Positions 1 through 64,000 of a DNA stretch of 64,000 nucleotides are shown here, one piece after another. Below the pieces are notes generated by a model. That model was not told the DNA's origin, searched no databases, and was given only the letters and a program-made list of their open reading frames with translations. Position numbers and translations under genes: made by a program. The stretch's first letter is position 1. Every line of letters starts with the position of its first letter. Source of the DNA: Lantana camara (lineage: Eukaryota; Streptophyta; Magnoliopsida; Lamiales; Verbenaceae); contig CM074858.1 in the NCBI GenBank assembly GCA_037501455.1, positions 102,272,001 through 102,336,000 of the forward strand, written 5' to 3'.

Positions 1-1560
1 AAATTTTATTTATTAAATTTGAATTATTTTTGAAATAATTGTTTGAATTGGGATTTTGAAAATTTAAGCGATTTAAATTTGGAAAAATTACAATCTTTAT
101 TTTCTGAAAATATTGAAAGAATAAAATTATTAATTTTCAGAAATTAATTGGAATTTTATTATTTTATTGTTTTTCCGGGTTTTATAGAAAAGGCTCTTGA
201 ACAAGAATTGCATCTAAGTCGTGTTTTAGGTCATTAGGACTTGAAACGAGAATTTTAATTTATTGGCTAAATTTAAATTCTCGCAAAAAGCATGTTAGGT
301 GATCATGGGTTTAGATCTATGTATGGTTTTAATTTATGCACATGGATGGTTTAAATTGGGGTTGGAGCCCTATAGTTACGTTTTTCAATTGAGGTTGGAG
401 CCTCACTTATGTGCGTACTGTTATGTGATTTATTATGTGGCTTTCCATATTACTGTTTTTTAGGCCGGGGTATGCCCCGTGTAATTGTCTAAGGCCAATA
501 TGAAGATTGAGCCTTATTACTTTATGTCTTTTTCTTTTTATTGTAATTTGAGAGTAGAGATAGGTGGTGAGGTTTTATTTTCATTTTGGAGACAATGCAC
601 CCATGGAGTAAGATGGACCACATTCAAGTAACAAGGAGGCCATAAGTGAAGACCCCTCAAAATGTTAGGGAGGGGAATCTCAATTGTTAAATGTAATAGA
701 GATAGGGCTCGTATTTTGTTACCGCTTTCCCTTATGTGATTTGAACTGTTTATGTGGCATGTATGTTAGAACATGTGATTGTGGAGTGGCTCCCACATAT
801 CACGCATAAGATAGGTAGAACCCATGATCATTACATATTAGTATCATGCTAGGACATGTTATCTGTTTATGTGCTTGTTTGATATGCATTTAAGTGTACT
901 TGCATTAATCAAGACTAATAAAATTGGATAACATATATGTTGGTGAGGTCGAACCGGACAACTCTCCGGTTGATTCGAAAATTCCCACTAAATATTAAGC
1001 TAATTTCGAACAAATAGGTGTTTAATTCGAGATGCAAATTTTGAATTAAATTCCTAGCATCCCATCAATAGGTTTTAAGTTTAGTAAGTAAAGCTAGTTA
1101 TTGTCCACGAGTCGTGGGATAGCTAGTGGAACTTATTAGTTCTTAGTTACCTAATTAATCATTTTAAATGATCAATATTTCGTGGTCAATTTTAGCAAGG
1201 GCGATGTCCGCGAGTCGTGGGTCGTTCGAACTAAGTTTTGGTCATGATCTTATGATTGATGGGTCTAGCTTAACGCCTAAGTAAATATGGATGTTGCACG
1301 AGTCGTGGGTCCATATTGAAAGATAGGTGATGCAAAAACAATTACTAAGAGTTCTAAAGGTGTTAGAATTGGTAAGTTGTACCTACCTAGGGTTCTTACT
1401 TAGAATGTCCGCGAGTCGTGGGTTCGAGGTAAAATGCCTAGGATCTTAGTACCCATTGGGAAACGTGTTCCTCTTAGATCTTTGGGAATTCTAGATCTTT
1501 GAAAAACAGTGGGAGCTACATTAGATTAAAGACCTTATCTTTTGTATATCGTTATAATTC
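1..1560 (+). other. Copia1 untranslated leader
   Basis: No open frame and no match to the element's own 3' LTR. It is AT-rich, with repeated phrases (GTTGGAGCC at about 361 and 392) and four copies of a TGTCCGCGAGTCGTGGG-like motif. Its position, before gag and after where the 5' LTR should be, makes it the long leader that some plant Copia families have. The exact gag start cannot be placed because the frame is destroyed. Confidence 0.5.
1102..1422 (+). repeat. Four spaced dyad motifs (TGTCCGCGAGTCGTGGG)
   Basis: Copies start at 1102, 1205, 1292 and 1406 (spacings 103, 87 and 114 bp). The core CCACGAGTCGTGG at 1102 is a perfect odd-centred dyad; other copies read CCGCGAGTCGTGG or GCACGAGTCGTGG. 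Sequence between copies is unrelated, so this is not a simple tandem repeat. Conservation of the motif in an otherwise decayed region suggests a site in RNA or DNA of the element. Function unknown. Confidence 0.75.
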
Positions 1561-2420
1561 AGCATGCTCACCTAGTTCTCTGCTTAGCATTTAGGTTGTA
1601 GTTCTGTGATTCTCTACAATATGAAATGCAAACCCATTCGTATCCATCCTTAAGTCAAAAGAGTTAACTAAGTCCTAACTAACTCTAAATTGGCTTTGGA
1701 TCCTAAAATTCGTTTTAGATTCCGAATAGAGAAAGGTGTTCTCTAAAGGGCGAAGTTTTCAATTATGAAAATTCGACCCGGGCCAAAAGAGAAGCAATCT
1801 GAGGTGAATGGATTTCTCCAAACCACTTAAGAGCAATTGAACCACCTCATAAAAATGTTACAAGGTATAACATTGTGGAATCATTCAATATTCCAGATGA
1901 GGAAACAAGTGCACATGAACAAGGTCTAAAGATCTTATTTGAAGATCTTGTGGTCTCGATCATTAACTGAGAAAAGAGTTCTCAATGCACTGATTGCTTA
2001 CATTGCTTCCACCATCATTCAAACCCTTTATGCTCAACTAGAATGATGCTAATGTAGCATGGTTAATCATTTAGTTGATAATGGTTGAGAGCATCCTTAA
2101 GAAGGAATAAAAGGTTGAGATGGTTAATTCTTCTTCTAAACTCCCTAAGTTAAAGGCTTGAACGCCTAAAGAAGAAGAAACCCTTAAGAGCCCAATGGAA
2201 GGGCATGTAAGGGGTGCGCCCAAAAGACACTAGAGATCAAATAGGACGTTTGCTTCTATGATAGCAAATAAGGACTTTGAAAGGGAACTGCGAAGAGTAT
2301 GAGTACTCTGAAATGTTACCTCGTTTAGTAATTCTACTAAGAATAGAATTCACTAGTCTTGAGTCAGTTCTGCATAATCCGTTATGCAAAGACTCAAGGC
2401 ACTAATGTTCTGAACATACA
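1560..2420 (+). pseudogene. Copia1 gag remnant with decayed zinc knuckle
   Basis: Gag coats the RNA in the retrotransposon particle. The only recognisable part is the nucleocapsid zinc knuckle near 2250-2320, read as CFYDSK...(W)KGTAKSMSTLK, where the family pattern is CX2CX4HX4C; the second Cys and the His are lost. The upstream half has stops in all frames. The 5' limit is approximate. Identity is inferred from the knuckle plus position before an integrase remnant. Confidence 0.6.
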
Positions 2421-4860
2421 ACGAGATAACAAAAGTAAGTGAGATGACAAAGCTTCGAATTACTTTGGAACGTTGAGATATAAAAGGATTAGCAAGTCAG
2501 ACACCTTAGGATCATTCTATGAAAATGAACCTATAGAGTTGACTTCCTGTGAATCCTATCTCAAAGGGAAAACGTTCCCGGAACATTGTTTAGGTGAAAC
2601 ATGGAACGTTCCAAAATTATAGTGGATTTCGATCCATGCTGATGAGTGTAAGATGCTTAATGTAAGCACTAGATACAATCGTCAGTTTAATCATTATGAA
2701 TGAATGTACTTGTTAAAGTACCAATTCGAAACTTATATGAAATTCTTGGAATTTCAAAAGGAGGTTAGGAACCGAAGTAGTCATAAGTTATAGGTAAATC
2801 GATATGATCGAGATAGCCAATATCTTAGTAACTAATTCCTTAGTCATCTTAGAGATAATAGGATTATCTCTCAGTAAACTAATTCGAGAACACATTAGTG
2901 TTTCCGAATGAGGGAATGAAACCTAATGCAACATGGTCCATTCCATAGCAAGCTTTACTGACTTATAATCATTCTAGGAATAAACTCCCAGAATATGCAG
3001 TTAGAGATTTTGAATTTAGTACCTTCCAAAATCAGTCTTTTAGTTGCACTATGCAATGTGGCATATTAAATTCCCTAATTATTCTTATCCAAGAATTTAG
3101 TAGAATCCTCTCAAGTGAAGAGGATAGTGGGAGATAAGTTTGAAATGAGTTCAAGTTTATACAACGATATTGAATATCGTTTCTGCAATTCCCTTAGACA
3201 AAGGTTGTTTGTCTCATGGAATGTATCTTTCTTAAGGAATTGTTCCTGTAGAAGAAGAAAGACAAGCAAGAAGACCTCAAAGAAATTTGAGGATAAATAT
3301 CTACGCCACATATAGAAGAAACGAGCCCATCTGATAAAATTTAGCCAAATTTTAGAGTATGTACACTGTGAAACCCTTCTCTTAAGACGTGTTTAGAACG
3401 CGTTCCTAGATAGCCAAGGAATTACTTGAAGAGGAGACGCTGTCAGATTTGGAATCTGAGTAGTATAAGCAAGCCTTGAAATCCAATATGGATTCCATAT
3501 ACTCAAACCAAGTTTTGACCTTAGTTGATCCACCTAATAGGATCAAGCTCGTGGAGCTTCGAGTAAATGGAAAGCATTACAACCTTCTTGACGATTGAAA
3601 TGCAAAAGTCCATTTGGATTATGTTTACCACATCCTCATATTCTGACTATGAGATATGATAAATGAATATGAGAACTATCTTGTTCAATATGAGATTGAA
3701 AGAGACTGAAATAAGGTATTTCTATAAATCTCATATTTAGTGGGAGTATGCATAAGGTATGCAAATCCCCAAAAGTTAATATGTGGATTGATAAAGGCTT
3801 CTAGGAGTTAGACAATTCGATTCCATAGGATAGTCAAATCATTTGACACAGATGGAAGTCGAATAAGTCTCAAAAGTGTACATAAGAAAGTTAGTGATGT
3901 AAGAGTCAATTTTGGTTCTTTAGAAAATGACATCCTTCTCATTAGGAATGTCAAGGATGACGTGAAAGTTACCAATTCTTGTTTAAAAAACAATTTGACA
4001 TGAAAGATCTTAGTGATTATCCTATATTCTCGACATTCAGATCTATAGAAGATAGATCTAAGAGAATAAAAGGATTATCACAAAACGAGTACATAACCAT
4101 AATACTAAAAGGAGTTTAGTATGGACAATGGAACATCTCTTTTGAAGAGTATATGTCCTAAGATAACTTTAAGAAAGTTAGAATGTCCAAAATCCCTTTA
4201 AGTGAAAGGGTGCATAATGTATAAAAAGTTATGTACTAAATTAGATATGGCGCAACACTAAGCGTAGTAGGCCGAATCTAAAATGACCTCAGAGAAGGTC
4301 ATTAGATTTCTGTAAAGGATGTCCTCAGAGTACTTGAGAAGAAATGAGGATATGTATTAGTTTACAGAGCCCAAAAGATCTCATCATTAAAAGGATATTT
4401 TGATGTAATTGTTTCATCAAACATAGATGACTATGAAATCATTGAAAGGATACAACTTCTACCAGAATGGTAATGCAATGTGTTGGAAAGGGGTTCCAAG
4501 GACGAACATTGCAAAACTCGACTATCGTAGTTGAGAACTTAGTCGTATTATATAACGCTAAGTTAAGTGTTTGGGTAAGAAACTCCATCAAACTAGTTAG
4601 ATGAAGTTCCTAGCATGAAACAACTCCTTTATCATATTGTATGATAAAATGGATGGTTGCTCAAGTAAGAGAACCAAGACCTCACCAAGAGACTGAACAC
4701 GTGATTACGAATCACTTTATAAGGAAAAGGTGTTTCCTAAGAGATGTGTAAACAAGAGGGTCACATCAGCAGAGAATATAGCAGATCCACTTTGGAAATG
4801 CCCAAAGTCAATAGGCTCTCAAAGTGCATCTTCAGAAGATGGGACTTAGAGTACCTAAAT
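2420..4860 (+). pseudogene. Copia1 pol remnant (integrase, RT, RNase H)
   Basis: Residual peptides follow the Copia pol order. An integrase zinc-finger tail with CESYLKGK lies near 2550, then integrase core fragments to about 3110. The RT start, with MDSIYSNQVLTLVDPP, is at about 3490-3540. An RT remnant with NDILLIRN (decayed YVDD box) is near 3925, then a DRSKRIKGLSQNEYI segment near 4045. RNase H traces are at 4200-4860, including an ADPL box near 4785. Stops and shifts are frequent. The encoded enzymes would have copied and inserted the element; none can work now. Confidence 0.75.
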
Positions 4861-4870
4861 GGCTTTTACG

Positions 4871-4884
4871 GGCAAGTGGGAGAT
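4871..4884 (+). promoter_or_regulatory. Copia1 polypurine tract
   Basis: GGCAAGTGGGAGAT lies directly before the TG of the 3' LTR. In LTR elements this RNase H-resistant purine run primes plus-strand DNA synthesis. It fixes the LTR start at 4885. Confidence 0.8.
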
Positions 4885-6030
4885 TGTTAGGAATAGTGCC
4901 CTAGAAAGCCGATTAGTCATAATCCGTTTTGGGACTTTCCTGGTATCACAGACAATCTTTGAATGAAATAACGAATTTAGGCAACACTTCTTTATATGCT
5001 CTTGTTTGGTATGCGTTTACTTTAGCTGTGCATGTATGAGAACTCCCCTAATCCTGATGACTTTAGGACTCTACCATTTAGGTGAAATGGTTCATGAAAT
5101 GAGCCCTATATCACATAAGTCATGATTAGTAAAATACTCCAAGCCGATGAGTCCTACAGACAGTGGGAGTGTCAACTTGACTCCTCTAAGGCTTGCTTGT
5201 GGGATCACGCCCTTAAGAAGGACCACCTTGTTTCATGGAGGTGCAAAGTGTATAGTTGATACGTGCGTGATACATGAGGGTGCTTACTTTAATAAGTAAG
5301 TTCACTGAGGTGCCCTGTGTGAGAACATTCCTAAATGGGAAAGGAAGTTTCTGTTTCAGGAAATGGAAACTTCCAGATTAGGAAATATCTCACGAGTCAT
5401 TGATGTGATTAATTGATCCTTAGACTTGAGGTTCCTTGTCACTTTATGAGTTAACTCTGTAGTCTTAGGTATAAGCTTTAAAGGGTGTCGCCTTAGACAA
5501 CTGATTCAAGGCTTATGCTGGGACTGCACAAGTGACTCATGAAAGTGAATGAGAATCAAGATAGGACCTACACTTGCATTTGCAAGGTGATCTCTTATTG
5601 TGTAAGTCATTCATATGCCATATGGAGTCCTTGGCCAAGGCAGTAGATCAAGACATCAAGAAAAGGGTTTCTTGGATTGAGATCAAATGGATATGAAATG
5701 CACTTAGCTTTAAGACCAGATTATTAGGGTTCTGATTATTCCCTTGCCCTAGATCTTGGTTGAGAGATAGTAAGTAGGAGGATTGTATCTCGCATGAATC
5801 AATGACTTAAAGGTTCTGTCGAATCTGAACATTCCAATTCAGCTAGGGGTTAAACACCTGTTGCTAGACTATGGTCGTTTAATCTGTGGACTGATTAATT
5901 AATTAGTGAATTAATTAATTAGGGTCACTGTTAATTGAATTGAGAACCTAGAGGGTCACACACAACAACTTGGTTACATGAGTTGAGGCTTGAAAATGAT
6001 TAAACGAGTTAATCGGGCCAAGAGGGTTCC

Positions 6031-6099
6031 ACACGTGTGAAATCACACGTGTGGCTCACGTGAGTGACACGTGTCACTGTGACACGTGTCACACACGTG
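6031..6099 (+). promoter_or_regulatory. Array of six G-box palindromes in LTR promoter
   Basis: CACGTG starts at 6032, 6046, 6057, 6068, 6083 and 6094, each inside a longer palindrome such as GACACGTGTC or CACACGTGTG. Four of the five gaps are 11 or 15 bp (three are 11), close to one helical turn. CACGTG is the known core for plant bZIP and bHLH factors, including abscisic-acid-response elements. The array lies about 340 bp upstream of the LTR TATA box, so an enhancer role is an inference. Confidence 0.75.
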
Positions 6100-6100
6100 T

Positions 6101-6131
6101 GTATATATATATTATATATATATATATATAT
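6101..6131 (+). repeat. TA microsatellite
   Basis: Alternating TA with one interruption, directly after the G-box array in the Copia1 LTR. Confidence 0.9.
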
Positions 6132-6440
6132 TAAATAATTAATTAGTTAATTATTTAATAGACTTTGGTTTAATTTTGAATTAAAAAGAAAGTCTAATTT
6201 TGGAGAAAATAATCTAGTTAATTAATTGTGAATTAATTAATTAGATAAAAATAAGTTATTTATTTTATAATAAATAAAGTATAAAATTATCCAAAAATAG
6301 TTTGGATATTTTTAGCTCTCTTAAAAGTTGACTTGAATTAGAATTCAAAGTCAAAGTTGGAAAATACTTGATGATCAAGTAATAGGAGAGAGAGGAACCA
6401 AATCCTTTCCCAACAAGGATTTGGATCGGCACCCTCTCTC

Positions 6441-6448
6441 TATAAATA
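6441..6448 (+). promoter_or_regulatory. TATA box of Copia1 LTR
   Basis: TATAAATA within CTCTCTATAAATAGGAGAG, about 1.55 kb into the LTR and 390 bp before its end, the expected place for the element's own promoter. Confidence 0.6.
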
Positions 6449-6834
6449 GGAGAGCTCGAGCTCCTTATGGAGCTAATTGACAATTCTTTTGGTTCATGTG
6501 TTGAACACCTTCCTTTCTCCAAGATTAAATTAAACCCTAGGTTAAGCCTAAACACTAACTAGAGAACTAGCATCCTTACTAGTTAGATTGTGATCAAGTT
6601 GGTGGACTTTCTCTAGAGACTTCAAGTTAGAAGTTTGAAGATTCGAGCTTTACCAAGGAGAGGGGATCAAGCCGCGATAAGAGCGTTCTTGGGTGGCTTG
6701 AAACGCTTCAAGAAAGAACAAAAGAAAAGTAAGTTTTCTATCTTTACGAATTTGGTTACACGATTGCGAGTCCAAGGTCCTTTTGTTGGGAAAATTTTTT
6801 AAATTCCGCTGCTTTCTGATTCGTGTTTTCCAAC

Positions 6835-7941
6835 AGTGTCTTGAGTGAACCGTCGAGGTATCGGGCCGACGGTGACCTCTTGCGCAAGTCCCATCCTGTT
6901 GGACTATCCTGATATCCACCAGGAGGTTAGGTGGAAGAAGGAGCTCCAGATCTGGGGAGTCATGAACCTACACTGAAGAAGGAGATTACTTGTACTTGTT
7001 TTCCCTCTTGTAATAATTATAACTCCTGTTTCCTGATTACCTGCTTTTACCTGTCATTTAATAAGTGAAAAGAGGAGTCCAGGATGGATTGAATACCCGT
7101 TCTCGCCGGGTCCCCTAAAATATTAAGCATAGATATCCGTAACCTCTGGTATGCCCCCAGTCCCTGTACAACACCGGAGCTCATGGATCATTAAGGTAAA
7201 ATGGGCATCAACAGAGGGCGTACGGATATCGACTCATCCATTGTATATCCTGTTTGCCTGACCTGCATGCTTGAACATAATTCCACCCGTACGTATTAAT
7301 TACTTCTGATTCATGTCTCATGTTCTTACAACTAATACCGTACAGTGGAGTTATGCCTGCCTGATTGCCTGTCTATATATATATATATGTGTGTGAGTAC
7401 CCCCTTCACTCAGTCAGTTGGCTGACCCCTCCCTCTCGTTGTTTTTAGTGTCTGTCTTGCAGACTCTGTGGTCGTTAGGCGGGAGTCTTTTGAAGTCTTT
7501 GATCGAGTCTTGGTCCTGTTTGCACTGTATCATACCGTACCTTTATTTCCTGCTTGTAACTGGGCTATGTAAGCCACTCTATATTGTTATTACTTTATTG
7601 AACTCGGGACAGGTTTCTAGGGCCCTAGTTGAACCCGTTTATATGTTGTTGCATTGTATTGATTCGGGACAGGTTAGGACAGGATCTTGAACTAGTTGAA
7701 CCCGTATTTACATTCTTGTATGAATTGAAATTTTATATTGGATAGTGATTGTATACATTGCTTCCGCATTCTTTGTTTTATTGAATTGATTGGTACAGGG
7801 TCTAGTCCCGCCTAACAGGTTGATTTTTTTTTATTCTGTCTCCGTTCGCCGTGAGCTTGGTTCATGTATGGACTCCCAATTTCATGGGTGGACCGGGCTC
7901 TCGGTGCGGGGGATGTGGTGCCCTCCGCTTAGGGTGTCACA
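6835..7941 (+). repeat. LTR-a: gypsy LTR, 3' 1.1 kb, interrupted by Copia1
   Basis: Landmarks shared with the other gypsy LTRs here are a block with CACCAGGAGGTTAGGTGG (6917), a CAGTCAG-hairpin (7411-7426), AGGCGGGAG (7478), TCCCGCCTAAC (7806), and the end GTGCGGGGGATGTGG...GGGTGTCACA at 7941. The left part begins mid-LTR because Copia1 inserted there, so the U3 half lies outside the window. It is itself inserted in Copia2 pol, whose frame resumes at 7942. Confidence 0.8.
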
Positions 7942-9516
7942 AAATACCATTTGTATTTACAATTGAGACGGATCCTAAAACGTTTGCAGAAGCTATGGCT
8001 TCTCGAGATGCTTCCTTTTGGAAGAAAGCTGTAAATGATGAAATGGATTCGATTTTGGGCAACAATACTTGGGTATTAGCAGACTTACCTCGTGGTTCTA
8101 AACCCATTGGGTGCAAGTGGGTATTTAGAAGGAAAATGAACACCGATGGCACTATCTCAGCTTTTAAAGCTAGATTAGTTGCCAAAGGGTTCAAACAAGT
8201 AGAAGGGATTGACTACTTTGACACTTATGCACCGGTGGCTCGAGTTGCTTCCATCAGAATTCTTCTTGCTTTAGCCTCTCTTTACGATCTGTTTGTTCAT
8301 CAAATGGACGTAAATACAGACTTTTTAAATGGAAATTTAAAAGAAGAAATCTATATGGAACAACCTGAGGGTTTTGTAGCACCGGGAACAGAAGATAAAG
8401 TGTGTAAGTTAGTCAAATCCCTGTATGGTCTGAAACAAGCACCAAAACAATGGCACGAGAAGTTCGACACTGCTATCTTGAAATTCGGAGTCAAGTATAA
8501 CAGTGCTGACAGGTGCATCTACTCCAAAAGTACAGCTGACTATATGGTGATAGTCTGCTTATATGTCGATGATATGTTGATCATCGGGACTAATATGATT
8601 AGAGTAAACGAGACTAAAAAGTATCTATCCTCAGTCTTTAAGATGAAAGACTTAGGTAAAGTAGATACTATTTTAGGCATTAAAGTTAAAAAAACATAGT
8701 GGGGGTTTTTCACTAAACCAATCTCACTATATCGAGAAAGTTCTGACTAAGTTTAAACACCTCGAGATCAAGGAGGTGAATACTCCGTTTGACAACGGAC
8801 TGAAACTTAAAGAAAATACTGGTAGAGCTATTGCACAGCTTGAGTATGCAAGTGCTATTGACAGCTTTATGTACGCAATGCATTACACTAGACCAGATAT
8901 TTCTTTTGCAGTTTCAAAACTTAGCAGATACATGAGCAGTCCCAATGCTGATCATTGGAAAGCTATTAGTAGGGTTTTTGGGTACCTTAAGAGAACCATT
9001 AGCTTTGGTCTGTTCTATAACAAATTCCCTAGTGTGTTGGAAGGGTACTCAGACGCGAGTTGGATAACTAGCGTGGGAGATAACAAGTCCACAAGTGGGT
9101 GGGTTTTCACTCTTACCGGTGGGGCTGTTTCTTGGGCAAGCAAGAAACAGACAATAATCTCTCACTCTACCATGGAATCTGAGTTTATAGCTTTAGCACA
9201 AGCTGGACAGGAGGCTGATTGGATAAGAAATATGTTGTTAGACATAGATCTTTGGCCAACTCCAATGCCTCCAATTTCGCTGTATTGTGACAGGGAAGCA
9301 ACGCTTACAAAAGCATACAGTCGTACCTATAATGGTAAGTCTAGACATATCAGTCTTAGACATGCATTTGTGAGATAATTGATACAAGATGGTATCATAA
9401 CAATTGTCTATGTGAGGTCAAATAAGAATTTAACTGATCCATTTACTAAACCTCTGACGAGAGACTTAGTAGCTACATCTACTCGAGATATGGGACTTAA
9501 ACCACCCGAACCATAA
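7942..9516 (+). pseudogene. Copia2 pol fragment: reverse transcriptase and RNase H
   Basis: The RT starts with KTFAEAMASRD and runs through GCKWVFRRK, a VARVASIRILLALAS segment, the catalytic region HQMDVNTDFLNG (Asp kept) and YVDDM (both Asp kept, about 8563-8577). RNase H follows with YSDASW, STMESEFIAL, CDREA and SRHISLRH. Three lesions break it: a TAG at 8697, a +1 shift at about 8700-8707, and a TAA at 9376. The frame after 9378 continues as a normal pol tail (LTDPFTKPL) to TAA at 9516. It would copy RNA into DNA if intact. Confidence 0.9.
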
Positions 9517-10050
9517 GTGATGGCAACCCTACCTATAATCTAGATTTCCCCTGATCATAGGTTCAAAGGGAAAAACAAGTCACAAGTTGGTTAGAGCTAT
9601 CAAGTGGTCTCATATGTAGTAGAAGATAGCTCAGTGAGTTGCAAAGTAACAAGGTTGAGCTATGCTCTTAACAAAATGCTGCACTATTTACAACAAGTGC
9701 TAGAGAAACATTTTGTCTATGTGAATTAGAAGTGAAGCCGCTTCTTATAGAGAGTTGTGGTTTACTCTCTTAGAGGTTCATGAAACGGGATATGGCGTAT
9801 GGCTTTATAAGCGCCGAGCAGTGGAGTGCTTGCTGTGTGAGAAAGAACACGTGTGTGTGATAACTCCGATTGCATCACAAAGGAGTTGAGGTTCAATCTA
9901 CGGACACCGTCAACTTCGATGCAGTTTTGAGCTATTTACACTAAGGGAAGGTTCAATGTTCGTCACACCTTCTTTTAAGCACATGATCTTTGACACAATT
10001 GTTTAGAGACTTGTTTGGTAAAAGAGTAGTTTTCCAAACAAGTGGGGGAT
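9517..10050 (+). other. Copia2 3' non-coding region and polypurine tract
   Basis: About 530 bp with no open frame between the pol stop and the LTR. It ends with AGTGGGGGAT (10041-10050), the polypurine primer for plus-strand synthesis. No other gene is visible. Confidence 0.7.
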
Positions 10051-10844
10051 TGTTGAATATATATGCCCTATAGATGTATAAATAATTAATTGTTGGAGAA
10101 TTAATTATTGAGCATATCTAATAAACAAAGGCATATAAAAGGTTGTTTGGAAAACTGTATCCCACGTTGGAAAAGTAACATACTGAAGACAGCTTTATAT
10201 ATCAATATGTTGTGTATGCTATTAAATTGTGGAACTCAAGAGAGGACTAATGGGCTCACACGCGGTGCGGTGCACCGCACCGCCCGCGAGAGCGCGCACT
10301 GGCACGGGCTCGGGCCGGGGCCGTGGGCCTGGGCTTGGGTGATTGTGGCATTTTGATGGCGCACTTTGCACTTCGCACGTGCGCATCTTCGCAAGGAGCC
10401 TCGCCTCCGAGCCCAGAGCCTATTTTTTTGGGCCAAATTCATTCGGAATGAGCCCTAAATTAGCCCAGCAATCTGAATTGGACTGTTGAGTGGCAAATTG
10501 AAACTGAAAAGTCAAGATAATTGAACCACAAATAAATTCAGGGGCTAGTAACAGCCCATTGATGCTGAATTAATTCTCAACAGCCATAATTCAAATTGGT
10601 CCGTTTTTAACATCTGACAACCTTATATACAGATCTCTGCAGCTGAAGAAACACACAACACAAGCTTCATTTTGATTTCTTGTGCAGTGCTATCACACGA
10701 AATTCTCCCAAGAGCTTGACATATATCCTGGAAGTGTATCAGCTGAAACCTTTAGCACGCTTCCCAGAAAGTTAGGGGCGATAGAAACTTTAAGGACAGA
10801 GAATACCCGTGTCTAGCTTCTGATTTTACCCAGATTTCTTAACA
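10051..10844 (+). repeat. Copia2 3' LTR
   Basis: It starts TGTTGAATAT just after the polypurine tract. It has a GC-rich block (10258-10420), a TATA-like TATATACAG near 10624, and transcribed sequence after it. The 3' end is uncertain; I chose TTTCTTAACA at 10844, which roughly mirrors the start. Confidence 0.6.
10262..10283. repeat. Perfect 22-bp palindrome in Copia2 LTR
   Basis: The half-site GCGGTGCGGTG is followed directly by its reverse complement. It lies in the GC-rich part of the LTR about 340 bp upstream of the TATA-like site, followed by alternating GC-rich runs. Confidence 0.9.
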
Positions 10845-10958
10845 TAAACAATTTTATATTTGCTAGACATAGATACTCAAGATATTTGGAAATAACTACC
10901 TTATTATGCATGGGTATGAGTTGGATGTTAGAATCATGCAAGTACAGAAGTGGGTGTA
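10845..10958. other. Unassigned flank between Copia2 LTR and LTR-b
   Basis: 114 bp without a gene. Its last five bases (GTGTA, 10954-10958) are the target duplicated by LTR-b, so it was once continuous with the sequence from 12785. It may be the end of Copia2, or of the minus-strand LTR-c. Confidence 0.4.
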
Positions 10959-12779
10959 TGTAACACCCCGATTTTCAGACAGTCAGGTACGCTCGACACG
11001 TGTGAGTTTCGAACGTTAGGATTTTATTTTATTATTTTCGTTTATTTAATTTAAACGTGCTATATTAATTTCTATAAATTGTATTTCGACATGAATATGT
11101 GAAAATATATGAAATATGTGTCAACTTGAGAATTCTTGTATGAATGGAATTTAATTGTTACATGAGTTAATTGTCCAATTGGATTAATTGCCATATTGTC
11201 TTTAAGTGCTCATTCATTTCAATTGAGGGACTAAATTGCATACAAACCTTTTGGACCTAATTGACCATTTCCAAACTTTTGATACTTAATTGCATGACTT
11301 GCAAACTTTAAGGATTTAATTGCAAATATTATAATTTTTCCCCAAATATATCGGTATATGCTTCTTCATTCTTCTTCCATCTTCATTTTTATTCCAACAT
11401 ATACAATCATCATCCTCTCTCTCGGCATTCACTCAAGAAGAGAAGAAAATTGGGAAATCATCATCTTCAAGCTAGAAATTGCTAAAGAATTCCATGATTC
11501 AAGCTCAAGCATCCATATTCATCATCTCCTTCCATCTATTTTCACTTCAAGTTATTCTCCAGGGCGGAGATTGTCGAGCATGAGCACGTTCACGCATTCA
11601 CGAGTCGTGTGTCGCCTGTCAGGTGAGGTTTAATTGCTAGTTATATAGCACCCGTATAACCTTTACGTGATCTTTCGGTCAAAGGTATTTATATTTATAA
11701 TTTTATGAAATCACTTATCATTTTCAAGTCATGTTCATGAAACGCAAGCAAGCCATGTTATTGTCATGAATCAAGCATGTTTTGGGCGAGTAGAATGACC
11801 GTTCACGAAGGGCCCGAGGGTAGTGACTAGAGCCAACCGGGAAAGCAAGGGCTGATGGGTAACTCTGGCACTATCCTCACCACATTTGGGGTCACCCCTG
11901 AATCCACTAGGAGGTTAGTGGAGGAAGGAGCTCCGGGCTTAGGGATTCATGTACCCTCTGATCAACACGCATGGATGTTGGGGCCTTGCAATCCCATCAT
12001 CAACCGGAGGAAGAAGGAGACTGGGGATGAATCCAGCACCGCGGATTGTCCTCGGGTTATTGCATGATTTCCATTCCATGAACGTGTTATATGATTACAC
12101 ATGCACGATTGCACGATAATTGAATTGCATGATCACTTATTGTTTAATAATCAAGCAAGCAAGTTCATGTACAGTTGGAGTTCGGTTGGAGACCGCCCTT
12201 ACTCGCCGGGGCCATGTATTGATTGCATGAAAAGAACAAGTATTTAATGTTGATAGTTGTTTTCTCGGGCGAAGCTATATTATTATTGAACTTGTATATT
12301 TATCTTTTATAAATCTTTACCCGAGAATATGACTTGCATGTTATCTGCGCTAATATGTATTTAAACCCCTCACTCGGTCTTCACAGACTGACGCCTCCAC
12401 CTTTCAGGTTATTGCAGGTGCACGCTAGGCGGGAGTTGAGTCGAGTCGAGTCCGGTTCATGTAGTCGAGTCAACCATGGTTCGTGTATTGGATTATTTAT
12501 TGTTAATTATGAAACTATAATTGTTATTATTGTTTATTTGAAGATGAGAGTATATCTTGGTTGGTAAATGAGAAATGACATGATATGATAAATTGATATT
12601 GTTTGAATTATGCTTCCGCTTTATTTTGTCACATGTATTAGTTAATCCCGCCTAGCTTGTCGTGTATTGCATTGTCACCAGTTCACTATAGGTTGGTTCA
12701 CGTATGGATTGGTCGTTTCGTATGTGCATTGATGTATAGTGTGGGGATGTGGTACCTCCACGTGTTAAGGGGTGCTACA
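10959..12779 (+). repeat. LTR-b: solo gypsy LTR, TSD GTGTA
   Basis: It starts TGTAACACCCCG and ends GGGGTGCTACA. GTGTA is present on both sides (10954-10958 and 12780-12784), proving a single insertion that later lost its interior by LTR-LTR recombination. Shared landmarks are GGTGAGGTTTAATT (about 11621), ACCGGGAAAGCAAGGGCTGA (11838), the hairpin GGTCTTCACAGACTG (12376-12390) and TAGGCGGGAG (12427). At 1821 bp it is about 1.2 kb shorter than its relatives and has no palindrome array. Confidence 0.9.
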
Positions 12780-12784
12780 GTGTA

Positions 12785-13522
12785 TGCATAAAGTGATTAG
12801 AATCTCTTTTATTAGTTGCTTAATTTTCGTAAAAAGTAGAGAGAGAAATTTGAGTGGTCTTAACTCTTACCTTTTTTTTTTTCTTTCTTGGGGGAAATTG
12901 ACTGGGGGTAAGGGCTTTATATAGGGGTCAATTGAGTTGGTTACAAACACGGATGATCGACACGTGTTTATTGGGTTGGAGATGTGTAATGTTCCATGAG
13001 GGATTACTAAAACTATAGGGATAAATTTGGGACGTGGCATGGTAATCCTACTCAAAACTTATCTCTTTTAACATATATCTACTATTATTATTATTGAAAT
13101 ATACAAAATATCTACAATTTAATATACTTTACAAAGTCAAATATCTTCTGTGAAATTTATCCAGAATATTTAGGATAATATACATAATTTATTATTATCT
13201 TAAAAGATAACGACTTAGTTATATTTTATTTATTATTCTTGCTTTTAAGATAAAATTTTATTATTTTATCCAATAATATCTATTACCATTGTAGCTATCC
13301 ACTATTTAAGTACGTTATACTTAAATATCTACTTTCTAGAATATACTGTTACGAAAATCTATAACTTAATATATTTTATAAAACTAAATATCTAGAATTT
13401 TATTTGACTTTTGAGTATTTAATTTCTACGAGTTAGCATTTTAATTGCTAAAACTTAAATATAGATCAGTAATATTTATGTAAGGTTTGATATTTAATTA
13501 TTAATAAATTTGGGGTGTGACA
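12785..13522 (-). repeat. LTR-c: 3' LTR of the chromovirus fragment
   Basis: On the minus strand it starts TGTCACACCCC directly after the polypurine tract. It has a TATA box TATATAAAG (plus 12915-12923) about 600 bp in, followed by pyrimidine-rich leader sequence. Its end is not resolved; it may run through the LTR-b insertion into 10845-10958. Confidence 0.6.
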
Positions 13523-14412
13523 ATTCTCCCCCATTTAAAGAAATCTGGTCCCCAGATTCTAACCTGATTGTGTAAATAACTCAGGATGGTATATGGGTAT
13601 CTGGGCATCTTATCCTCAGGTTCCCATGTTGCTTCTTCGACTTGATGGTCTCGTCATAGCACTTTTACTAAAGGGATCTTTCGGTTCCTAAGTTCTTGGA
13701 ATTTCTTGTCTAGAATGCGGATGGGTTTTTCTTTAATCAGAAAGATTAGCTTCAAGAGGAATATCCTGGAGGGAAATTATGTGGGTTTTGTCTGGGTAGT
13801 ACTTTCGTAGTTGCAAAACGCGAAATACGTTATGGATGCCAGTAAGGTTGGGTGGTAGATCTAATCGATAAACCACTTTACCTATTCACTCAATGATCTC
13901 AAAAGGTCCAATGTATCTTGGGCTTAATTTCCCTCCTTTTCCTATTTTGCTAAATCCTTTTCTCGGAGAGACCTTAAGGAATATGTTATCTCCGACTTCG
14001 AATTCCAATTCTCTCCGTCGTTTGTTAGCGTAGCTTTTCTGCCTGTCCTGTGCTTCTTTCATTTTCTGTTTATGATTTGCAACCTTATCAATAACATCTT
14101 GGATGAATTTTGGTTGTATAGCTCGATGTATTCCATCCTTCGTCCATCTTCATTCATCCAGATCCCAATATAGCGGGGATTGACATTTCTGCCCGTACAA
14201 AGCCTCGTAAGGAGCCATCTGTATAGAGGCTTGATAGCTATTATTATAGGCAAATTTAATAAGTGGTAAACACTTAATCCAGCTATTGCCAACATCTAGC
14301 ACACACAACCTCAGCATATCTTCCAGATATCCTATTAATCTTTCAGATTGCCCATCTGTTTGGGGATGTGCCGTAATACTAAATTGTAATTTAGTTCCCA
14401 TATGCTCTGGCA
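13523..14412 (-). pseudogene. Chromovirus integrase C-terminus with chromodomain
   Basis: Minus-strand translation gives HPQTDGQSER, then a FAYNNSY...MAPYEALYGQKC segment typical of gypsy integrase. After a stop near 14152 the frame continues with a basic stretch, FEVGDNIFLKVSP, LSPRYIGPFEI, and a chromodomain read as VKVL(stop)RDHQVEEATWEPED (about 13600-13660). The chromodomain is known to steer integration to particular chromatin. At least four stops break the frame, including one replacing the chromodomain Trp. The last bases before the LTR are the polypurine tract, read AAATGGGGGAGAATTG. Confidence 0.85.
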
Positions 14413-16472
14413 GCCTTACGTACCTCAATGGATACCTTACCTTGCAACTCGACATATGCTTTTACGTACCTCTCCGTGTCATCCTAAGTCATATAATGTT
14501 GGAGAAGGGCACAACTTGCACAAAGGCACACGGTTTGGAGCATAGCCTTGTTGTAAAACGTTTCAAGCTTATATACGCTCATACATATAATTCAAAACCT
14601 TTAACCTTATGAAAAAGCCATAAACGTATCATATAAGCACATATCTATTATATAAATATAATAGTATAGTCGCATGCGGGCTTAAAAATGAGCACATAGG
14701 GTTGTAGGTAGCATTAACTAAAAAGAAACAAACATAAACCTCACCATAGCAAATGTAGGTAAAGTCCAGGGCCAAAAGGAGCAAACGAACACCTAAACCT
14801 CGGGTTCAACGATGCCCGGAAGAGGCTCTGTAACAAAAGAACATAATACCCGAGATTTAGACTCAATCATGTACCAATTAGACGCTCGACAATGCTTATG
14901 AATGCAATGAATGCATATGAAGTGCATAAACGTACCACTTCAGACATATCGAATCATAACTCGTTCAAATCATATCAAATTGATCCAAAAATCTAATACA
15001 AGCAAGTTAACACATAATTTAGCATGATAATATCAATTAGAAGTCATAAATGAAGCAAGAGAACAACGAAACAAGCGAACGAAAACGGAAAAACACAGCA
15101 GTCACAAAAAGGGGGTGAGACACGGCCATGTCACCACCACAACACAAAATGAGACATTCCCATGTCTCGGTACAGAACTGAAATGCCCTTGAGACACGGC
15201 CATGTCGCCTCCACAGCACAAAATGAGACATGGCCATCTCTCGGTACAGAAACTCGGGCCAAAGGGACACGACTGTGTCTGCTACGCGAGGGAAAAGCTT
15301 CACCAAAATGTTTTGGTTTCTCTATGGAAATGAGCTCCAAAACCTTTGTTCCACCTTCATAACTCAAGTAACAATATAAAGGAATACAAAGGAACAAAGA
15401 AATCACAAAATCATACAAGAAAAACACCCCAAATTCAGCTCCAAACATGCATCATTAAACCGGCAAGAAGAAGAGCAAAGAAGTAAGAATTATACCAAGT
15501 TTCTCCCAAGAACTTCAAAAGAGAATTAATGGTAATTCATAATATATCCAGCTACCATCAATATGGAGCAAATAAAAGCAATAAATGAGTTAAGATGATC
15601 AACATAAATAGCTCTAAACTCATACTAGGCAAGAGATGCATTAGTTCTTCCAAAACTCAACATAACCTATATTCATCAACTCTAGCATAATCATAAATCT
15701 CTAACATGAAAGCATGATTTAAAGAGTGAAAAATGATCACAAGAACAAGGGTATCCAGATTCCTAACTTACCTTCAAAGAGGGGAGCAAGAAAGGATCAA
15801 ACTTGAGCTAAAATGGGGCAAAGATGGAGGTGTGCTTCAATGGCTTCTCTTCCTTCCTTTCTCCTTCACTTGGTTCGAATTATGTCAGCTATAGGAGAGA
15901 GAGAGGGCTGATTAAGGTGTAAAATAGTCAAAACAGGGACAAGGTATGAGTGGTCTAGCTCCAAGTGGCTCATAGGTTCGTTATAGGTACGTATGGAAAA
16001 AATCCACATCGTTGGTGGTCGAAACGACATCAAAAAAGTACAAAGCTTATTCCATTGGATCCGAGTCATCGATTTGAGTCCAATGGCGAAGACGAAACTT
16101 GACTCCGAGTTCCCGAGCTCAAGTTATGAAGAAATGACTCAAGAGTGGCCAATTTACAAAAAGGCCCAAAAGTTTGAACAAAAGTTCAATTAAGTCCAAC
16201 CAAGTTCAAACAAGTACAAAACAAGTTTAAAACACACAATTAAGTCCTAAATTCATATAAGTCACATATATCATGAATTTAGCATGCTCGGGATTCAAAT
16301 TCATAATTCACAAATTCACAAGTCGCAAGAATTCAAGTCTTAAAGTCGCTTTGGCAAATTCTTATCAAGTAGTTCAAATAAATGCATCAATTAAATAAAG
16401 ATTAAATGCAAGTATGAAAAACAAACTCACACGTTGCACTAACCTATATGTCCGGACAGACGGGGTGTCCCA
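14413..16472 (-). repeat. LTR-d: truncated 3' LTR
   Basis: The right end (minus-strand start) reads TGGGACACCCCG after the polypurine tract, where LTR-e has TGTGACACCCCG. It matches 20425-22487 along its length, then stops at 14413 where chromovirus integrase sequence begins. The missing part is the R/U5 side. Confidence 0.85.
15117..15280. repeat. Palindrome array A in LTR-d (word GAGACATGGCCATGTCTC)
   Basis: Five units start at 15117, 15151, 15191, 15225 and 15264 (spacings 34, 40, 34 and 39 bp). Units read GAGACACGGCCATGTC, GAGACATTCCCATGTCTC, GAGACATGGCCATCTCTC and a weaker fifth. Spacers alternate between a CACAAAAT-ending type and a GGTACAGAA type, so the repeat is a dimer of about 74 bp. 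Confidence 0.9.
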
Positions 16473-17499
16473 ATCTCCCCCCTTAAGAGAACCTGGTCCC
16501 CAAGTTCTACTGCTCGAGTTTCAAGCACGAGCAACTTCCCCGTATTCATCCCATGTTCGAGGTTCATGACGTCCCGACAAGGATTAGCCCGGTATGGTCT
16601 TCAAACACGAAGGGGGTTGATCATTCTTGAAGTCTTGATGCGGTAACTATTACAAAACTTGATCCGGGCTAGGAGCAGTTCAAACGTCTCGCGTGATAGG
16701 AGGGTCCAAATTTGATTCATCACCTACTGTTTGATTTGTTCCAAACTAACTCAAGAGCTCTGTGTTACACGAGTAGCATAGTTACTGGACTCTCACCACT
16801 CATATCTTCCAAAGTGGTGGTTTCCCCAAAATGGTTGTCCTTCGGTTCGTTGTTCGCCTCGAGAGCCCGTTGGAATCACGACCCTCGACTTTCCACACTC
16901 TTGTACCCTCCAAGACAACACTCGGGACAAAAACACTCAGCAAGCATCAAATACACACAAGAACAAATAGGCAACAATCCAAATAGCAAAACAAGAATGC
17001 ATGATGGGCGTGCCATGAATGATTTGTATACCATTCACCGTCGTTTGGAATTTCTTGACATTCGGATGATTAGGTGACTAGCTGAAGTTGGTGTTGTGAG
17101 GCTCATAGCTCGACAATCTTGGTCTCAAGCTTCTTTGACAAATCCTAACTTGATAATCGATTTCTTTCTCACACTCCGTCTTTTCTAATCACCATATTCG
17201 CCCGATGGACTCTCATTGTCCCACTTAACGATCCCCTTGTAGCGGTGAGGAGTTGCTCGAGTCGATCCATTTTGAAAGTTTCTCTCTACTCCTCTTCAAA
17301 TTAACCCGTCCCGTGCTCAGCCAACAAGTGTAGTAGCAAGTCCTGAGTGGCTTCGAACTATGTTCTTGCAAATTCTCGGATCCCCCTTTTTGGAACCCTA
17401 TTAAATTGAATCTCCGTTTCACTTGCTCTTATCGCATTTGTACGGTGAGCTAGTCTCTTCTCCTTCCAGCATGAGAGCAAGCCCTAACTCTCTTTCTAA

Positions 17500-18215
17500 C
17501 TCCACACTGGATTCCATTTTATTCATTCCCAATCGTACCCCTAGAAGATTTCCCGAAAGGGGAAAAGTGCCCTCTTGGTCGGCCTATATCTTGGAATCAT
17601 CTTAAAAATGACCTTCGATCTTCCATTTGACTAACTTGATCGGCTTTCCATAGCAAAACTCTCCTTTCATGAACATTGTTCCTTCTCATGAAAGATTGAA
17701 GCCATCAAAGTTTCCATAACTATCGCCATCATCTACTCTTCCTCGAGACCCACATTGAACCGGTAATCAATTATTTTCACTCCTAAGACTTGAGATCAGA
17801 CACATGCTCTCGGATCCCGACTCTATTTCTTTTCAACACCCTTGATGGCTCACCAATCAAGTAATCTGCACTTCTTTGTCCTCTTGGTGTGAAATACTTC
17901 TCTCAGGTAGTATCTTCGGTTCCTTTTTCTATCATTCCAAATCGACTCGTTAGAATTTCCAATGACAGAACCTTCAAACTCTCTTTGATTGTTTCGGTTG
18001 AGTTCCCACAACAAGGCTCTCTTCATTTGGACACTTATCTTCTCAAGAAGGGAAGAACCATCGATCCATCTCTATTACCACCACCATCCACTCTTTCTTG
18101 ACATTCCCATTGAACGATGAACCGTTCATCTCATCCTAGGGATTAGGTTCAAATATTTGTTCTTGGATCTCAGTTCCACTCCTTACTTCAACACTCCCTT
18201 GATTACCCACCATTA
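17500..18215. repeat. Diverged tandem duplication, unit about 345-410 bp
   Basis: A block at 17509-17560 (GATTCCATTTTATTCATTCC) resembles 17918-17965 (GTTCCTTTTTCTATCATTCC). A block at 17690-17860 resembles 18035-18210, both with CCATC..CTACTC or CCATCCACTC, CACATTGAACC or CCCATTGAACG, and CAACACCCTTGAT or CAACACTCCCTTGAT. Seen by eye; exact limits need an alignment. Confidence 0.5.
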
Positions 18216-18599
18216 AGGAAACCTTCCCTCTCATAATCTAAAGTGATACATTTAGTGGATAAGGGCTGGATTCACCCAATGTGGTAGCAATCTTCTCTTT
18301 CTGTAGTGCCCTTAACTTGCTATCCTCTCATCAAAATCCTTAGAATTACCATTTTCTTCTTACCCCGGCTTTCACCATCACGAAGGGAGACTTTATTCGG
18401 TAGGGTAGGGATATCGTGTAAGCTATCGCGAAGACATTAAACTTATGCATGTCGGGTTAGATTTGCTTATGTTATGCATCACGTTGTCATCAATTTAAGC
18501 AAGAAAGCAACAAGTAATAACAATGCATAACACATATCATAAATATGTATAAAGATGTGAGGTAAGATGAATGCACGTGCTATGAATGCGATTACCTCT

Positions 18600-19106
18600 C
18601 GGTTGTTTCTTTGGCCTTCACCGGTCACCCTCATCCAATTTGTGTTTCGGTGATCCACATCCATAGCATCGTCCCCATCTCTTCTAAAAATTCTCATAGG
18701 TATGAAAGATCCTCCCACAATGAGCACATGGTGGTTGCTCCGTTGGCGAAGAGACTTTTACTTTCTTCTTCCCTTTCGAAACCGATCGAGAACTCTCTCG
18801 ATTTCGTTTTGATCCCAATCCCGAGCTACTTCCCGACTCAATTTTTCTTGCCATATTCTTGAGGTCCTTCCTAATCCCTTCCATGATGTTAGTCTCTTAG
18901 ACTCCCTTTGATCTTTGTGAGGGCACGAGTCGAGCTTATGATCGGACACACTGCATCTAAAACAAGTCCCTAACCGTCTTTTTACAATTCTCGTAGGTGT
19001 GGTTTGGTCCTCCACAATGAGTGCACAAGACTTATCCTTCAGTAGGAGGTGCACTCGATGAGGCTAAGGGGCCGTTTGTGGTAGATTGAGGTGTCTTGCC
19101 GTGCAT
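18600..19106 (-). pseudogene. Short gag-like fragment with duplicated zinc knuckles
   Basis: A minus-strand ATG (19106-19104) opens MHGKTPQSTTNGP, reaches a stop after 24 codons, then a knuckle pair read CTHCGGPNH and, one frame away, CFRCSVSDHKLDSCP (CX2CX4HX4C). About 298 bp later the same pair recurs as CAHCGRIFH and CYGCGSPKHKLDE. Between them lies a basic, charged stretch (SGLGSKRNRESSRSV). Zinc knuckles bind RNA in gag nucleocapsid. The N-terminal capsid part of gag is absent. Stops and shifts make it non-functional; a truncated gag of a non-autonomous element is the best reading. Confidence 0.65.
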
Positions 19107-19404
19107 CTTGATAGGTAATTCTCATCAGTTATAGTCGGAGTTGTGACGTTAACCTAAAATACACAATCTATGTGAAAATACAATGCATGCGGTTAGTAAG
19201 TGATTATGGCACGTATTTAAGGTAACAAGTGCAATTAAAGAGTGCACGTATAATAAGTAATTAAAGAAAAACGAGATTTAAGGCACATAATGTCATGAAA
19301 TATCACATATCATGATGCAATGCACATAATCGCACGTTGTTCATAAGCCGTACGACCTATACTTGACACAACACGACACTAGAACTCCGATTTTGCAACC
19401 CAGA

Positions 19405-19416
19405 GCTCTGATACCA
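19405..19416 (-). promoter_or_regulatory. Primer binding site (initiator tRNA-Met)
   Basis: Minus strand reads TGGTATCAGAGC, 8 bp inside the LTR-e end. It is the usual plant tRNA-iMet primer site for first-strand synthesis. Confidence 0.9.
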
Positions 19417-19424
19417 CTTTAGGA

Positions 19425-22400
19425 TGTAGCGCCCTGAGCGGCAGGCCACCACATCCCCCGCACCTAGACCCAAACCCAAATATGAAATGAAAGTCCATAC
19501 ATGAGCCCAAGTTTAAGCGAACGGGGACCTACACGCACACGCTAGGCTAAGCAGGGCTAAACACAGACAGAGCGCGCAAAAACAATAACGTAAAGTGCGG
19601 AAGCAATAATACATTATCGAAAAAGAGCTCTACATGAGCCTACATAACATATATAAATGGCCTCAAGGCCCAAATTACATTAAGCAGTACCAAATCTCCC
19701 AAGTATACAAGTTAAAGTCAAATACATATCCAAATATCCAAACGAGAGAAGTATGTATGCAGACTAGACCTAAACTCGAAAGTACGACTCGACAACGGCT
19801 ACGAACTTCCCCGCCTAGCTCGAGCAACCTGAAACTAAAGTGTTAAAGAGAGGGTCAGTCACAACTCGACTGAGTGAGGGGGGTTAACGAACACCCACAC
19901 ACTATACAAATACAGAGCAGAGCACATAAAGATTATGAACAGGGAACACACTAAACCATTTTCGAAACAAACTTATACTTCATAATGAAAATAGAGCATA
20001 ACAGAGTTTAAAAGAAAATCCTGTCCCGTTCCATAATCAACGTAACGTACAAAGCTTGGCGAGTATGAGCATCCAACCCTTACTCCTCAACAATCGTAAG
20101 AAAACCAAGATAACGTAAAACGAATCCAACCCCACAACCATGGTGTTTCGAGAATCAAACCCTCTCCACCTAATTTACCAATACACATGGGGTAGCTAAC
20201 CCACATTGTGCCTTCTCCGGTTATCCACCGAAGGCTCAAAGCACCACGCTTCCTCAACCTCCAAGAGTCGCGTGTAAGCACTTCAAATGGAGACCTTGCA
20301 CAGGCTTAAACCGATGGCCCTTGCCATCCCGGGCATCCTTACCCACGTCACTGGGGCCCAAATATAATTAAATCATCCCATATAAAACTTACTTAACACG
20401 CTATACAAGTAAACATAACTTACGTACCTCAATGCATACCTTAACTTGCAACTTGGCATATGCTTTTACGTACCTCTCCGTGTCATCCTAAGTTATATCA
20501 CATTAGAGAAGGGCACAACTTACACAAAGCTACGGTTTGGAGCATAGCATTGTTGCAAAATGTTTCAAGCTTATATACGCTCATACATATAATTCAAAAT
20601 CTTTAACCTTATGACAAAGCCATAAACGTATCATATAAGCACATATCTATTATATAAATATAATAGTATAGTCGCATGTGGGATTAAAAATGAGCACATA
20701 AGGTTGTAGGTCGCATTAACTAAAAAGAAACAAACATAAACCTTACCTTAGCAAAAGTAGGTATAGTCTGGGGCCAAAAAGGAGCAAACGAACACCTAAA
20801 CCTCGGGTTCGACGATGGCCGGAAGAGGATTTGTAACAAACGAACATAATACATGAGACTTAGACTCAATCATGTACCAATTAGAGGCTCAGTATTGCTT
20901 ATGAATGCAATGAATGCATATGAAGTGCATAAACGTACCACTTGAGACATATCGAATCATAACTAGTTCAAGTCATATCAAATTGATCCAAAAACCTAAG
21001 ACAAGCAAGTTAACACATAATATAGCATGCTAATATCAATTTGAAGTCATAAATGAAGCAAGAGAACAACGAAACAAGCGAACAAAAACGGAAAAACACA
21101 GCAGTCACAAAAAGGGGGTGAGACACGACCATGTCACCACCACAGCACAAAATGAGACATGGCCATGTCTCAGTACAGAACTAAAATACCCTTGAGACAC
21201 GGCCATGTCACCTCCACAACACAAAATGAGATATGGCCATGTCTCGATACAGAAACTCGGGCCAAAGGGACACGAACGTGTCTGCTGCGCGAGGGAAAAG
21301 CTTCACCAAAATGTTTCGGTTTCTCCATGGAAATGAGCTCCAAAACCTTTGTTCCACCTTCATAACTCAAGTAACAATATAAAGGAATACAAAGGAACAA
21401 AGAAACCACAAAATCATATAAGAAAAACACCCCAAATTCAGCTCCAAACATGCATCATTAAACCGGCAAGAAGAAGAGCAAAGAAGTAAGAATTATACCA
21501 AGTTTCTCCCAAGAACTTCAAAAGAGCATTAATGGAAATTCATAATATATCCAGATACCATCAATATGGGGCAAATAAAAGCAATAAATGACTTAAGATG
21601 ATCAACATATATAGCTCTAAACTCATAGTAGGCAAGAGATGCATTAGTTCTTCCAAAACTCAACATAACCTAACTATTCATCAACCCTAGCATTATCATG
21701 AATCTCTAACATGAAAGCATGATTTAAAGAGTGAAAAATGATCACAAGAACAAGGGGATCCAGATTCCTAACTTACCTTCAAAGAGGGGAGCAAGAAAGG
21801 ATCAAACTTGAGCTAAAATGGGGCAAAGATGGAGGTGTGCTTCAATGGCTTCTCTTCCTTCCTTTCTCCTTCAGTTGGTTCGAATTATGTCAGCTATAGG
21901 AGAGAGAGAGAGGGCTGATTAAGGTGTAAAATAGTCAAAGCAGGGACAAGGTATGAGTGGTCTAGCTCCAAGTGGCTCATAGGTTCGTTATAGGTACGTA
22001 TGGAAAAAATCCACATCGTTGGTGGTCGAAACGACATCGAAAAAGTACAAAGCTTATTCCATTGGATCCGAGTCATCGATTTGAGTCCAATGGCAAAGAC
22101 GAAACTTGACTCTGAGTTCCCGAGCTCAAGTTATGAAGAAATGACTCAAGAGTGGCCAATTTACAAAAAGGCCCAAAAGTTTGAACAAAAGTTCAATTGA
22201 GTCCAAACAAGTTCAAAACAAGTTTAAAACAATAAGTCACATATATCACGAATTTACCATGCTCGGGATTCAAATTCATAATTCACAAATTCACAAGTCG
22301 CAAGAATTCAAGTCTTAAAGTCACTTAGTCAAATTCTTATCAAGTAATTCAAATAATTCATATAAGAAATAGAATTACAATATAAAATTCAAATAAATGC

Positions 22401-22487
22401 ATCAATTAAATAAAGAATAAATGCAAGTATGAAAAATAGACTCACACGTGGCACTAACCTGTACGTGCGAACAGACGGGGTGTCACA
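19425..22487 (-). repeat. LTR-e: 5' LTR (3063 bp)
   Basis: On the minus strand it starts TGTGACACCCCG (at 22487) and ends GGGCGCTACA (at 19425). It carries the U5 hairpin CAGTC-ACAACTC-GACTG (19856-19872), the ACCGGGAAAG-like block, palindrome array B, and CpG-containing dyads near its end. It is the only full-length LTR here joined to a PBS on the minus strand, so it defines the family's length. Confidence 0.9.
21120..21283. repeat. Palindrome array B in LTR-e (word GAGACATGGCCATGTCTC)
   Basis: Units start at 21120, 21154, 21194, 21228 and 21267 (34, 40, 34, 39), exactly the spacing of array A. The second unit is the perfect 18-bp palindrome. Differences among units are mostly CG to TG or CA. 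Confidence 0.9.
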
Positions 22488-23091
22488 ATTACACCAAGTT
22501 CGAAGTAGAATTACATTGATATACTACTCCCATAATTTTATTTTGATCTTGATGAATGAGGCCAAATGTTCTATTTCATAGAGAATTACAATTTCTTTAG
22601 TCATCGCAGGAAAACAACCTTCTTCTAAGAAATCTAGATCATTTCACCTAGAAAAGACAAATATCTATCCTCCTGAACTTTGTATTCATAAAACCTGCCA
22701 AACCTTATTTGTCACGCTCTTGATTCTCAAATATAGCCCCCATGTATTATTGGAAAATTGTCGGTTTATAAACTTATAAGTGATCATTGCAAATCAAAGA
22801 GAGAAAAACAAAATAATGCAAATCAAAAAGGAATTAAACAAACAAAAGAGACTTAGCTAGGGTACATCGGTCAATATATGTAGGTAAAAGATTCTACATC
22901 CTTACAATCTTGAATTTATTAAAATATGTGTATTTTGCATATATATGTTAAGAGGATGGTTAGCAACATCAAATACCTGATAATGTCGTGGCAAGCAAAG
23001 TAGCTAACCTCAAACATATTTGCAGAGGTAGAAATGCTATGCCTGATGTTTCGGCAAGGATGGAACAAAGTTAGGACGATGGAACAAAGTT
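22488..23091. other. Unassigned AT-rich stretch
   Basis: No gene, LTR landmark or transposon end recognised. It ends with a 2-copy repeat of ATGGAACAAAGTTAGGACG (about 23059-23096), whose last bases are the Copia3 target. Confidence 0.4.
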
Positions 23092-23096
23092 AGGAC

Positions 23097-23565
23097 TATT
23101 AAAATATTGGTACTCAAAATAATTGTTAAAATAATGCATTTTTCTAGAATTCTCTACAAATATTTAGATAAATTAGAAATTCTAGATTATGTTTAGAATA
23201 TTAGTGATAATGGTAAATTAATCTAGATAGTCATACCATATAATTAGTCAAAATATTTAACTATAAAAAATTATTAAAACCTTATTAGCTGACCTTCGTA
23301 GTCGGTGAATTATGTATAAATATATGTACAACTCTTGTATTAGCTCGAAGTGAAATGAAGTGAAAGATTCAAATACCATCCACTAATACCTTGTCTCCTC
23401 CCATTTCCAAATAGCCTTTCATATATCATTCCTGATAAAGCCCATCTTTTTTATTTCAAAATACATCAAGACCATTCAAGCCTTCTTTCGTTAAATTAAA
23501 AAATAAAGTCATCTTCCGCTAAATCCATTCTCTAATTTTCTATATTCATTTTCTAAATTCCAACA
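23097..23565 (+). repeat. Copia3 5' LTR
   Basis: It runs from TATTAAAATATTGG to AAATTCCAACA, thus TA...CA rather than TG...CA ends. The TATA box is TATAAATA at 23315. It abuts the TSD on the left and the PBS on the right. Confidence 0.9.
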
Positions 23566-23567
23566 TT

Positions 23568-23579
23568 TGGTATCAAGAG
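23568..23579 (+). promoter_or_regulatory. Copia3 primer binding site
   Basis: TGGTATCAAGAG, a one-base-altered version of TGGTATCAGAGC, two bases after the LTR. Confidence 0.8.
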
Positions 23580-23598
23580 ACAACTTAGCTACCACCAA

Positions 23599-26255
23599 AT
23601 GACCCAAAATCTTACAACCTTTAATTACACCTCCTCCATGGTCCCGATATTTGAGGGGGAGGCCTATGAGTTTTGGAGTATCCAGATGAAGACTCAATAC
23701 ATATCACAGGGTCTTTGGGATTTGATAGAAAATGACTACGAGCAACCCCGAGATAATGCCGAATTGGAGTCTTGGGACAACAATAGAAAAAAGGAGTATA
23801 ATGAGAATCGGAATAAGGATGCAAAGGTGTTGTTATATAGGCAACAAGGGGTTACGAAACCCATATTTCCAAGGATTATGGTCACAACAACAACAAAAGA
23901 GGCTTGGTAGATCTTGAAGAATGCATACAAGGGCTCTGACAAGGTAATCTCCATTGAACTTCAATCTTTATGGAGAGACTTTGATACATTACTAATGAAG
24001 GAAGATGAATCGATTGAAACATTTTTTCATCGAGTCTCAAATATAATTAATCAAATAAGAAGTTATGGAGATACAATTGAAGACAAGAAAATTATTTAAA
24101 AAATATTATGGAGTCGTCCTATTACGTATGATCATATAGTGACTGCAATTGAAGAAACTAAAAATTTATCTGTATTAACCTTAACGGAATTAATGGGCTC
24201 ACTACAAGCGCATGAGTATAGAATGCGTTGATTTAATGAGCAAGCACTAGATCATGCATTCCAAAGTCAATTAAATTTTTCTAAAAAGGATAGTAATCAG
24301 AAAAATGAGCACGGTAAAAAAAGTTTTTAGAAAAGAGGAAATTCAAATTATCATGGAAAAGGGAGAGAAAATTATGAAAATAGTAAATCTGGCCCATATT
24401 GCAAATTATGCAAGAAAAATAATTATGATACACAAAATTGTCGATTTAAATGCAAGAGATGCAAAAATCATACTCATTTTGAAAAGGATTGTTTTTATTT
24501 GCAAAAGGATAAGGCCAGATTTACTACGAAAGATAATTCTAGAGATCAAGTTTTCCTTTCATGCTTAAATGGACACCAAGAGTTCCATGATAGCTGGTAT
24601 GTAGATAGCAGTTGCTCTAATCATATGATAGGCAACCGTGCATCTTTTATTACACTCGATGAAAATATTAAGAATCAAAGTACTCTTGGTGATGGGAGAA
24701 CTCAAAATGTCGAAGGAATGGGTATTATTGCGGTTAGAACTAAAGATGGCTCCACTAAAAAAATTTATGATGTTTTTTATATCCCTGGTCTGACCCAAAA
24801 TTTGTTAAGTGTTGGTCAATTAATCCAAAAAGGCTATAAGGTGAATTTTGATAATGAAAAATGTCTCATTATTGATAAGGAAAAGGGTCAGTCAATTACT
24901 ATGATAAAAATGCCCCCTAATAAAATATTTCCTCTAAAAATGCTCATTGATAAAAAATATTCTTTAAAATGTGGAGAAGTTGATGAATCCACATTATGGC
25001 ATTTAAGATATGGACATTTAAATTTTAATAGCCTCAAAGTATTAAAGAATATGGTGAAGGGTCTTCCCTCAATAAATAATGAAAAGAAAATTTGTGAGGG
25101 ATCTATTTATGGAAAAATGCACAGACATCCCTTTCCTAAAACATCTTGGAGAGCAAAAAACCCATTGGAGTTGGTGTATGCAGACATTTGGGGTCCTTTC
25201 CAAAATCCATCTTTGGGTGGAAAAAGATACGTTTTATTATTTGTCGATGATTATACCCGAATGATATGGGTTTTTTCCTGGAGCAAAAATAGAAAACATT
25301 CTCCTTTTTCAACTAATTCAAGGCTCTCGCAGAAAATCAATGTGGGCGGTCTCTAAAAATTTTGAGAACAGATCGAGGGGGAGAATTCACAAGCAATGAA
25401 TTCTTTCAGTATTGCAAACAACACGAGATAAAAAGGGAGTTGACAGCCAGATATACACCACAACAGAACGGAGTTGTAGAACGGAAGAATCGCAAAATCG
25501 TGGAAATGGCCTTGAGTATGTTGCAAGAAAAAAAATCTTCCAAAGAAGTTCTGGGCAGAAGCTGTTAACATCGCAGTCTACATCCTTAACAGGTCCTCTA
25601 CAAAAGTTGTGGTCAATAAGACACCCTAGAGGCATGGACCAAGAGAAAGCCGACAGTGGAGCATCTCAAAATATTAGGATGTATTGCTTATGCCCATATT
25701 CCTAAACAAACACGGTCAAAGCTCGATGAAAGAGGAGAAAAATGCATCTTCGTTGGCTACAGTGACGAAACAAAGGGCTAAAGACTCTACAACCCAGACA
25801 TAAAAAGGCTGGTTATATCAAGGGACATGATATTTGATGAGAAGTTGGAATGGCAATGGAGTACAAACACATCACCAGTCCCAGCCATCATAGAGGAAAG
25901 TCAAGAACTATGTCCTGATCTAGGACCGACCCCATCATCACCAAGTCCTGGGCCAAGTCAGACAGAAATTCAAGAATCAAGTCCTGCACCAACACTAAGG
26001 CGATCATAAAGAGGTAGACGACCTCTAGCATACTATGAGGATTATCTTACTAATGTCGTTGCGTATGCTCTATTTGCTAGCGAACCAACAAAGTATGAAG
26101 AAGCAGTTACAGAAGAAGCATGGGTCAAGGCCATGGACGAAGAAATTCATATGATCGAGAAGAATCAAACATGGGAGCTTGCAGATAAACCTCTAAACAA
26201 GGAGATTATCGGGCTTAAATGGGTGTACAAGATCAAAAACAATGATGATGGGAGC
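23599..26255 (+). pseudogene. Copia3 gag-protease-integrase and RT start, interrupted
   Basis: The ATG at 23599 is 34 bp after the LTR. Gag has a PIFEGEAYEFW start. It is followed by two CCHC knuckles, the first lacking its His (CKLCKKNNYDTQNC) and the second intact (CKRCKNHTHFEKDC). Protease reads WYVDSS (family DSG). Integrase has LWHLRYGH, a zinc finger with one Cys changed to Ser (CEGSIYGK), and RTDRGGEF. In-frame stops lie at 23908, 24097, 24229 and 24328. Frameshifts occur near 25350, 25530 and 25627, with stops near 25781 and 26007. RT begins near 26100 (EEAWVKAMDEEI) and is cut at 26255 by LTR-f. Confidence 0.9.
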
Positions 26256-27287
26256 TATGAAGCCCGAGCGTGGGTCCCACATCCCTCGCACTAAGACCAA
26301 ACTCATATACGAATATAGTCCGCATACAAGTCTAATCCTTGCAAACGGAGGCACGACACGGACCCTGGCTAGGCAGGACTAACCCTGTACCAACAAATTC
26401 AACTTCCAACCAGACTAAACGAGCAAATACCAAGAGTTGCGGAAGCATAGATAGCAAGTCTAGCAAAATAATAAATCCAACCCAACTTATGTACAAAGAG
26501 TCACAAAGTACGAGTATATAGCCCAACCGGCCTCCAAGATACAAAATAAAAGTGTAATTAAGTGGGTGGTACAAAGTATGCGTGTGACTCAAGCTAGACA
26601 CGAAAATACGCTAGACATAATGCAAACTCCCGCCTAACTACGCCAGCAACGAGCACCTGAGGGACAAAAAGGGGAGGGGTCAGTCTCTACAAGACTGATT
26701 GAATAGCATAATAAGATATAGAAAGCGGTAAAGTCATGCAACCATAATTCCATATAAAGTTTTAGAAGGAAAGTAAAACAGGAAATCAAGTTTAGAGTCG
26801 ATATATGGAATTATAGTATCAAGATTTATTCAAGTCAAGTGAACAAGTGGCTTGGCGAGTGAGTATTCTCCAACCTTACTCCTATCGTATACAAGTCAAG
26901 ATCTTATTAGGTTTTTATGCAAGGATTAGAGTTATCACTTATCACACTGGGTATTCATTTCAAGTGCACAATTACTCCTTTTTCCTCCGGGTGCAATGTG
27001 ACGGGTAGCTAGCCCTCACATCCACGACAAAAACAATGGACGGTGGGTCCATGACTCCCAAGGTCCGGAATCCCATCAATCTGCCAAACCACCTGACGGA
27101 CATCCGGGCTGCTCCAACAATGTTGTGACTTATGCAAGAGATGGCCGTCAGCCTATGCTTTCCCAGTTCTCTCAATACACAAGCGTCTGGGCCCCATGAA
27201 CGGTAACAGTAGTCTCGCCAAAACATGTCAAGATCAAGTCACGTTTGCTTTTAAAAACAGAACCATCTTTAAAAAATAATATATATA

Positions 27288-27302
27288 TATATATATATAT
27301 TA
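27288..27302. repeat. AT microsatellite
   Basis: Pure alternating AT in LTR-f. Confidence 0.8.
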
Positions 27303-28004
27303 TAGATTTTTTGTTAAATCATCATGTAAAGGGTCGTAGGGTTTCATATATTAGTCCTAACTTCTCCTCACCTGAATAAGACAAAAGAAGGACAACTGGA
27401 CTCCTGAACCCTACAAAGTTGGCCCGCCACCACCCTAAAAATCCTCTGGACAAGAAAAACAAGACACGTGTGGAACACGACTCAATATGAACCAATTACG
27501 ATGCATGGAAAATGAAATAGATGATATGAGATGCAATTGAAGTTATAATATGTCATGAACAAGTTCATGTGCACAATTAATGTTCCATGTAATTGAAAAG
27601 AAGAATTATGATTAATTCATATGAATAAATGAATATCAAATAAATACAAGGCATGAAATTAGTTTTACATTCTATGTTTCGTAAACTAAACTCAATACGT
27701 TTAATATAATACATTGAACTATAAATTAATATCACGTGGGGATCATATATATATCAATTAGCAAACAATTACAAGGTATGAATCGGGTCTCAATTCAAAT
27801 CTCAAGAATTAGATTTAATACATACAATATAACTCATTATTTCATGAAATAAATAACATGTTGAAATCATAAACGGGACGGGAAAACACGAAATAATTAA
27901 ATTAACAATTGAAATAAGTCATGAAATAACAAACAAATGAAATATATATCATAATAAAAAGGAAATAAAACAATCGAGAACTAATCCATTCCTCCAAACT
28001 TGAT

Positions 28005-28224
28005 GGTAATGGGGGTTACCAAGACGAAGAGTAAAATGGGTAATGGGGGTTAACGAGTGTAGGAGGTTTTCTCCTTCAAAAGATAGCAAGGTAACGGGGG
28101 TTAACAATTTAAAGGCCAAAGGTGGTAATGGGCATTAACAGAGGCAGGAGTTGCATTCTTCGAAATTGAATGGGGGTAATGGGCGTTACCTCCCTACAGT
28201 ACAAAATAGGTAATGGGCATTACC
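28005..28224. repeat. Palindrome array H in LTR-f (word GGTAATGGGCATTACC)
   Basis: Six units start at 28005, 28039, 28090, 28124, 28175 and 28209: spacings 34, 51, 34, 51 and 34 bp, exactly. The last unit is the cleanest dyad, GGTAATGGGCATTACC; others read GGTAATGGGGGTTACC, GGTAACGGGGGTTAAC or GGTAATGGGCGTTACC. Sequence between units is not conserved to the eye. Confidence 0.92.
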
Positions 28225-29236
28225 CAAGGCAAAGCAAAATCCCCTGTTTCTTCTTCTTCTCGGTGACAACACAACAAAGCTTATCCATGTTTCTTTGCTC
28301 GAACCAAACACCCCAACCACAAATAAAACACTAGCTAACCTAAGTAATTAACTAATATAACTCAAGGAAACGTGTATATGAATCACATATATCAAATAGA
28401 CTTCAATTAATCCAAGGAAACATGCATTAATTCATCCAAAACCTTCATATGAAACCCTTAAATGAAAAATGATCACACCTGGTCCAAGCTTCATATAACT
28501 CATGCTTTATGTATGAAATCAACTCAAGAGCATCACTTAAGTCTCATATTAAGTCATGGAATGCAAAGACCCTAAAACCCTAACATTGTTCATGAATTCA
28601 TCAATTAAATATGCATGATCTTACCTTGAATAAGTGAAAAGATGGAGAAGATGAAAAGATGAAAGTTGTAGCTTGAATTCTTGTTGAAAAGAGAAGAAAA
28701 TCTTGGCCTTGCTTCCTTCCTTGGTTGGACCGAAATTGGAAAGAGAAGAAATGGAGAAGTCTTGTGCTTTTCTTTGTGTATGGAAGATGAAGGGGAAATG
28801 TATGTATAGGAGTATATATGCACTATATAGATCAAAAAGGGGAGAAAAGGGACAGAATTACAACTTAGTCCTTGGGAATTTTAAATAAATGCAATCAAGT
28901 ATCAAGTTTCATGAATGTTACATATGAGTCAAAATAAATTTTCAATTAAGTCCAAAGGTTTTCAAATGTTTCAATCAAGGACAATTGATCAAGAATTCTA
29001 AAAAAAATCGATTTTAGTATATCACTTAGGCATGCTCGCGAAAATTGCATACGCTATCCACAGAATAAGATTCACAAAAGAAGGAATTTAAAATCACATA
29101 ATTCACAGGTATTCAAATTAAAAGAATTAAATAGTGCAATTAAAGAACGAAAAGGAATTAAATAAATCTTAAATCTCAAAACTCACATGCGTGGTACGCG
29201 TACCTGACTTGCTGGAAAACGGGGTGTCACAGGAGC

Positions 29237-30610
29237 ATCCAAAAGTATAAAGCCCGACTAGTTGCCAAGGGATATTCACAACAACCCGGAGTCTATTTCA
29301 ATGAAACTTTCGCACCGGTTGTCCGGATGGAGACAATCAGGACAGTTCTCGCTCTTGCAGCTCAACTAAAGCTTCCAGTTTACCAGCTGGGTGTCAAGTC
29401 AGCATTCCTAAATGGAGATCTCAAGGAGGAAATATATGTGGAGCAATCCAAGTGATATGTGATCAAGGGGCAAGAAGATAAGGTCTATAGGCTACGCAAA
29501 GCTCTTTATGGTCTCCAACAAGCTCCACGAGCATGGAACAACAAGATAGATGACTATCTACAGAATCATGGATTTCTCAAAAGTCCACATGAGCCATTAC
29601 TCTATGTCAAGAAGCAAGGTACACATGACTTTCTCATTCTATGTCTCTATGTTGATGACCTAATTTATAAAAGCACAAGCAAGGAAATGATCAAGGAGTT
29701 CAAGGAAGCCATGATGTGGGGGTATGAAATGACCGATCTCGGACTTATGAAGTATTTTCTTTGCATACAAATCAAGCAAGAGCCAGGACGGATATTTATA
29801 TCACAAGAGAAATATATTGATGATCTTCTGAAGAAATTTCAAATGAAAGATTGCAAGCCGATGCCAACACCAATGATGACCAAAGAGAAGCTTTCAAAAA
29901 ATGATGAAGCTGAAAAGGTGAACGAGACCATCTACCGGAGTCTTGTCGGATCACTAATCTACCTTACTCATACAAGGCCGGACATCGTTCACGCAGTCAA
30001 CATAGTATCAAGATTTATGAGTGAGCCAAACAAGAAGCACTTTGCAGCAGCAAAAAGAATTCTAAGGTACATCAAGGGAACGAAGAAACTAGGTATTTTA
30101 TATGAATCAGAAAAAGACTATAGCCTATGGGGATACACAGACGGTGACTGGCCAGGAAGTGTTGATGATCGAAAAAGCACTAGTGGATATCTTTTCTGTC
30201 TAGGCACTAAACCAATCTCCTGGTCATCTAAGAAACAAGCAACAGTTGCACTATCATCAACAGAAGCAGAATATATCGCTACAATAAGTTCAGCATGTGA
30301 AACTGTTTGGCTTAGAAGAATTCTGTTGGATCTTCAAATCGGGGAAGAGACACGAACACCATTATATTGTGATAATATGTCGACAATCTCCAAGGCGAAG
30401 AATCCAGTATTTCACAGTCGAACAAAACATATCGAGATACGTCACCAATTTATTCGAGAATTGGTTGAGAAGCAAGAGATCGAGTTACAATTTTGCAACA
30501 CAAATGATCAACTAGCAGACATCTTTACGAAGGCACTATCACGAGACAAGTTCACCACACTACGAGAAAAGATCAGAATTATTGAAATGAGAACCAAGGG
30601 GGAGTATTAA
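29237..30610 (+). pseudogene. Copia3 pol, RT and RNase H part
   Basis: The frame resumes right after the TSD with [13 protein letters not shown]. The first catalytic Asp of RT is lost (QLGVKSAFL instead of DVKSAFL, near 29390) and a TGA follows at 29453. Downstream a long open frame holds YVDD (about 29650), the RNase H region with DDRKSTSGYLF, SSTEAEYIA, CDNMST, RTKHIEIRHQF and ADIFTKAL. The stop codon (30608-30610) lies inside the 3' LTR, so pol overlaps the LTR by 6 bp. It would copy the element's RNA if intact. Confidence 0.93.
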
Positions 30611-31070
30611 AATATTGGTGCTCAAAATAATTGTTAAAATAATGCATTTTTCTAGAATTCTCTACAAATATTTAGATAAATTAGAAATTCTAGATTATTT
30701 TTAGAGTATTAGTGATAATGGTAGATTAATCTAGATAGTCATACCATATCTAATTAGTCAAAATATTTAACTACAAAAAATTGTTAAAACCTGCTGACCT
30801 TCATAGTCGGTGAATTATGTATAAATATATGTACAACTCTTGTATTAGCTTGAAGTGAAATGAAGTGAAAGATTCAAATATCATCCACTAATACCTTGTC
30901 TCCTCCCTTTCCCAGATAGCCTTTCACATATCATTCCTGATAAAGCCCATCTTTTTTATTTCAAAATACATCAAGAACATTCAAGCCTTCTTCCACTAAA
31001 TTAAAAAATAAAGTCATCTTCCGCTAAATATATTCTCTAATTTTCTATATTCATTTTCTAAATTCCAACA
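30605..31070 (+). repeat. Copia3 3' LTR
   Basis: It starts TATTAAAATATTGG after the purine run AGGGGGAG (30597-30604) and ends AAATTCCAACA. It shares the unusual TA start with the 5' LTR. Confidence 0.9.
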
Positions 31071-31075
31071 AGGAC

Positions 31076-31813
31076 GAGCAAAACAGTAAGAATCAAAGAG
31101 TTAGAAAACTACTTATGAGAGAATATAAAATATAATTGATCCACAATCTTGGCAACAAAATAGTGTGACTCGTTCTAGTAGTAGTAGCGGAACCACTTAG
31201 CTTCCACGACCTCAGTGTAGTACGCTTAACGCCACTCACACCTAGCTGGAATTATCTATTGATCGAATACTTCCACAACCCAGAAACCCTGAACAACTTC
31301 TAAGCCGGTGGAACTAGGCCCGAGGAGCTTGCTTGAGACTATAGAGGGACATCTGAAGTTTATAAACGTGATCAGGATAATTGATGGATGTCGAATCCAC
31401 CAAAATTAATTTCTAACCTAACAAACACAATTAATTGCATATAGTAGTAAAGGATCGATTCCATAAGGACTGGATAGTTCTATAATTCTTCAATAGCCAA
31501 GCAACTGAACAATAAGAACAAAGAGGGGGAGGTTAACATAAATTAACTGAAATTAAAGAACAAACAAAAAATAAATAAACTAATAAAAGAGCATAAGCCT
31601 AAATAATTTGAGAAACAGGATTTCTAACCAAGGGATTTTCTCGATTCTTGCTTTTGATTCGACCATTGGTGCAATAATAAACTTTTAATCCTATGATAGA
31701 TTGGTTATAGCGCCAACAAGCTCTGGAAACCTCATCATTTCTAACTTATTCAGTGATTAAAACACAACCTTTAATCAACTTCCTAACCAATAAATAACCT
31801 CGTAGATACGAAT
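31076..31813. other. Unassigned repeat-like stretch
   Basis: No open frame of note. The segment near 31385-31470 (a GGATGTCGAATCCACC phrase followed by GGATCGATTCCATAAGGACT) resembles non-coding parts of large gypsy elements, which is a weak impression only. Confidence 0.3.
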
Positions 31814-32072
31814 TGTGGTGCCCCGACTTGGGGCCTCCGTATACCCACGAGTTCGGGCGTCAGGTGATACCAGTCACTCCTCGAAACTTGTGTAAACACT
31901 AATACAAAAGTCATATCTAATTTGAAAATGTATTACACTAAGAATATCCAAAGTTATCACACTTATATAAGACACCCTTGTCTAAGTTCAAAAGTATAAT
32001 AACAATATTCGTCACTCTAGACCGACTAGCTCATCTCAACTAGCATATTTACACCTGAAATTTAATCGCTAC
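31814..32072 (-). repeat. Piece of an outer LTR, disrupted by the CACTA element
   Basis: TGTGGTGCCCCGACTTGGGG opens a sequence resembling the end layout of the minus-strand LTRs. It seems to continue at 48682-48829 and 51478 onward, after the CACTA and LTR-j insertions. The other end is not found, so the call is tentative. Confidence 0.35.
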
Positions 32073-32653
32073 TTTCACTACAACAAATTATTAAATTGGC
32101 AATGATTTTTTTAGCAACAATTTTATTTTTGTTGCAAATAATTATTTTTGGGCAACGAAAAGTGTTTTTCGTTGTCCTTTTTTCACTTATTTAGCACAAA
32201 AAATATATTTCGTTGTTAAAGGCATGTGTTTTCTCAACCATCAGTTTTAAATCTTATTTGGCAAGAAAAATTTTGTACCTAAAATGCAACTCTTTTGGGA
32301 ACAATATGAAATCGTTGCCAATAGTAGATTTCTACAACAAAATATAATTGTAGCTAATAATATCCTTTGTGTAACAAAATTTTTCGTTGAAAATTCTTAT
32401 AAAAAATTAGCTACGAAATTTAGTTTTCGCTGATTATTTAACTTTTTTCCACAAAATATTTTGTTGCGGTTGTAGATTTTTAGGGAACAAAATATATCGT
32501 TGTTAATACTTTCATAAATTAGCAACGATTATTATTGTTGAAAAATATTAGCTACTTTTGGTGACAAAAACTTTTGTGGCAAATACATATTTAATAAAAT
32601 TATAAAAACTAAATTAATTATATATTGAATCTTTTTTTTTTAAACATTACATC

Positions 32654-32707
32654 TAGCTAAGTTGGTTTAGGGGTGATTATCTCTTGTTGTCAACACGAGT
32701 TCGACTC
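32654..32707 (+). other. tRNA-like pol III boxes (possible SINE remnant)
   Basis: TAGCTAAGTTGG (box A-like, 32654-32665) is followed by GAGTTCGACTC (box B-like, 32697-32707). The spacing fits an internal RNA polymerase III promoter of a tRNA-derived SINE. No folded tRNA, poly-A tail or target duplication is evident. Confidence 0.35.
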
Positions 32708-32922
32708 ATGTAAAGAACATAATTAAATATTATATTTTAAAACTATCTTTGGCAACAAAATTTATTTTGTTGTTGTAGAAAAATATTTTTAGGCACGAAA
32801 AGTTTTTCATTGTAAAATATCATGTATTTTGTAATGAAATATTTTGTTGTAAATACCAATAAATTATAACTTTAAAACAATTTATCGCACTACTAGAAAA
32901 TCACGTATTGTGACACTGTAAA

Positions 32923-35900
32923 TGTAGCACCCCGTGACGTGAGCACCACATCCCCCGCACTATGAGTTCGGTCCACATATGAAATGGCTAGTCCATACAT
33001 GAACTAAACTCACAGCGAACGGAAGACAATAAAAAAAACAGTCCTAGCTAGGCGGAATCTAACCCTGAAACAATCAATAATGACCAAGGTGCAGAAATAA
33101 AGCAATTATCCAACTAATCTCAATAAAATGAATGCAAGTTTAAGGAAATTAAATACGGGTTCCACTAAGATAATACACCTGTCCTAACCTGTCCCGGATC
33201 AATTCAATACAATATCATAAAACGGGTTCAACTAAAGCCCTAGAAACCTGTCCCGATTTCAATTAATTCAGTAAATACCATACTAATTCAATAGCAAGTT
33301 CAATACGGTAATTAAAATACAATATGCAGTGAGTGTAAGTGATGAGACTGGAACAAGACTCGAAAGGAAAGACAAGACACAACTCTGACTCCCGCCTAGC
33401 ACACCACCTGAAAACTGAAAAGTGAGGTGTCAGTCTCCACAAGACTGAGCGAGGGGGCATAATAATATATAAGCGCAGATAACATGCAAGTTATGTTCCC
33501 GGGTAAAGGTTTGTAAAATATAATATATATAGTTTAACAATAACGTAGCTTCGCCCGAGAATACAACAATCAGTATTAAATACTTGTTCCTTTTCATGCA
33601 ATCCATAAACATGCTTACTTGTTTGTTAATCATTAGGTGACCACGCAATTCAATTATCGTGCAATCATGCAGTAGTGTAATCATATAACACGTTCATGGA
33701 ATGGGGTGCATGCAATCACTACATGGCTGGCTTGTAACATGGTAGGGTTATTTCTCCTGTGGTTGGACGGACAACCACCAGCTCTAAGAACCAGCCCAGC
33801 GCCCTCCCTAAGGAGAACCTGGCCAGGAGAACACGGGTACACGATAGGTCTTTGTTCTTCTTGTGGTTGGACGGACAACCACCAGCCCGAAGACCAGCCC
33901 AGCGCCCTCACTAGGGAGAACCTGGCCAAGAGAACACACGATCACGATACGGTATTGTTCTTCCTGTGATTGGACGGACAATCACCAGCCCGAAGACCAG
34001 CCCAGCGCCCTCCCTAAGGAGAACCTGGCCAGGAGAACACAGGTACACGGTAGGGTATTGTTCTTCCTGTGGTTGGACGGACAACCACCAGCCCGAAGAC
34101 CAGCCCAGCGCCCTCCCTAAGGAGAACCTGGCCAGGAGAACACAGGTACACGGTAGGGTATTGTTCTTCCTGTGGTTGGACGGACAACCACCAGCCCGAA
34201 GACCAGCCCAGCGCCCTCCCTAAGGAGAACCTGGCCAGGAGAACACAGGTACATGCTTTCATGATATGACATGCTTGATTGGGTGCACACTAACATGACC
34301 TACTTGCTTGATTCATGAACAATAATATGCTTGGAATAATAAGAGCTTTCAGGAAATTATGAATATAAATACCTTTGGCCAAAAACCACGTAAAGGTTAT
34401 ACGGGTTCTAAATAACTAGAAATTAAACCTCACCTGGAATACCACAAGACAAGAACAAGAACAAGAGCACTACGGTTGCCTATTCGATCCAGAAGTCTCC
34501 ACCCTGGAGAAGAACTGTACAATAAAGGGAAGGAACAATGGGTACTTGTGAGAATTGACTCAATATGAAACCACATAGACGCACGGCAATGCTAAACACA
34601 TGATATGAGATGTATAAGAATTAAAATGATGTTATGAATTTACATAATCAAGTAATTCGTTCAAGTATATTCCATACATGAGGGTTTCAAGCCCAGTCAT
34701 TCCATATTTTTCATAATTCCTTGCAATCAAGTCATGAGCTTCATATAACGTTTATAACTCAAGTATACAATTATAAAATAAATAAAATAGAGTCATTCAA
34801 ATCACTTAAATCTCACAAAGTCGCATAGTCAATTCATATATCATATTTCATACAAATTCACAATATACATGGCCAATTAATTCATATAACATGAATTCAT
34901 ACATTCATAATATATTACATGTTTTCAAATGCCATACAATGCATATTCATTAATTATCAAGTATACAAGAACAAATTACATTTTAATACAATTTTGGCAT
35001 AACGGGATTCAAATTGCAAATCAAAGCATCAACATATATCATAGTTCATTTAATACATGCTTTCATACACATTGGAATTCATATTGATCGGCAATTCAAG
35101 CAATTAACAATTCATTGCAATTAAAACAATTAATTTCAAATAAATAGAAATACACAAAATAAATCACAACAAATCAACCGGGCGTCCGATTGACGAACGG
35201 AAAGTGGCGTTGGACTCACCACAACGAAAGGAACCTTCTGTCCGAAGGTCACCGGAATGCCGCTACCGGAGCCGCCGGAACAGTCACCGGCCGCCACCAG
35301 AACATCGTCTCCGGTGGTCGGAAAAATCCCCGGAAGGACAGAAACGTACGTCTTGGCCTGCTCAACAAAAGCCCTCAATCAATTTCAGAAAATGCCAAAC
35401 AAGCCGGACTTCGTTGACGAAAAACCGAACTTGAATCCTAGTACGAAAACTGAAATTAAACTTAAACCGTAAAACGAAAATGAAATCCGGGCATACCGTT
35501 GGAAAGCTTATAACGAGCCCTACGAAAGCCCCAAGTCAAATCGCCGGAAAAATCGCCGGAACAGTAACCGGTTCGGACCCGCCGGTTCACCACCGGTTCA
35601 CCGCCGGTCCGCCGCCAACGGCCGGTTCTCGGGACGCCACTGATGCCATCCACTACGTTTCGTCATTCTAAGCAACTTTTGTAAAGGCTCCACCACCAAA
35701 ACCGGCCGGGAAAAGGCCTGAAATCGCTGCCGAAGTTTCTGCTGGTTCGTCATCGCCGGAACCACCACTTGCGGTGGTTTTCGTACTGAACGGAGGCCGG
35801 AAATGGAACGAGAAGGTCCAAAAACGTAGGGTAGGGTCAAGCTCCGCTCGCGAAACTCGCCGGAACGCCGCCGGCGAAGTGGTGGCGCCACCCGCCACTT

Positions 35901-36328
35901 TCAGGCCGCCGATGCGCCGCCGTCGGTCTTCGGTTGGCCACAATATTGGTACGGTTGTGACGGGCTCGTCGAGCTGATAAATTTGCACTATTGATTCGTC
36001 GAATTTCGTCGAGAAACGAGGGAGAACGGCAAGTGTGTGTTTTCACACCTTCACTGTGTGAACAGTGACGGGTCGCGGGGAAGAAGACGATGGCTGGAGC
36101 TGTTGTGATATGGCACGCAAAACGAGGAAATCCGGGTATATATCTTGGGTCCTCGTACGCAAAACAAACGGAAAAACGGGCTACCGAAGTCAGAATTGGG
36201 CAAACTTAGAGTCTACGGACTCGTCTCGATGCCCCGGACGCAAAAGAGGGGTCAAAGAAGTCAAAATCTCTACCGAACGAGAAGTGACCGGAAAATCTCC
36301 TTATTTATCGAATGAGCGGGGCGTTACA
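32923..36328 (-). repeat. LTR-g: solo gypsy LTR, TSD GTAAA
   Basis: GTAAA flanks both sides (32918-32922, 36329-36333). Plus strand reads TGTAGCACCCCG to GGGGCGTTACA. At 3406 bp it is the longest LTR here, partly from a 103-bp minisatellite. The U5 hairpin is CAGTCT-CCACA-AGACTG (33431-33447). The 35200-35900 part is CCGG-rich and unlike the palindrome arrays of its relatives. Confidence 0.93.
33740..34252. repeat. 103-bp minisatellite, 5 copies
   Basis: Units are marked by GGTTGGACGGACAACC (one reads GATTGGACGGACAATC) at 33761, 33865, 33968, 34071 and 34174. The last two copies are almost identical and the first is the most diverged. It lies where other LTRs have a single ACCGGGAAAGC block. 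The marker is itself an imperfect dyad (GGTTG...CAACC). Confidence 0.95.
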
Positions 36329-36333
36329 GTAAA

Positions 36334-37365
36334 GTGATACAACAAATGGATATTGTGACACTTCAGTTTTCGTGACACTAGCAAACAGTGTCACGTAGGA
36401 AGGTGCCCCAAAAAGTTATCGTGACACTTTGCAATATCAAAATAACCACAAATATGTGTCACTGTATAATGTTATAATAAAAAACATATTGTGATACTTT
36501 TAGGTGTCACAAAATAGTTTTTCAACTATAAAACCTACCAAGACATATGACACAAATTAGTGTCACGATAGCTAGATTTAGAGACATATTATAGTGTCTT
36601 AATACTTGAGTAATTAAATACTTAATGGTGTCATAATAAATAACCTTTAAAGTCACTTTATAATGTCTCAATAATTCCATATATTATGACATTTTCTTAT
36701 GTCACATAATATAAAATGTGTAAAAATAAAAATAATTAATTCATTACATTTGTATTGAATAAACATATACCACAACTAGTTACAATTTATACAACATATA
36801 TTAATCATGCACCAAAACATCAAAATATGAATCACTAGCATCGTTTCTATATACGCGGTTCATAGAAATATATGATTTACATAATGTGACTAAAATCCAA
36901 AAAAATAGATATGTCAAAATATATACTAGACATCAAAACATAGAAGTCTAGCTAGGATTAAGAGATCAAAAAATAGAAGTCTATGTTCTTCTTGATCACC
37001 AACTATTGTAGTACCTTCAATGTAGTTAGATATTTATCACCAATCATCTTCCATTACCACCTATAGCAAGTCAAATAAACTAGTTAGATTTTGATATTAA
37101 TTAAGAACAATAATAAAGTAAAAATTACAACAAAATTGATTATTATTATTATTATTAATTTAGTATACTATGAAACTAAACAAAGTAAAAACTACTAACC
37201 AAATTGATTGACCAAGCAATAGCTTTACCCACAGTTTCCCCAATAGTTGTGAATTCATAAAAGGGTCGAATCAACTCTTCACCCAACTTCAATGCTACAT
37301 TTACTTTCACTTCACACCAATTCTTTCCCAACTCTCTTTGCCCAACTAGTTTTGATGGTTCTAAA
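36334..37365. other. CACTA interior, mostly non-coding
   Basis: It holds subterminal GTGACACT repeats to about 36720, then AT-rich sequence with TAATTA and ATTATT runs. The right 165 bp code on the minus strand for the domain fragment described separately. Confidence 0.45.
37200..37365 (-). pseudogene. CACTA-associated gene fragment, second half (first half 48295-48395)
   Basis: The minus-strand frame begins at about 48395, runs to 48295, jumps the Copia5 insertion (target CTAAA), and continues from 37365 to about 37200 with no stop. The peptide includes FDSSKIVAIGSVE, then GKNWCEVKV, IRPFYEFTTIGE and VGKAIAWSINL. It resembles a domain of unknown function common in plant proteins near CACTA elements (DUF8039-like, my recollection). 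It ends at GTTAGT, a possible splice donor. Function unknown. Confidence 0.45.
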
Positions 37366-40288
37366 TGTTGAATTTAATAGACAAAGATTGGGGGAAAGAA
37401 TTGGTATTCATTTTTCTTGTGTATCGGAACAATAGTACAATACAAATATTAATAGGATAATCCTCCTAATCTCCATGTAGCACCCCGGAGTGCAGAGCAC
37501 TACACCCCCCGCACTATAGCCCGACACATGTAACGAAATGGAAACTCCGCACACGCATCAAGCTATAGTGAACGGGTGACAAACAAAACTCACGCACTAG
37601 CTAGGCGGTCTAAACCCTAAATCAGAGTGCGCATCAAAATCATAACTCAGGCGGAAGCAACATGATCATTAAATAGACATATAATATCCCACTAATTCAA
37701 ATAAACACATGATATACCGACATACTCTTCCTGGGCTAAATAAATTATACAAGTTCATGAATTCGAAATCTTATACATACTCATACTTATACATAGTACC
37801 AAAGGATAAAAGTAAAGATGCAGAATACAAAAGACTTGAACAACTCAAAAGAAAACCACCTCCTAGCTCGAACTCCCGAACGAACACCTATAACTCAAAG
37901 AACAAAAGGGGAAAAAGAAGACAACGAGGAGGGGTCAGTCCTAAAGACTGGTGAGGGGCTAACACACTCACACGTACATATATATAAAGCAGACCATATT
38001 CAAAGTAAGAAGATTCATGAACCGGGGTGTGGTTTTTGCATTCTAAAATATTTTAGCCCGAGATAATACATATAAAGAAAAAGGGTTAAGGCCAAAGGCC
38101 AAAATCAACCAATTTTAATAATTAGGAATCCACTCCCGTTTCCCCGAATCAAGTTCATAATCAAAATCCCACAACTCGGCGAGTACGAGCTTCAAACCAC
38201 CTAACTCCATTCATATTCAAAATCGGAATCAAAATTCAAACTAAAACATAATTCAAACACACATACCTCTTCTCCGGGTGATGGAAGGGTGGATCCTACC
38301 CTAGCCATTGTTCTCACGTCAGGGTCGTAAGTTTCATGACACTCACGCCCAAGGATTCCATCCCCCACCAAACCTCCTAGTGGGTTCAGGGTTGATCCTA
38401 TAAGTTGGAGACCGTACTTGGGAGTTACCCGACGGCCCGACACCATCCCGGGGCTCCTTTGCACAAAACTCCGGGGCCCTTCTAATTTTTCATAAGTTCA
38501 TAAATCATAATTTTCGAAAATCAAACTTATCTTTCAAAGTCATAACTCGCTATTTTCAAAAACACACACGCCAACTCTTTTTCAAAACAAATAAACGATA
38601 ATGTAGCACTCGGAACGCAAGGTAACCACATCCCCCGCACTATAGCTCAGTCCACACACGAAATGGATAATCCGTACATGAACTAAGACTATAGCGAACG
38701 GGTGACAAAAGAAAAGAAACACTAGCTAGGCGGGACTAACCCTCAATCAATTACTACAATGCATAACGAATCAAGCAAAAGCATAATATACATATCTCAT
38801 TCCATTCATTTGCCAAGTATCTAGATATAAAGTCTCAACTTTCTAAGGACAATTCATAATATACATAATCGTCATAAACAAAAGATATGCATCAAAAGTG
38901 ACTATGAACCGTGCTAGACTCGAAATAAAGACTTGACACGACTCCAATCCCGCCTAACACACACCTGCAAGACTTGAAAAGTGAGGTGTCAGTCTATGAA
39001 AGACTGAGTGAGGGGTTTAAATAAATATAAGCGCAATTACCATACAAGCTATAATCTCGGGTAAGTTTTCATAAAAGAAACAATATAAATTCAAATACCA
39101 AAGTAGTTCTCGCCCATGATTATAACTAACCAATTTACAATTCAATCAATACCATTCAATCAATCAGTGGCCCGACGAGTGAGGATAAATCTCCAACCTT
39201 TCTCCGACTGTGTATAATAATTCAGTTATTAATTAATTAGGTGACCACAGACAATTACAGTGCACAAGTAACAGTTTTAATAACCCTTTTTCCTCCGGGT
39301 GATGGTGGGATTATAAGGCCCCACCATCCAATCAGGGTGAGCGTAGGGTACATGAATCCCTATGCCAGGAACTCCTTTCCCCACTAATCTCCTAGTGGGT
39401 TCAGGGGTCATCCCAATGTAGTGAGGATAGTGCACAAGTTACCCGTCAGCCCTTGCTTTCCCGGTTGGCTCAATACACTACCCTCGGGCCCACAGTGAAC
39501 AATATACTCGCCCAATCAATCAATCACTTCAGTACAGTTCATGAAATTCGTTGAAATCAATAAGGTTTGGAAAACTATAGATATATAGATACATTTTGGC
39601 TGAAAGATCACATAGGGTTTTACGGGTTCTATATATCTAGCAATTAAACCTCACCTTTACCGACAAAACATAACAAGGATATAGCCATGGAGCTTGCTCC
39701 TCGTCAACAACAAGGACAAGTGTACGTGAGACACAACTCGTATGAACCATTTAAGATGCACGGCAAAGTCATGATCAATAAATTATGCAATAACAATTAA
39801 GAAATATCAAATAAGAGCATAATTATCAAAAAACCGAGTATATAACTCACATAAGTCACATACAGGAGCCAAGGAAGTGAAAGGAATGCAATAAGAGAGG
39901 TTTTGACAAAGTTGGGCAAAAGTTGACAGTTCTCGAGAATGCACAAGATGTAGGAAAACTGAAATATCTTGAGTTATAGAAGTTGGAATTGAGTTTTTTT
40001 TGTTGGATATGAAACTAGACACATAGAACTTTTCGAGGATATATAGCTCGTATCCTAGTTCAAAATGAGGAGAAAATGGCGTACGCTCAAAGTTCGGTGA
40101 TTGCAGATTTCTTGTAAAGTGGCGATACAAAAAAAAAATTGATTATATCTCAAAAATGACAAAATATATTGAGATGATTCCAAATGTAGGTTGTTCTAGA
40201 CTTCAATAGGTTTCCAACGATTCAAAAATCAGGTCAATCAGAGTTCTTTTAAGGGGTAAACGGGTATGTGGAAAATGTACTGAAAGCA

Positions 40289-40378
40289 GACACGGGCGTG
40301 TGAAAACTGTCTGTCACGACAGCGGGTACCCACACGGGCGTGTGGGAAATGAACTAGGGTACCACACGGGCATGTGGG
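40289..40378. repeat. Palindrome array D in LTR-i (word CCACACGGGCGTGTGG)
   Basis: Three units have GGGC cores at 40294, 40336 and 40368 (spacings 42 and 32). The middle one is an 18-bp dyad, CCCACACGGGCGTGTGGG, off by one central base; the third has GCATG for GCGTG. Confidence 0.9.
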
Positions 40379-40869
40379 AACAATCTGGGTGAAAAACAAG
40401 GGAAAAACAGGGTATATGCACGGGAATTGACTCCCAAGCCTTCCCAACACCAAATCAAGGCAAGAAATCAACTCAAAACTATTACCTATCATGCATATGA
40501 CTCATATATATCAATTAGACATCATATAATCCAAGGTAACATGCTTGACCCATCAAGAAATCATCACTCAAACCCTATAATATTTCATGTCATCCAATCT
40601 TCCATATTCTTCAATAACTCATGCAAGCATTGAAATAAAACGATTCTAATCATACTCTTAGCCATGAATAACAAGAAATCATGCTTAGATCACAAACCCT
40701 ACATCATATAACTCAAGAGATTCCATCAATTTCTCATTTTACGTTGATATGAAAGAAAGAAAGGATGAAATGATAATGATGCTTCAACTTGTGCAATTCT
40801 TCCTTGAATCAAGCTTGAGATTTTAAGATGAAATCTTCCCTTTTCTTCCTTGGTGTGATGAACCGTGAT

Positions 40870-40880
40870 TGTGTGTGTGT

Positions 40881-40913
<33 letters not shown>
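40870..40913. repeat. GT microsatellite
   Basis: About 22 GT units with one A interruption, near the leader side of LTR-i. Confidence 0.95.
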
Positions 40914-42014
40914 AAGTCTTGATTAAAATGGATGAAATGAAATGAGAGATGAATGTATATAAGATGATACAAAAGTCTTCCACTAACTCATGTGAATCAT
41001 CACTTTTTGCAACTAAGTCCTTCAATTAATTGAATGCATGCAATCAAGTTTTATTCCATGGAAAATGATCAATTAAATGCCTGCATACTAATGCAATTAA
41101 GTTCATATACTTAGAAAAAGATCAAGTAAGGTCACATATAAGCAATTAGGCACTTAATAATTAATTTATGTAATTTCTCACATTAACAACAATTTCATAT
41201 AAGTTCATGGAAATATAATGCATATAACGTTATGAATATTAATATAATATCACATAACACATGAATGGAAAAATCGGGGCCTTACAGATAATATAGCTTA
41301 CGTATACATAAAAGCGTTTTTCAAACGTTTCATAGCAAACGGGCCAAATCCCACAAAATACATATTGAACACGTATCTAAATACATATATATACCTAGGT
41401 CGCATGGGGCTTAAATCACACTTAGGGTTGTAGGTCATAATAACTAAAAGAACAAAACCTCACCTTGTCGAACCCACGGACAAAGCAAATCGGAACACTC
41501 TAAAAGACCACCTCCTTTCCTCGAGACAAAGCTCCGAACAAAACAAAGGACGAAAGACAAACTTAGACTCACATATGAACCAAATAGACGTTCGGCATAT
41601 GCATATGGATGCAAGAGATGCATAAGAATTGCAACGAATTAACATATAACGCATGCATGTTCATATCTAATCATAAGTCTTATAAATCATATCAAATAAA
41701 TTCATAAATTTCATATAGCATGCATAACATATCAAACAACATAGTGAGAAAGCATTTCATATCATACAAGAGCAAAGAACAATCATGCAAGACACTTAAA
41801 CGAAGTATGAAGTCATATACGCACGTTGAAGTAGCATATTGCACGTATGAGAGCATAAATAAAAAAAGGAGCATGTAAAGAAAGCCATAAATTCATAACG
41901 TAGCACGTAACACATAATACATAGAGTTAACAAAGCATACAGGTTAAAAACGAGAGCAAACGAACACAAAGCAAGCAAGAAAATACAAGGCAAACACACC
42001 CACGCAAGAGCAGC

Positions 42015-42211
42015 GTCACGGCCGCGCCACCTCTCATGCATGGAGAGGTAGCGGCCGCGCCACCACTCCAGAACCTCCACTGGAGGACCTCCGCGGCCGT
42101 GACATCTCCACAGCACAAAAGGGTCACGGCCGTGACACCACAACAGCAACAAAACAACAGCAGCGTCGCGGCCGCAACAAGGAAAGACCCTTGTGTGGTC
42201 GCGGCCGTGCC
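42015..42211. repeat. Palindrome array C in LTR-h (word GTCACGGCCGTGAC)
   Basis: Six units have GGCC cores at 42020, 42053, 42095, 42128, 42170 and 42203: spacings 33, 42, 33, 42 and 33. The fourth is the perfect 14-bp palindrome; others end GCGCC or GCAAC. Two extra dyads lie between units (CCTCTC...GAGAGG at 42030-42048; CCTCCACTGGAGG at 42074-42086). The spacer CTCCACAGCACAAAA matches the spacer in array A. Confidence 0.93.
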
Positions 42212-43503
42212 GCTGCACGCAGCAGGGAAAAACAGAGCAACAATAGGCAAAACCAACCCAAAACCAATCCTAAATCCTTTTAGCATGCAAATTCAAGTCC
42301 ATGCAACAAAAACACATCAAATTCATGCCATATTCCATGCCAAAATCAGAGCTACATGCAAAGGAAGGGGGAAGATGGATCAAACATGTCTCCTATTTCA
42401 TTTTCATCAAAATGCATTAATGGAAACCTTCATTAAATGCAATGTACTTCTGAAATGATTTCATACAAGCATTAATGGATGTCCTAAGATCATTTATGAT
42501 GCATCAAACAAACAAGAATCAAGAGTTTTCATGCCAAATTCATCAAATAACTCTAAAACCTTACTATCCATCATGCTATCCATAACTCTATCAATTCTCC
42601 AAGAAATTCAACAAAAGAGCACTTAAAATAAATAGGAGAAGATGTAGAATACATCATGAACTAACCTTTCAAATTTGAGGCGAATCGGATGAGTGTTGAG
42701 CTCAAAACTTGGAATGTGAATAGTGTTTCATCCTTTTCTCCTTCTCTCTTGGATGAACTGATGCTTCTCTTCTTCTTTTGGGTGGGGGTCCGAATTAGGA
42801 GCTGATGGGGTGATAGGGGTTTAATTAGGGTCATATGGGTTCAAGTTTGGGGCGATTCGGTTAAGAAACGGGTTAGATATGATCAAAACGGGCTAAGGGG
42901 CCAAAGCTGTCACACGGGTCGGGTTTCGGGCGAAATTTGAAGGATCAAATGGGCTTCAAAAATTACAAAAGTAGGTTCCTTAGCTTCCATTCTTCATTAT
43001 GAGTCCAACGCCTCTTCCGGAATTCGAATCCGAATTCCCGAGCTCAAGTTACGCCTTCCGAAACACAAGGCGCGCTAAAACGAGTTAGGCCCTCGTATCC
43101 CTAACAATCAAAACGGTTCAAAAACCGTATCAAACAAACTCAAAAACATAAAAAAACACATAGGCAAGTTCATAACAAACATATTTCATGCATAACACAT
43201 ATTTAGGAGCAAATACGGGGTCATACGGATCAAAAGGGGGAACCAAACGGGGTCGAAACGAACAAATACCTAACAAAGTGTAACAAATAATTAATCAAAT
43301 AATCAATTAGGTGTATAAACAATTTAATAAACACGTAAGAGCATAAATAAATAAATTAAACGTATGTGAAACACTCTCGAAAGTACGTACCTGTACGGCC
43401 GGACGAGCGGGATGTTACACTCCAGCCCTAATTACACCCGCTAAGTCGGGAAATGAATCAATTAGAATTCCTTCCATATATACAAAAGATATTATCAACA
43501 CTC

Positions 43504-44999
43504 TCCCTCAAGTTGGATCATGGGGTTCGACCATGTTCAACTTAAACAATGAACTATGAAAGTTCTGGCTGCTAACTGCTTTGGTTAAGACATCTTTGAG
43601 CTAATCCTCTGATTTGACAAATGGAAGCTTGACTATCCCTCAGTAGATTTTTTCTTTGATAAAGTGTCAATCGATCTCCACGTATTTTATCCGATCCTAT
43701 TGTACCGGGTTGTGGGAGAACTAATCGCGGCCTTATTATCGCAGTACAAGTCAGCACTCTCGTCAGGAGGGAAACCTATCTCAGTTAGGAGTTTTCATAT
43801 CCATAGGACATCAGTAATTCCCCGAGTTATTCCTCTGAATTCCACCACTTTCTATTTCTTACTCCGCCATGTTACCAAGTTACCCCCACGAAAGTGAAGT
43901 ATCCAGAGGTGGATCGCCTGTCTATGACACTTCCTAACCAATCAGCATCAGTGTAGGCGGTGATACGGGTGTGTCCATTCTTAGCAAACATGAGGCCTTT
44001 TCCCGGAGATGATTTCAAATATCTTAGAATCCTTAAAACTGTCTCCATGTGCTCCTTGCTGGGGTTATGCATAAACTGGCTCACAACGCTAACAGCGTAG
44101 GCAATATCTGGTCTTGTATGGGCCAAATAGATCAGTTTGCCCACAAGTCTCTGATACCGGTTCTTGTCGGTGGGAATTTGGTCTTGGAATACTCCTAATT
44201 GATGATTCTGAGCCATGGGGGTGTCTGCTGGTTTACAGTCAAGAAGGCCAACTTCTGTTAAGAGATCAAGTATGTATTTCTTTTGTGAGATGAAGATGCC
44301 TTTGTCTGATCTCATCACCTCGATGCCAAGAAAGTACCTCAGCCTCCCTAAATCCTTTATTTCGAATTCTCGTGACAGATTCTTCTGAAGTCCGGCTATC
44401 TCCCCAGTGTCATTTTCGATTATTACCATGTCATCGACATAGATAATCAGGAGGGTGATAAGGCTTTTTTTTTTTTTCTTGCTCATCGTCATGGTGAACT
44501 TCCCGAACCAAGCTCTCGGTGACTATTTGAGTCCATAGAGTGAACGTTTCAACCTACATACAGTGTGTTGATCTCCGTTTATCTGGAATCCGGGTGGAAG
44601 ATCCATATAGACTTCTTCCTCAAGGTCCCCGTGTAAGAAAGCATTCTTTACATCGAATTGCCGCAGGGGCCATCCATAGTTGGCTGCTATGGATAACAGA
44701 ATCCAGATGGTGTACAATTTTGCCACAGGCGAGAAAGTCTCCATATAATCCACCCCATATGTTTGTGAGTATCCCTTGGCTACCAGCCTGGCCTTGTACC
44801 TCTCAATTGTCCCATTCATTCTGTGTTTGATGGTGTAGACTTTTTTTCCTGTTGGCAAAGGGCAAACCTCCCATATGTTGTTTTTATCCAGTGCTTCGAT
44901 TTCACTTTCTATTGCTTGTCTCCATAGTGGATCACTTAGGGCTTCATCAACAGTATTGGGGATCTGATGAGAGTAAAGGGCGTGTATGAAGCCCTGCAA
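43504..44999 (-). pseudogene. Copia5 reverse transcriptase and RNase H
   Basis: Minus strand: RT starts near 44945 ([12 protein letters not shown]) with the catalytic [12 protein letters not shown] and RSLYGLK. After a stop, a deletion and a poly-A run (about 44467-44479) it resumes with IIYVDDMV and YFLGIEV. RNase H has AYTDADWLGS and RRSTSGYF. After a stop near 43872 the tail continues in poor shape to the polypurine tract. Both catalytic boxes are intact, but about 20 residues between GLK and YVDD are missing. Confidence 0.9.
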
Positions 45000-46850
45000 T
45001 TATGGTGAACATCCGGATGTTATATGATGAGTAACCGGATATTTACTCCTGCTTATTCTTGCTGGACTGTACCTGATTGGTGGAATGCCCCCTGTTCGGT
45101 CGAGGAGGTAAAATATATGTAATTTGATCAGAAATAGGAGGGTTAGGGTACTTACCTCGGGGATATCCGATGTCAGGGGGTCCTCTGGGGTGATTGAGAG
45201 AGATGGAGATGGAGATGAAGCGTCTAGTTGTACGGTAGGAGGAGTGTACTCTTGTAGTGGTTCCAACCAATCACACGTCCAATTCAACCCTTCCTGTGTA
45301 CTACTCTTCCCCTGAAGGGGTGTGTTGGTGGTTGTTTTGAAGTAGTATTCCGTCTCCAAGAAGTCCACATCCATAGTGATGTAGTGGCGTTTATCAGTCG
45401 GATCATAGCAAAGGTATCCTTTCTGAGTAGAGGTGAACCCCAAAAAAATACATCGGACTGCACAAGGGTCAAGTTTTGTCTGGAGCTGTTTTAGAGTGTG
45501 GACAAAAGCTACGCATCCAAAGACCCGTGGTGTAAGCAAGAGAACAGATGGGATGGAATGAAATTTCCTGAGAGTGTCCAGAGGAGTTTCATACTCCAAA
45601 GCTCGTGTGGGTAGACGGTTCATGACATATACAACTGTTGAGACGGCTTCGGCCCAATATGAGTTGGGGACGTAGGCTTCAAATAAAAAACCCCGAGCGC
45701 TCTGCAGTACGTACCGATTCTTCCTCTCGGCCACACCATTCTGCTTTGGGGTGTGGGGACAAGTGGTTTCATGAATAACCCCATGTCGAGAGAAGAAGCT
45801 TTGTAGATTCCGATTTATGAATTCCCTCCCATTATCGGTACGAAGCAGAGAACTGAGTTTGAATCATTTGAAAGAAATCCTTGATTGTCTACGGGACATC
45901 CGATTTTTATTTCGGAAAGTAAACGCAAGTGAATCTGGTACAGTCATCAATCAATAGAAAAAACCACCGAAACTTGGAATTAACATGATTTGGAACAGGG
46001 CCCCATCAGAGTGAATCAATTCAAACGGTTGGTTCGTTTTATTCTTTGAACTTGGATAATTGTTTCGATGACTTTTAGCAAGTACACAGGTATCACAATG
46101 TAAAGAACTAGACTCTGACACTAGGTTCGAAAATAACTGCTTCATATACTGAAAAGAAGGATGCCCTAGTCTACGATGCCATAACCATAATTGCCTGTGA
46201 CTGCTACCCTGAGCCAAATGAATTGAGCCCGTTTGTGAGATATCTCTGATGTAGTATAACCCATCTCTCTCAATACCACGCCCAATGATCGCCCTCATAC
46301 GAATATCCTGAAAGAGGCAAAACGAAGTAAACATTAATACTGAGTAGTTCTGTCGAGCAGTTCGGGCCAAATCCTGAAGAAAGCTAAAAAGCGCTGTTTT
46401 ATGAGCCTGCGTAGTCAGTTCTTTGGTGAGTTAACTAATAGAGAGTATCTTATTAGTGAGTAATGGAACTACAAGGCAATGCGATAAATTCAATTTCTCA
46501 GATAAAGTAATGTTTCCTGCCCTTGTGACCGGATAAGAAAGACCATTTGCATTTATCACCGAGTCCCGTCGTGAGACTGTAGAAGTCCGAATATCATGGG
46601 CATCACTGGTCATATGGTCAGCGGCACCACTGTCAATGAGCCATTCCATATCTGGGCTTGAGTGAGAAATTTGTATAAAGTTACGGCCCTGTCCAATATC
46701 ATGAATCCCACTTTGGCCCAGTGTATCAAATCCCCCATTATTAATATGAATCCCATTATCAATAATTGGACCAACTCCTTCATTATTAATATGAATCCCA
46801 TTATCAATAAATGGCCCATCATGATATGGCCCACTAAAACTGTAAATAGG
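45000..46850 (-). pseudogene. Copia5 protease and integrase
   Basis: Minus strand: protease has WLIDSGAADHMTSD (intact DSG, near 46630). Then a pre-integrase zinc region LWHRRLGHPSF with CDTCVLAK (about 46080-46170), an integrase core broken by shifts at 45735-45960, and a C-terminal part with AERKNRY, YWAEAV and VRCIFLGF. The enzyme would insert the cDNA. Frameshifts lie near 46370-46430 and 45735-45950. Confidence 0.88.
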
Positions 46851-48043
46851 GTTTGCGAAATTTCTCTTACCAAATTCCACATTGGCAGCAGATGCTGCGC
46901 CGAAACCCTTACCATTCTGGGCGATATTGTTGCTGTTATTCTCACCACTGTTGGTGGTGCCGCCGTCTCCGTTTCCGTTGTTGCTGGTGGCGCAGTTGGT
47001 GGTCGGAACCCCTATCACGACTGCTGCTCGTCCCAGTCCATCCCTACATCCGCTATTCATTTCGGGATCCCTTGCAACTGGGGTGGTTTTTTTGGCTGGT
47101 GGCCGGGATGAGCCGCCGCCGACAGAGGCCATCCTTTTCTTCCTCACCTGGTATTCTGCCCACCAGTCAGGATATCCTACCACTTCGAAGCAGGTTTCCT
47201 TCGCGTGTTTGGTGCCTCCACACACATTGCACTTTTGGGGTGGTCCGGTACCCGCAGTCGTCGGTTTTCTTCCTCTGTGTTTGCGGGATGATGAATTCAT
47301 TTCTAATCGTATCTTCGCCACCATCCCAATTCCGTTACAGTTGTGGTCGTTCATCGCTAAGAGGCAGTGGTCTTCGCGCTGCACGGCGTTGTATGCCTCT
47401 TCCAAGGTAGGTGGGTTTTGGGATTTGAGTAAGTCACGTTTGATGGGATCAAATTTCTCGTTCATACCCCATAGAAACGTGAATACCCTATCCTCTTGTT
47501 TCTCTGCGTTGTAAGTTTTCCGATCTTCTGGCCATTTCATTGATTGAGGTTACCGGAAGTCTATTTCTCTCCAAATCCCTTGGATTGTCCGATAATATTG
47601 ATCTACGGACATGTCGGATTGATTGGTTTGGTAGGCTTGTTGCTTGAGTTCATACAGTTTCAGTTTGTCTTCTCCATCGTGGTAGGTTGCCTTAATTTCG
47701 TCCCACAAATCCTTTGCGTTCGGGCAGAGGATAAATTGTGCGGCGATTTCGGGTTCCATTGACTTAAGTATGAGGCTTCGAACAGACCCGTCTGTCTGTT
47801 CCCAAGTCTCATATCCGTCGTCTTCGGGATCAGGGGATACGGTTTTTTCGGTGATGTATCCCATTCTTCCTCGACCAAGTAACACTAATTCGACGGTTCT
47901 TAATCATACTGCGTATTGTTGTCGGTAAGTTTGATGTTGATGATGGTTTGGGTGATTTGTTCAGGTTGTTTATGCCTGAGAAGTTCCGCCATTTGGGCGA
48001 GAAACTCGGCCTGCATCAGACTGGATTTTGTGGGTGAAGCCAT
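46850..48043 (-). pseudogene. Copia5 gag
   Basis: The ATG at 48043 (minus) opens MASPTKSSLMQAEF. After a stop near 47910 the frame continues in the typical gag region (DGYETWEQTDG, DLWDEIKATYHDGEDKLKLYELK) and, after a stop at 47550, through a zinc knuckle CNVCGGTKHAKETC (CX2CX4HX4C, intact) followed by GYPDWW, common in one large group of plant Copia. A glycine- and asparagine-rich repeat (HINN...) follows. Confidence 0.88.
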
Positions 48044-48091
48044 GGGTAGATGATGAAGCAAGGTATTCGATTCGTTATTGAATCGAAACCC

Positions 48092-48103
48092 GCTCTGATA
48101 CCA
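48092..48103 (-). promoter_or_regulatory. Copia5 primer binding site
   Basis: Minus strand TGGTATCAGAGC lies directly against the LTR end, with no spacer. Confidence 0.92.
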
Positions 48104-48289
48104 TGTTGAATTTAATAGACAAAAATTGGGGGAAAGAACTGGTATTCATTTTTCTTGTGTATCGGAAAAATAGTATAATACAAGTATTAATAAGATAATC
48201 CTCCTAATCTCCGACCCTAATTACACCCTCTAAGTCGGGAAAGGAATCAATTAGAATTCCTGCCATATATATAAAAGATATTGTTAACA
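48104..48289 (-). repeat. Copia5 5' LTR (186 bp)
   Basis: Plus strand reads TGTTGAATTTAATAG to TTGTTAACA. It is the same length as the reassembled left LTR and flanked by CTAAA. Confidence 0.95.
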
Positions 48290-48294
48290 CTAAA

Positions 48295-48395
48295 CATTCA
48301 ACACTCCCAATTGCTACAATTTTTGATGAATCAAACGTACTTTTTAACTTGAGCGTTACCCAAACCTACATATAGGGAATAACATAACTTGTAAA
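48295..48395 (-). pseudogene. CACTA-associated gene fragment, first half
   Basis: The minus-strand frame continues without a stop into 37365-37200 across the Copia5 insertion; see that entry. The sequence left of the frame start (48396-48440) is non-coding, and the CACTA-A subterminal repeats begin near 48437. Confidence 0.45.
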
Positions 48396-49899
48396 GGATC
48401 GGTAATGAAATGTTCCATTTGTCTACAAAAATATATAAAATTAGCAACAATAATGTTTGTTGCCTTCTTGTATCACATTTTGCAACGAAAATATATCATT
48501 GTCTATTTTACATACATACGCAACGATATTGACTTTTCGTTGCCATGAACTTTTAGTAACAAGGATTTGCCTACCAAGCCGACAACAAAAATATTTCATT
48601 GTTAATAGAATTGGCAACAAAATATTATACTTTTGCCGATAAAAATATTTGTTGGTACAAGTGAAATTTCTTGTAGAGTTTATCCAAACCAGTCTATGTG
48701 CACTATACGTAAAGTTTTCCCTAACTCAATTCTCATTTCCAGCATTGCATCCTCTAATATGATATTCTAAAGAACAAAACAAGACAGAGGAAAATATAGG
48801 ATTAGTCAAATGACTCATGGGAATTATCACTGTCACGCCCCACGTCTTCGTGCGTATAGGTACGCGACATGTGTGTATTTATTTTAAGTTTTTCTATGAT
48901 TTTAATTTCATTTATATATTTTAAATTGATTTATAACTTGAAATTGCTTATTATTTGAAAGTTATGGACTGAATTGAAAATAAGCTTTGGGGCTTATTTG
49001 TCACTTTTTAAAAGTTTAGGGACCTATTTGAAAAATAGGAGACCATGAACTGTTTTACGAATATCTTGAGCTCGAAAATTTGGATTCAAATTTCGACTTC
49101 ACCGTTGGACTCATTTTGACAATTCGGAGCCAACGAAACTGACCTCGTAACTTTTCAATGTCGTTTGAACCTCCGATGAAGCAAATTTCTACCTATATGA
49201 CCCTTTTTGCCCCTCCCCATTTCTTTCTCTTGGTGACCCATTTTTTGGCCCATTTCTTATACTTAATAGCTGAATTTATTCCTTTCTTCTCCCCATAAGC
49301 TTCGAACTGCTGCAGCTGCAAAGAACAAGAAGAGAAACAAGAAAACCCTTGCCATTTATCCATCTTTTGAGCTCAAGACTTGATCAAACCTATTTCTTTC
49401 TTTAAGGTAAGATTTGATTTGAATTCCTCTCATTCTTATGAATCTTTTCTTCCATAAGAATCACGTTATGAGTTAAGGATTCATGGAGTTTGAGAAATTA
49501 TATGAATAGTGGGGGTTTAAGCTTGATTTGAATTCTATGATCATTCTTGCATCTTGTTGAGTTTTAAGACATGATATGTGATCCTTATAGCTTCCTTCTT
49601 GCTTTTAAATGCATGAATTACTTGGTAATTGAAGGATCATTGAATCACCATTGATGGAGCTTGAGTTATAGCATGAAAAACTCGAATTTTTAGTTAAGTT
49701 TTCTGCACTTACACAGCCGCTCATGTCTTGATTATTGGAGGGCATGTTTTTCCAAGTTTTTGTGAAGATTTCTTTACCTTTTCTTGCTACTTGTTGCTGC
49801 TTTCCATTGTTGATGTTGCTACTGCGAAGGAACAGGGGAAACAGGGGTGTATGTGTGTTTGTTCAGCTGCAAACTCGCGAAGGAGATGACGGTTAGGTT

Positions 49900-50078
49900 G
49901 AGACACGGCCGTATGTGCCTTTGTGCATGAAAGGAGCCACGGCCGTGTCTCTAAGCTGATTTCGAGGGCCTAACCTGTGACATCCCCGTGTCTGATTTTG
50001 GTCTGGGCAAGAGACACACCTGTACTGAGCCATGGCCGTGTATGAAAATACACTTGAGGGGAGACACCCGTGTCTCCC
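49900..50078. repeat. Palindrome array E in LTR-j (word GAGACACGGCCGTGTCTC)
   Basis: Units are centred at about 49909, 49943, 49986, 50020, 50036 and 50068. Gaps of 34, 43 and 34, then an extra unit 16 bp on, then about 32-34. Best units are GAGCCACGGCCGTGTCTC (49934) and GAGACACCCGTGTCTC (50061). Array A/B words equal this word with CG changed to TG or CA. Confidence 0.88.
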
Positions 50079-50416
50079 ATTGAATTGAAAATTGAATGAA
50101 TATATGAACAAGAATTCTTCGTGTATTTATTGAATTGATCATTTACGTGTCTAAGTGGCATTAATTGTGCACATGAACATCTTCATAACATGATATTCTT
50201 GCTCATGCATCTCATATCATGTGTATTGCATTGCCTTGCGTCGTTTGTGGTCATTTTTTAGTCTCACACCAATTCTTTTGCACAGATTTTAGCCAGGGTG
50301 GAGTCAAGCGCGGTCAGTAGGGTTCTTGTGACGTTCTTTTGCCTTACAGGTGGGTTTCTCGTCTATTAGCTAAGAATTGACCCGATATATCCCAACGTGC
50401 AGATTTTGGTCAAAAG

Positions 50417-50438
50417 TATATATATATATATATATATC
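50417..50438. repeat. TA microsatellite
   Basis: Pure alternating TA in LTR-j. Confidence 0.85.
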
Positions 50439-51472
50439 GAGTCTTTTCACAGAGTAAATGATTTAACGTTAAAGCCTTTATTTAATGAATACCTACCTAA
50501 TGTTTTGGCAAGAATTGATTGAAATGCACTGAATGGGGGCCTTGGGACTATGTGTACGTGGTTATCCGGGAAAGCATGGGCTGACGGTGATCCCGTACGC
50601 TAGTTCCAACAACTATGGCGATACCGGCCCTCGCGAATGGAAATTGGGTCTTTGGGGATTCATGTACCCCTCTGACCACAATGCATGAGTGTTCAGATCT
50701 TGCAAGTCATCCATTAATCGGAGGGAAAAGGTGTAAATGAACGATTAAATGAATGATCGAATAAATGTGCATGAAAGATTGTTGTATAATCATGATTAAA
50801 TGAGTAATGAATACACATGGTGTGGAGATCTAGCCCTCTCGCTGGGCTTAAGTAATGACCTAATGAATGAATTTGATTGTTGTAATCCCGCACGTTGCTT
50901 TTATTAGTTTTCACCCGCTTGGGAAATGTTCTAAAAACCTCATACGGGATTATAAATTGCATGTATGTGTTTAAATTTGGCAATATTATTATATTAAGCT
51001 TGTTTTATAACCACCAATCTCTTAAAGACTGAACCCGGCATTGTTTTAAGTTTTCTTTTGCAGGATGGGAGTGCTGGCGGGAATCCAAGTCTTTCGAGTC
51101 TTGTATTAGTGTTTAGCATTTCTTTTACACATACCTCACACTATTATGAATATTATTTTGTTTATGAACACTTATGAGCGCCTTCTGTATATGATGGGCC
51201 GTGTTGGCCATTTATACTTGGAACTTGTAGTTCATTTTGTTGTATATGAAGCCTGAGAGCTCGTTGTTTATATTATGATCATGTATTGCTTCCGCTCTTG
51301 TGATTTGCTCTGTTATTGTTATTTATTATTGCTTAATTAGTTTTAAGGGTTAGCTCCCGCCTAGCATAGCAAGTGTGTTGTGTCCCCATTCGCCTTAATT
51401 TGGCACGTGTATAGATTTTTCATTTCATATACGGGTTGGGTTTTGGTGCGGGGGATGTGGCGTCACGCCGCA

Positions 51473-52496
51473 TATCAAAAGATTAATGGTAACAACTGTA
51501 ATAGAAATGAAGATCAAGATAAACAGATAATGTTCACTGTGGGTCCAACGTTCTAGGTCTTGCCATTTATCACCTTCCCAGACAATTAGTCCTGCAGGCA
51601 GTAGTCAGTGGGCAATGGGCAATACAATGACCAGCAACGCACGCTTGGTCATTCCAATGGTGCAACCCAAGGAATTAATTAACTTTGGGGTCCCCGCAAT
51701 CGTTTGTCTCCTTTTGGTTCACAGAATCGGTTACAGAATCAGGCTTAGGGTAGGCTCACAAAGTAGTTCAGAAAATAGGCTATCAATCAGAGGCTCATAA
51801 CACAAGGCAGTGAACATGCAGTAATCAGTTCAGTAACAAATTAATAAACAGTTCAGAAGACAATTTAGGAAATAGATCAGTTAACGGTACAGAAATTAAT
51901 TCAGAATGATTTAAAGAGCAATGCAAAATATAAGTTAAGGAATAGTCCAAGAATAATTGAAGCAAATAAAATAATATAAGCAGATACAAAGAAATTAAGG
52001 TACGAGGATTGTGAATATAGTATGTTTTTATTTTTTGAATTATTTCTTATTTCATGTTTATTAGATTAATGTGAATATACATTTCATAGTTTTTCTTAAT
52101 TTGTAATATATATATATTGTTTAGATATTTTTAATTAGTGCATATTGTATATATATATATATATATATATATGGGTGTGCGAGAGGGAGAGTAATAGTTA
52201 TTTTTTTCTTATGAAGAAAACTTAAAGTATAATAAAATTTAAATATGCATATTAAGTTATAAATAAAAATGTTTGATGCATATTTTTTGCCTTCAAATTT
52301 ACTTTTTTTCTTTTTTATGTTTAAATATTTAAATTAAGTGTAAAATAATCTACTTTTTTAAAATAATATCCCATATATTTTAAATAATTAAATATTAATT
52401 AATATCTTTGTAATATAAAAAAGTGTTTAATTATTTTTAATATACATGTACACACACATAAACACTCATAAAAACAAGTAATAGCAATAGAATTAT
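51473..52496. other. Outer repeat remnant, no gene
   Basis: The first 400 bp contain a phrase ATGTTCACTGTGGGTCC like one in the gypsy LTRs, so they may be part of the outer LTR begun at 31814. The rest is AT-rich, with a TA run at 52148-52172. No open frame of interest. Confidence 0.35.
52148..52172. repeat. TA microsatellite
   Basis: Pure alternating TA, followed by GGGTGTGCG. Confidence 0.85.
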
Positions 52497-53469
52497 TGTA
52501 ACGCCCCAATTTCAGATTATTCAGGTACGCAAGACACGTGTGGGATTCTGAGAGTTAGGATTTATTTTAATTCTTTCTTTTATTAATTTCTTACCTTTCA
52601 TGAAAAATTATATGAATTATATTTCAACATGCTTACGTGAAAATATGTGGAATTCATGACAATTTGAGAATTATTGCATGACTTGAAAATGATTGTTACG
52701 TGAAATAATTGTCGAACGTGATTTAATTAACAAATTGTCCCTACATGACCTTTCTTTAAAATTCAAGGACCAAATACATAAATATTTCTTGGACTTAATT
52801 GAATTAATTGCCAAACATTCATCCTTAATAGCATGACTTATACACTTGAGGGACTTAGTTGCAATTTAACACAATTCATCAATTTCAAAATATGATGATT
52901 CACGTACCTATTTTTCTTCCATCTTCCATGATCATTTTCATTGATACCAATCCTCCATATTTGCTACCTTTCTCACCGAACCAAACTATCAAGAAGGGAG
53001 AAGAGATTTCATCAAATTTCATTCAAGATTTCCCAAGAAATTTAGGAAATTGAAGCTCAAGCATCCATAGCCACCACCTTCTTCCATTTCCTTTCACCTA
53101 AAGTGCATGTAAGTGGCTTGTGTGATCTCTTGATGATTGTGTGTGAAGCTAGGGTTTATGATTTCATGAAATACGTGGATGATTTGTTGGTTGCCACATG
53201 AATACATGAATTTTCCATGAATTGAAGCTTGAATTCTTGAAGAAATTGAGCTTAAATGATGATTTGGTGTATGAACATGAAGGTGGAAAATCTTGATGAT
53301 CATGTGTTAATTAAGTGTTTATTTTGAACTTTATGGTATATCGAACATTTATTCATGCAAATCTCCAGAAATCTTGCACTTATGTGATTGAAACTTGAGT
53401 TTTTGGTTGATTTTGGTTCTTCCCGAAGTGCTCCCCTGTTCTGCTCTGTTTCTGCAATTACAGAGGAGC

Positions 53470-53694
53470 GTGAACGGCCCTTCCCATCCCCAGTTCATTC
53501 TGGGAACGGTCGTTCCCACTCCTGTACCAAAACCGGCACGCGCATGGGAACGACCGTTCCCATTTTGGCCTTCGTGCCGGAAGGGCCGTTCCCAGCAAAG
53601 TCGCCATTTAATTTTAAAAGCGTGGACGTGTTTCGAGAGAGGCATGGGAACGGCTCATCCCATTTTACACTACAGCCTGGAACGGTCGTTCCCA
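53470..53694. repeat. Palindrome array F in LTR-k (word TGGGAACGGTCGTTCCCA)
   Basis: Units have cores at 53476, 53508, 53552, 53584, 53652 and 53684: gaps 32, 44, 32, 68 and 32. Best units TGGGAACGGTCGTTCCCA (53501) and TGGGAACGACCGTTCCCA (53545) are near-perfect 18-bp dyads. A decayed unit may fill the 68-bp gap. Confidence 0.92.
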
Positions 53695-54548
53695 CCTCGC
53701 TGACAGAACAAAATTTTCTGCATAAAATTAAGAATTTCAATTTCAATTCCAATGCCTTTATTGATCCCAAATTGTGATTATATGATATATTACATGTCAT
53801 AACATGGTGTTTATATGCTACATTGGGTATTGCACGTCATTTCGTTACTTGATCACGCCGTGCGTCCTATTTGGTATCATTCTTGAGTTATTGTCTCACG
53901 TGTACATAATGTCCCATTTTCGTGTCCAGTTCATGCATCCTTGAGTCGTCATGTCGCCTGTCAGGTGAGGTTTAATTTCTAGTTACATAGAACCTATACA
54001 ACCCTTATGTGAGATTTCGGCCAAAAGGTATTTATATCTATAATTTCCATGAAATTTACTCATGATTACAAACAAGCCATGTTCATGAAAAGTAAGCCAT
54101 GTATCGTGCATGTTTTGGCGAGTAAGCATGATTTTTCACTTTGGGCCCCGAGGGTTAGTGTATGAGCCAACCGGGAAAGCATAGGGCTGACGGGTAACTC
54201 TATACTCCCCTCATCATGTGGGATCACCTCTGAATCCACCAGGAGGTTTGGTGGAGGAAGAAATCCCGTGCGTGGGAGCCATGTTCCTGACGTACACCAT
54301 GTCATGGATGGTGAAGGCTCACTACCTTCCCATCATTGGAGGGAGAAGGAGACTGGGGACGGGTCCAGCACCACGGGCTGTCCTCGGGTTATTGTATTGA
54401 TTACACTCATTGATTGTATAGGTTGAATACACTATCGCACTACTACACGGTAACTGAATTGCATGGTCACCTATTAACTAATATAGCAAGCATGTATTGT
54501 TCACTATTGGTGTAAGGTTGGAGATTTGCCCTCACTCGCCGGGCCACG

Positions 54549-57500
54549 TGTAGCGCCCTGAGCTAAGTGACGCCACATCCCCCGCACCGAGGCTCAACCC
54601 GCATACGAAATAGGGAAATCCGTACACGTGCCAAACTCACGACGAACGGGAGACTCACTCACTCCCTGGCTAGGCGGAACCTATGACAACCAAAACTCAA
54701 AGTGCGCGAAACAGATACACATGCGGAAGCGATTAAAGGATCAACATAAACTAGTCAAATAGCATAAAGGCCGCACTGGCCACAAGTATCCAAAATATCA
54801 TCATCACCATTATCAAGTAATCCTAAGTCCCACCAAGGACTAGCGCTATCAGATACTCTCGACACATATATACAAGTACCATCATGGCCAAAACGATATT
54901 GCCAAGCATATAAAAGTATGCCAATGTATGCATATACAAGTCGAATAGATGAAATGAGCTAGACTCTAAACTGAAAGACCACGACTTCACGTTTACTCCG
55001 CCTAGCTCAACCCTTGTACCTGCAGTCAACGCCCAAAGGAGGAATCAGTCCAAGACTGGTGAGGTGAAAGATAATAATATAAGGGGTATAAGCTCACTCA
55101 ATAACAATAACCATAACTCACGCACACTAAAACCATTTCAATTGCTCGGCGAGATACGAGCCATTCCTCAACCTTTACTCCCACTCAAATACAATTTTAA
55201 ATCATAACAATAATAAAATAATCCAACCTTCACGCCCACTCATGATGGAAGAGAGGTATACTTTTCTCTAACCATCCACTACCTCACTACATTAAGGCGT
55301 GGGTGCGTGACTCCCAATGCCCTCTTCGGGAGGATAAACCCGCCACGGCATAGAACCCTATAGTCCCACTACCTCCAGTGGTGTTCTAGGATCCCGTGTC
55401 ACTATGGGGATCATGTAATTGGATTCCCGTCGGCCCTTGCTTCCCCGGTTCACCTCATACACAATTCCCCGGGCCCACAATAACACTTACCCCATGAGCG
55501 TCCTCATAGAGAACATCAATTCCATTTATCTCGCTAAAACATTTCATTTGTTACACTTTAAGTAAAACACTTTGCACTTGACTCACGCGTGAAAACATTT
55601 GGGTAACTATCCCATAAATACATTTATCACTTTATGGAAACAATTTTAATTGGATATAACAATCAATAACCCTTACACATATCCATATGTATAATATATA
55701 TAATATGGTCGCATGCGGGATGATAAAACAACATCACTCGGGGTTAAGGTCATATCCGCTTTCGACGCTCGCCGCAGTGGGGGTTGATTGTATTGAAAGA
55801 TTGTTAAAGAAACCTCACCTTGGACTTGTAGAAAGGACAAAAGCCAAAAAGAGAGAAGTTATGTACGTCTACTCCTCCGTTGGTGGATCACCTGAGTCAA
55901 AGACACAATCTAGAATGAATCATGACTCAATGAACCACACAAGAGACGCACGGCTTATGTTTGATAATGATTAAATGAAATAAAGATGAAATATGAATGC
56001 AACATGTTTGCATGATTCACATTTAAATGTAAAGTAAGCAAATAAGAGTTATTAGATCATAATTAGCCGGCTTCAATTCATAATAGATACAAAGTAAACA
56101 AAATCAAAGTCCATCACTTATAAAGTTGTTTGTGCAGAAACTTTCAGCACGTACACATCGTAGAAGAATCGTCATAACTTATTGCTCAGGAAGTATTTTA
56201 ACGAACCGCAAAATTCCTAGTAAACTAGACATACATATCTTTCAAATGGTATAGGCCTTACTCCCTGTATGTTTCTGTAAAATTACAGATTTTTTATCAA
56301 AGTTGACATGAAACCGAAATTTGCCTGCAGCAACACGTTTTAAAGAAAATTATGTTTACCATATCAAACGAGGTCGAAAAATTCTGAATTTTTATAGGCA
56401 CACTCCAGACACATATAAGAGCACCCCTGTAAAACAGTTTTGAAAAATTCGAAGGTTTACTACTTCTGCTCAAGCTGCTAATCCAGATCGAGAAACAGGG
56501 GACAGCAGGGCGTTCCGTAATTTTTTCGGGGTATCAAATGAACTCGGATTAACATAAAATTGTACAGAAACAAACCTTAATATACTAGGATTATCCAGTT
56601 ACAACAGTTTTTCAAAATTCAAAGGTTTAGTCCTTCTGATCAGTCTAAACTTTCAGATTCAAAAACAGGGCAAAAAGGTGACAGCAGTGTTTTTTGGGAT
56701 TTTTCCGAGGTATCAAACGAACTCGGATGAACACGAATTTTTACAGAGAGAAACTTGAATATGTAAGGAACATCCAGTTAAAACGGTTTTGAAAAATAAG
56801 GTCGTATGTGTTCGGAATTTACGTCCGAATTCACTGCACAAATCATGACAGCACCATAATTTCATACATACATCATTTCCAAACCTTAATATCATGCAAC
56901 TCACACGGCTTCAGACTATTTGGCATTAAAAGTAGCAGATTTCATAACTCTAACAAGCTATGGTTCATATATTTAACTATGACAATTGACAGATTCATTC
57001 AAGACAACCGCTACTCAACTCTAGGCTGTAAGGTTCTTAGATCCTCATGTTTTGCTAATTTCCAGGGTGATTTATATCATTCTTAGCTCATAAAATTCAG
57101 CTATCATGATCAACTTTAACATATATTTGCAGAAAACTTCATTACTCTATCTAGTTCAATCTATCAGCACATATATACACCATATCACACCAAATCAATT
57201 ACCACCTTTGCATAAGCTCACGTCCCCTTTTCCAATTCAAATCAGGTCATATAAGATTATCTAGACATAACATCACATAAGATTTTAATTATAGAATGGA
57301 ATGAAAGTGGATTTCTACCTGTTAGTTGCTCGTGTTGTGCGTGATGGAGGGACCAAAGGTGGATGATGAAGTAGATAGTCTATGGTGTTGTGTGTGTTCC
57401 GTGGGAGATAGCCAAGTGAAAAATGAGAAAATGAAATATTTTGCTTCTACTTTTGCTGATCAAATACATGGCTTGTTGGAGAATTTAACAAAAATAAACA

Positions 57501-57933
57501 AAGAGGCACGTGTAGGGTATAGGAAAGATGTCAGCCAATTTTCCATGTTAAATTGCACTTGAACCCTTTTCAATTATTATTTCCTTTCTCAATATTTTAA
57601 TAAAAACATGTATTGTTGGGTATAAGAATAAGTATGGTAATTACTAGTGTTTTTAATTAAACCGTGCGTAGTTCCTAATGCAAACAATCTCACAGTGGTT
57701 ACCAATTTTTATGTATTAGTGAATGTAAATGTTGGTATTAAAAATACCATTTTATTTTTATTTTTTATTTTTTTAAAGAATAGTTCGATTATCAACCTGA
57801 TCCACTTTAGCACATAATTTACCAAATTTAAGTTTTGTTAAATAATTAGGGATACAGATTGTAAGTGGCAAAAACAAGAAATTAAACTCTCACGTATCAT
57901 TTACCTAATTTACGAAAAAAACGGGGCGTCACA
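54549..57933 (-). repeat. LTR-l: solo gypsy LTR, TSD CCACG
   Basis: CCACG flanks both sides (54544-54548, 57934-57938). Plus strand reads TGTAGCGCCCTG to GGGGCGTCACA. The U5 hairpin is CAGTC-CAA-GACTG (55046-55058). In place of the palindrome array, 56150-56800 holds a diverged repeated block (AACGAACTCGGAT and AATGAACTCGGAT phrases with ACAGCAG). Confidence 0.93.
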
Positions 57934-58434
57934 CCACGTATTGCACGAAACTGAATTAAACAAATTGCTAAATTGGATAGTTGTATTCTCGGGCAAAGAA
58001 TATTCCATTCTTGAAATTATAATAATTTCCTTTCTAAAACTTTACCCGATAGTATAACTTGCATGTTATTTGTGAGAATATTTATTTACGCCCCTCACTC
58101 AGTCTTCATAGACTGACGCCTCCCCCTTTCAGGTTCGTGCAGGTGCATGCTAGGCGGGAATCGAGTCGAGTCCAATCTTTATAGTTGAATCATGCACAGT
58201 TCATTTATTTATTATTGCATATGATTTATTGTTATTGTTATTTATTATGTATTTTGGAGATGATAATGTATTGATATATGGATATAGTGGAAATAGATTG
58301 CTTTCGATGTTGGTATTTGATATTGAACATATTATACTTCCGCTTTATTTTAACGCATTATGAATTGATTATGTGGTTTGGGGTTAGTCCCGCCTAGCTA
58401 GTTATCATTTTTTTTATTATTGTCTCCCGTTCTG

Positions 58435-61390
58435 TAACGCCCCAGTTTTCTAGTCGTTCAGGTACGCGCGCCACGCGTGTGAGTTTTGAGATTTAGAATT
58501 TATTTAATTCCTTTTTGTAATTTAATTGCACGGTTCAATTCATTAATTTGAATTCTTGTAATTATATGATTTCCAATTTCTTCTTTCGTGAATTTCAGTA
58601 CGTGAATTATATGTCTAATTTTCCCGAACATGTTTAAGCGTTTAATTTTACATAATTGCAAGAATACATGTTCATCCGTCCTTAATTGAAACTTTATAAA
58701 ATTCTTGGACTTAATTGCTAAATTGACAAGGACTTATTTGTAACATTCATGAAACTTGGTAGCTAATTGCATTCATTTAAATTCCTTGAGGACTTGATGG
58801 AAATTTCTCTCATTTCTTCCCTTATCTTCACGATATAAACATATACATACATATACACATTTTACTCTTCATTTCATATTCAAGACTCAAAGCAAGAATC
58901 ACTCCATCTCTCTCTTCCTTCCCTCTCGATCCAAACCAAGCAAGGAGGAGCCAAGAATTCATACGCTTTATTTAAGATTTTGAACTCCAAGACTATCTCT
59001 TCCTCTTCCCCTTCATCTCCTTTCTTCTCCAAGGTAAGATCATGCATATCTTTTGATGAATTCATAGAGCTTTGCTAGGGTTTTATGATTCTTGAATTCC
59101 ATGACTTAAATTGAAGTATATATGTTGATTGTGAGTTAGTTTCATGCATATTTAACTTGAGTTCAAGAAATATGGAGCATATATGAACATGGCACTCTTA
59201 TGGGTTTATTGGATGAATTTTGGATGATCTAAGCTTGTCTCCTGGGATTAAATGGTACTTAATTGATATATAAGAGTTATAGGTATGTTATATGATAGTT
59301 TTGGGTTGAATTCTTGCATTGGTTTGTTGTGAAAGTGGATTGGGAGCCAAATTTCGAGCTTGCCCTATTTTTCCCGAGCCCTTTTGTAGCTGCTGTAATT
59401 CAGGTCGCGCCCACAATCGTTTTTGTGACCATGCGACCAACAACCCGAGAGCTCTCTGTTTTTCCGTCGCGGCCGCGACTGCTTTTCAGTACAATTTTGT
59501 CGCGGCCTCGACGCCTTCAAACGAGCTACGATTGACCTGATTTTTGAACCTTTGGAAACCTCTTGAAGTCTAGAACACTCTCCAATTGGAATAACCTGAA
59601 TATAGTTTCTAGTTTGTGAGATATGATCAATTCCTTTTGGTGTCGCCACTTTACCGGAAAACTGTTTTCATCCAACTTCGGGCCTACACCATTTTAACCT
59701 CGCTTTGAACCAGAAAACGAACCATATATCACCAGAAAGATCTGTGTGTCTAATTTCATACCCAATAAGAAAACTCAATTCAAACATCTAGAACTCAAGA
59801 TATTCAAGTTTTCCTACAGAATGTACGTTTCCGAATATTGTTGGGTTTTGCCTAACTTCATCAAAACCTCTCTTCTTGCATTCCTTTCACCCTCTTGGCT
59901 CCCATATGTGAATTATATGACATATATGCTTGATTAATAGATAATTATGCTCCTACTTGACACTTCTTGGTACTTAATTGCTCAAACATGATTGTGTGAC
60001 TCCATACACTATATGAACTGAACTTGAAATAATTGAATGATATGATTACATGACTCTTTGAGATTAATTTAACCTCTTAGGTGTTAATTGGTTTCATACA
60101 TGCTAAATGTCACTTGATTGCTAGTTTTATTTATTGACATGGGCATGGTCGTGCGTCATACTTGGTCTCATATTGAGTCTCGTCTCACGAGTTCCCGTTA
60201 TTTCCTTTCTTGTCCAGTTTTTCTCCAGGGCAGAGATCATTGATCGTTTGGCACTTTCTTGTATCCTTGTCTTGTTTCGTCATTCGTCATGTGAGGTTTA
60301 ATTTCTAGATATATAGAACCATACGACCCTATGTGATGTTTTCGGCCAAAATGTATATTTATATCTATAGTTTTTCAAATCTAAAACGATTACAAGCAAG
60401 CCATGTTATTGTATTGAATCAAGTAAGCCATGCTATTGTATTGAATCAACGATGATTGGGCGAGTATATTGTTCACTGCGGGCCCGAGGGTAGTGTATTG
60501 AGCCAACCGGGAAAGCGAGGGCTGACGGGTAACTCTTGCACTATCCTCACCATTTTGGGATCACATCTGAATCCACCAGGAGGTTTGGTGGAGGAAGAAA
60601 TCCCGTGCGTGGGAGTCATGTTCCCGACGTACACCATGATTGGAGGGTCGGGTCTTGCAAGCCCACCATTACCCGGAGGAAAAAGGGTTCATGAAACTGC
60701 TACTTGTGCATTGTAATGTATTGCATGATCACCCTTGAATGTAAACTAAAGCATGTATTGTTCACTATTGGAGAAAGGTTGGAGAATTGCCCTCACTCGT
60801 CGGGCCACTAATTGAATTGAATTGAATTGATTGTATTGTAAATTGGATAGTTGTAATCTTGGGTGAGATCTTCTTAATTATTTTTTTTTTAAACTTATAT
60901 TGCTTCCTTTCATAAAGCCTTACCCGGGATTATGGCTTGCATGGTAATTCCACTAATATTTGTTTATAAACTCCTCACTCAGTCTTTCATAGACTGACAC
61001 CTCACATTTTCAGGTTGCAGGTTGCGTGCTAGGCGGGATTGAGTCGGTCTTTATTTTCGGGTCTAGCATCATTACATGTACATTAGTGAGGCATATACGG
61101 TTTTGTATCTTGGTACTTATGTATATTATAACTTGTTCTTAGAAGTGCTTGTATATATTGAAATGTTGGTCTCAGATATGTTATTTATGAAATGCATGTA
61201 TCTTATGCTTCCGTTTTAATGTTATGCATGTTGGTATTTACTTGAGGGTTAGTCCCGCCTAGCTAGAGTGTCGTTTTTTTTTTATTGTCTCCCGTTCGCT
61301 ATAGGCTTGATTCATGTATGGGTGCTCGTTCCATATGTGGATTGAACTATAGTGCGGGGGATGTGGCTACCTACCGTTCCGGGTGCTACA
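58435..61390 (+). repeat. LTR-m (2956 bp)
   Basis: It starts TGTAACGCCCC and ends CCGGGTGCTACA. It carries array G, GTGAGGTTTAATT (60291), ACCGGGAAAGCGAGGGCTGA (60508), the hairpin CAGTCTTTCATAGACTG (60980-60996), GCTAGGCGGGA, GTCCCGCCTAGC and GTGCGGGGGATGTGG. It is the plus-strand reference copy of the family. Confidence 0.9.
59404..59512. repeat. Palindrome array G in LTR-m (word GTCGCGGCCGCGAC)
   Basis: Cores lie at about 59409, 59429, 59471 and 59504 (gaps about 20, 42 and 33). The third unit is the perfect 14-bp palindrome; the others are partly decayed (GTCGCGGCCTCGAC, GTGACCATGCGAC). Confidence 0.82.
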
Positions 61391-61400
61391 CGTTCGCGGG

Positions 61401-61412
61401 TGGTATCAGAGC
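61401..61412 (+). promoter_or_regulatory. Primer binding site of element m
   Basis: TGGTATCAGAGC, complementary to plant initiator tRNA-Met, 10 bp after LTR-m. Confidence 0.9.
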
Positions 61413-64000
61413 CCGGTTGCAAAATCGTGGTTCTAGTGTCGTGTCTTGTGAGTCTAAGTCGTACGGCATAGGATTAATTGATAATTTGAGAGTCATGCAT
61501 CTTATTTGAACTTACCTGAACATCTCTGAATTGCTTGATAACCATTGCATGGTATTGATTCATGTCATTGTTGATTCATTGACCTTCTATGGCTTGGAAA
61601 TTCATATGGTCAACGTGTCTATTTAAACTTTTACCGAAATTTTATGTGTCAACGTGGTTTACCTTAAATTTTATTGAATTATTTATTGCATTTTGCATCA
61701 AATTCACATATTTGATATCAATTATGTGGCATGAGCATGTGCTAACCGCATGCATCTAGTCTTAGATTGATTTTGATTTATAGGCTATGAAGATCATATT
61801 AAACCACGGCCAATTTCCATGACAACAATGAATTATCTCCCGTCTTACGTTCAACCATGGAAGATGTAAGAAATGTACCCGGATTATATTTGAGAAGTGG
61901 GGAGTTGTGGTTGGTCTAACGGAGCTATGGTTCGAGTAATGAGATCGGGAATAGAAGAAACAATTGTGAGAATAGCTTATAAGTTCAATGGAAGTTGACG
62001 GATAATCGATAAGATGATGGTAAGGGTGATGCGGTGTCTACAACTTGCAAGTTTAACACTCACACATTTATATTGCGACAGCCATTTCATCCGGATTTCG
62101 TAGTATCATTTATTTAAGAGAAAAATGAAGAAAGTCTCGAAGATGTCTTAGGGTCAAGGTTTCTATCAACAAGGAGGCAATGATCTTCAGGAAAATTAAC
62201 AGTAAAGTGGAATCGGGGTTGATATGAAACACAGATTATGTAACTCAGGAAAGAAGTCAAGGAAAATATGGGGAAAAGCTATAAATCGGGGATTAGATGA
62301 ATACAAAAGAATGAAGAGACCAAGAAGAAGGGAATTGAGATCACTTTAGGCTTCGAGTGAGGAAAAGGCGGATTAGAATGAGGTAAAGGAAACAGTCAAC
62401 ATAGTGACTTCAAGTCCATACAAAGCCAAAATATTAAGGGTTCTACTTTGGATGAGTTGGAATTTATTTTCCAAATTTGAGCCGAACTGTTGTGAAAGAG
62501 GTCGAATTGGGAGATATGGAGCAACAAATGGAAATGGTAAAGAAAGACAAAAAGCTATTAGAGTAAGGTTACGTGCTCAAGTATGAATAATTGAAAGATG
62601 AGTTCGTTCAACCCTTCAGCTCATAAAGAATAAACCGAGGAAGCTTCGATCGAAGTAATAACTATGATGAAGACCAGGATAACCTTTGCAGATTAGTTCT
62701 TTGAGAAACGTAAGGCATCAATTTCATTGATGTGGAATAATTTGGATTCAAGAATCCCAAACTCGGATTATAAAGTTATATAAGTTAATATAAGGAAACT
62801 TTGATCAAGTAGACATTTATGGTGAAGATTCGGGCAATACATAGAGATCGATATTTGGGAAAGAATCGAGTTTAAGAAATTTCAATCTCGGGGAATGGAA
62901 ATATATAGGTTGAAGATAGAGAGTTTCGAAGATTTAGAAGACCGTGGGAAAAACAAGAAATAACCAACAATTCGAGATAAGCTTATAACTCAACAAACAA
63001 CGAACAAGGTTCCGAGATAAAGCTTCCCATAACTACGGTGACAGGTTCAATGTATTCATAAGCACGTGCATCATATGTTGCATTAATTTAATTTGACTTT
63101 TATTTACGTATGTTATTATAATTGTTATTCGAGATTGTATATTTGATGTGCCAAGTACATTGTTTAAATTATTTAAATTCCTTTATTTATGTGCGTTTCT
63201 TTAATTAATGTAATTGTTCCGAGGTGATACGTTTTTAATTAATTACGAGTGTGATACGTGCATTGGCATTTTAACCCAACATGCATTACTTAGTGTTTAA
63301 TTATCAGGATGCTCTCCTCTCTATCCATTTTATGTTTCCATGATCGCATCAACTTGAGTCCTACCGAATCAAGGGGGGGAAAAGGAATATTTATGTGTCA
63401 TCCATCATCACTCTTTTGCAATTGGGAATGTTCGGTGTTATTCAAAGTCCGGTTATATTCTGAGAATTCACGGTTACCCATTGATCCATGATTTTGAAGT
63501 TTGCTCAGGATCGAGGGAACTTGTCATTCGTGTGTTGCCATGTTTTCCTCAGTCGTCATAGGAAAGTTTTGAGCAGGTGGACAATCCAATCCGAACTTCG
63601 AGGGAATTTTCTCCACTTCGTTCATCGAGTGTTACTCCGATCGGGTCTGGCTTGAAACAAGTAAAGAAGAAATAATTGGGTGGCAAAGTGTGGGATTAAA
63701 AAGGAAAGAGAAAATATCGAGGCTTGGGGAAAGTAGAACCGGAGGATGGGACAAAGAAAGTGGGTTGCTAATCCTACCAATCGCTTCAAAATAAATGTGC
63801 GAATATTACCGGACAATTGGCATGATTGGAACCATTTACACCAAGGAAGTTAGGTTGAAGAGATCGAGAATCTTCAATTTAAGAGATGAGGTCACGAGCC
63901 CAACGGATAAGAATAGAAATTCTTAAGGGGGAGAGTCGGCCGGGAGATAATTTTGGGAATAATTTTAAAAAGTGTAAGTGCTTCAAGAGCCGGAAACGGA
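61413..64000 (+). other. Interior of element m, no recognisable gene
   Basis: The leader (61413-61500) is followed by decayed purine-rich sequence. Short open frames have no gag, protease, RT or integrase motif. By analogy with 16473-19424 it may be a second non-autonomous family member with a gag-like or rearranged interior. Confidence 0.45.

Follow-up and report, generated by a model that had tools for sequence, protein, structure and literature searches.

Introduction

In Tnt1/Tto1-type plant copia retrotransposons, the LTR carries repeated, partly palindromic cis enhancer motifs that bind host factors and lie in U3, upstream of the start. To our knowledge, no family-to-family replacement of the word at constant geometry occurs in these elements. 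The closest known case to the arrays that we describe here is that of the palindromes of Sirevirus (copia) LTRs. Bousios et al. (2010, PMC2829016) described in these LTRs multiple clustered palindromic words that differ between elements, with a CGG-CCG core in all but one. That article gives 3-14 copies for the motifs, within the 3' LTR and upstream of the TATA box, in many cases also ahead of an env-like gene, and reports them as absent from classic retrotransposons. Also, the VANC targets of VANDAL elements are described as short motif repeats in non-coding parts, with a motif that differs between related families, for which coevolution with the binding protein was proposed (Hosaka et al., 2017, PMC5735166). 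Spliced RNA of plant LTR retrotransposons is reported for Ogre, EVADE and BARE1 (PMC12786077, PMC3735527), where EVADE and BARE1 splice within or beside gag/protease, and BARE is argued to avoid genomic re-entry of spliced RNA (PMC3735527). A phrase search of the literature for introns in LTRs gave no case beyond the cited review, the other matches being off-topic by title and abstract, and six array word strings were absent from the literature searched. The position of a palindrome array inside an LTR leader intron constitutes a new observation.

Results

Each of the eight arrays reported in the initial annotation was recovered at its place in the 64-kb window, that is, the whole stretch of Lantana camara DNA that was analysed (Table 1). 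Letters follow here the coordinate order, from A at 15117 to H at 59404, and differ from those used before. The distance from the LTR start, claimed to be ~0.9-1.4 kb, measured 909-1405 bp. Six of the seven words given at first are present exactly (GAGACATGGCCATGTCTC at 21154, GTCACGGCCGTGAC at 42123, GTCGCGGCCGCGAC at 59466, CCACACGGGCGTGTGG at 40330, TGGGAACGGTCGTTCCCA at 53501 and GGTAATGGGCATTACC at 28209), while GAGACACGGCCGTGTCTC was found only with 1 mismatch (49934). A perfect-palindrome scan was dropped as sole detector, being too strict for units that mostly contain a mismatch. Over the initial 1600 bp of each LTR, we counted 5, 5, 5, 3, 5, 4, 6 and 2 occurrences of the best dyad word in A-H, respectively. 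With 100 dinucleotide shuffles per LTR, the observed count was reached by none in A, B, C, E, F and G, by 2 in D and by 3 in H; array H, whose first unit is decayed, is thus weak when taken alone. Among 120 control windows off the listed arrays in the 64 kb, four overlapping ones, on one G-box cluster at 6028, scored 3. Arrays A and B both contain a 74-bp module in duplicate, with linkers that resemble each other.

Table 1. Arrays, LTRs and leader introns of the window (a slash marks a splice border).
Feature	Position	Strand	Description
Array A	15117..15280	-	5 dyads, word GAGACAYGGCCRTGTCTC; inside LTR A
Array B	21120..21283	-	5 dyads, word as in array A; inside LTR B
Array C	28005..28224	-	6 dyads, word GGTAAYGGGCRTTACC
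Array D	40257..40378	-	3 clear dyads CCACACGGGCGTGTGG and a decayed fourth beyond the limits initially annotated
Array E	42015..42211	-	6 dyads GTCRCGGCCGYGAC; linkers also pair mutually
Array F	49900..50078	+	5 units of GAGACACGGCCGTGTCTC type, one degenerate
Array G	53470..53694	+	6 dyads GGGAACGGYCGTTCCC
Array H	59404..59512	+	2 clear dyads GTCGCGGCCGCGAC and one decayed (first unit)
LTR A	starts 16472	-	3' LTR of A-B element
LTR B	19425..22487	-	5' LTR, PBS at 19416
LTR C	26277..29231	-	3' end approximate
LTR D	38602..41286	-	inserted within LTR E
LTR E	37476..43419	-	split by LTR D
LTR F	48831..51466	+	3' end approximate
LTR G	52497..54547	+	3' end approximate
LTR H	58433..61390	+	TGTAACGCCCC...GGGTGCTACA, then PBS TGGTATCAGAGC at 61401
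Solo LTR L1	10959..12779	+	GTGTA both sides; intron-less, no array
LTR L10	32923..36328	-	member of the family without dyad array; conserved acceptor TTTATTGTACAG/TTCTTCTCCAGGGTGGAGA at 34514
LTR L11	57933 to about 54552		same family; no dyad array
Leader intron of LTR H	59034..60217	+	donor CAAG/GTAAG, acceptor TTTCTTGTCCAG/TTTTTCTCCAGGGC; encloses array H
Predicted leader intron of LTR F	49407..50285	+	TTTAAG/GTAAGA ... TTTTGCACAG/; contains array F
Predicted leader intron of LTR C	27446..28624	-	TTCAAG/GTAAGA ... TTTCTTGTCCAG/; contains array C

Dyad arrays were also sought in the window LTRs L1, L10 and L11, and none was found. The A-B element has a purine tract adjoining 16473 and a PBS at 19416, next to LTR B. 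A CCHC-like gag piece at 18761-19063 gave no significant homologue. We take the PBS TGGTATCAGAGC and this gag piece as hints only toward Ty3/gypsy (Tekay/Del-like). In a scan of 10 of the 34 internal ORF pieces, from three internal regions of 3 members, no piece had a Pfam match above cut-off, and neither pol (in RT-RH-INT order) nor an autonomous partner nor a same-family binder was found. Regarding a possible large non-autonomous element (LARD), with LTRs, PBS and PPT and no coding capacity, the internal pieces of four elements, each scanned in part, gave nothing above the Pfam cut-off. In three additional mid-element pieces, inspection by eye showed a nested copia-like fragment, and on this inspection the middle parts between widely spaced LTR pairs seem to contain nested insertions. 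A copia gag match at 47553-47903 was set aside, as it belongs to another element.

Beyond the window, LTRs were gathered blind to their words from 70 of the first 100 listed places among 4003 exact anchor sites, all on contig C1; the exact anchor favours one clade, to which A, B, E and F do not belong. The second LTR of an element, present in six cases, was removed for the n=64 and n=30 figures and kept for the n=70 counts, the intron mapping and the word-identity pairs. At least 3 dyads are present in 55/70 sampled LTRs and fewer in 15/70; taking one LTR per element, arrays were found in 49/64 vs 0/320 shuffles. When the most repeated 14-mer was taken, palindromy not being required, it was repeated at least 3 times at 48/64 loci, and these 48 words are palindromic at 6-7 of 7 pairs (38), at 5 (8) or at 4 (2), the rate for random words at 6 or more pairs being 3.2%. 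Within the examined sample, further LTRs show both the dyad excess and the periodic spacing that the initial annotation had made its proposal depend on. The arrays are confirmed as real and not limited to the 64-kb window.

In LTR sense, units are spaced by 39,34,40,34 bp in A and B, 34,51,34,51,34 in C, 32,42 in D, 33,42,33,42,33 in E, 34,43,34,49 in F (whose fourth unit is degenerate), 31,44,32,68,32 in G and 33 in H. Dyads are paired at 31-34 bp with longer gaps between pairs. The alternation noted at first holds strictly (30-35 bp vs longer gaps) in 35/44 sampled arrays with at least 4 units.

The words of the 55 sampled arrays fall into ten classes. The shared core with symmetric flank change that had been suggested is found in all ten as a CG-NN-CG centre with symmetric variation outside, and the general form of the site is N4CG-NN-CGN4, with two symmetric halves. 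Many words have CGGCCG as centre, and ACGGGCGT, CGATCG and CGGTCG also occur. The intact form of each class contains two CpGs, and both CGs of the centre are intact in 131/261 units. As also claimed, both halves of a dyad change together, words being conserved within a class and block-wise different between classes: among LTR pairs with 70-80% non-word identity, which are non-independent and in part comprise both LTRs of an element, word identity is 91% for the 169 pairs within a class vs 64% for the 21 pairs between classes. The arrays might instead be a structural signal of the DNA, such as a cruciform, nucleosome phasing or stiff CG-rich points, in which only symmetry and spacing would count. 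This would fit with a spacing close to ~3 and ~7 helical turns and with the free spelling outside CG-NN-CG. However, all units within an LTR have a common spelling, which a signal of structure alone would not require, and we consider this explanation very improbable.

The words could also have arisen by neutral concerted evolution, where tandem duplication, slippage or RT template switching copied a chance palindrome and the words drift. The 74-bp duplication with similar linkers in A and B agrees with such an origin, as does LTR mosaicism, which denotes recombination (C is like H upstream, 0.67, and H like D downstream, 0.76). Nevertheless, between units of arrays A, B, C, E and G the words are 0.72-0.85 identical and the bases 3-9 bp outside 0.27-0.37; words that are similar between nearly unrelated flanks are better explained by selection on the word than by simple tandem duplication. 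Same-word pairs also have a word identity of 0.86 even at 0.5-0.6 non-word identity, and spacing and donor distance are retained across word classes in the sampled LTRs. Neutral concerted evolution is disfavoured by these data, and the probability that we give it is low.

As the LTRs are mosaic, part of the word variety would correspond to array exchange. Linkers can be preserved where words differ, as between D and H, which agree at 16/18 linker bases, 86/102 non-word bases and 14/28 word bases (Fisher p=0.0006, word vs non-word bases, in a pair chosen after seeing it). The linker 'tagttcattt' occurs with CACACG and AACACG words, and 'tgctttcag..caatttt' with CAAACG, CACACG and GTCGCG words. 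In many different-word pairs the words are not significantly less identical than the remaining bases, as in wD-L074 (0.81 for words, 0.76 for non-words). Selection or gene conversion had been proposed for the word changes; the conservation of words beyond their flanks speaks for selection, but some differences are whole-array exchanges by LTR recombination and not changes in place.

To judge from the LTR sequences, the array is located within a GT-AG leader intron. An upstream U3 enhancer is not borne out, with the array lying ~370 bp inside a spliced leader intron. Donors were mapped in 39/75 copies (70 sampled and 5 window LTRs), a selected subset because mapping used likeness to the intron-less exon 1; GT falls exactly on the mapped base in 29, is shifted by one base in 4 and is present at neither place in 6. 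All arrays with a mapped donor (36/36) are wholly intronic, in introns of 736-1267 bp in mapped copies. Taking one LTR per element (30 LTRs), the array starts 367 +/- 10 bp past the donor, whereas 250-806 bp separate the beginning of its last unit from the acceptor (SD 199 bp on this side); the near-constant distance to the donor and the variable one to the acceptor imply that the array keeps its position relative to the donor side. Precisely this intron is missing, and the array with it, from L1 in the window, whose exons join at 11551/11552 (exon 1 ...CACTTCAAG to TTATTCTCCAGGGCGGAGA), and from 17/20 fetched candidates; the predicted spliced junction is AAG/TTNTTCTCCAGGG. LTRs that lack exactly this intron indicate that it is spliced and that the spliced RNA is reverse transcribed. 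In an exon tree read without support values, the intron-less copies L080/L081, L087-L090 and L078/L082/L083 cluster. Some intron-less, array-less copies may therefore have multiplied, and not all would be dead ends.

An intronic position raises the question of a role at the RNA level, where words would act only in the unspliced transcript by pairing among themselves or across two RNA molecules (dimer linkage, packaging or splicing control), any self-complementary word would work and all units would have to match. In this sense, the words are confined to unspliced RNA, their self-complementarity is maintained while the spelling changes, and 16/16 tested arrays fold better than fully shuffled ones (z -1.9 to -9.0), with extra linker pairing in E, L033, L064 and L053 (z -6.6, -4.4, -3.9 and -2.3). 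On the other hand, linker pairing has z above -2 in 13/16 sampled arrays and only E is strong among the eight of the window, so that RNA structure was rejected as a general cause. A fixed CG-NN-CG centre is also unexpected from pairing alone. For mismatches inside dyads on the sense strand, G.U is not above A.C either in the window arrays (10 vs 11, with two F units out of register) or in the sampled ones (34 vs 57), which suits DNA rather than RNA recognition, in a test that is weakened by the later decay of dead copies. We regard an RNA-level role as unlikely.

Discussion

The explanation that we favour, and to which we give an even chance of being right, is that the array is intronic and promoter-proximal and provides sites to a DNA-binding protein that acts as a dimer and whose specificity class switches. 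A typical LTR contains a short leader exon, a GT-AG intron and a second exon, with a promoter whose position we infer. Some 370 bp into the intron there is a regular series of sites resembling operators, most often 4 to 6 and in pairs, which a dimeric protein would read on double-stranded DNA. The sites may serve as a promoter-proximal intronic enhancer or as a boundary that keeps the LTR promoter active. When a subfamily comes under a factor with another preference outside CG-NN-CG, the word would be replaced in all units and in both halves.

A possible alternative may be an epigenetic target, either a landing site for a VANC-like trans-acting anti-silencing factor or a hairpin source of small RNAs used by the host against the element. 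In Arabidopsis, VANC proteins of VANDAL transposons are described to bind arrays of short motifs, with differences from one related family to another (PMC5735166), palindrome clusters of maize Sireviruses are said to attract small RNAs (Bousios 2016, as cited in PMC10760457), and the two CpGs of the intact word in all ten classes would agree with such a role. Against it, the 10 scanned internal ORF pieces gave no protein domain, so a VANC-like factor would need an outside source, and a pure silencing target should be lost instead of being held at fixed geometry. This alternative also seems unlikely to us. A more speculative idea, still improbable but slightly less so, is that the intronic word works as an address, a mutable password in the LTR leader, read by a dimer, that tells the promoter or the unspliced RNA of one subfamily from that of another. 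The factor that reads it would diversify fast and would come either from an autonomous partner or from a set of host paralogues, and apparently non-coding elements would keep their partner by switching all units at once.

With 4003 exact anchor sites, and arrays checked in 70 of them, this family may contain, within a single genome, natural versions of the same regulatory layout by the thousand. The spelling of the dimer site varies and number, spacing and position are held, which offers a test of the coevolution of cis-site and reader in selfish DNA. Furthermore, an intron within the LTR and the reverse transcription of spliced RNA are documented here, and the resulting loss of the array provides natural array-minus controls.

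Compared with Tnt1/Tto1-type elements, the repeated palindromic cis motifs within the LTR are alike, and the U3 upstream position differs. With respect to EVADE and BARE1, as far as described in the articles cited above, the intron is here in the LTR leader, and the intron-less LTRs indicate that spliced RNA returned to the genome. Like the VANC targets, the arrays are motif repeats in a non-coding part with a word that differs between relatives. However, VANDALs are DNA transposons that encode their own binder, their motifs YAGTATTAY and AGTTGTMC are non-palindromic, and the passages that describe them mention no intron setting (PMC5735166), whereas the arrays here are intronic. As in Sireviruses, a palindromic word is common to the units of one LTR and different between families. 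Sireviruses are Ty1/copia, whereas the elements here have no identified pol in the 10/34 ORF pieces scanned. Here copies are mostly 3-6, in pairs at 31-34 bp and with a CG-NN-CG core, and in contrast to the Sirevirus motifs upstream of the TATA box, 36/36 donor-mapped arrays lie in the intron, downstream of exon 1 and of the presumed start site.

Dyad arrays in the window and in the genome

To delimit the LTRs, TGTRACRCCCC was taken as the start, GGTGCTACA as the end and TGGTATCAGAGC as the PBS. The eight LTR palindrome arrays claimed by the initial annotation (A to H in coordinate order, letters that also name the LTRs carrying them) were all confirmed in the window sequence, 909-1405 bp from the LTR start. 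The best dyad word, a short palindrome repeated in a given LTR, was counted over the initial 1600 bp of that LTR and has 5, 5, 5, 3, 5, 4, 6 and 2 copies from A to H. None of 100 dinucleotide shuffles matched the observed count for A, B, C, E, F or G, while 2/100 did for D and 3/100 for H; four of 120 control windows scored 3, mutually overlapping and all on one G-box cluster. The alternating spacing described initially (32-34 and 39-51 bp) was borne out, since the dyads are paired, with 31-34 bp within pairs and 39-51 bp between them, the exceptions being a single 68 in G and one degenerate unit in F.

Exact-site counts over the host genome (1.27 Gb) gave 143 sites for the word of A, B and F, GAGACAYGGCCRTGTCTC, against 0 for its reversed control. 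Because LTRs were not to be picked by their words, the sampling anchor was placed outside the array, on the acceptor and start of exon 2 (CAGTTNTTCTCCAGGGNGGAGA; 2054+1949 exact genome sites, 0 for the control), and 70 LTRs were obtained from the first 100 anchor places listed, all on contig C1. Fifty-five of them have at least three dyads, 26 have six and 15 have fewer than three. The dyad excess extends beyond the window in this C1 sample: counting one LTR per element, at least three dyads occur in 49/64 versus 0/320 dinucleotide shuffles. A palindrome-blind search for the commonest 14-mer per locus, symmetry not being required, found one with at least three copies in 48 of the 64 loci; of these words, 38 show symmetry in 6 or 7 of their 7 pairs, eight in 5 and two in 4, a level of at least 6 being reached by 3.2% of random words. 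The periodic spacing also holds outside the window, as short (S) and long (L) gaps alternate strictly in 35/44 arrays having at least four units (SLSLS 21, SLS 13, SLSL 1).

Located features in the window and one genomic locus (last line)
Feature	Position	Observation
G-box-type cluster	6027-6102	CACGTG palindrome six times in 76 bp, directly ahead of a TA-rich stretch; the surrounding sequence presumably has copia-like LTR features
Isolated palindrome	10262-10283	perfect, 22 bp, GCGGTGCGGTGCACCGCACCGC
Donor-like sequence, several LTRs	11622, 34434, 39655, 53964	conserved GGTGAGGTTTAATT, (C)AG/GTGAGG, 35-80 nt into exon 2
Array A	from 15117	
Tandem repeats, dyad-free family LTR L10	33737-34253	unit ~102 bp
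LTR L10	36328-34514	by eye, CCGGCG-type words abundant 5' of the acceptor, repeated, non-palindromic, roughly at the site of dyads in related LTRs
Array E	42015-42211	
Tandem repeats, dyad-free family LTR L11	56362-56797	unit ~170-180 bp
Array H	from 59404	
Junction anchors	G000:C2:59437713-59470963	recur mostly every ~2.69 kb among the matches listed, which suggests a tandem array of LTR-derived units

Change of the words

In the 55 sampled arrays the half-site classes are GGAACG (35), GACACG (6), AACACG (3), GTCGCG (3), CAAACG (2) and the singletons ATCCCG, ATCCTG (a decayed ATCCCG), TCCACG, TCCCCG, CACACG and TACCCG; the window contributes GTAACG/GTAATG (array C) and GTCACG (array E) in addition. 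Both CG steps of the CG-NN-CG centre are preserved in 131/261 units, followed by CG/CC (46), CG/CA (17), TG/CG (13) and CG/GG (13). Outside this centre the two dyad halves co-vary, in agreement with the symmetric flank change first claimed. Word identity in same-class and different-class LTR pairs, which are non-independent and in some elements comprise both LTRs, is 0.91 (169 pairs) and 0.64 (21) at non-word identity 0.7-0.8, and 0.86 (67) and 0.62 (110) at 0.5-0.6.

In many different-word pairs the words are not significantly below the linkers (the bases between units) in identity. Apparent in-place replacement of words is clearest in arrays with common linkers. D and H agree at 16/18 linker and 86/102 non-word bases versus 14/28 word bases (words against non-words, Fisher p=0.0006, a comparison picked post hoc); two word classes, CACACG and AACACG, occur with the linker 'tagttcattt', and three (CAAACG, CACACG, GTCGCG) with 'tgctttcag..caatttt'. 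Array exchange accounts for other word differences, the LTRs being mosaics: C resembles H upstream (0.67) and H resembles D downstream (0.76), and the genomic copies L063 and L014 match in their flanks but show no visible match in their linkers.

A leader intron and its loss

Judged from sequence, the dyad array lies within a predicted leader intron of the LTR. The donor AAG/GTAAG is found at 576-711 bp in LTRs A, B, C, F and H and is changed in D, E and G. In the solo LTR L1, flanked by GTGTA at both ends and having no array, ...CACTTCAAG is joined straight to TTATTCTCCAGGGC, whose upstream neighbour is TTTCTTGTCCAG in LTR H and TTTATTGTACAG in L10. Donors were mappable in 39/75 copies (intron length 736-1267 bp), and all 36 arrays in copies with a mapped donor are inside the intron. 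Array position is held relative to the donor side, since in 30 LTRs the distance from donor to first unit is 344-394 bp (SD 10) and that from last unit start to acceptor 250-806 bp (SD 199). The donor-like sequence in exon 2 is a possible second leader donor.

The exon-exon junction pattern AAGTTNTTCTCCAGGGNGGAGA has 96+121 genome sites; of the 20 fetched, 17 join exon to exon directly, and the other 3 carry the intron and have a mutated acceptor. Exon 1 of copy L086 is 100% identical across 90 bp to that of L016/L017, whose 1083-bp GT-AG intron contains a GACACG array. Among the matches listed, ten junction-site pairs lie 4.83-5.05 kb apart and four GGAACG-class intron-bearing pairs, both LTRs fetched, 5.78-5.84 kb, as expected if an intron of ~0.8 kb is missing from both LTRs. 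In the exon tree the intron-less copies are dispersed, which speaks for their having arisen repeatedly, although some are clustered and may have multiplied.

Possible function and identity

The fixed pair spacing and donor distance, the CG-NN-CG centre and the symmetric outer bases would fit a dimeric protein binding the words as double-stranded DNA, with the array as a putative promoter-proximal intronic enhancer; we give this recognition together with enhancer activity an even chance. An RNA role of the words is attractive because unspliced RNA is the sole RNA containing them, and linkers do pair in E, L033 and L064, weakly in L053. The linkers of E are mutually complementary, unlike those of the other seven window arrays, and its folding is far above shuffled-linker controls on both strands (z -6.6). 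However, this role is weakened by unpaired linkers in most arrays and by G.U being unpreferred over A.C, 10 vs 11 in the window (two F units out of register) and 34 vs 57 in sampled arrays.

Pfam scans of internal ORF pieces gave no match above cut-off in any of the ten pieces of a first scan or of the ten, out of 34, covered by a second, and mid-pieces of widely spaced LTR pairs appear by eye to contain nested insertions, so the examined elements look non-coding. A putative gypsy descent is plausible.

Comparison with known systems

In the accessible text of a review, plant LTR elements are generally intron-less save named cases (PMC12786077), and in that of another paper spliced BARE RNA is argued to be excluded from replication (PMC3735527). 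Our literature searches, with most subscription papers outside reach, found no report of palindrome arrays in an LTR leader intron. VANC targets, from the text accessible to us, offer a working analogy for motif-binder coevolution (PMC5735166). The nearest known case is that of the Sirevirus motifs, which share the feature of palindromes varying between elements; according to the available portion of that work, they lie upstream of TATA in copia elements, whereas those described here would lie within the LTR leader intron (PMC2829016).
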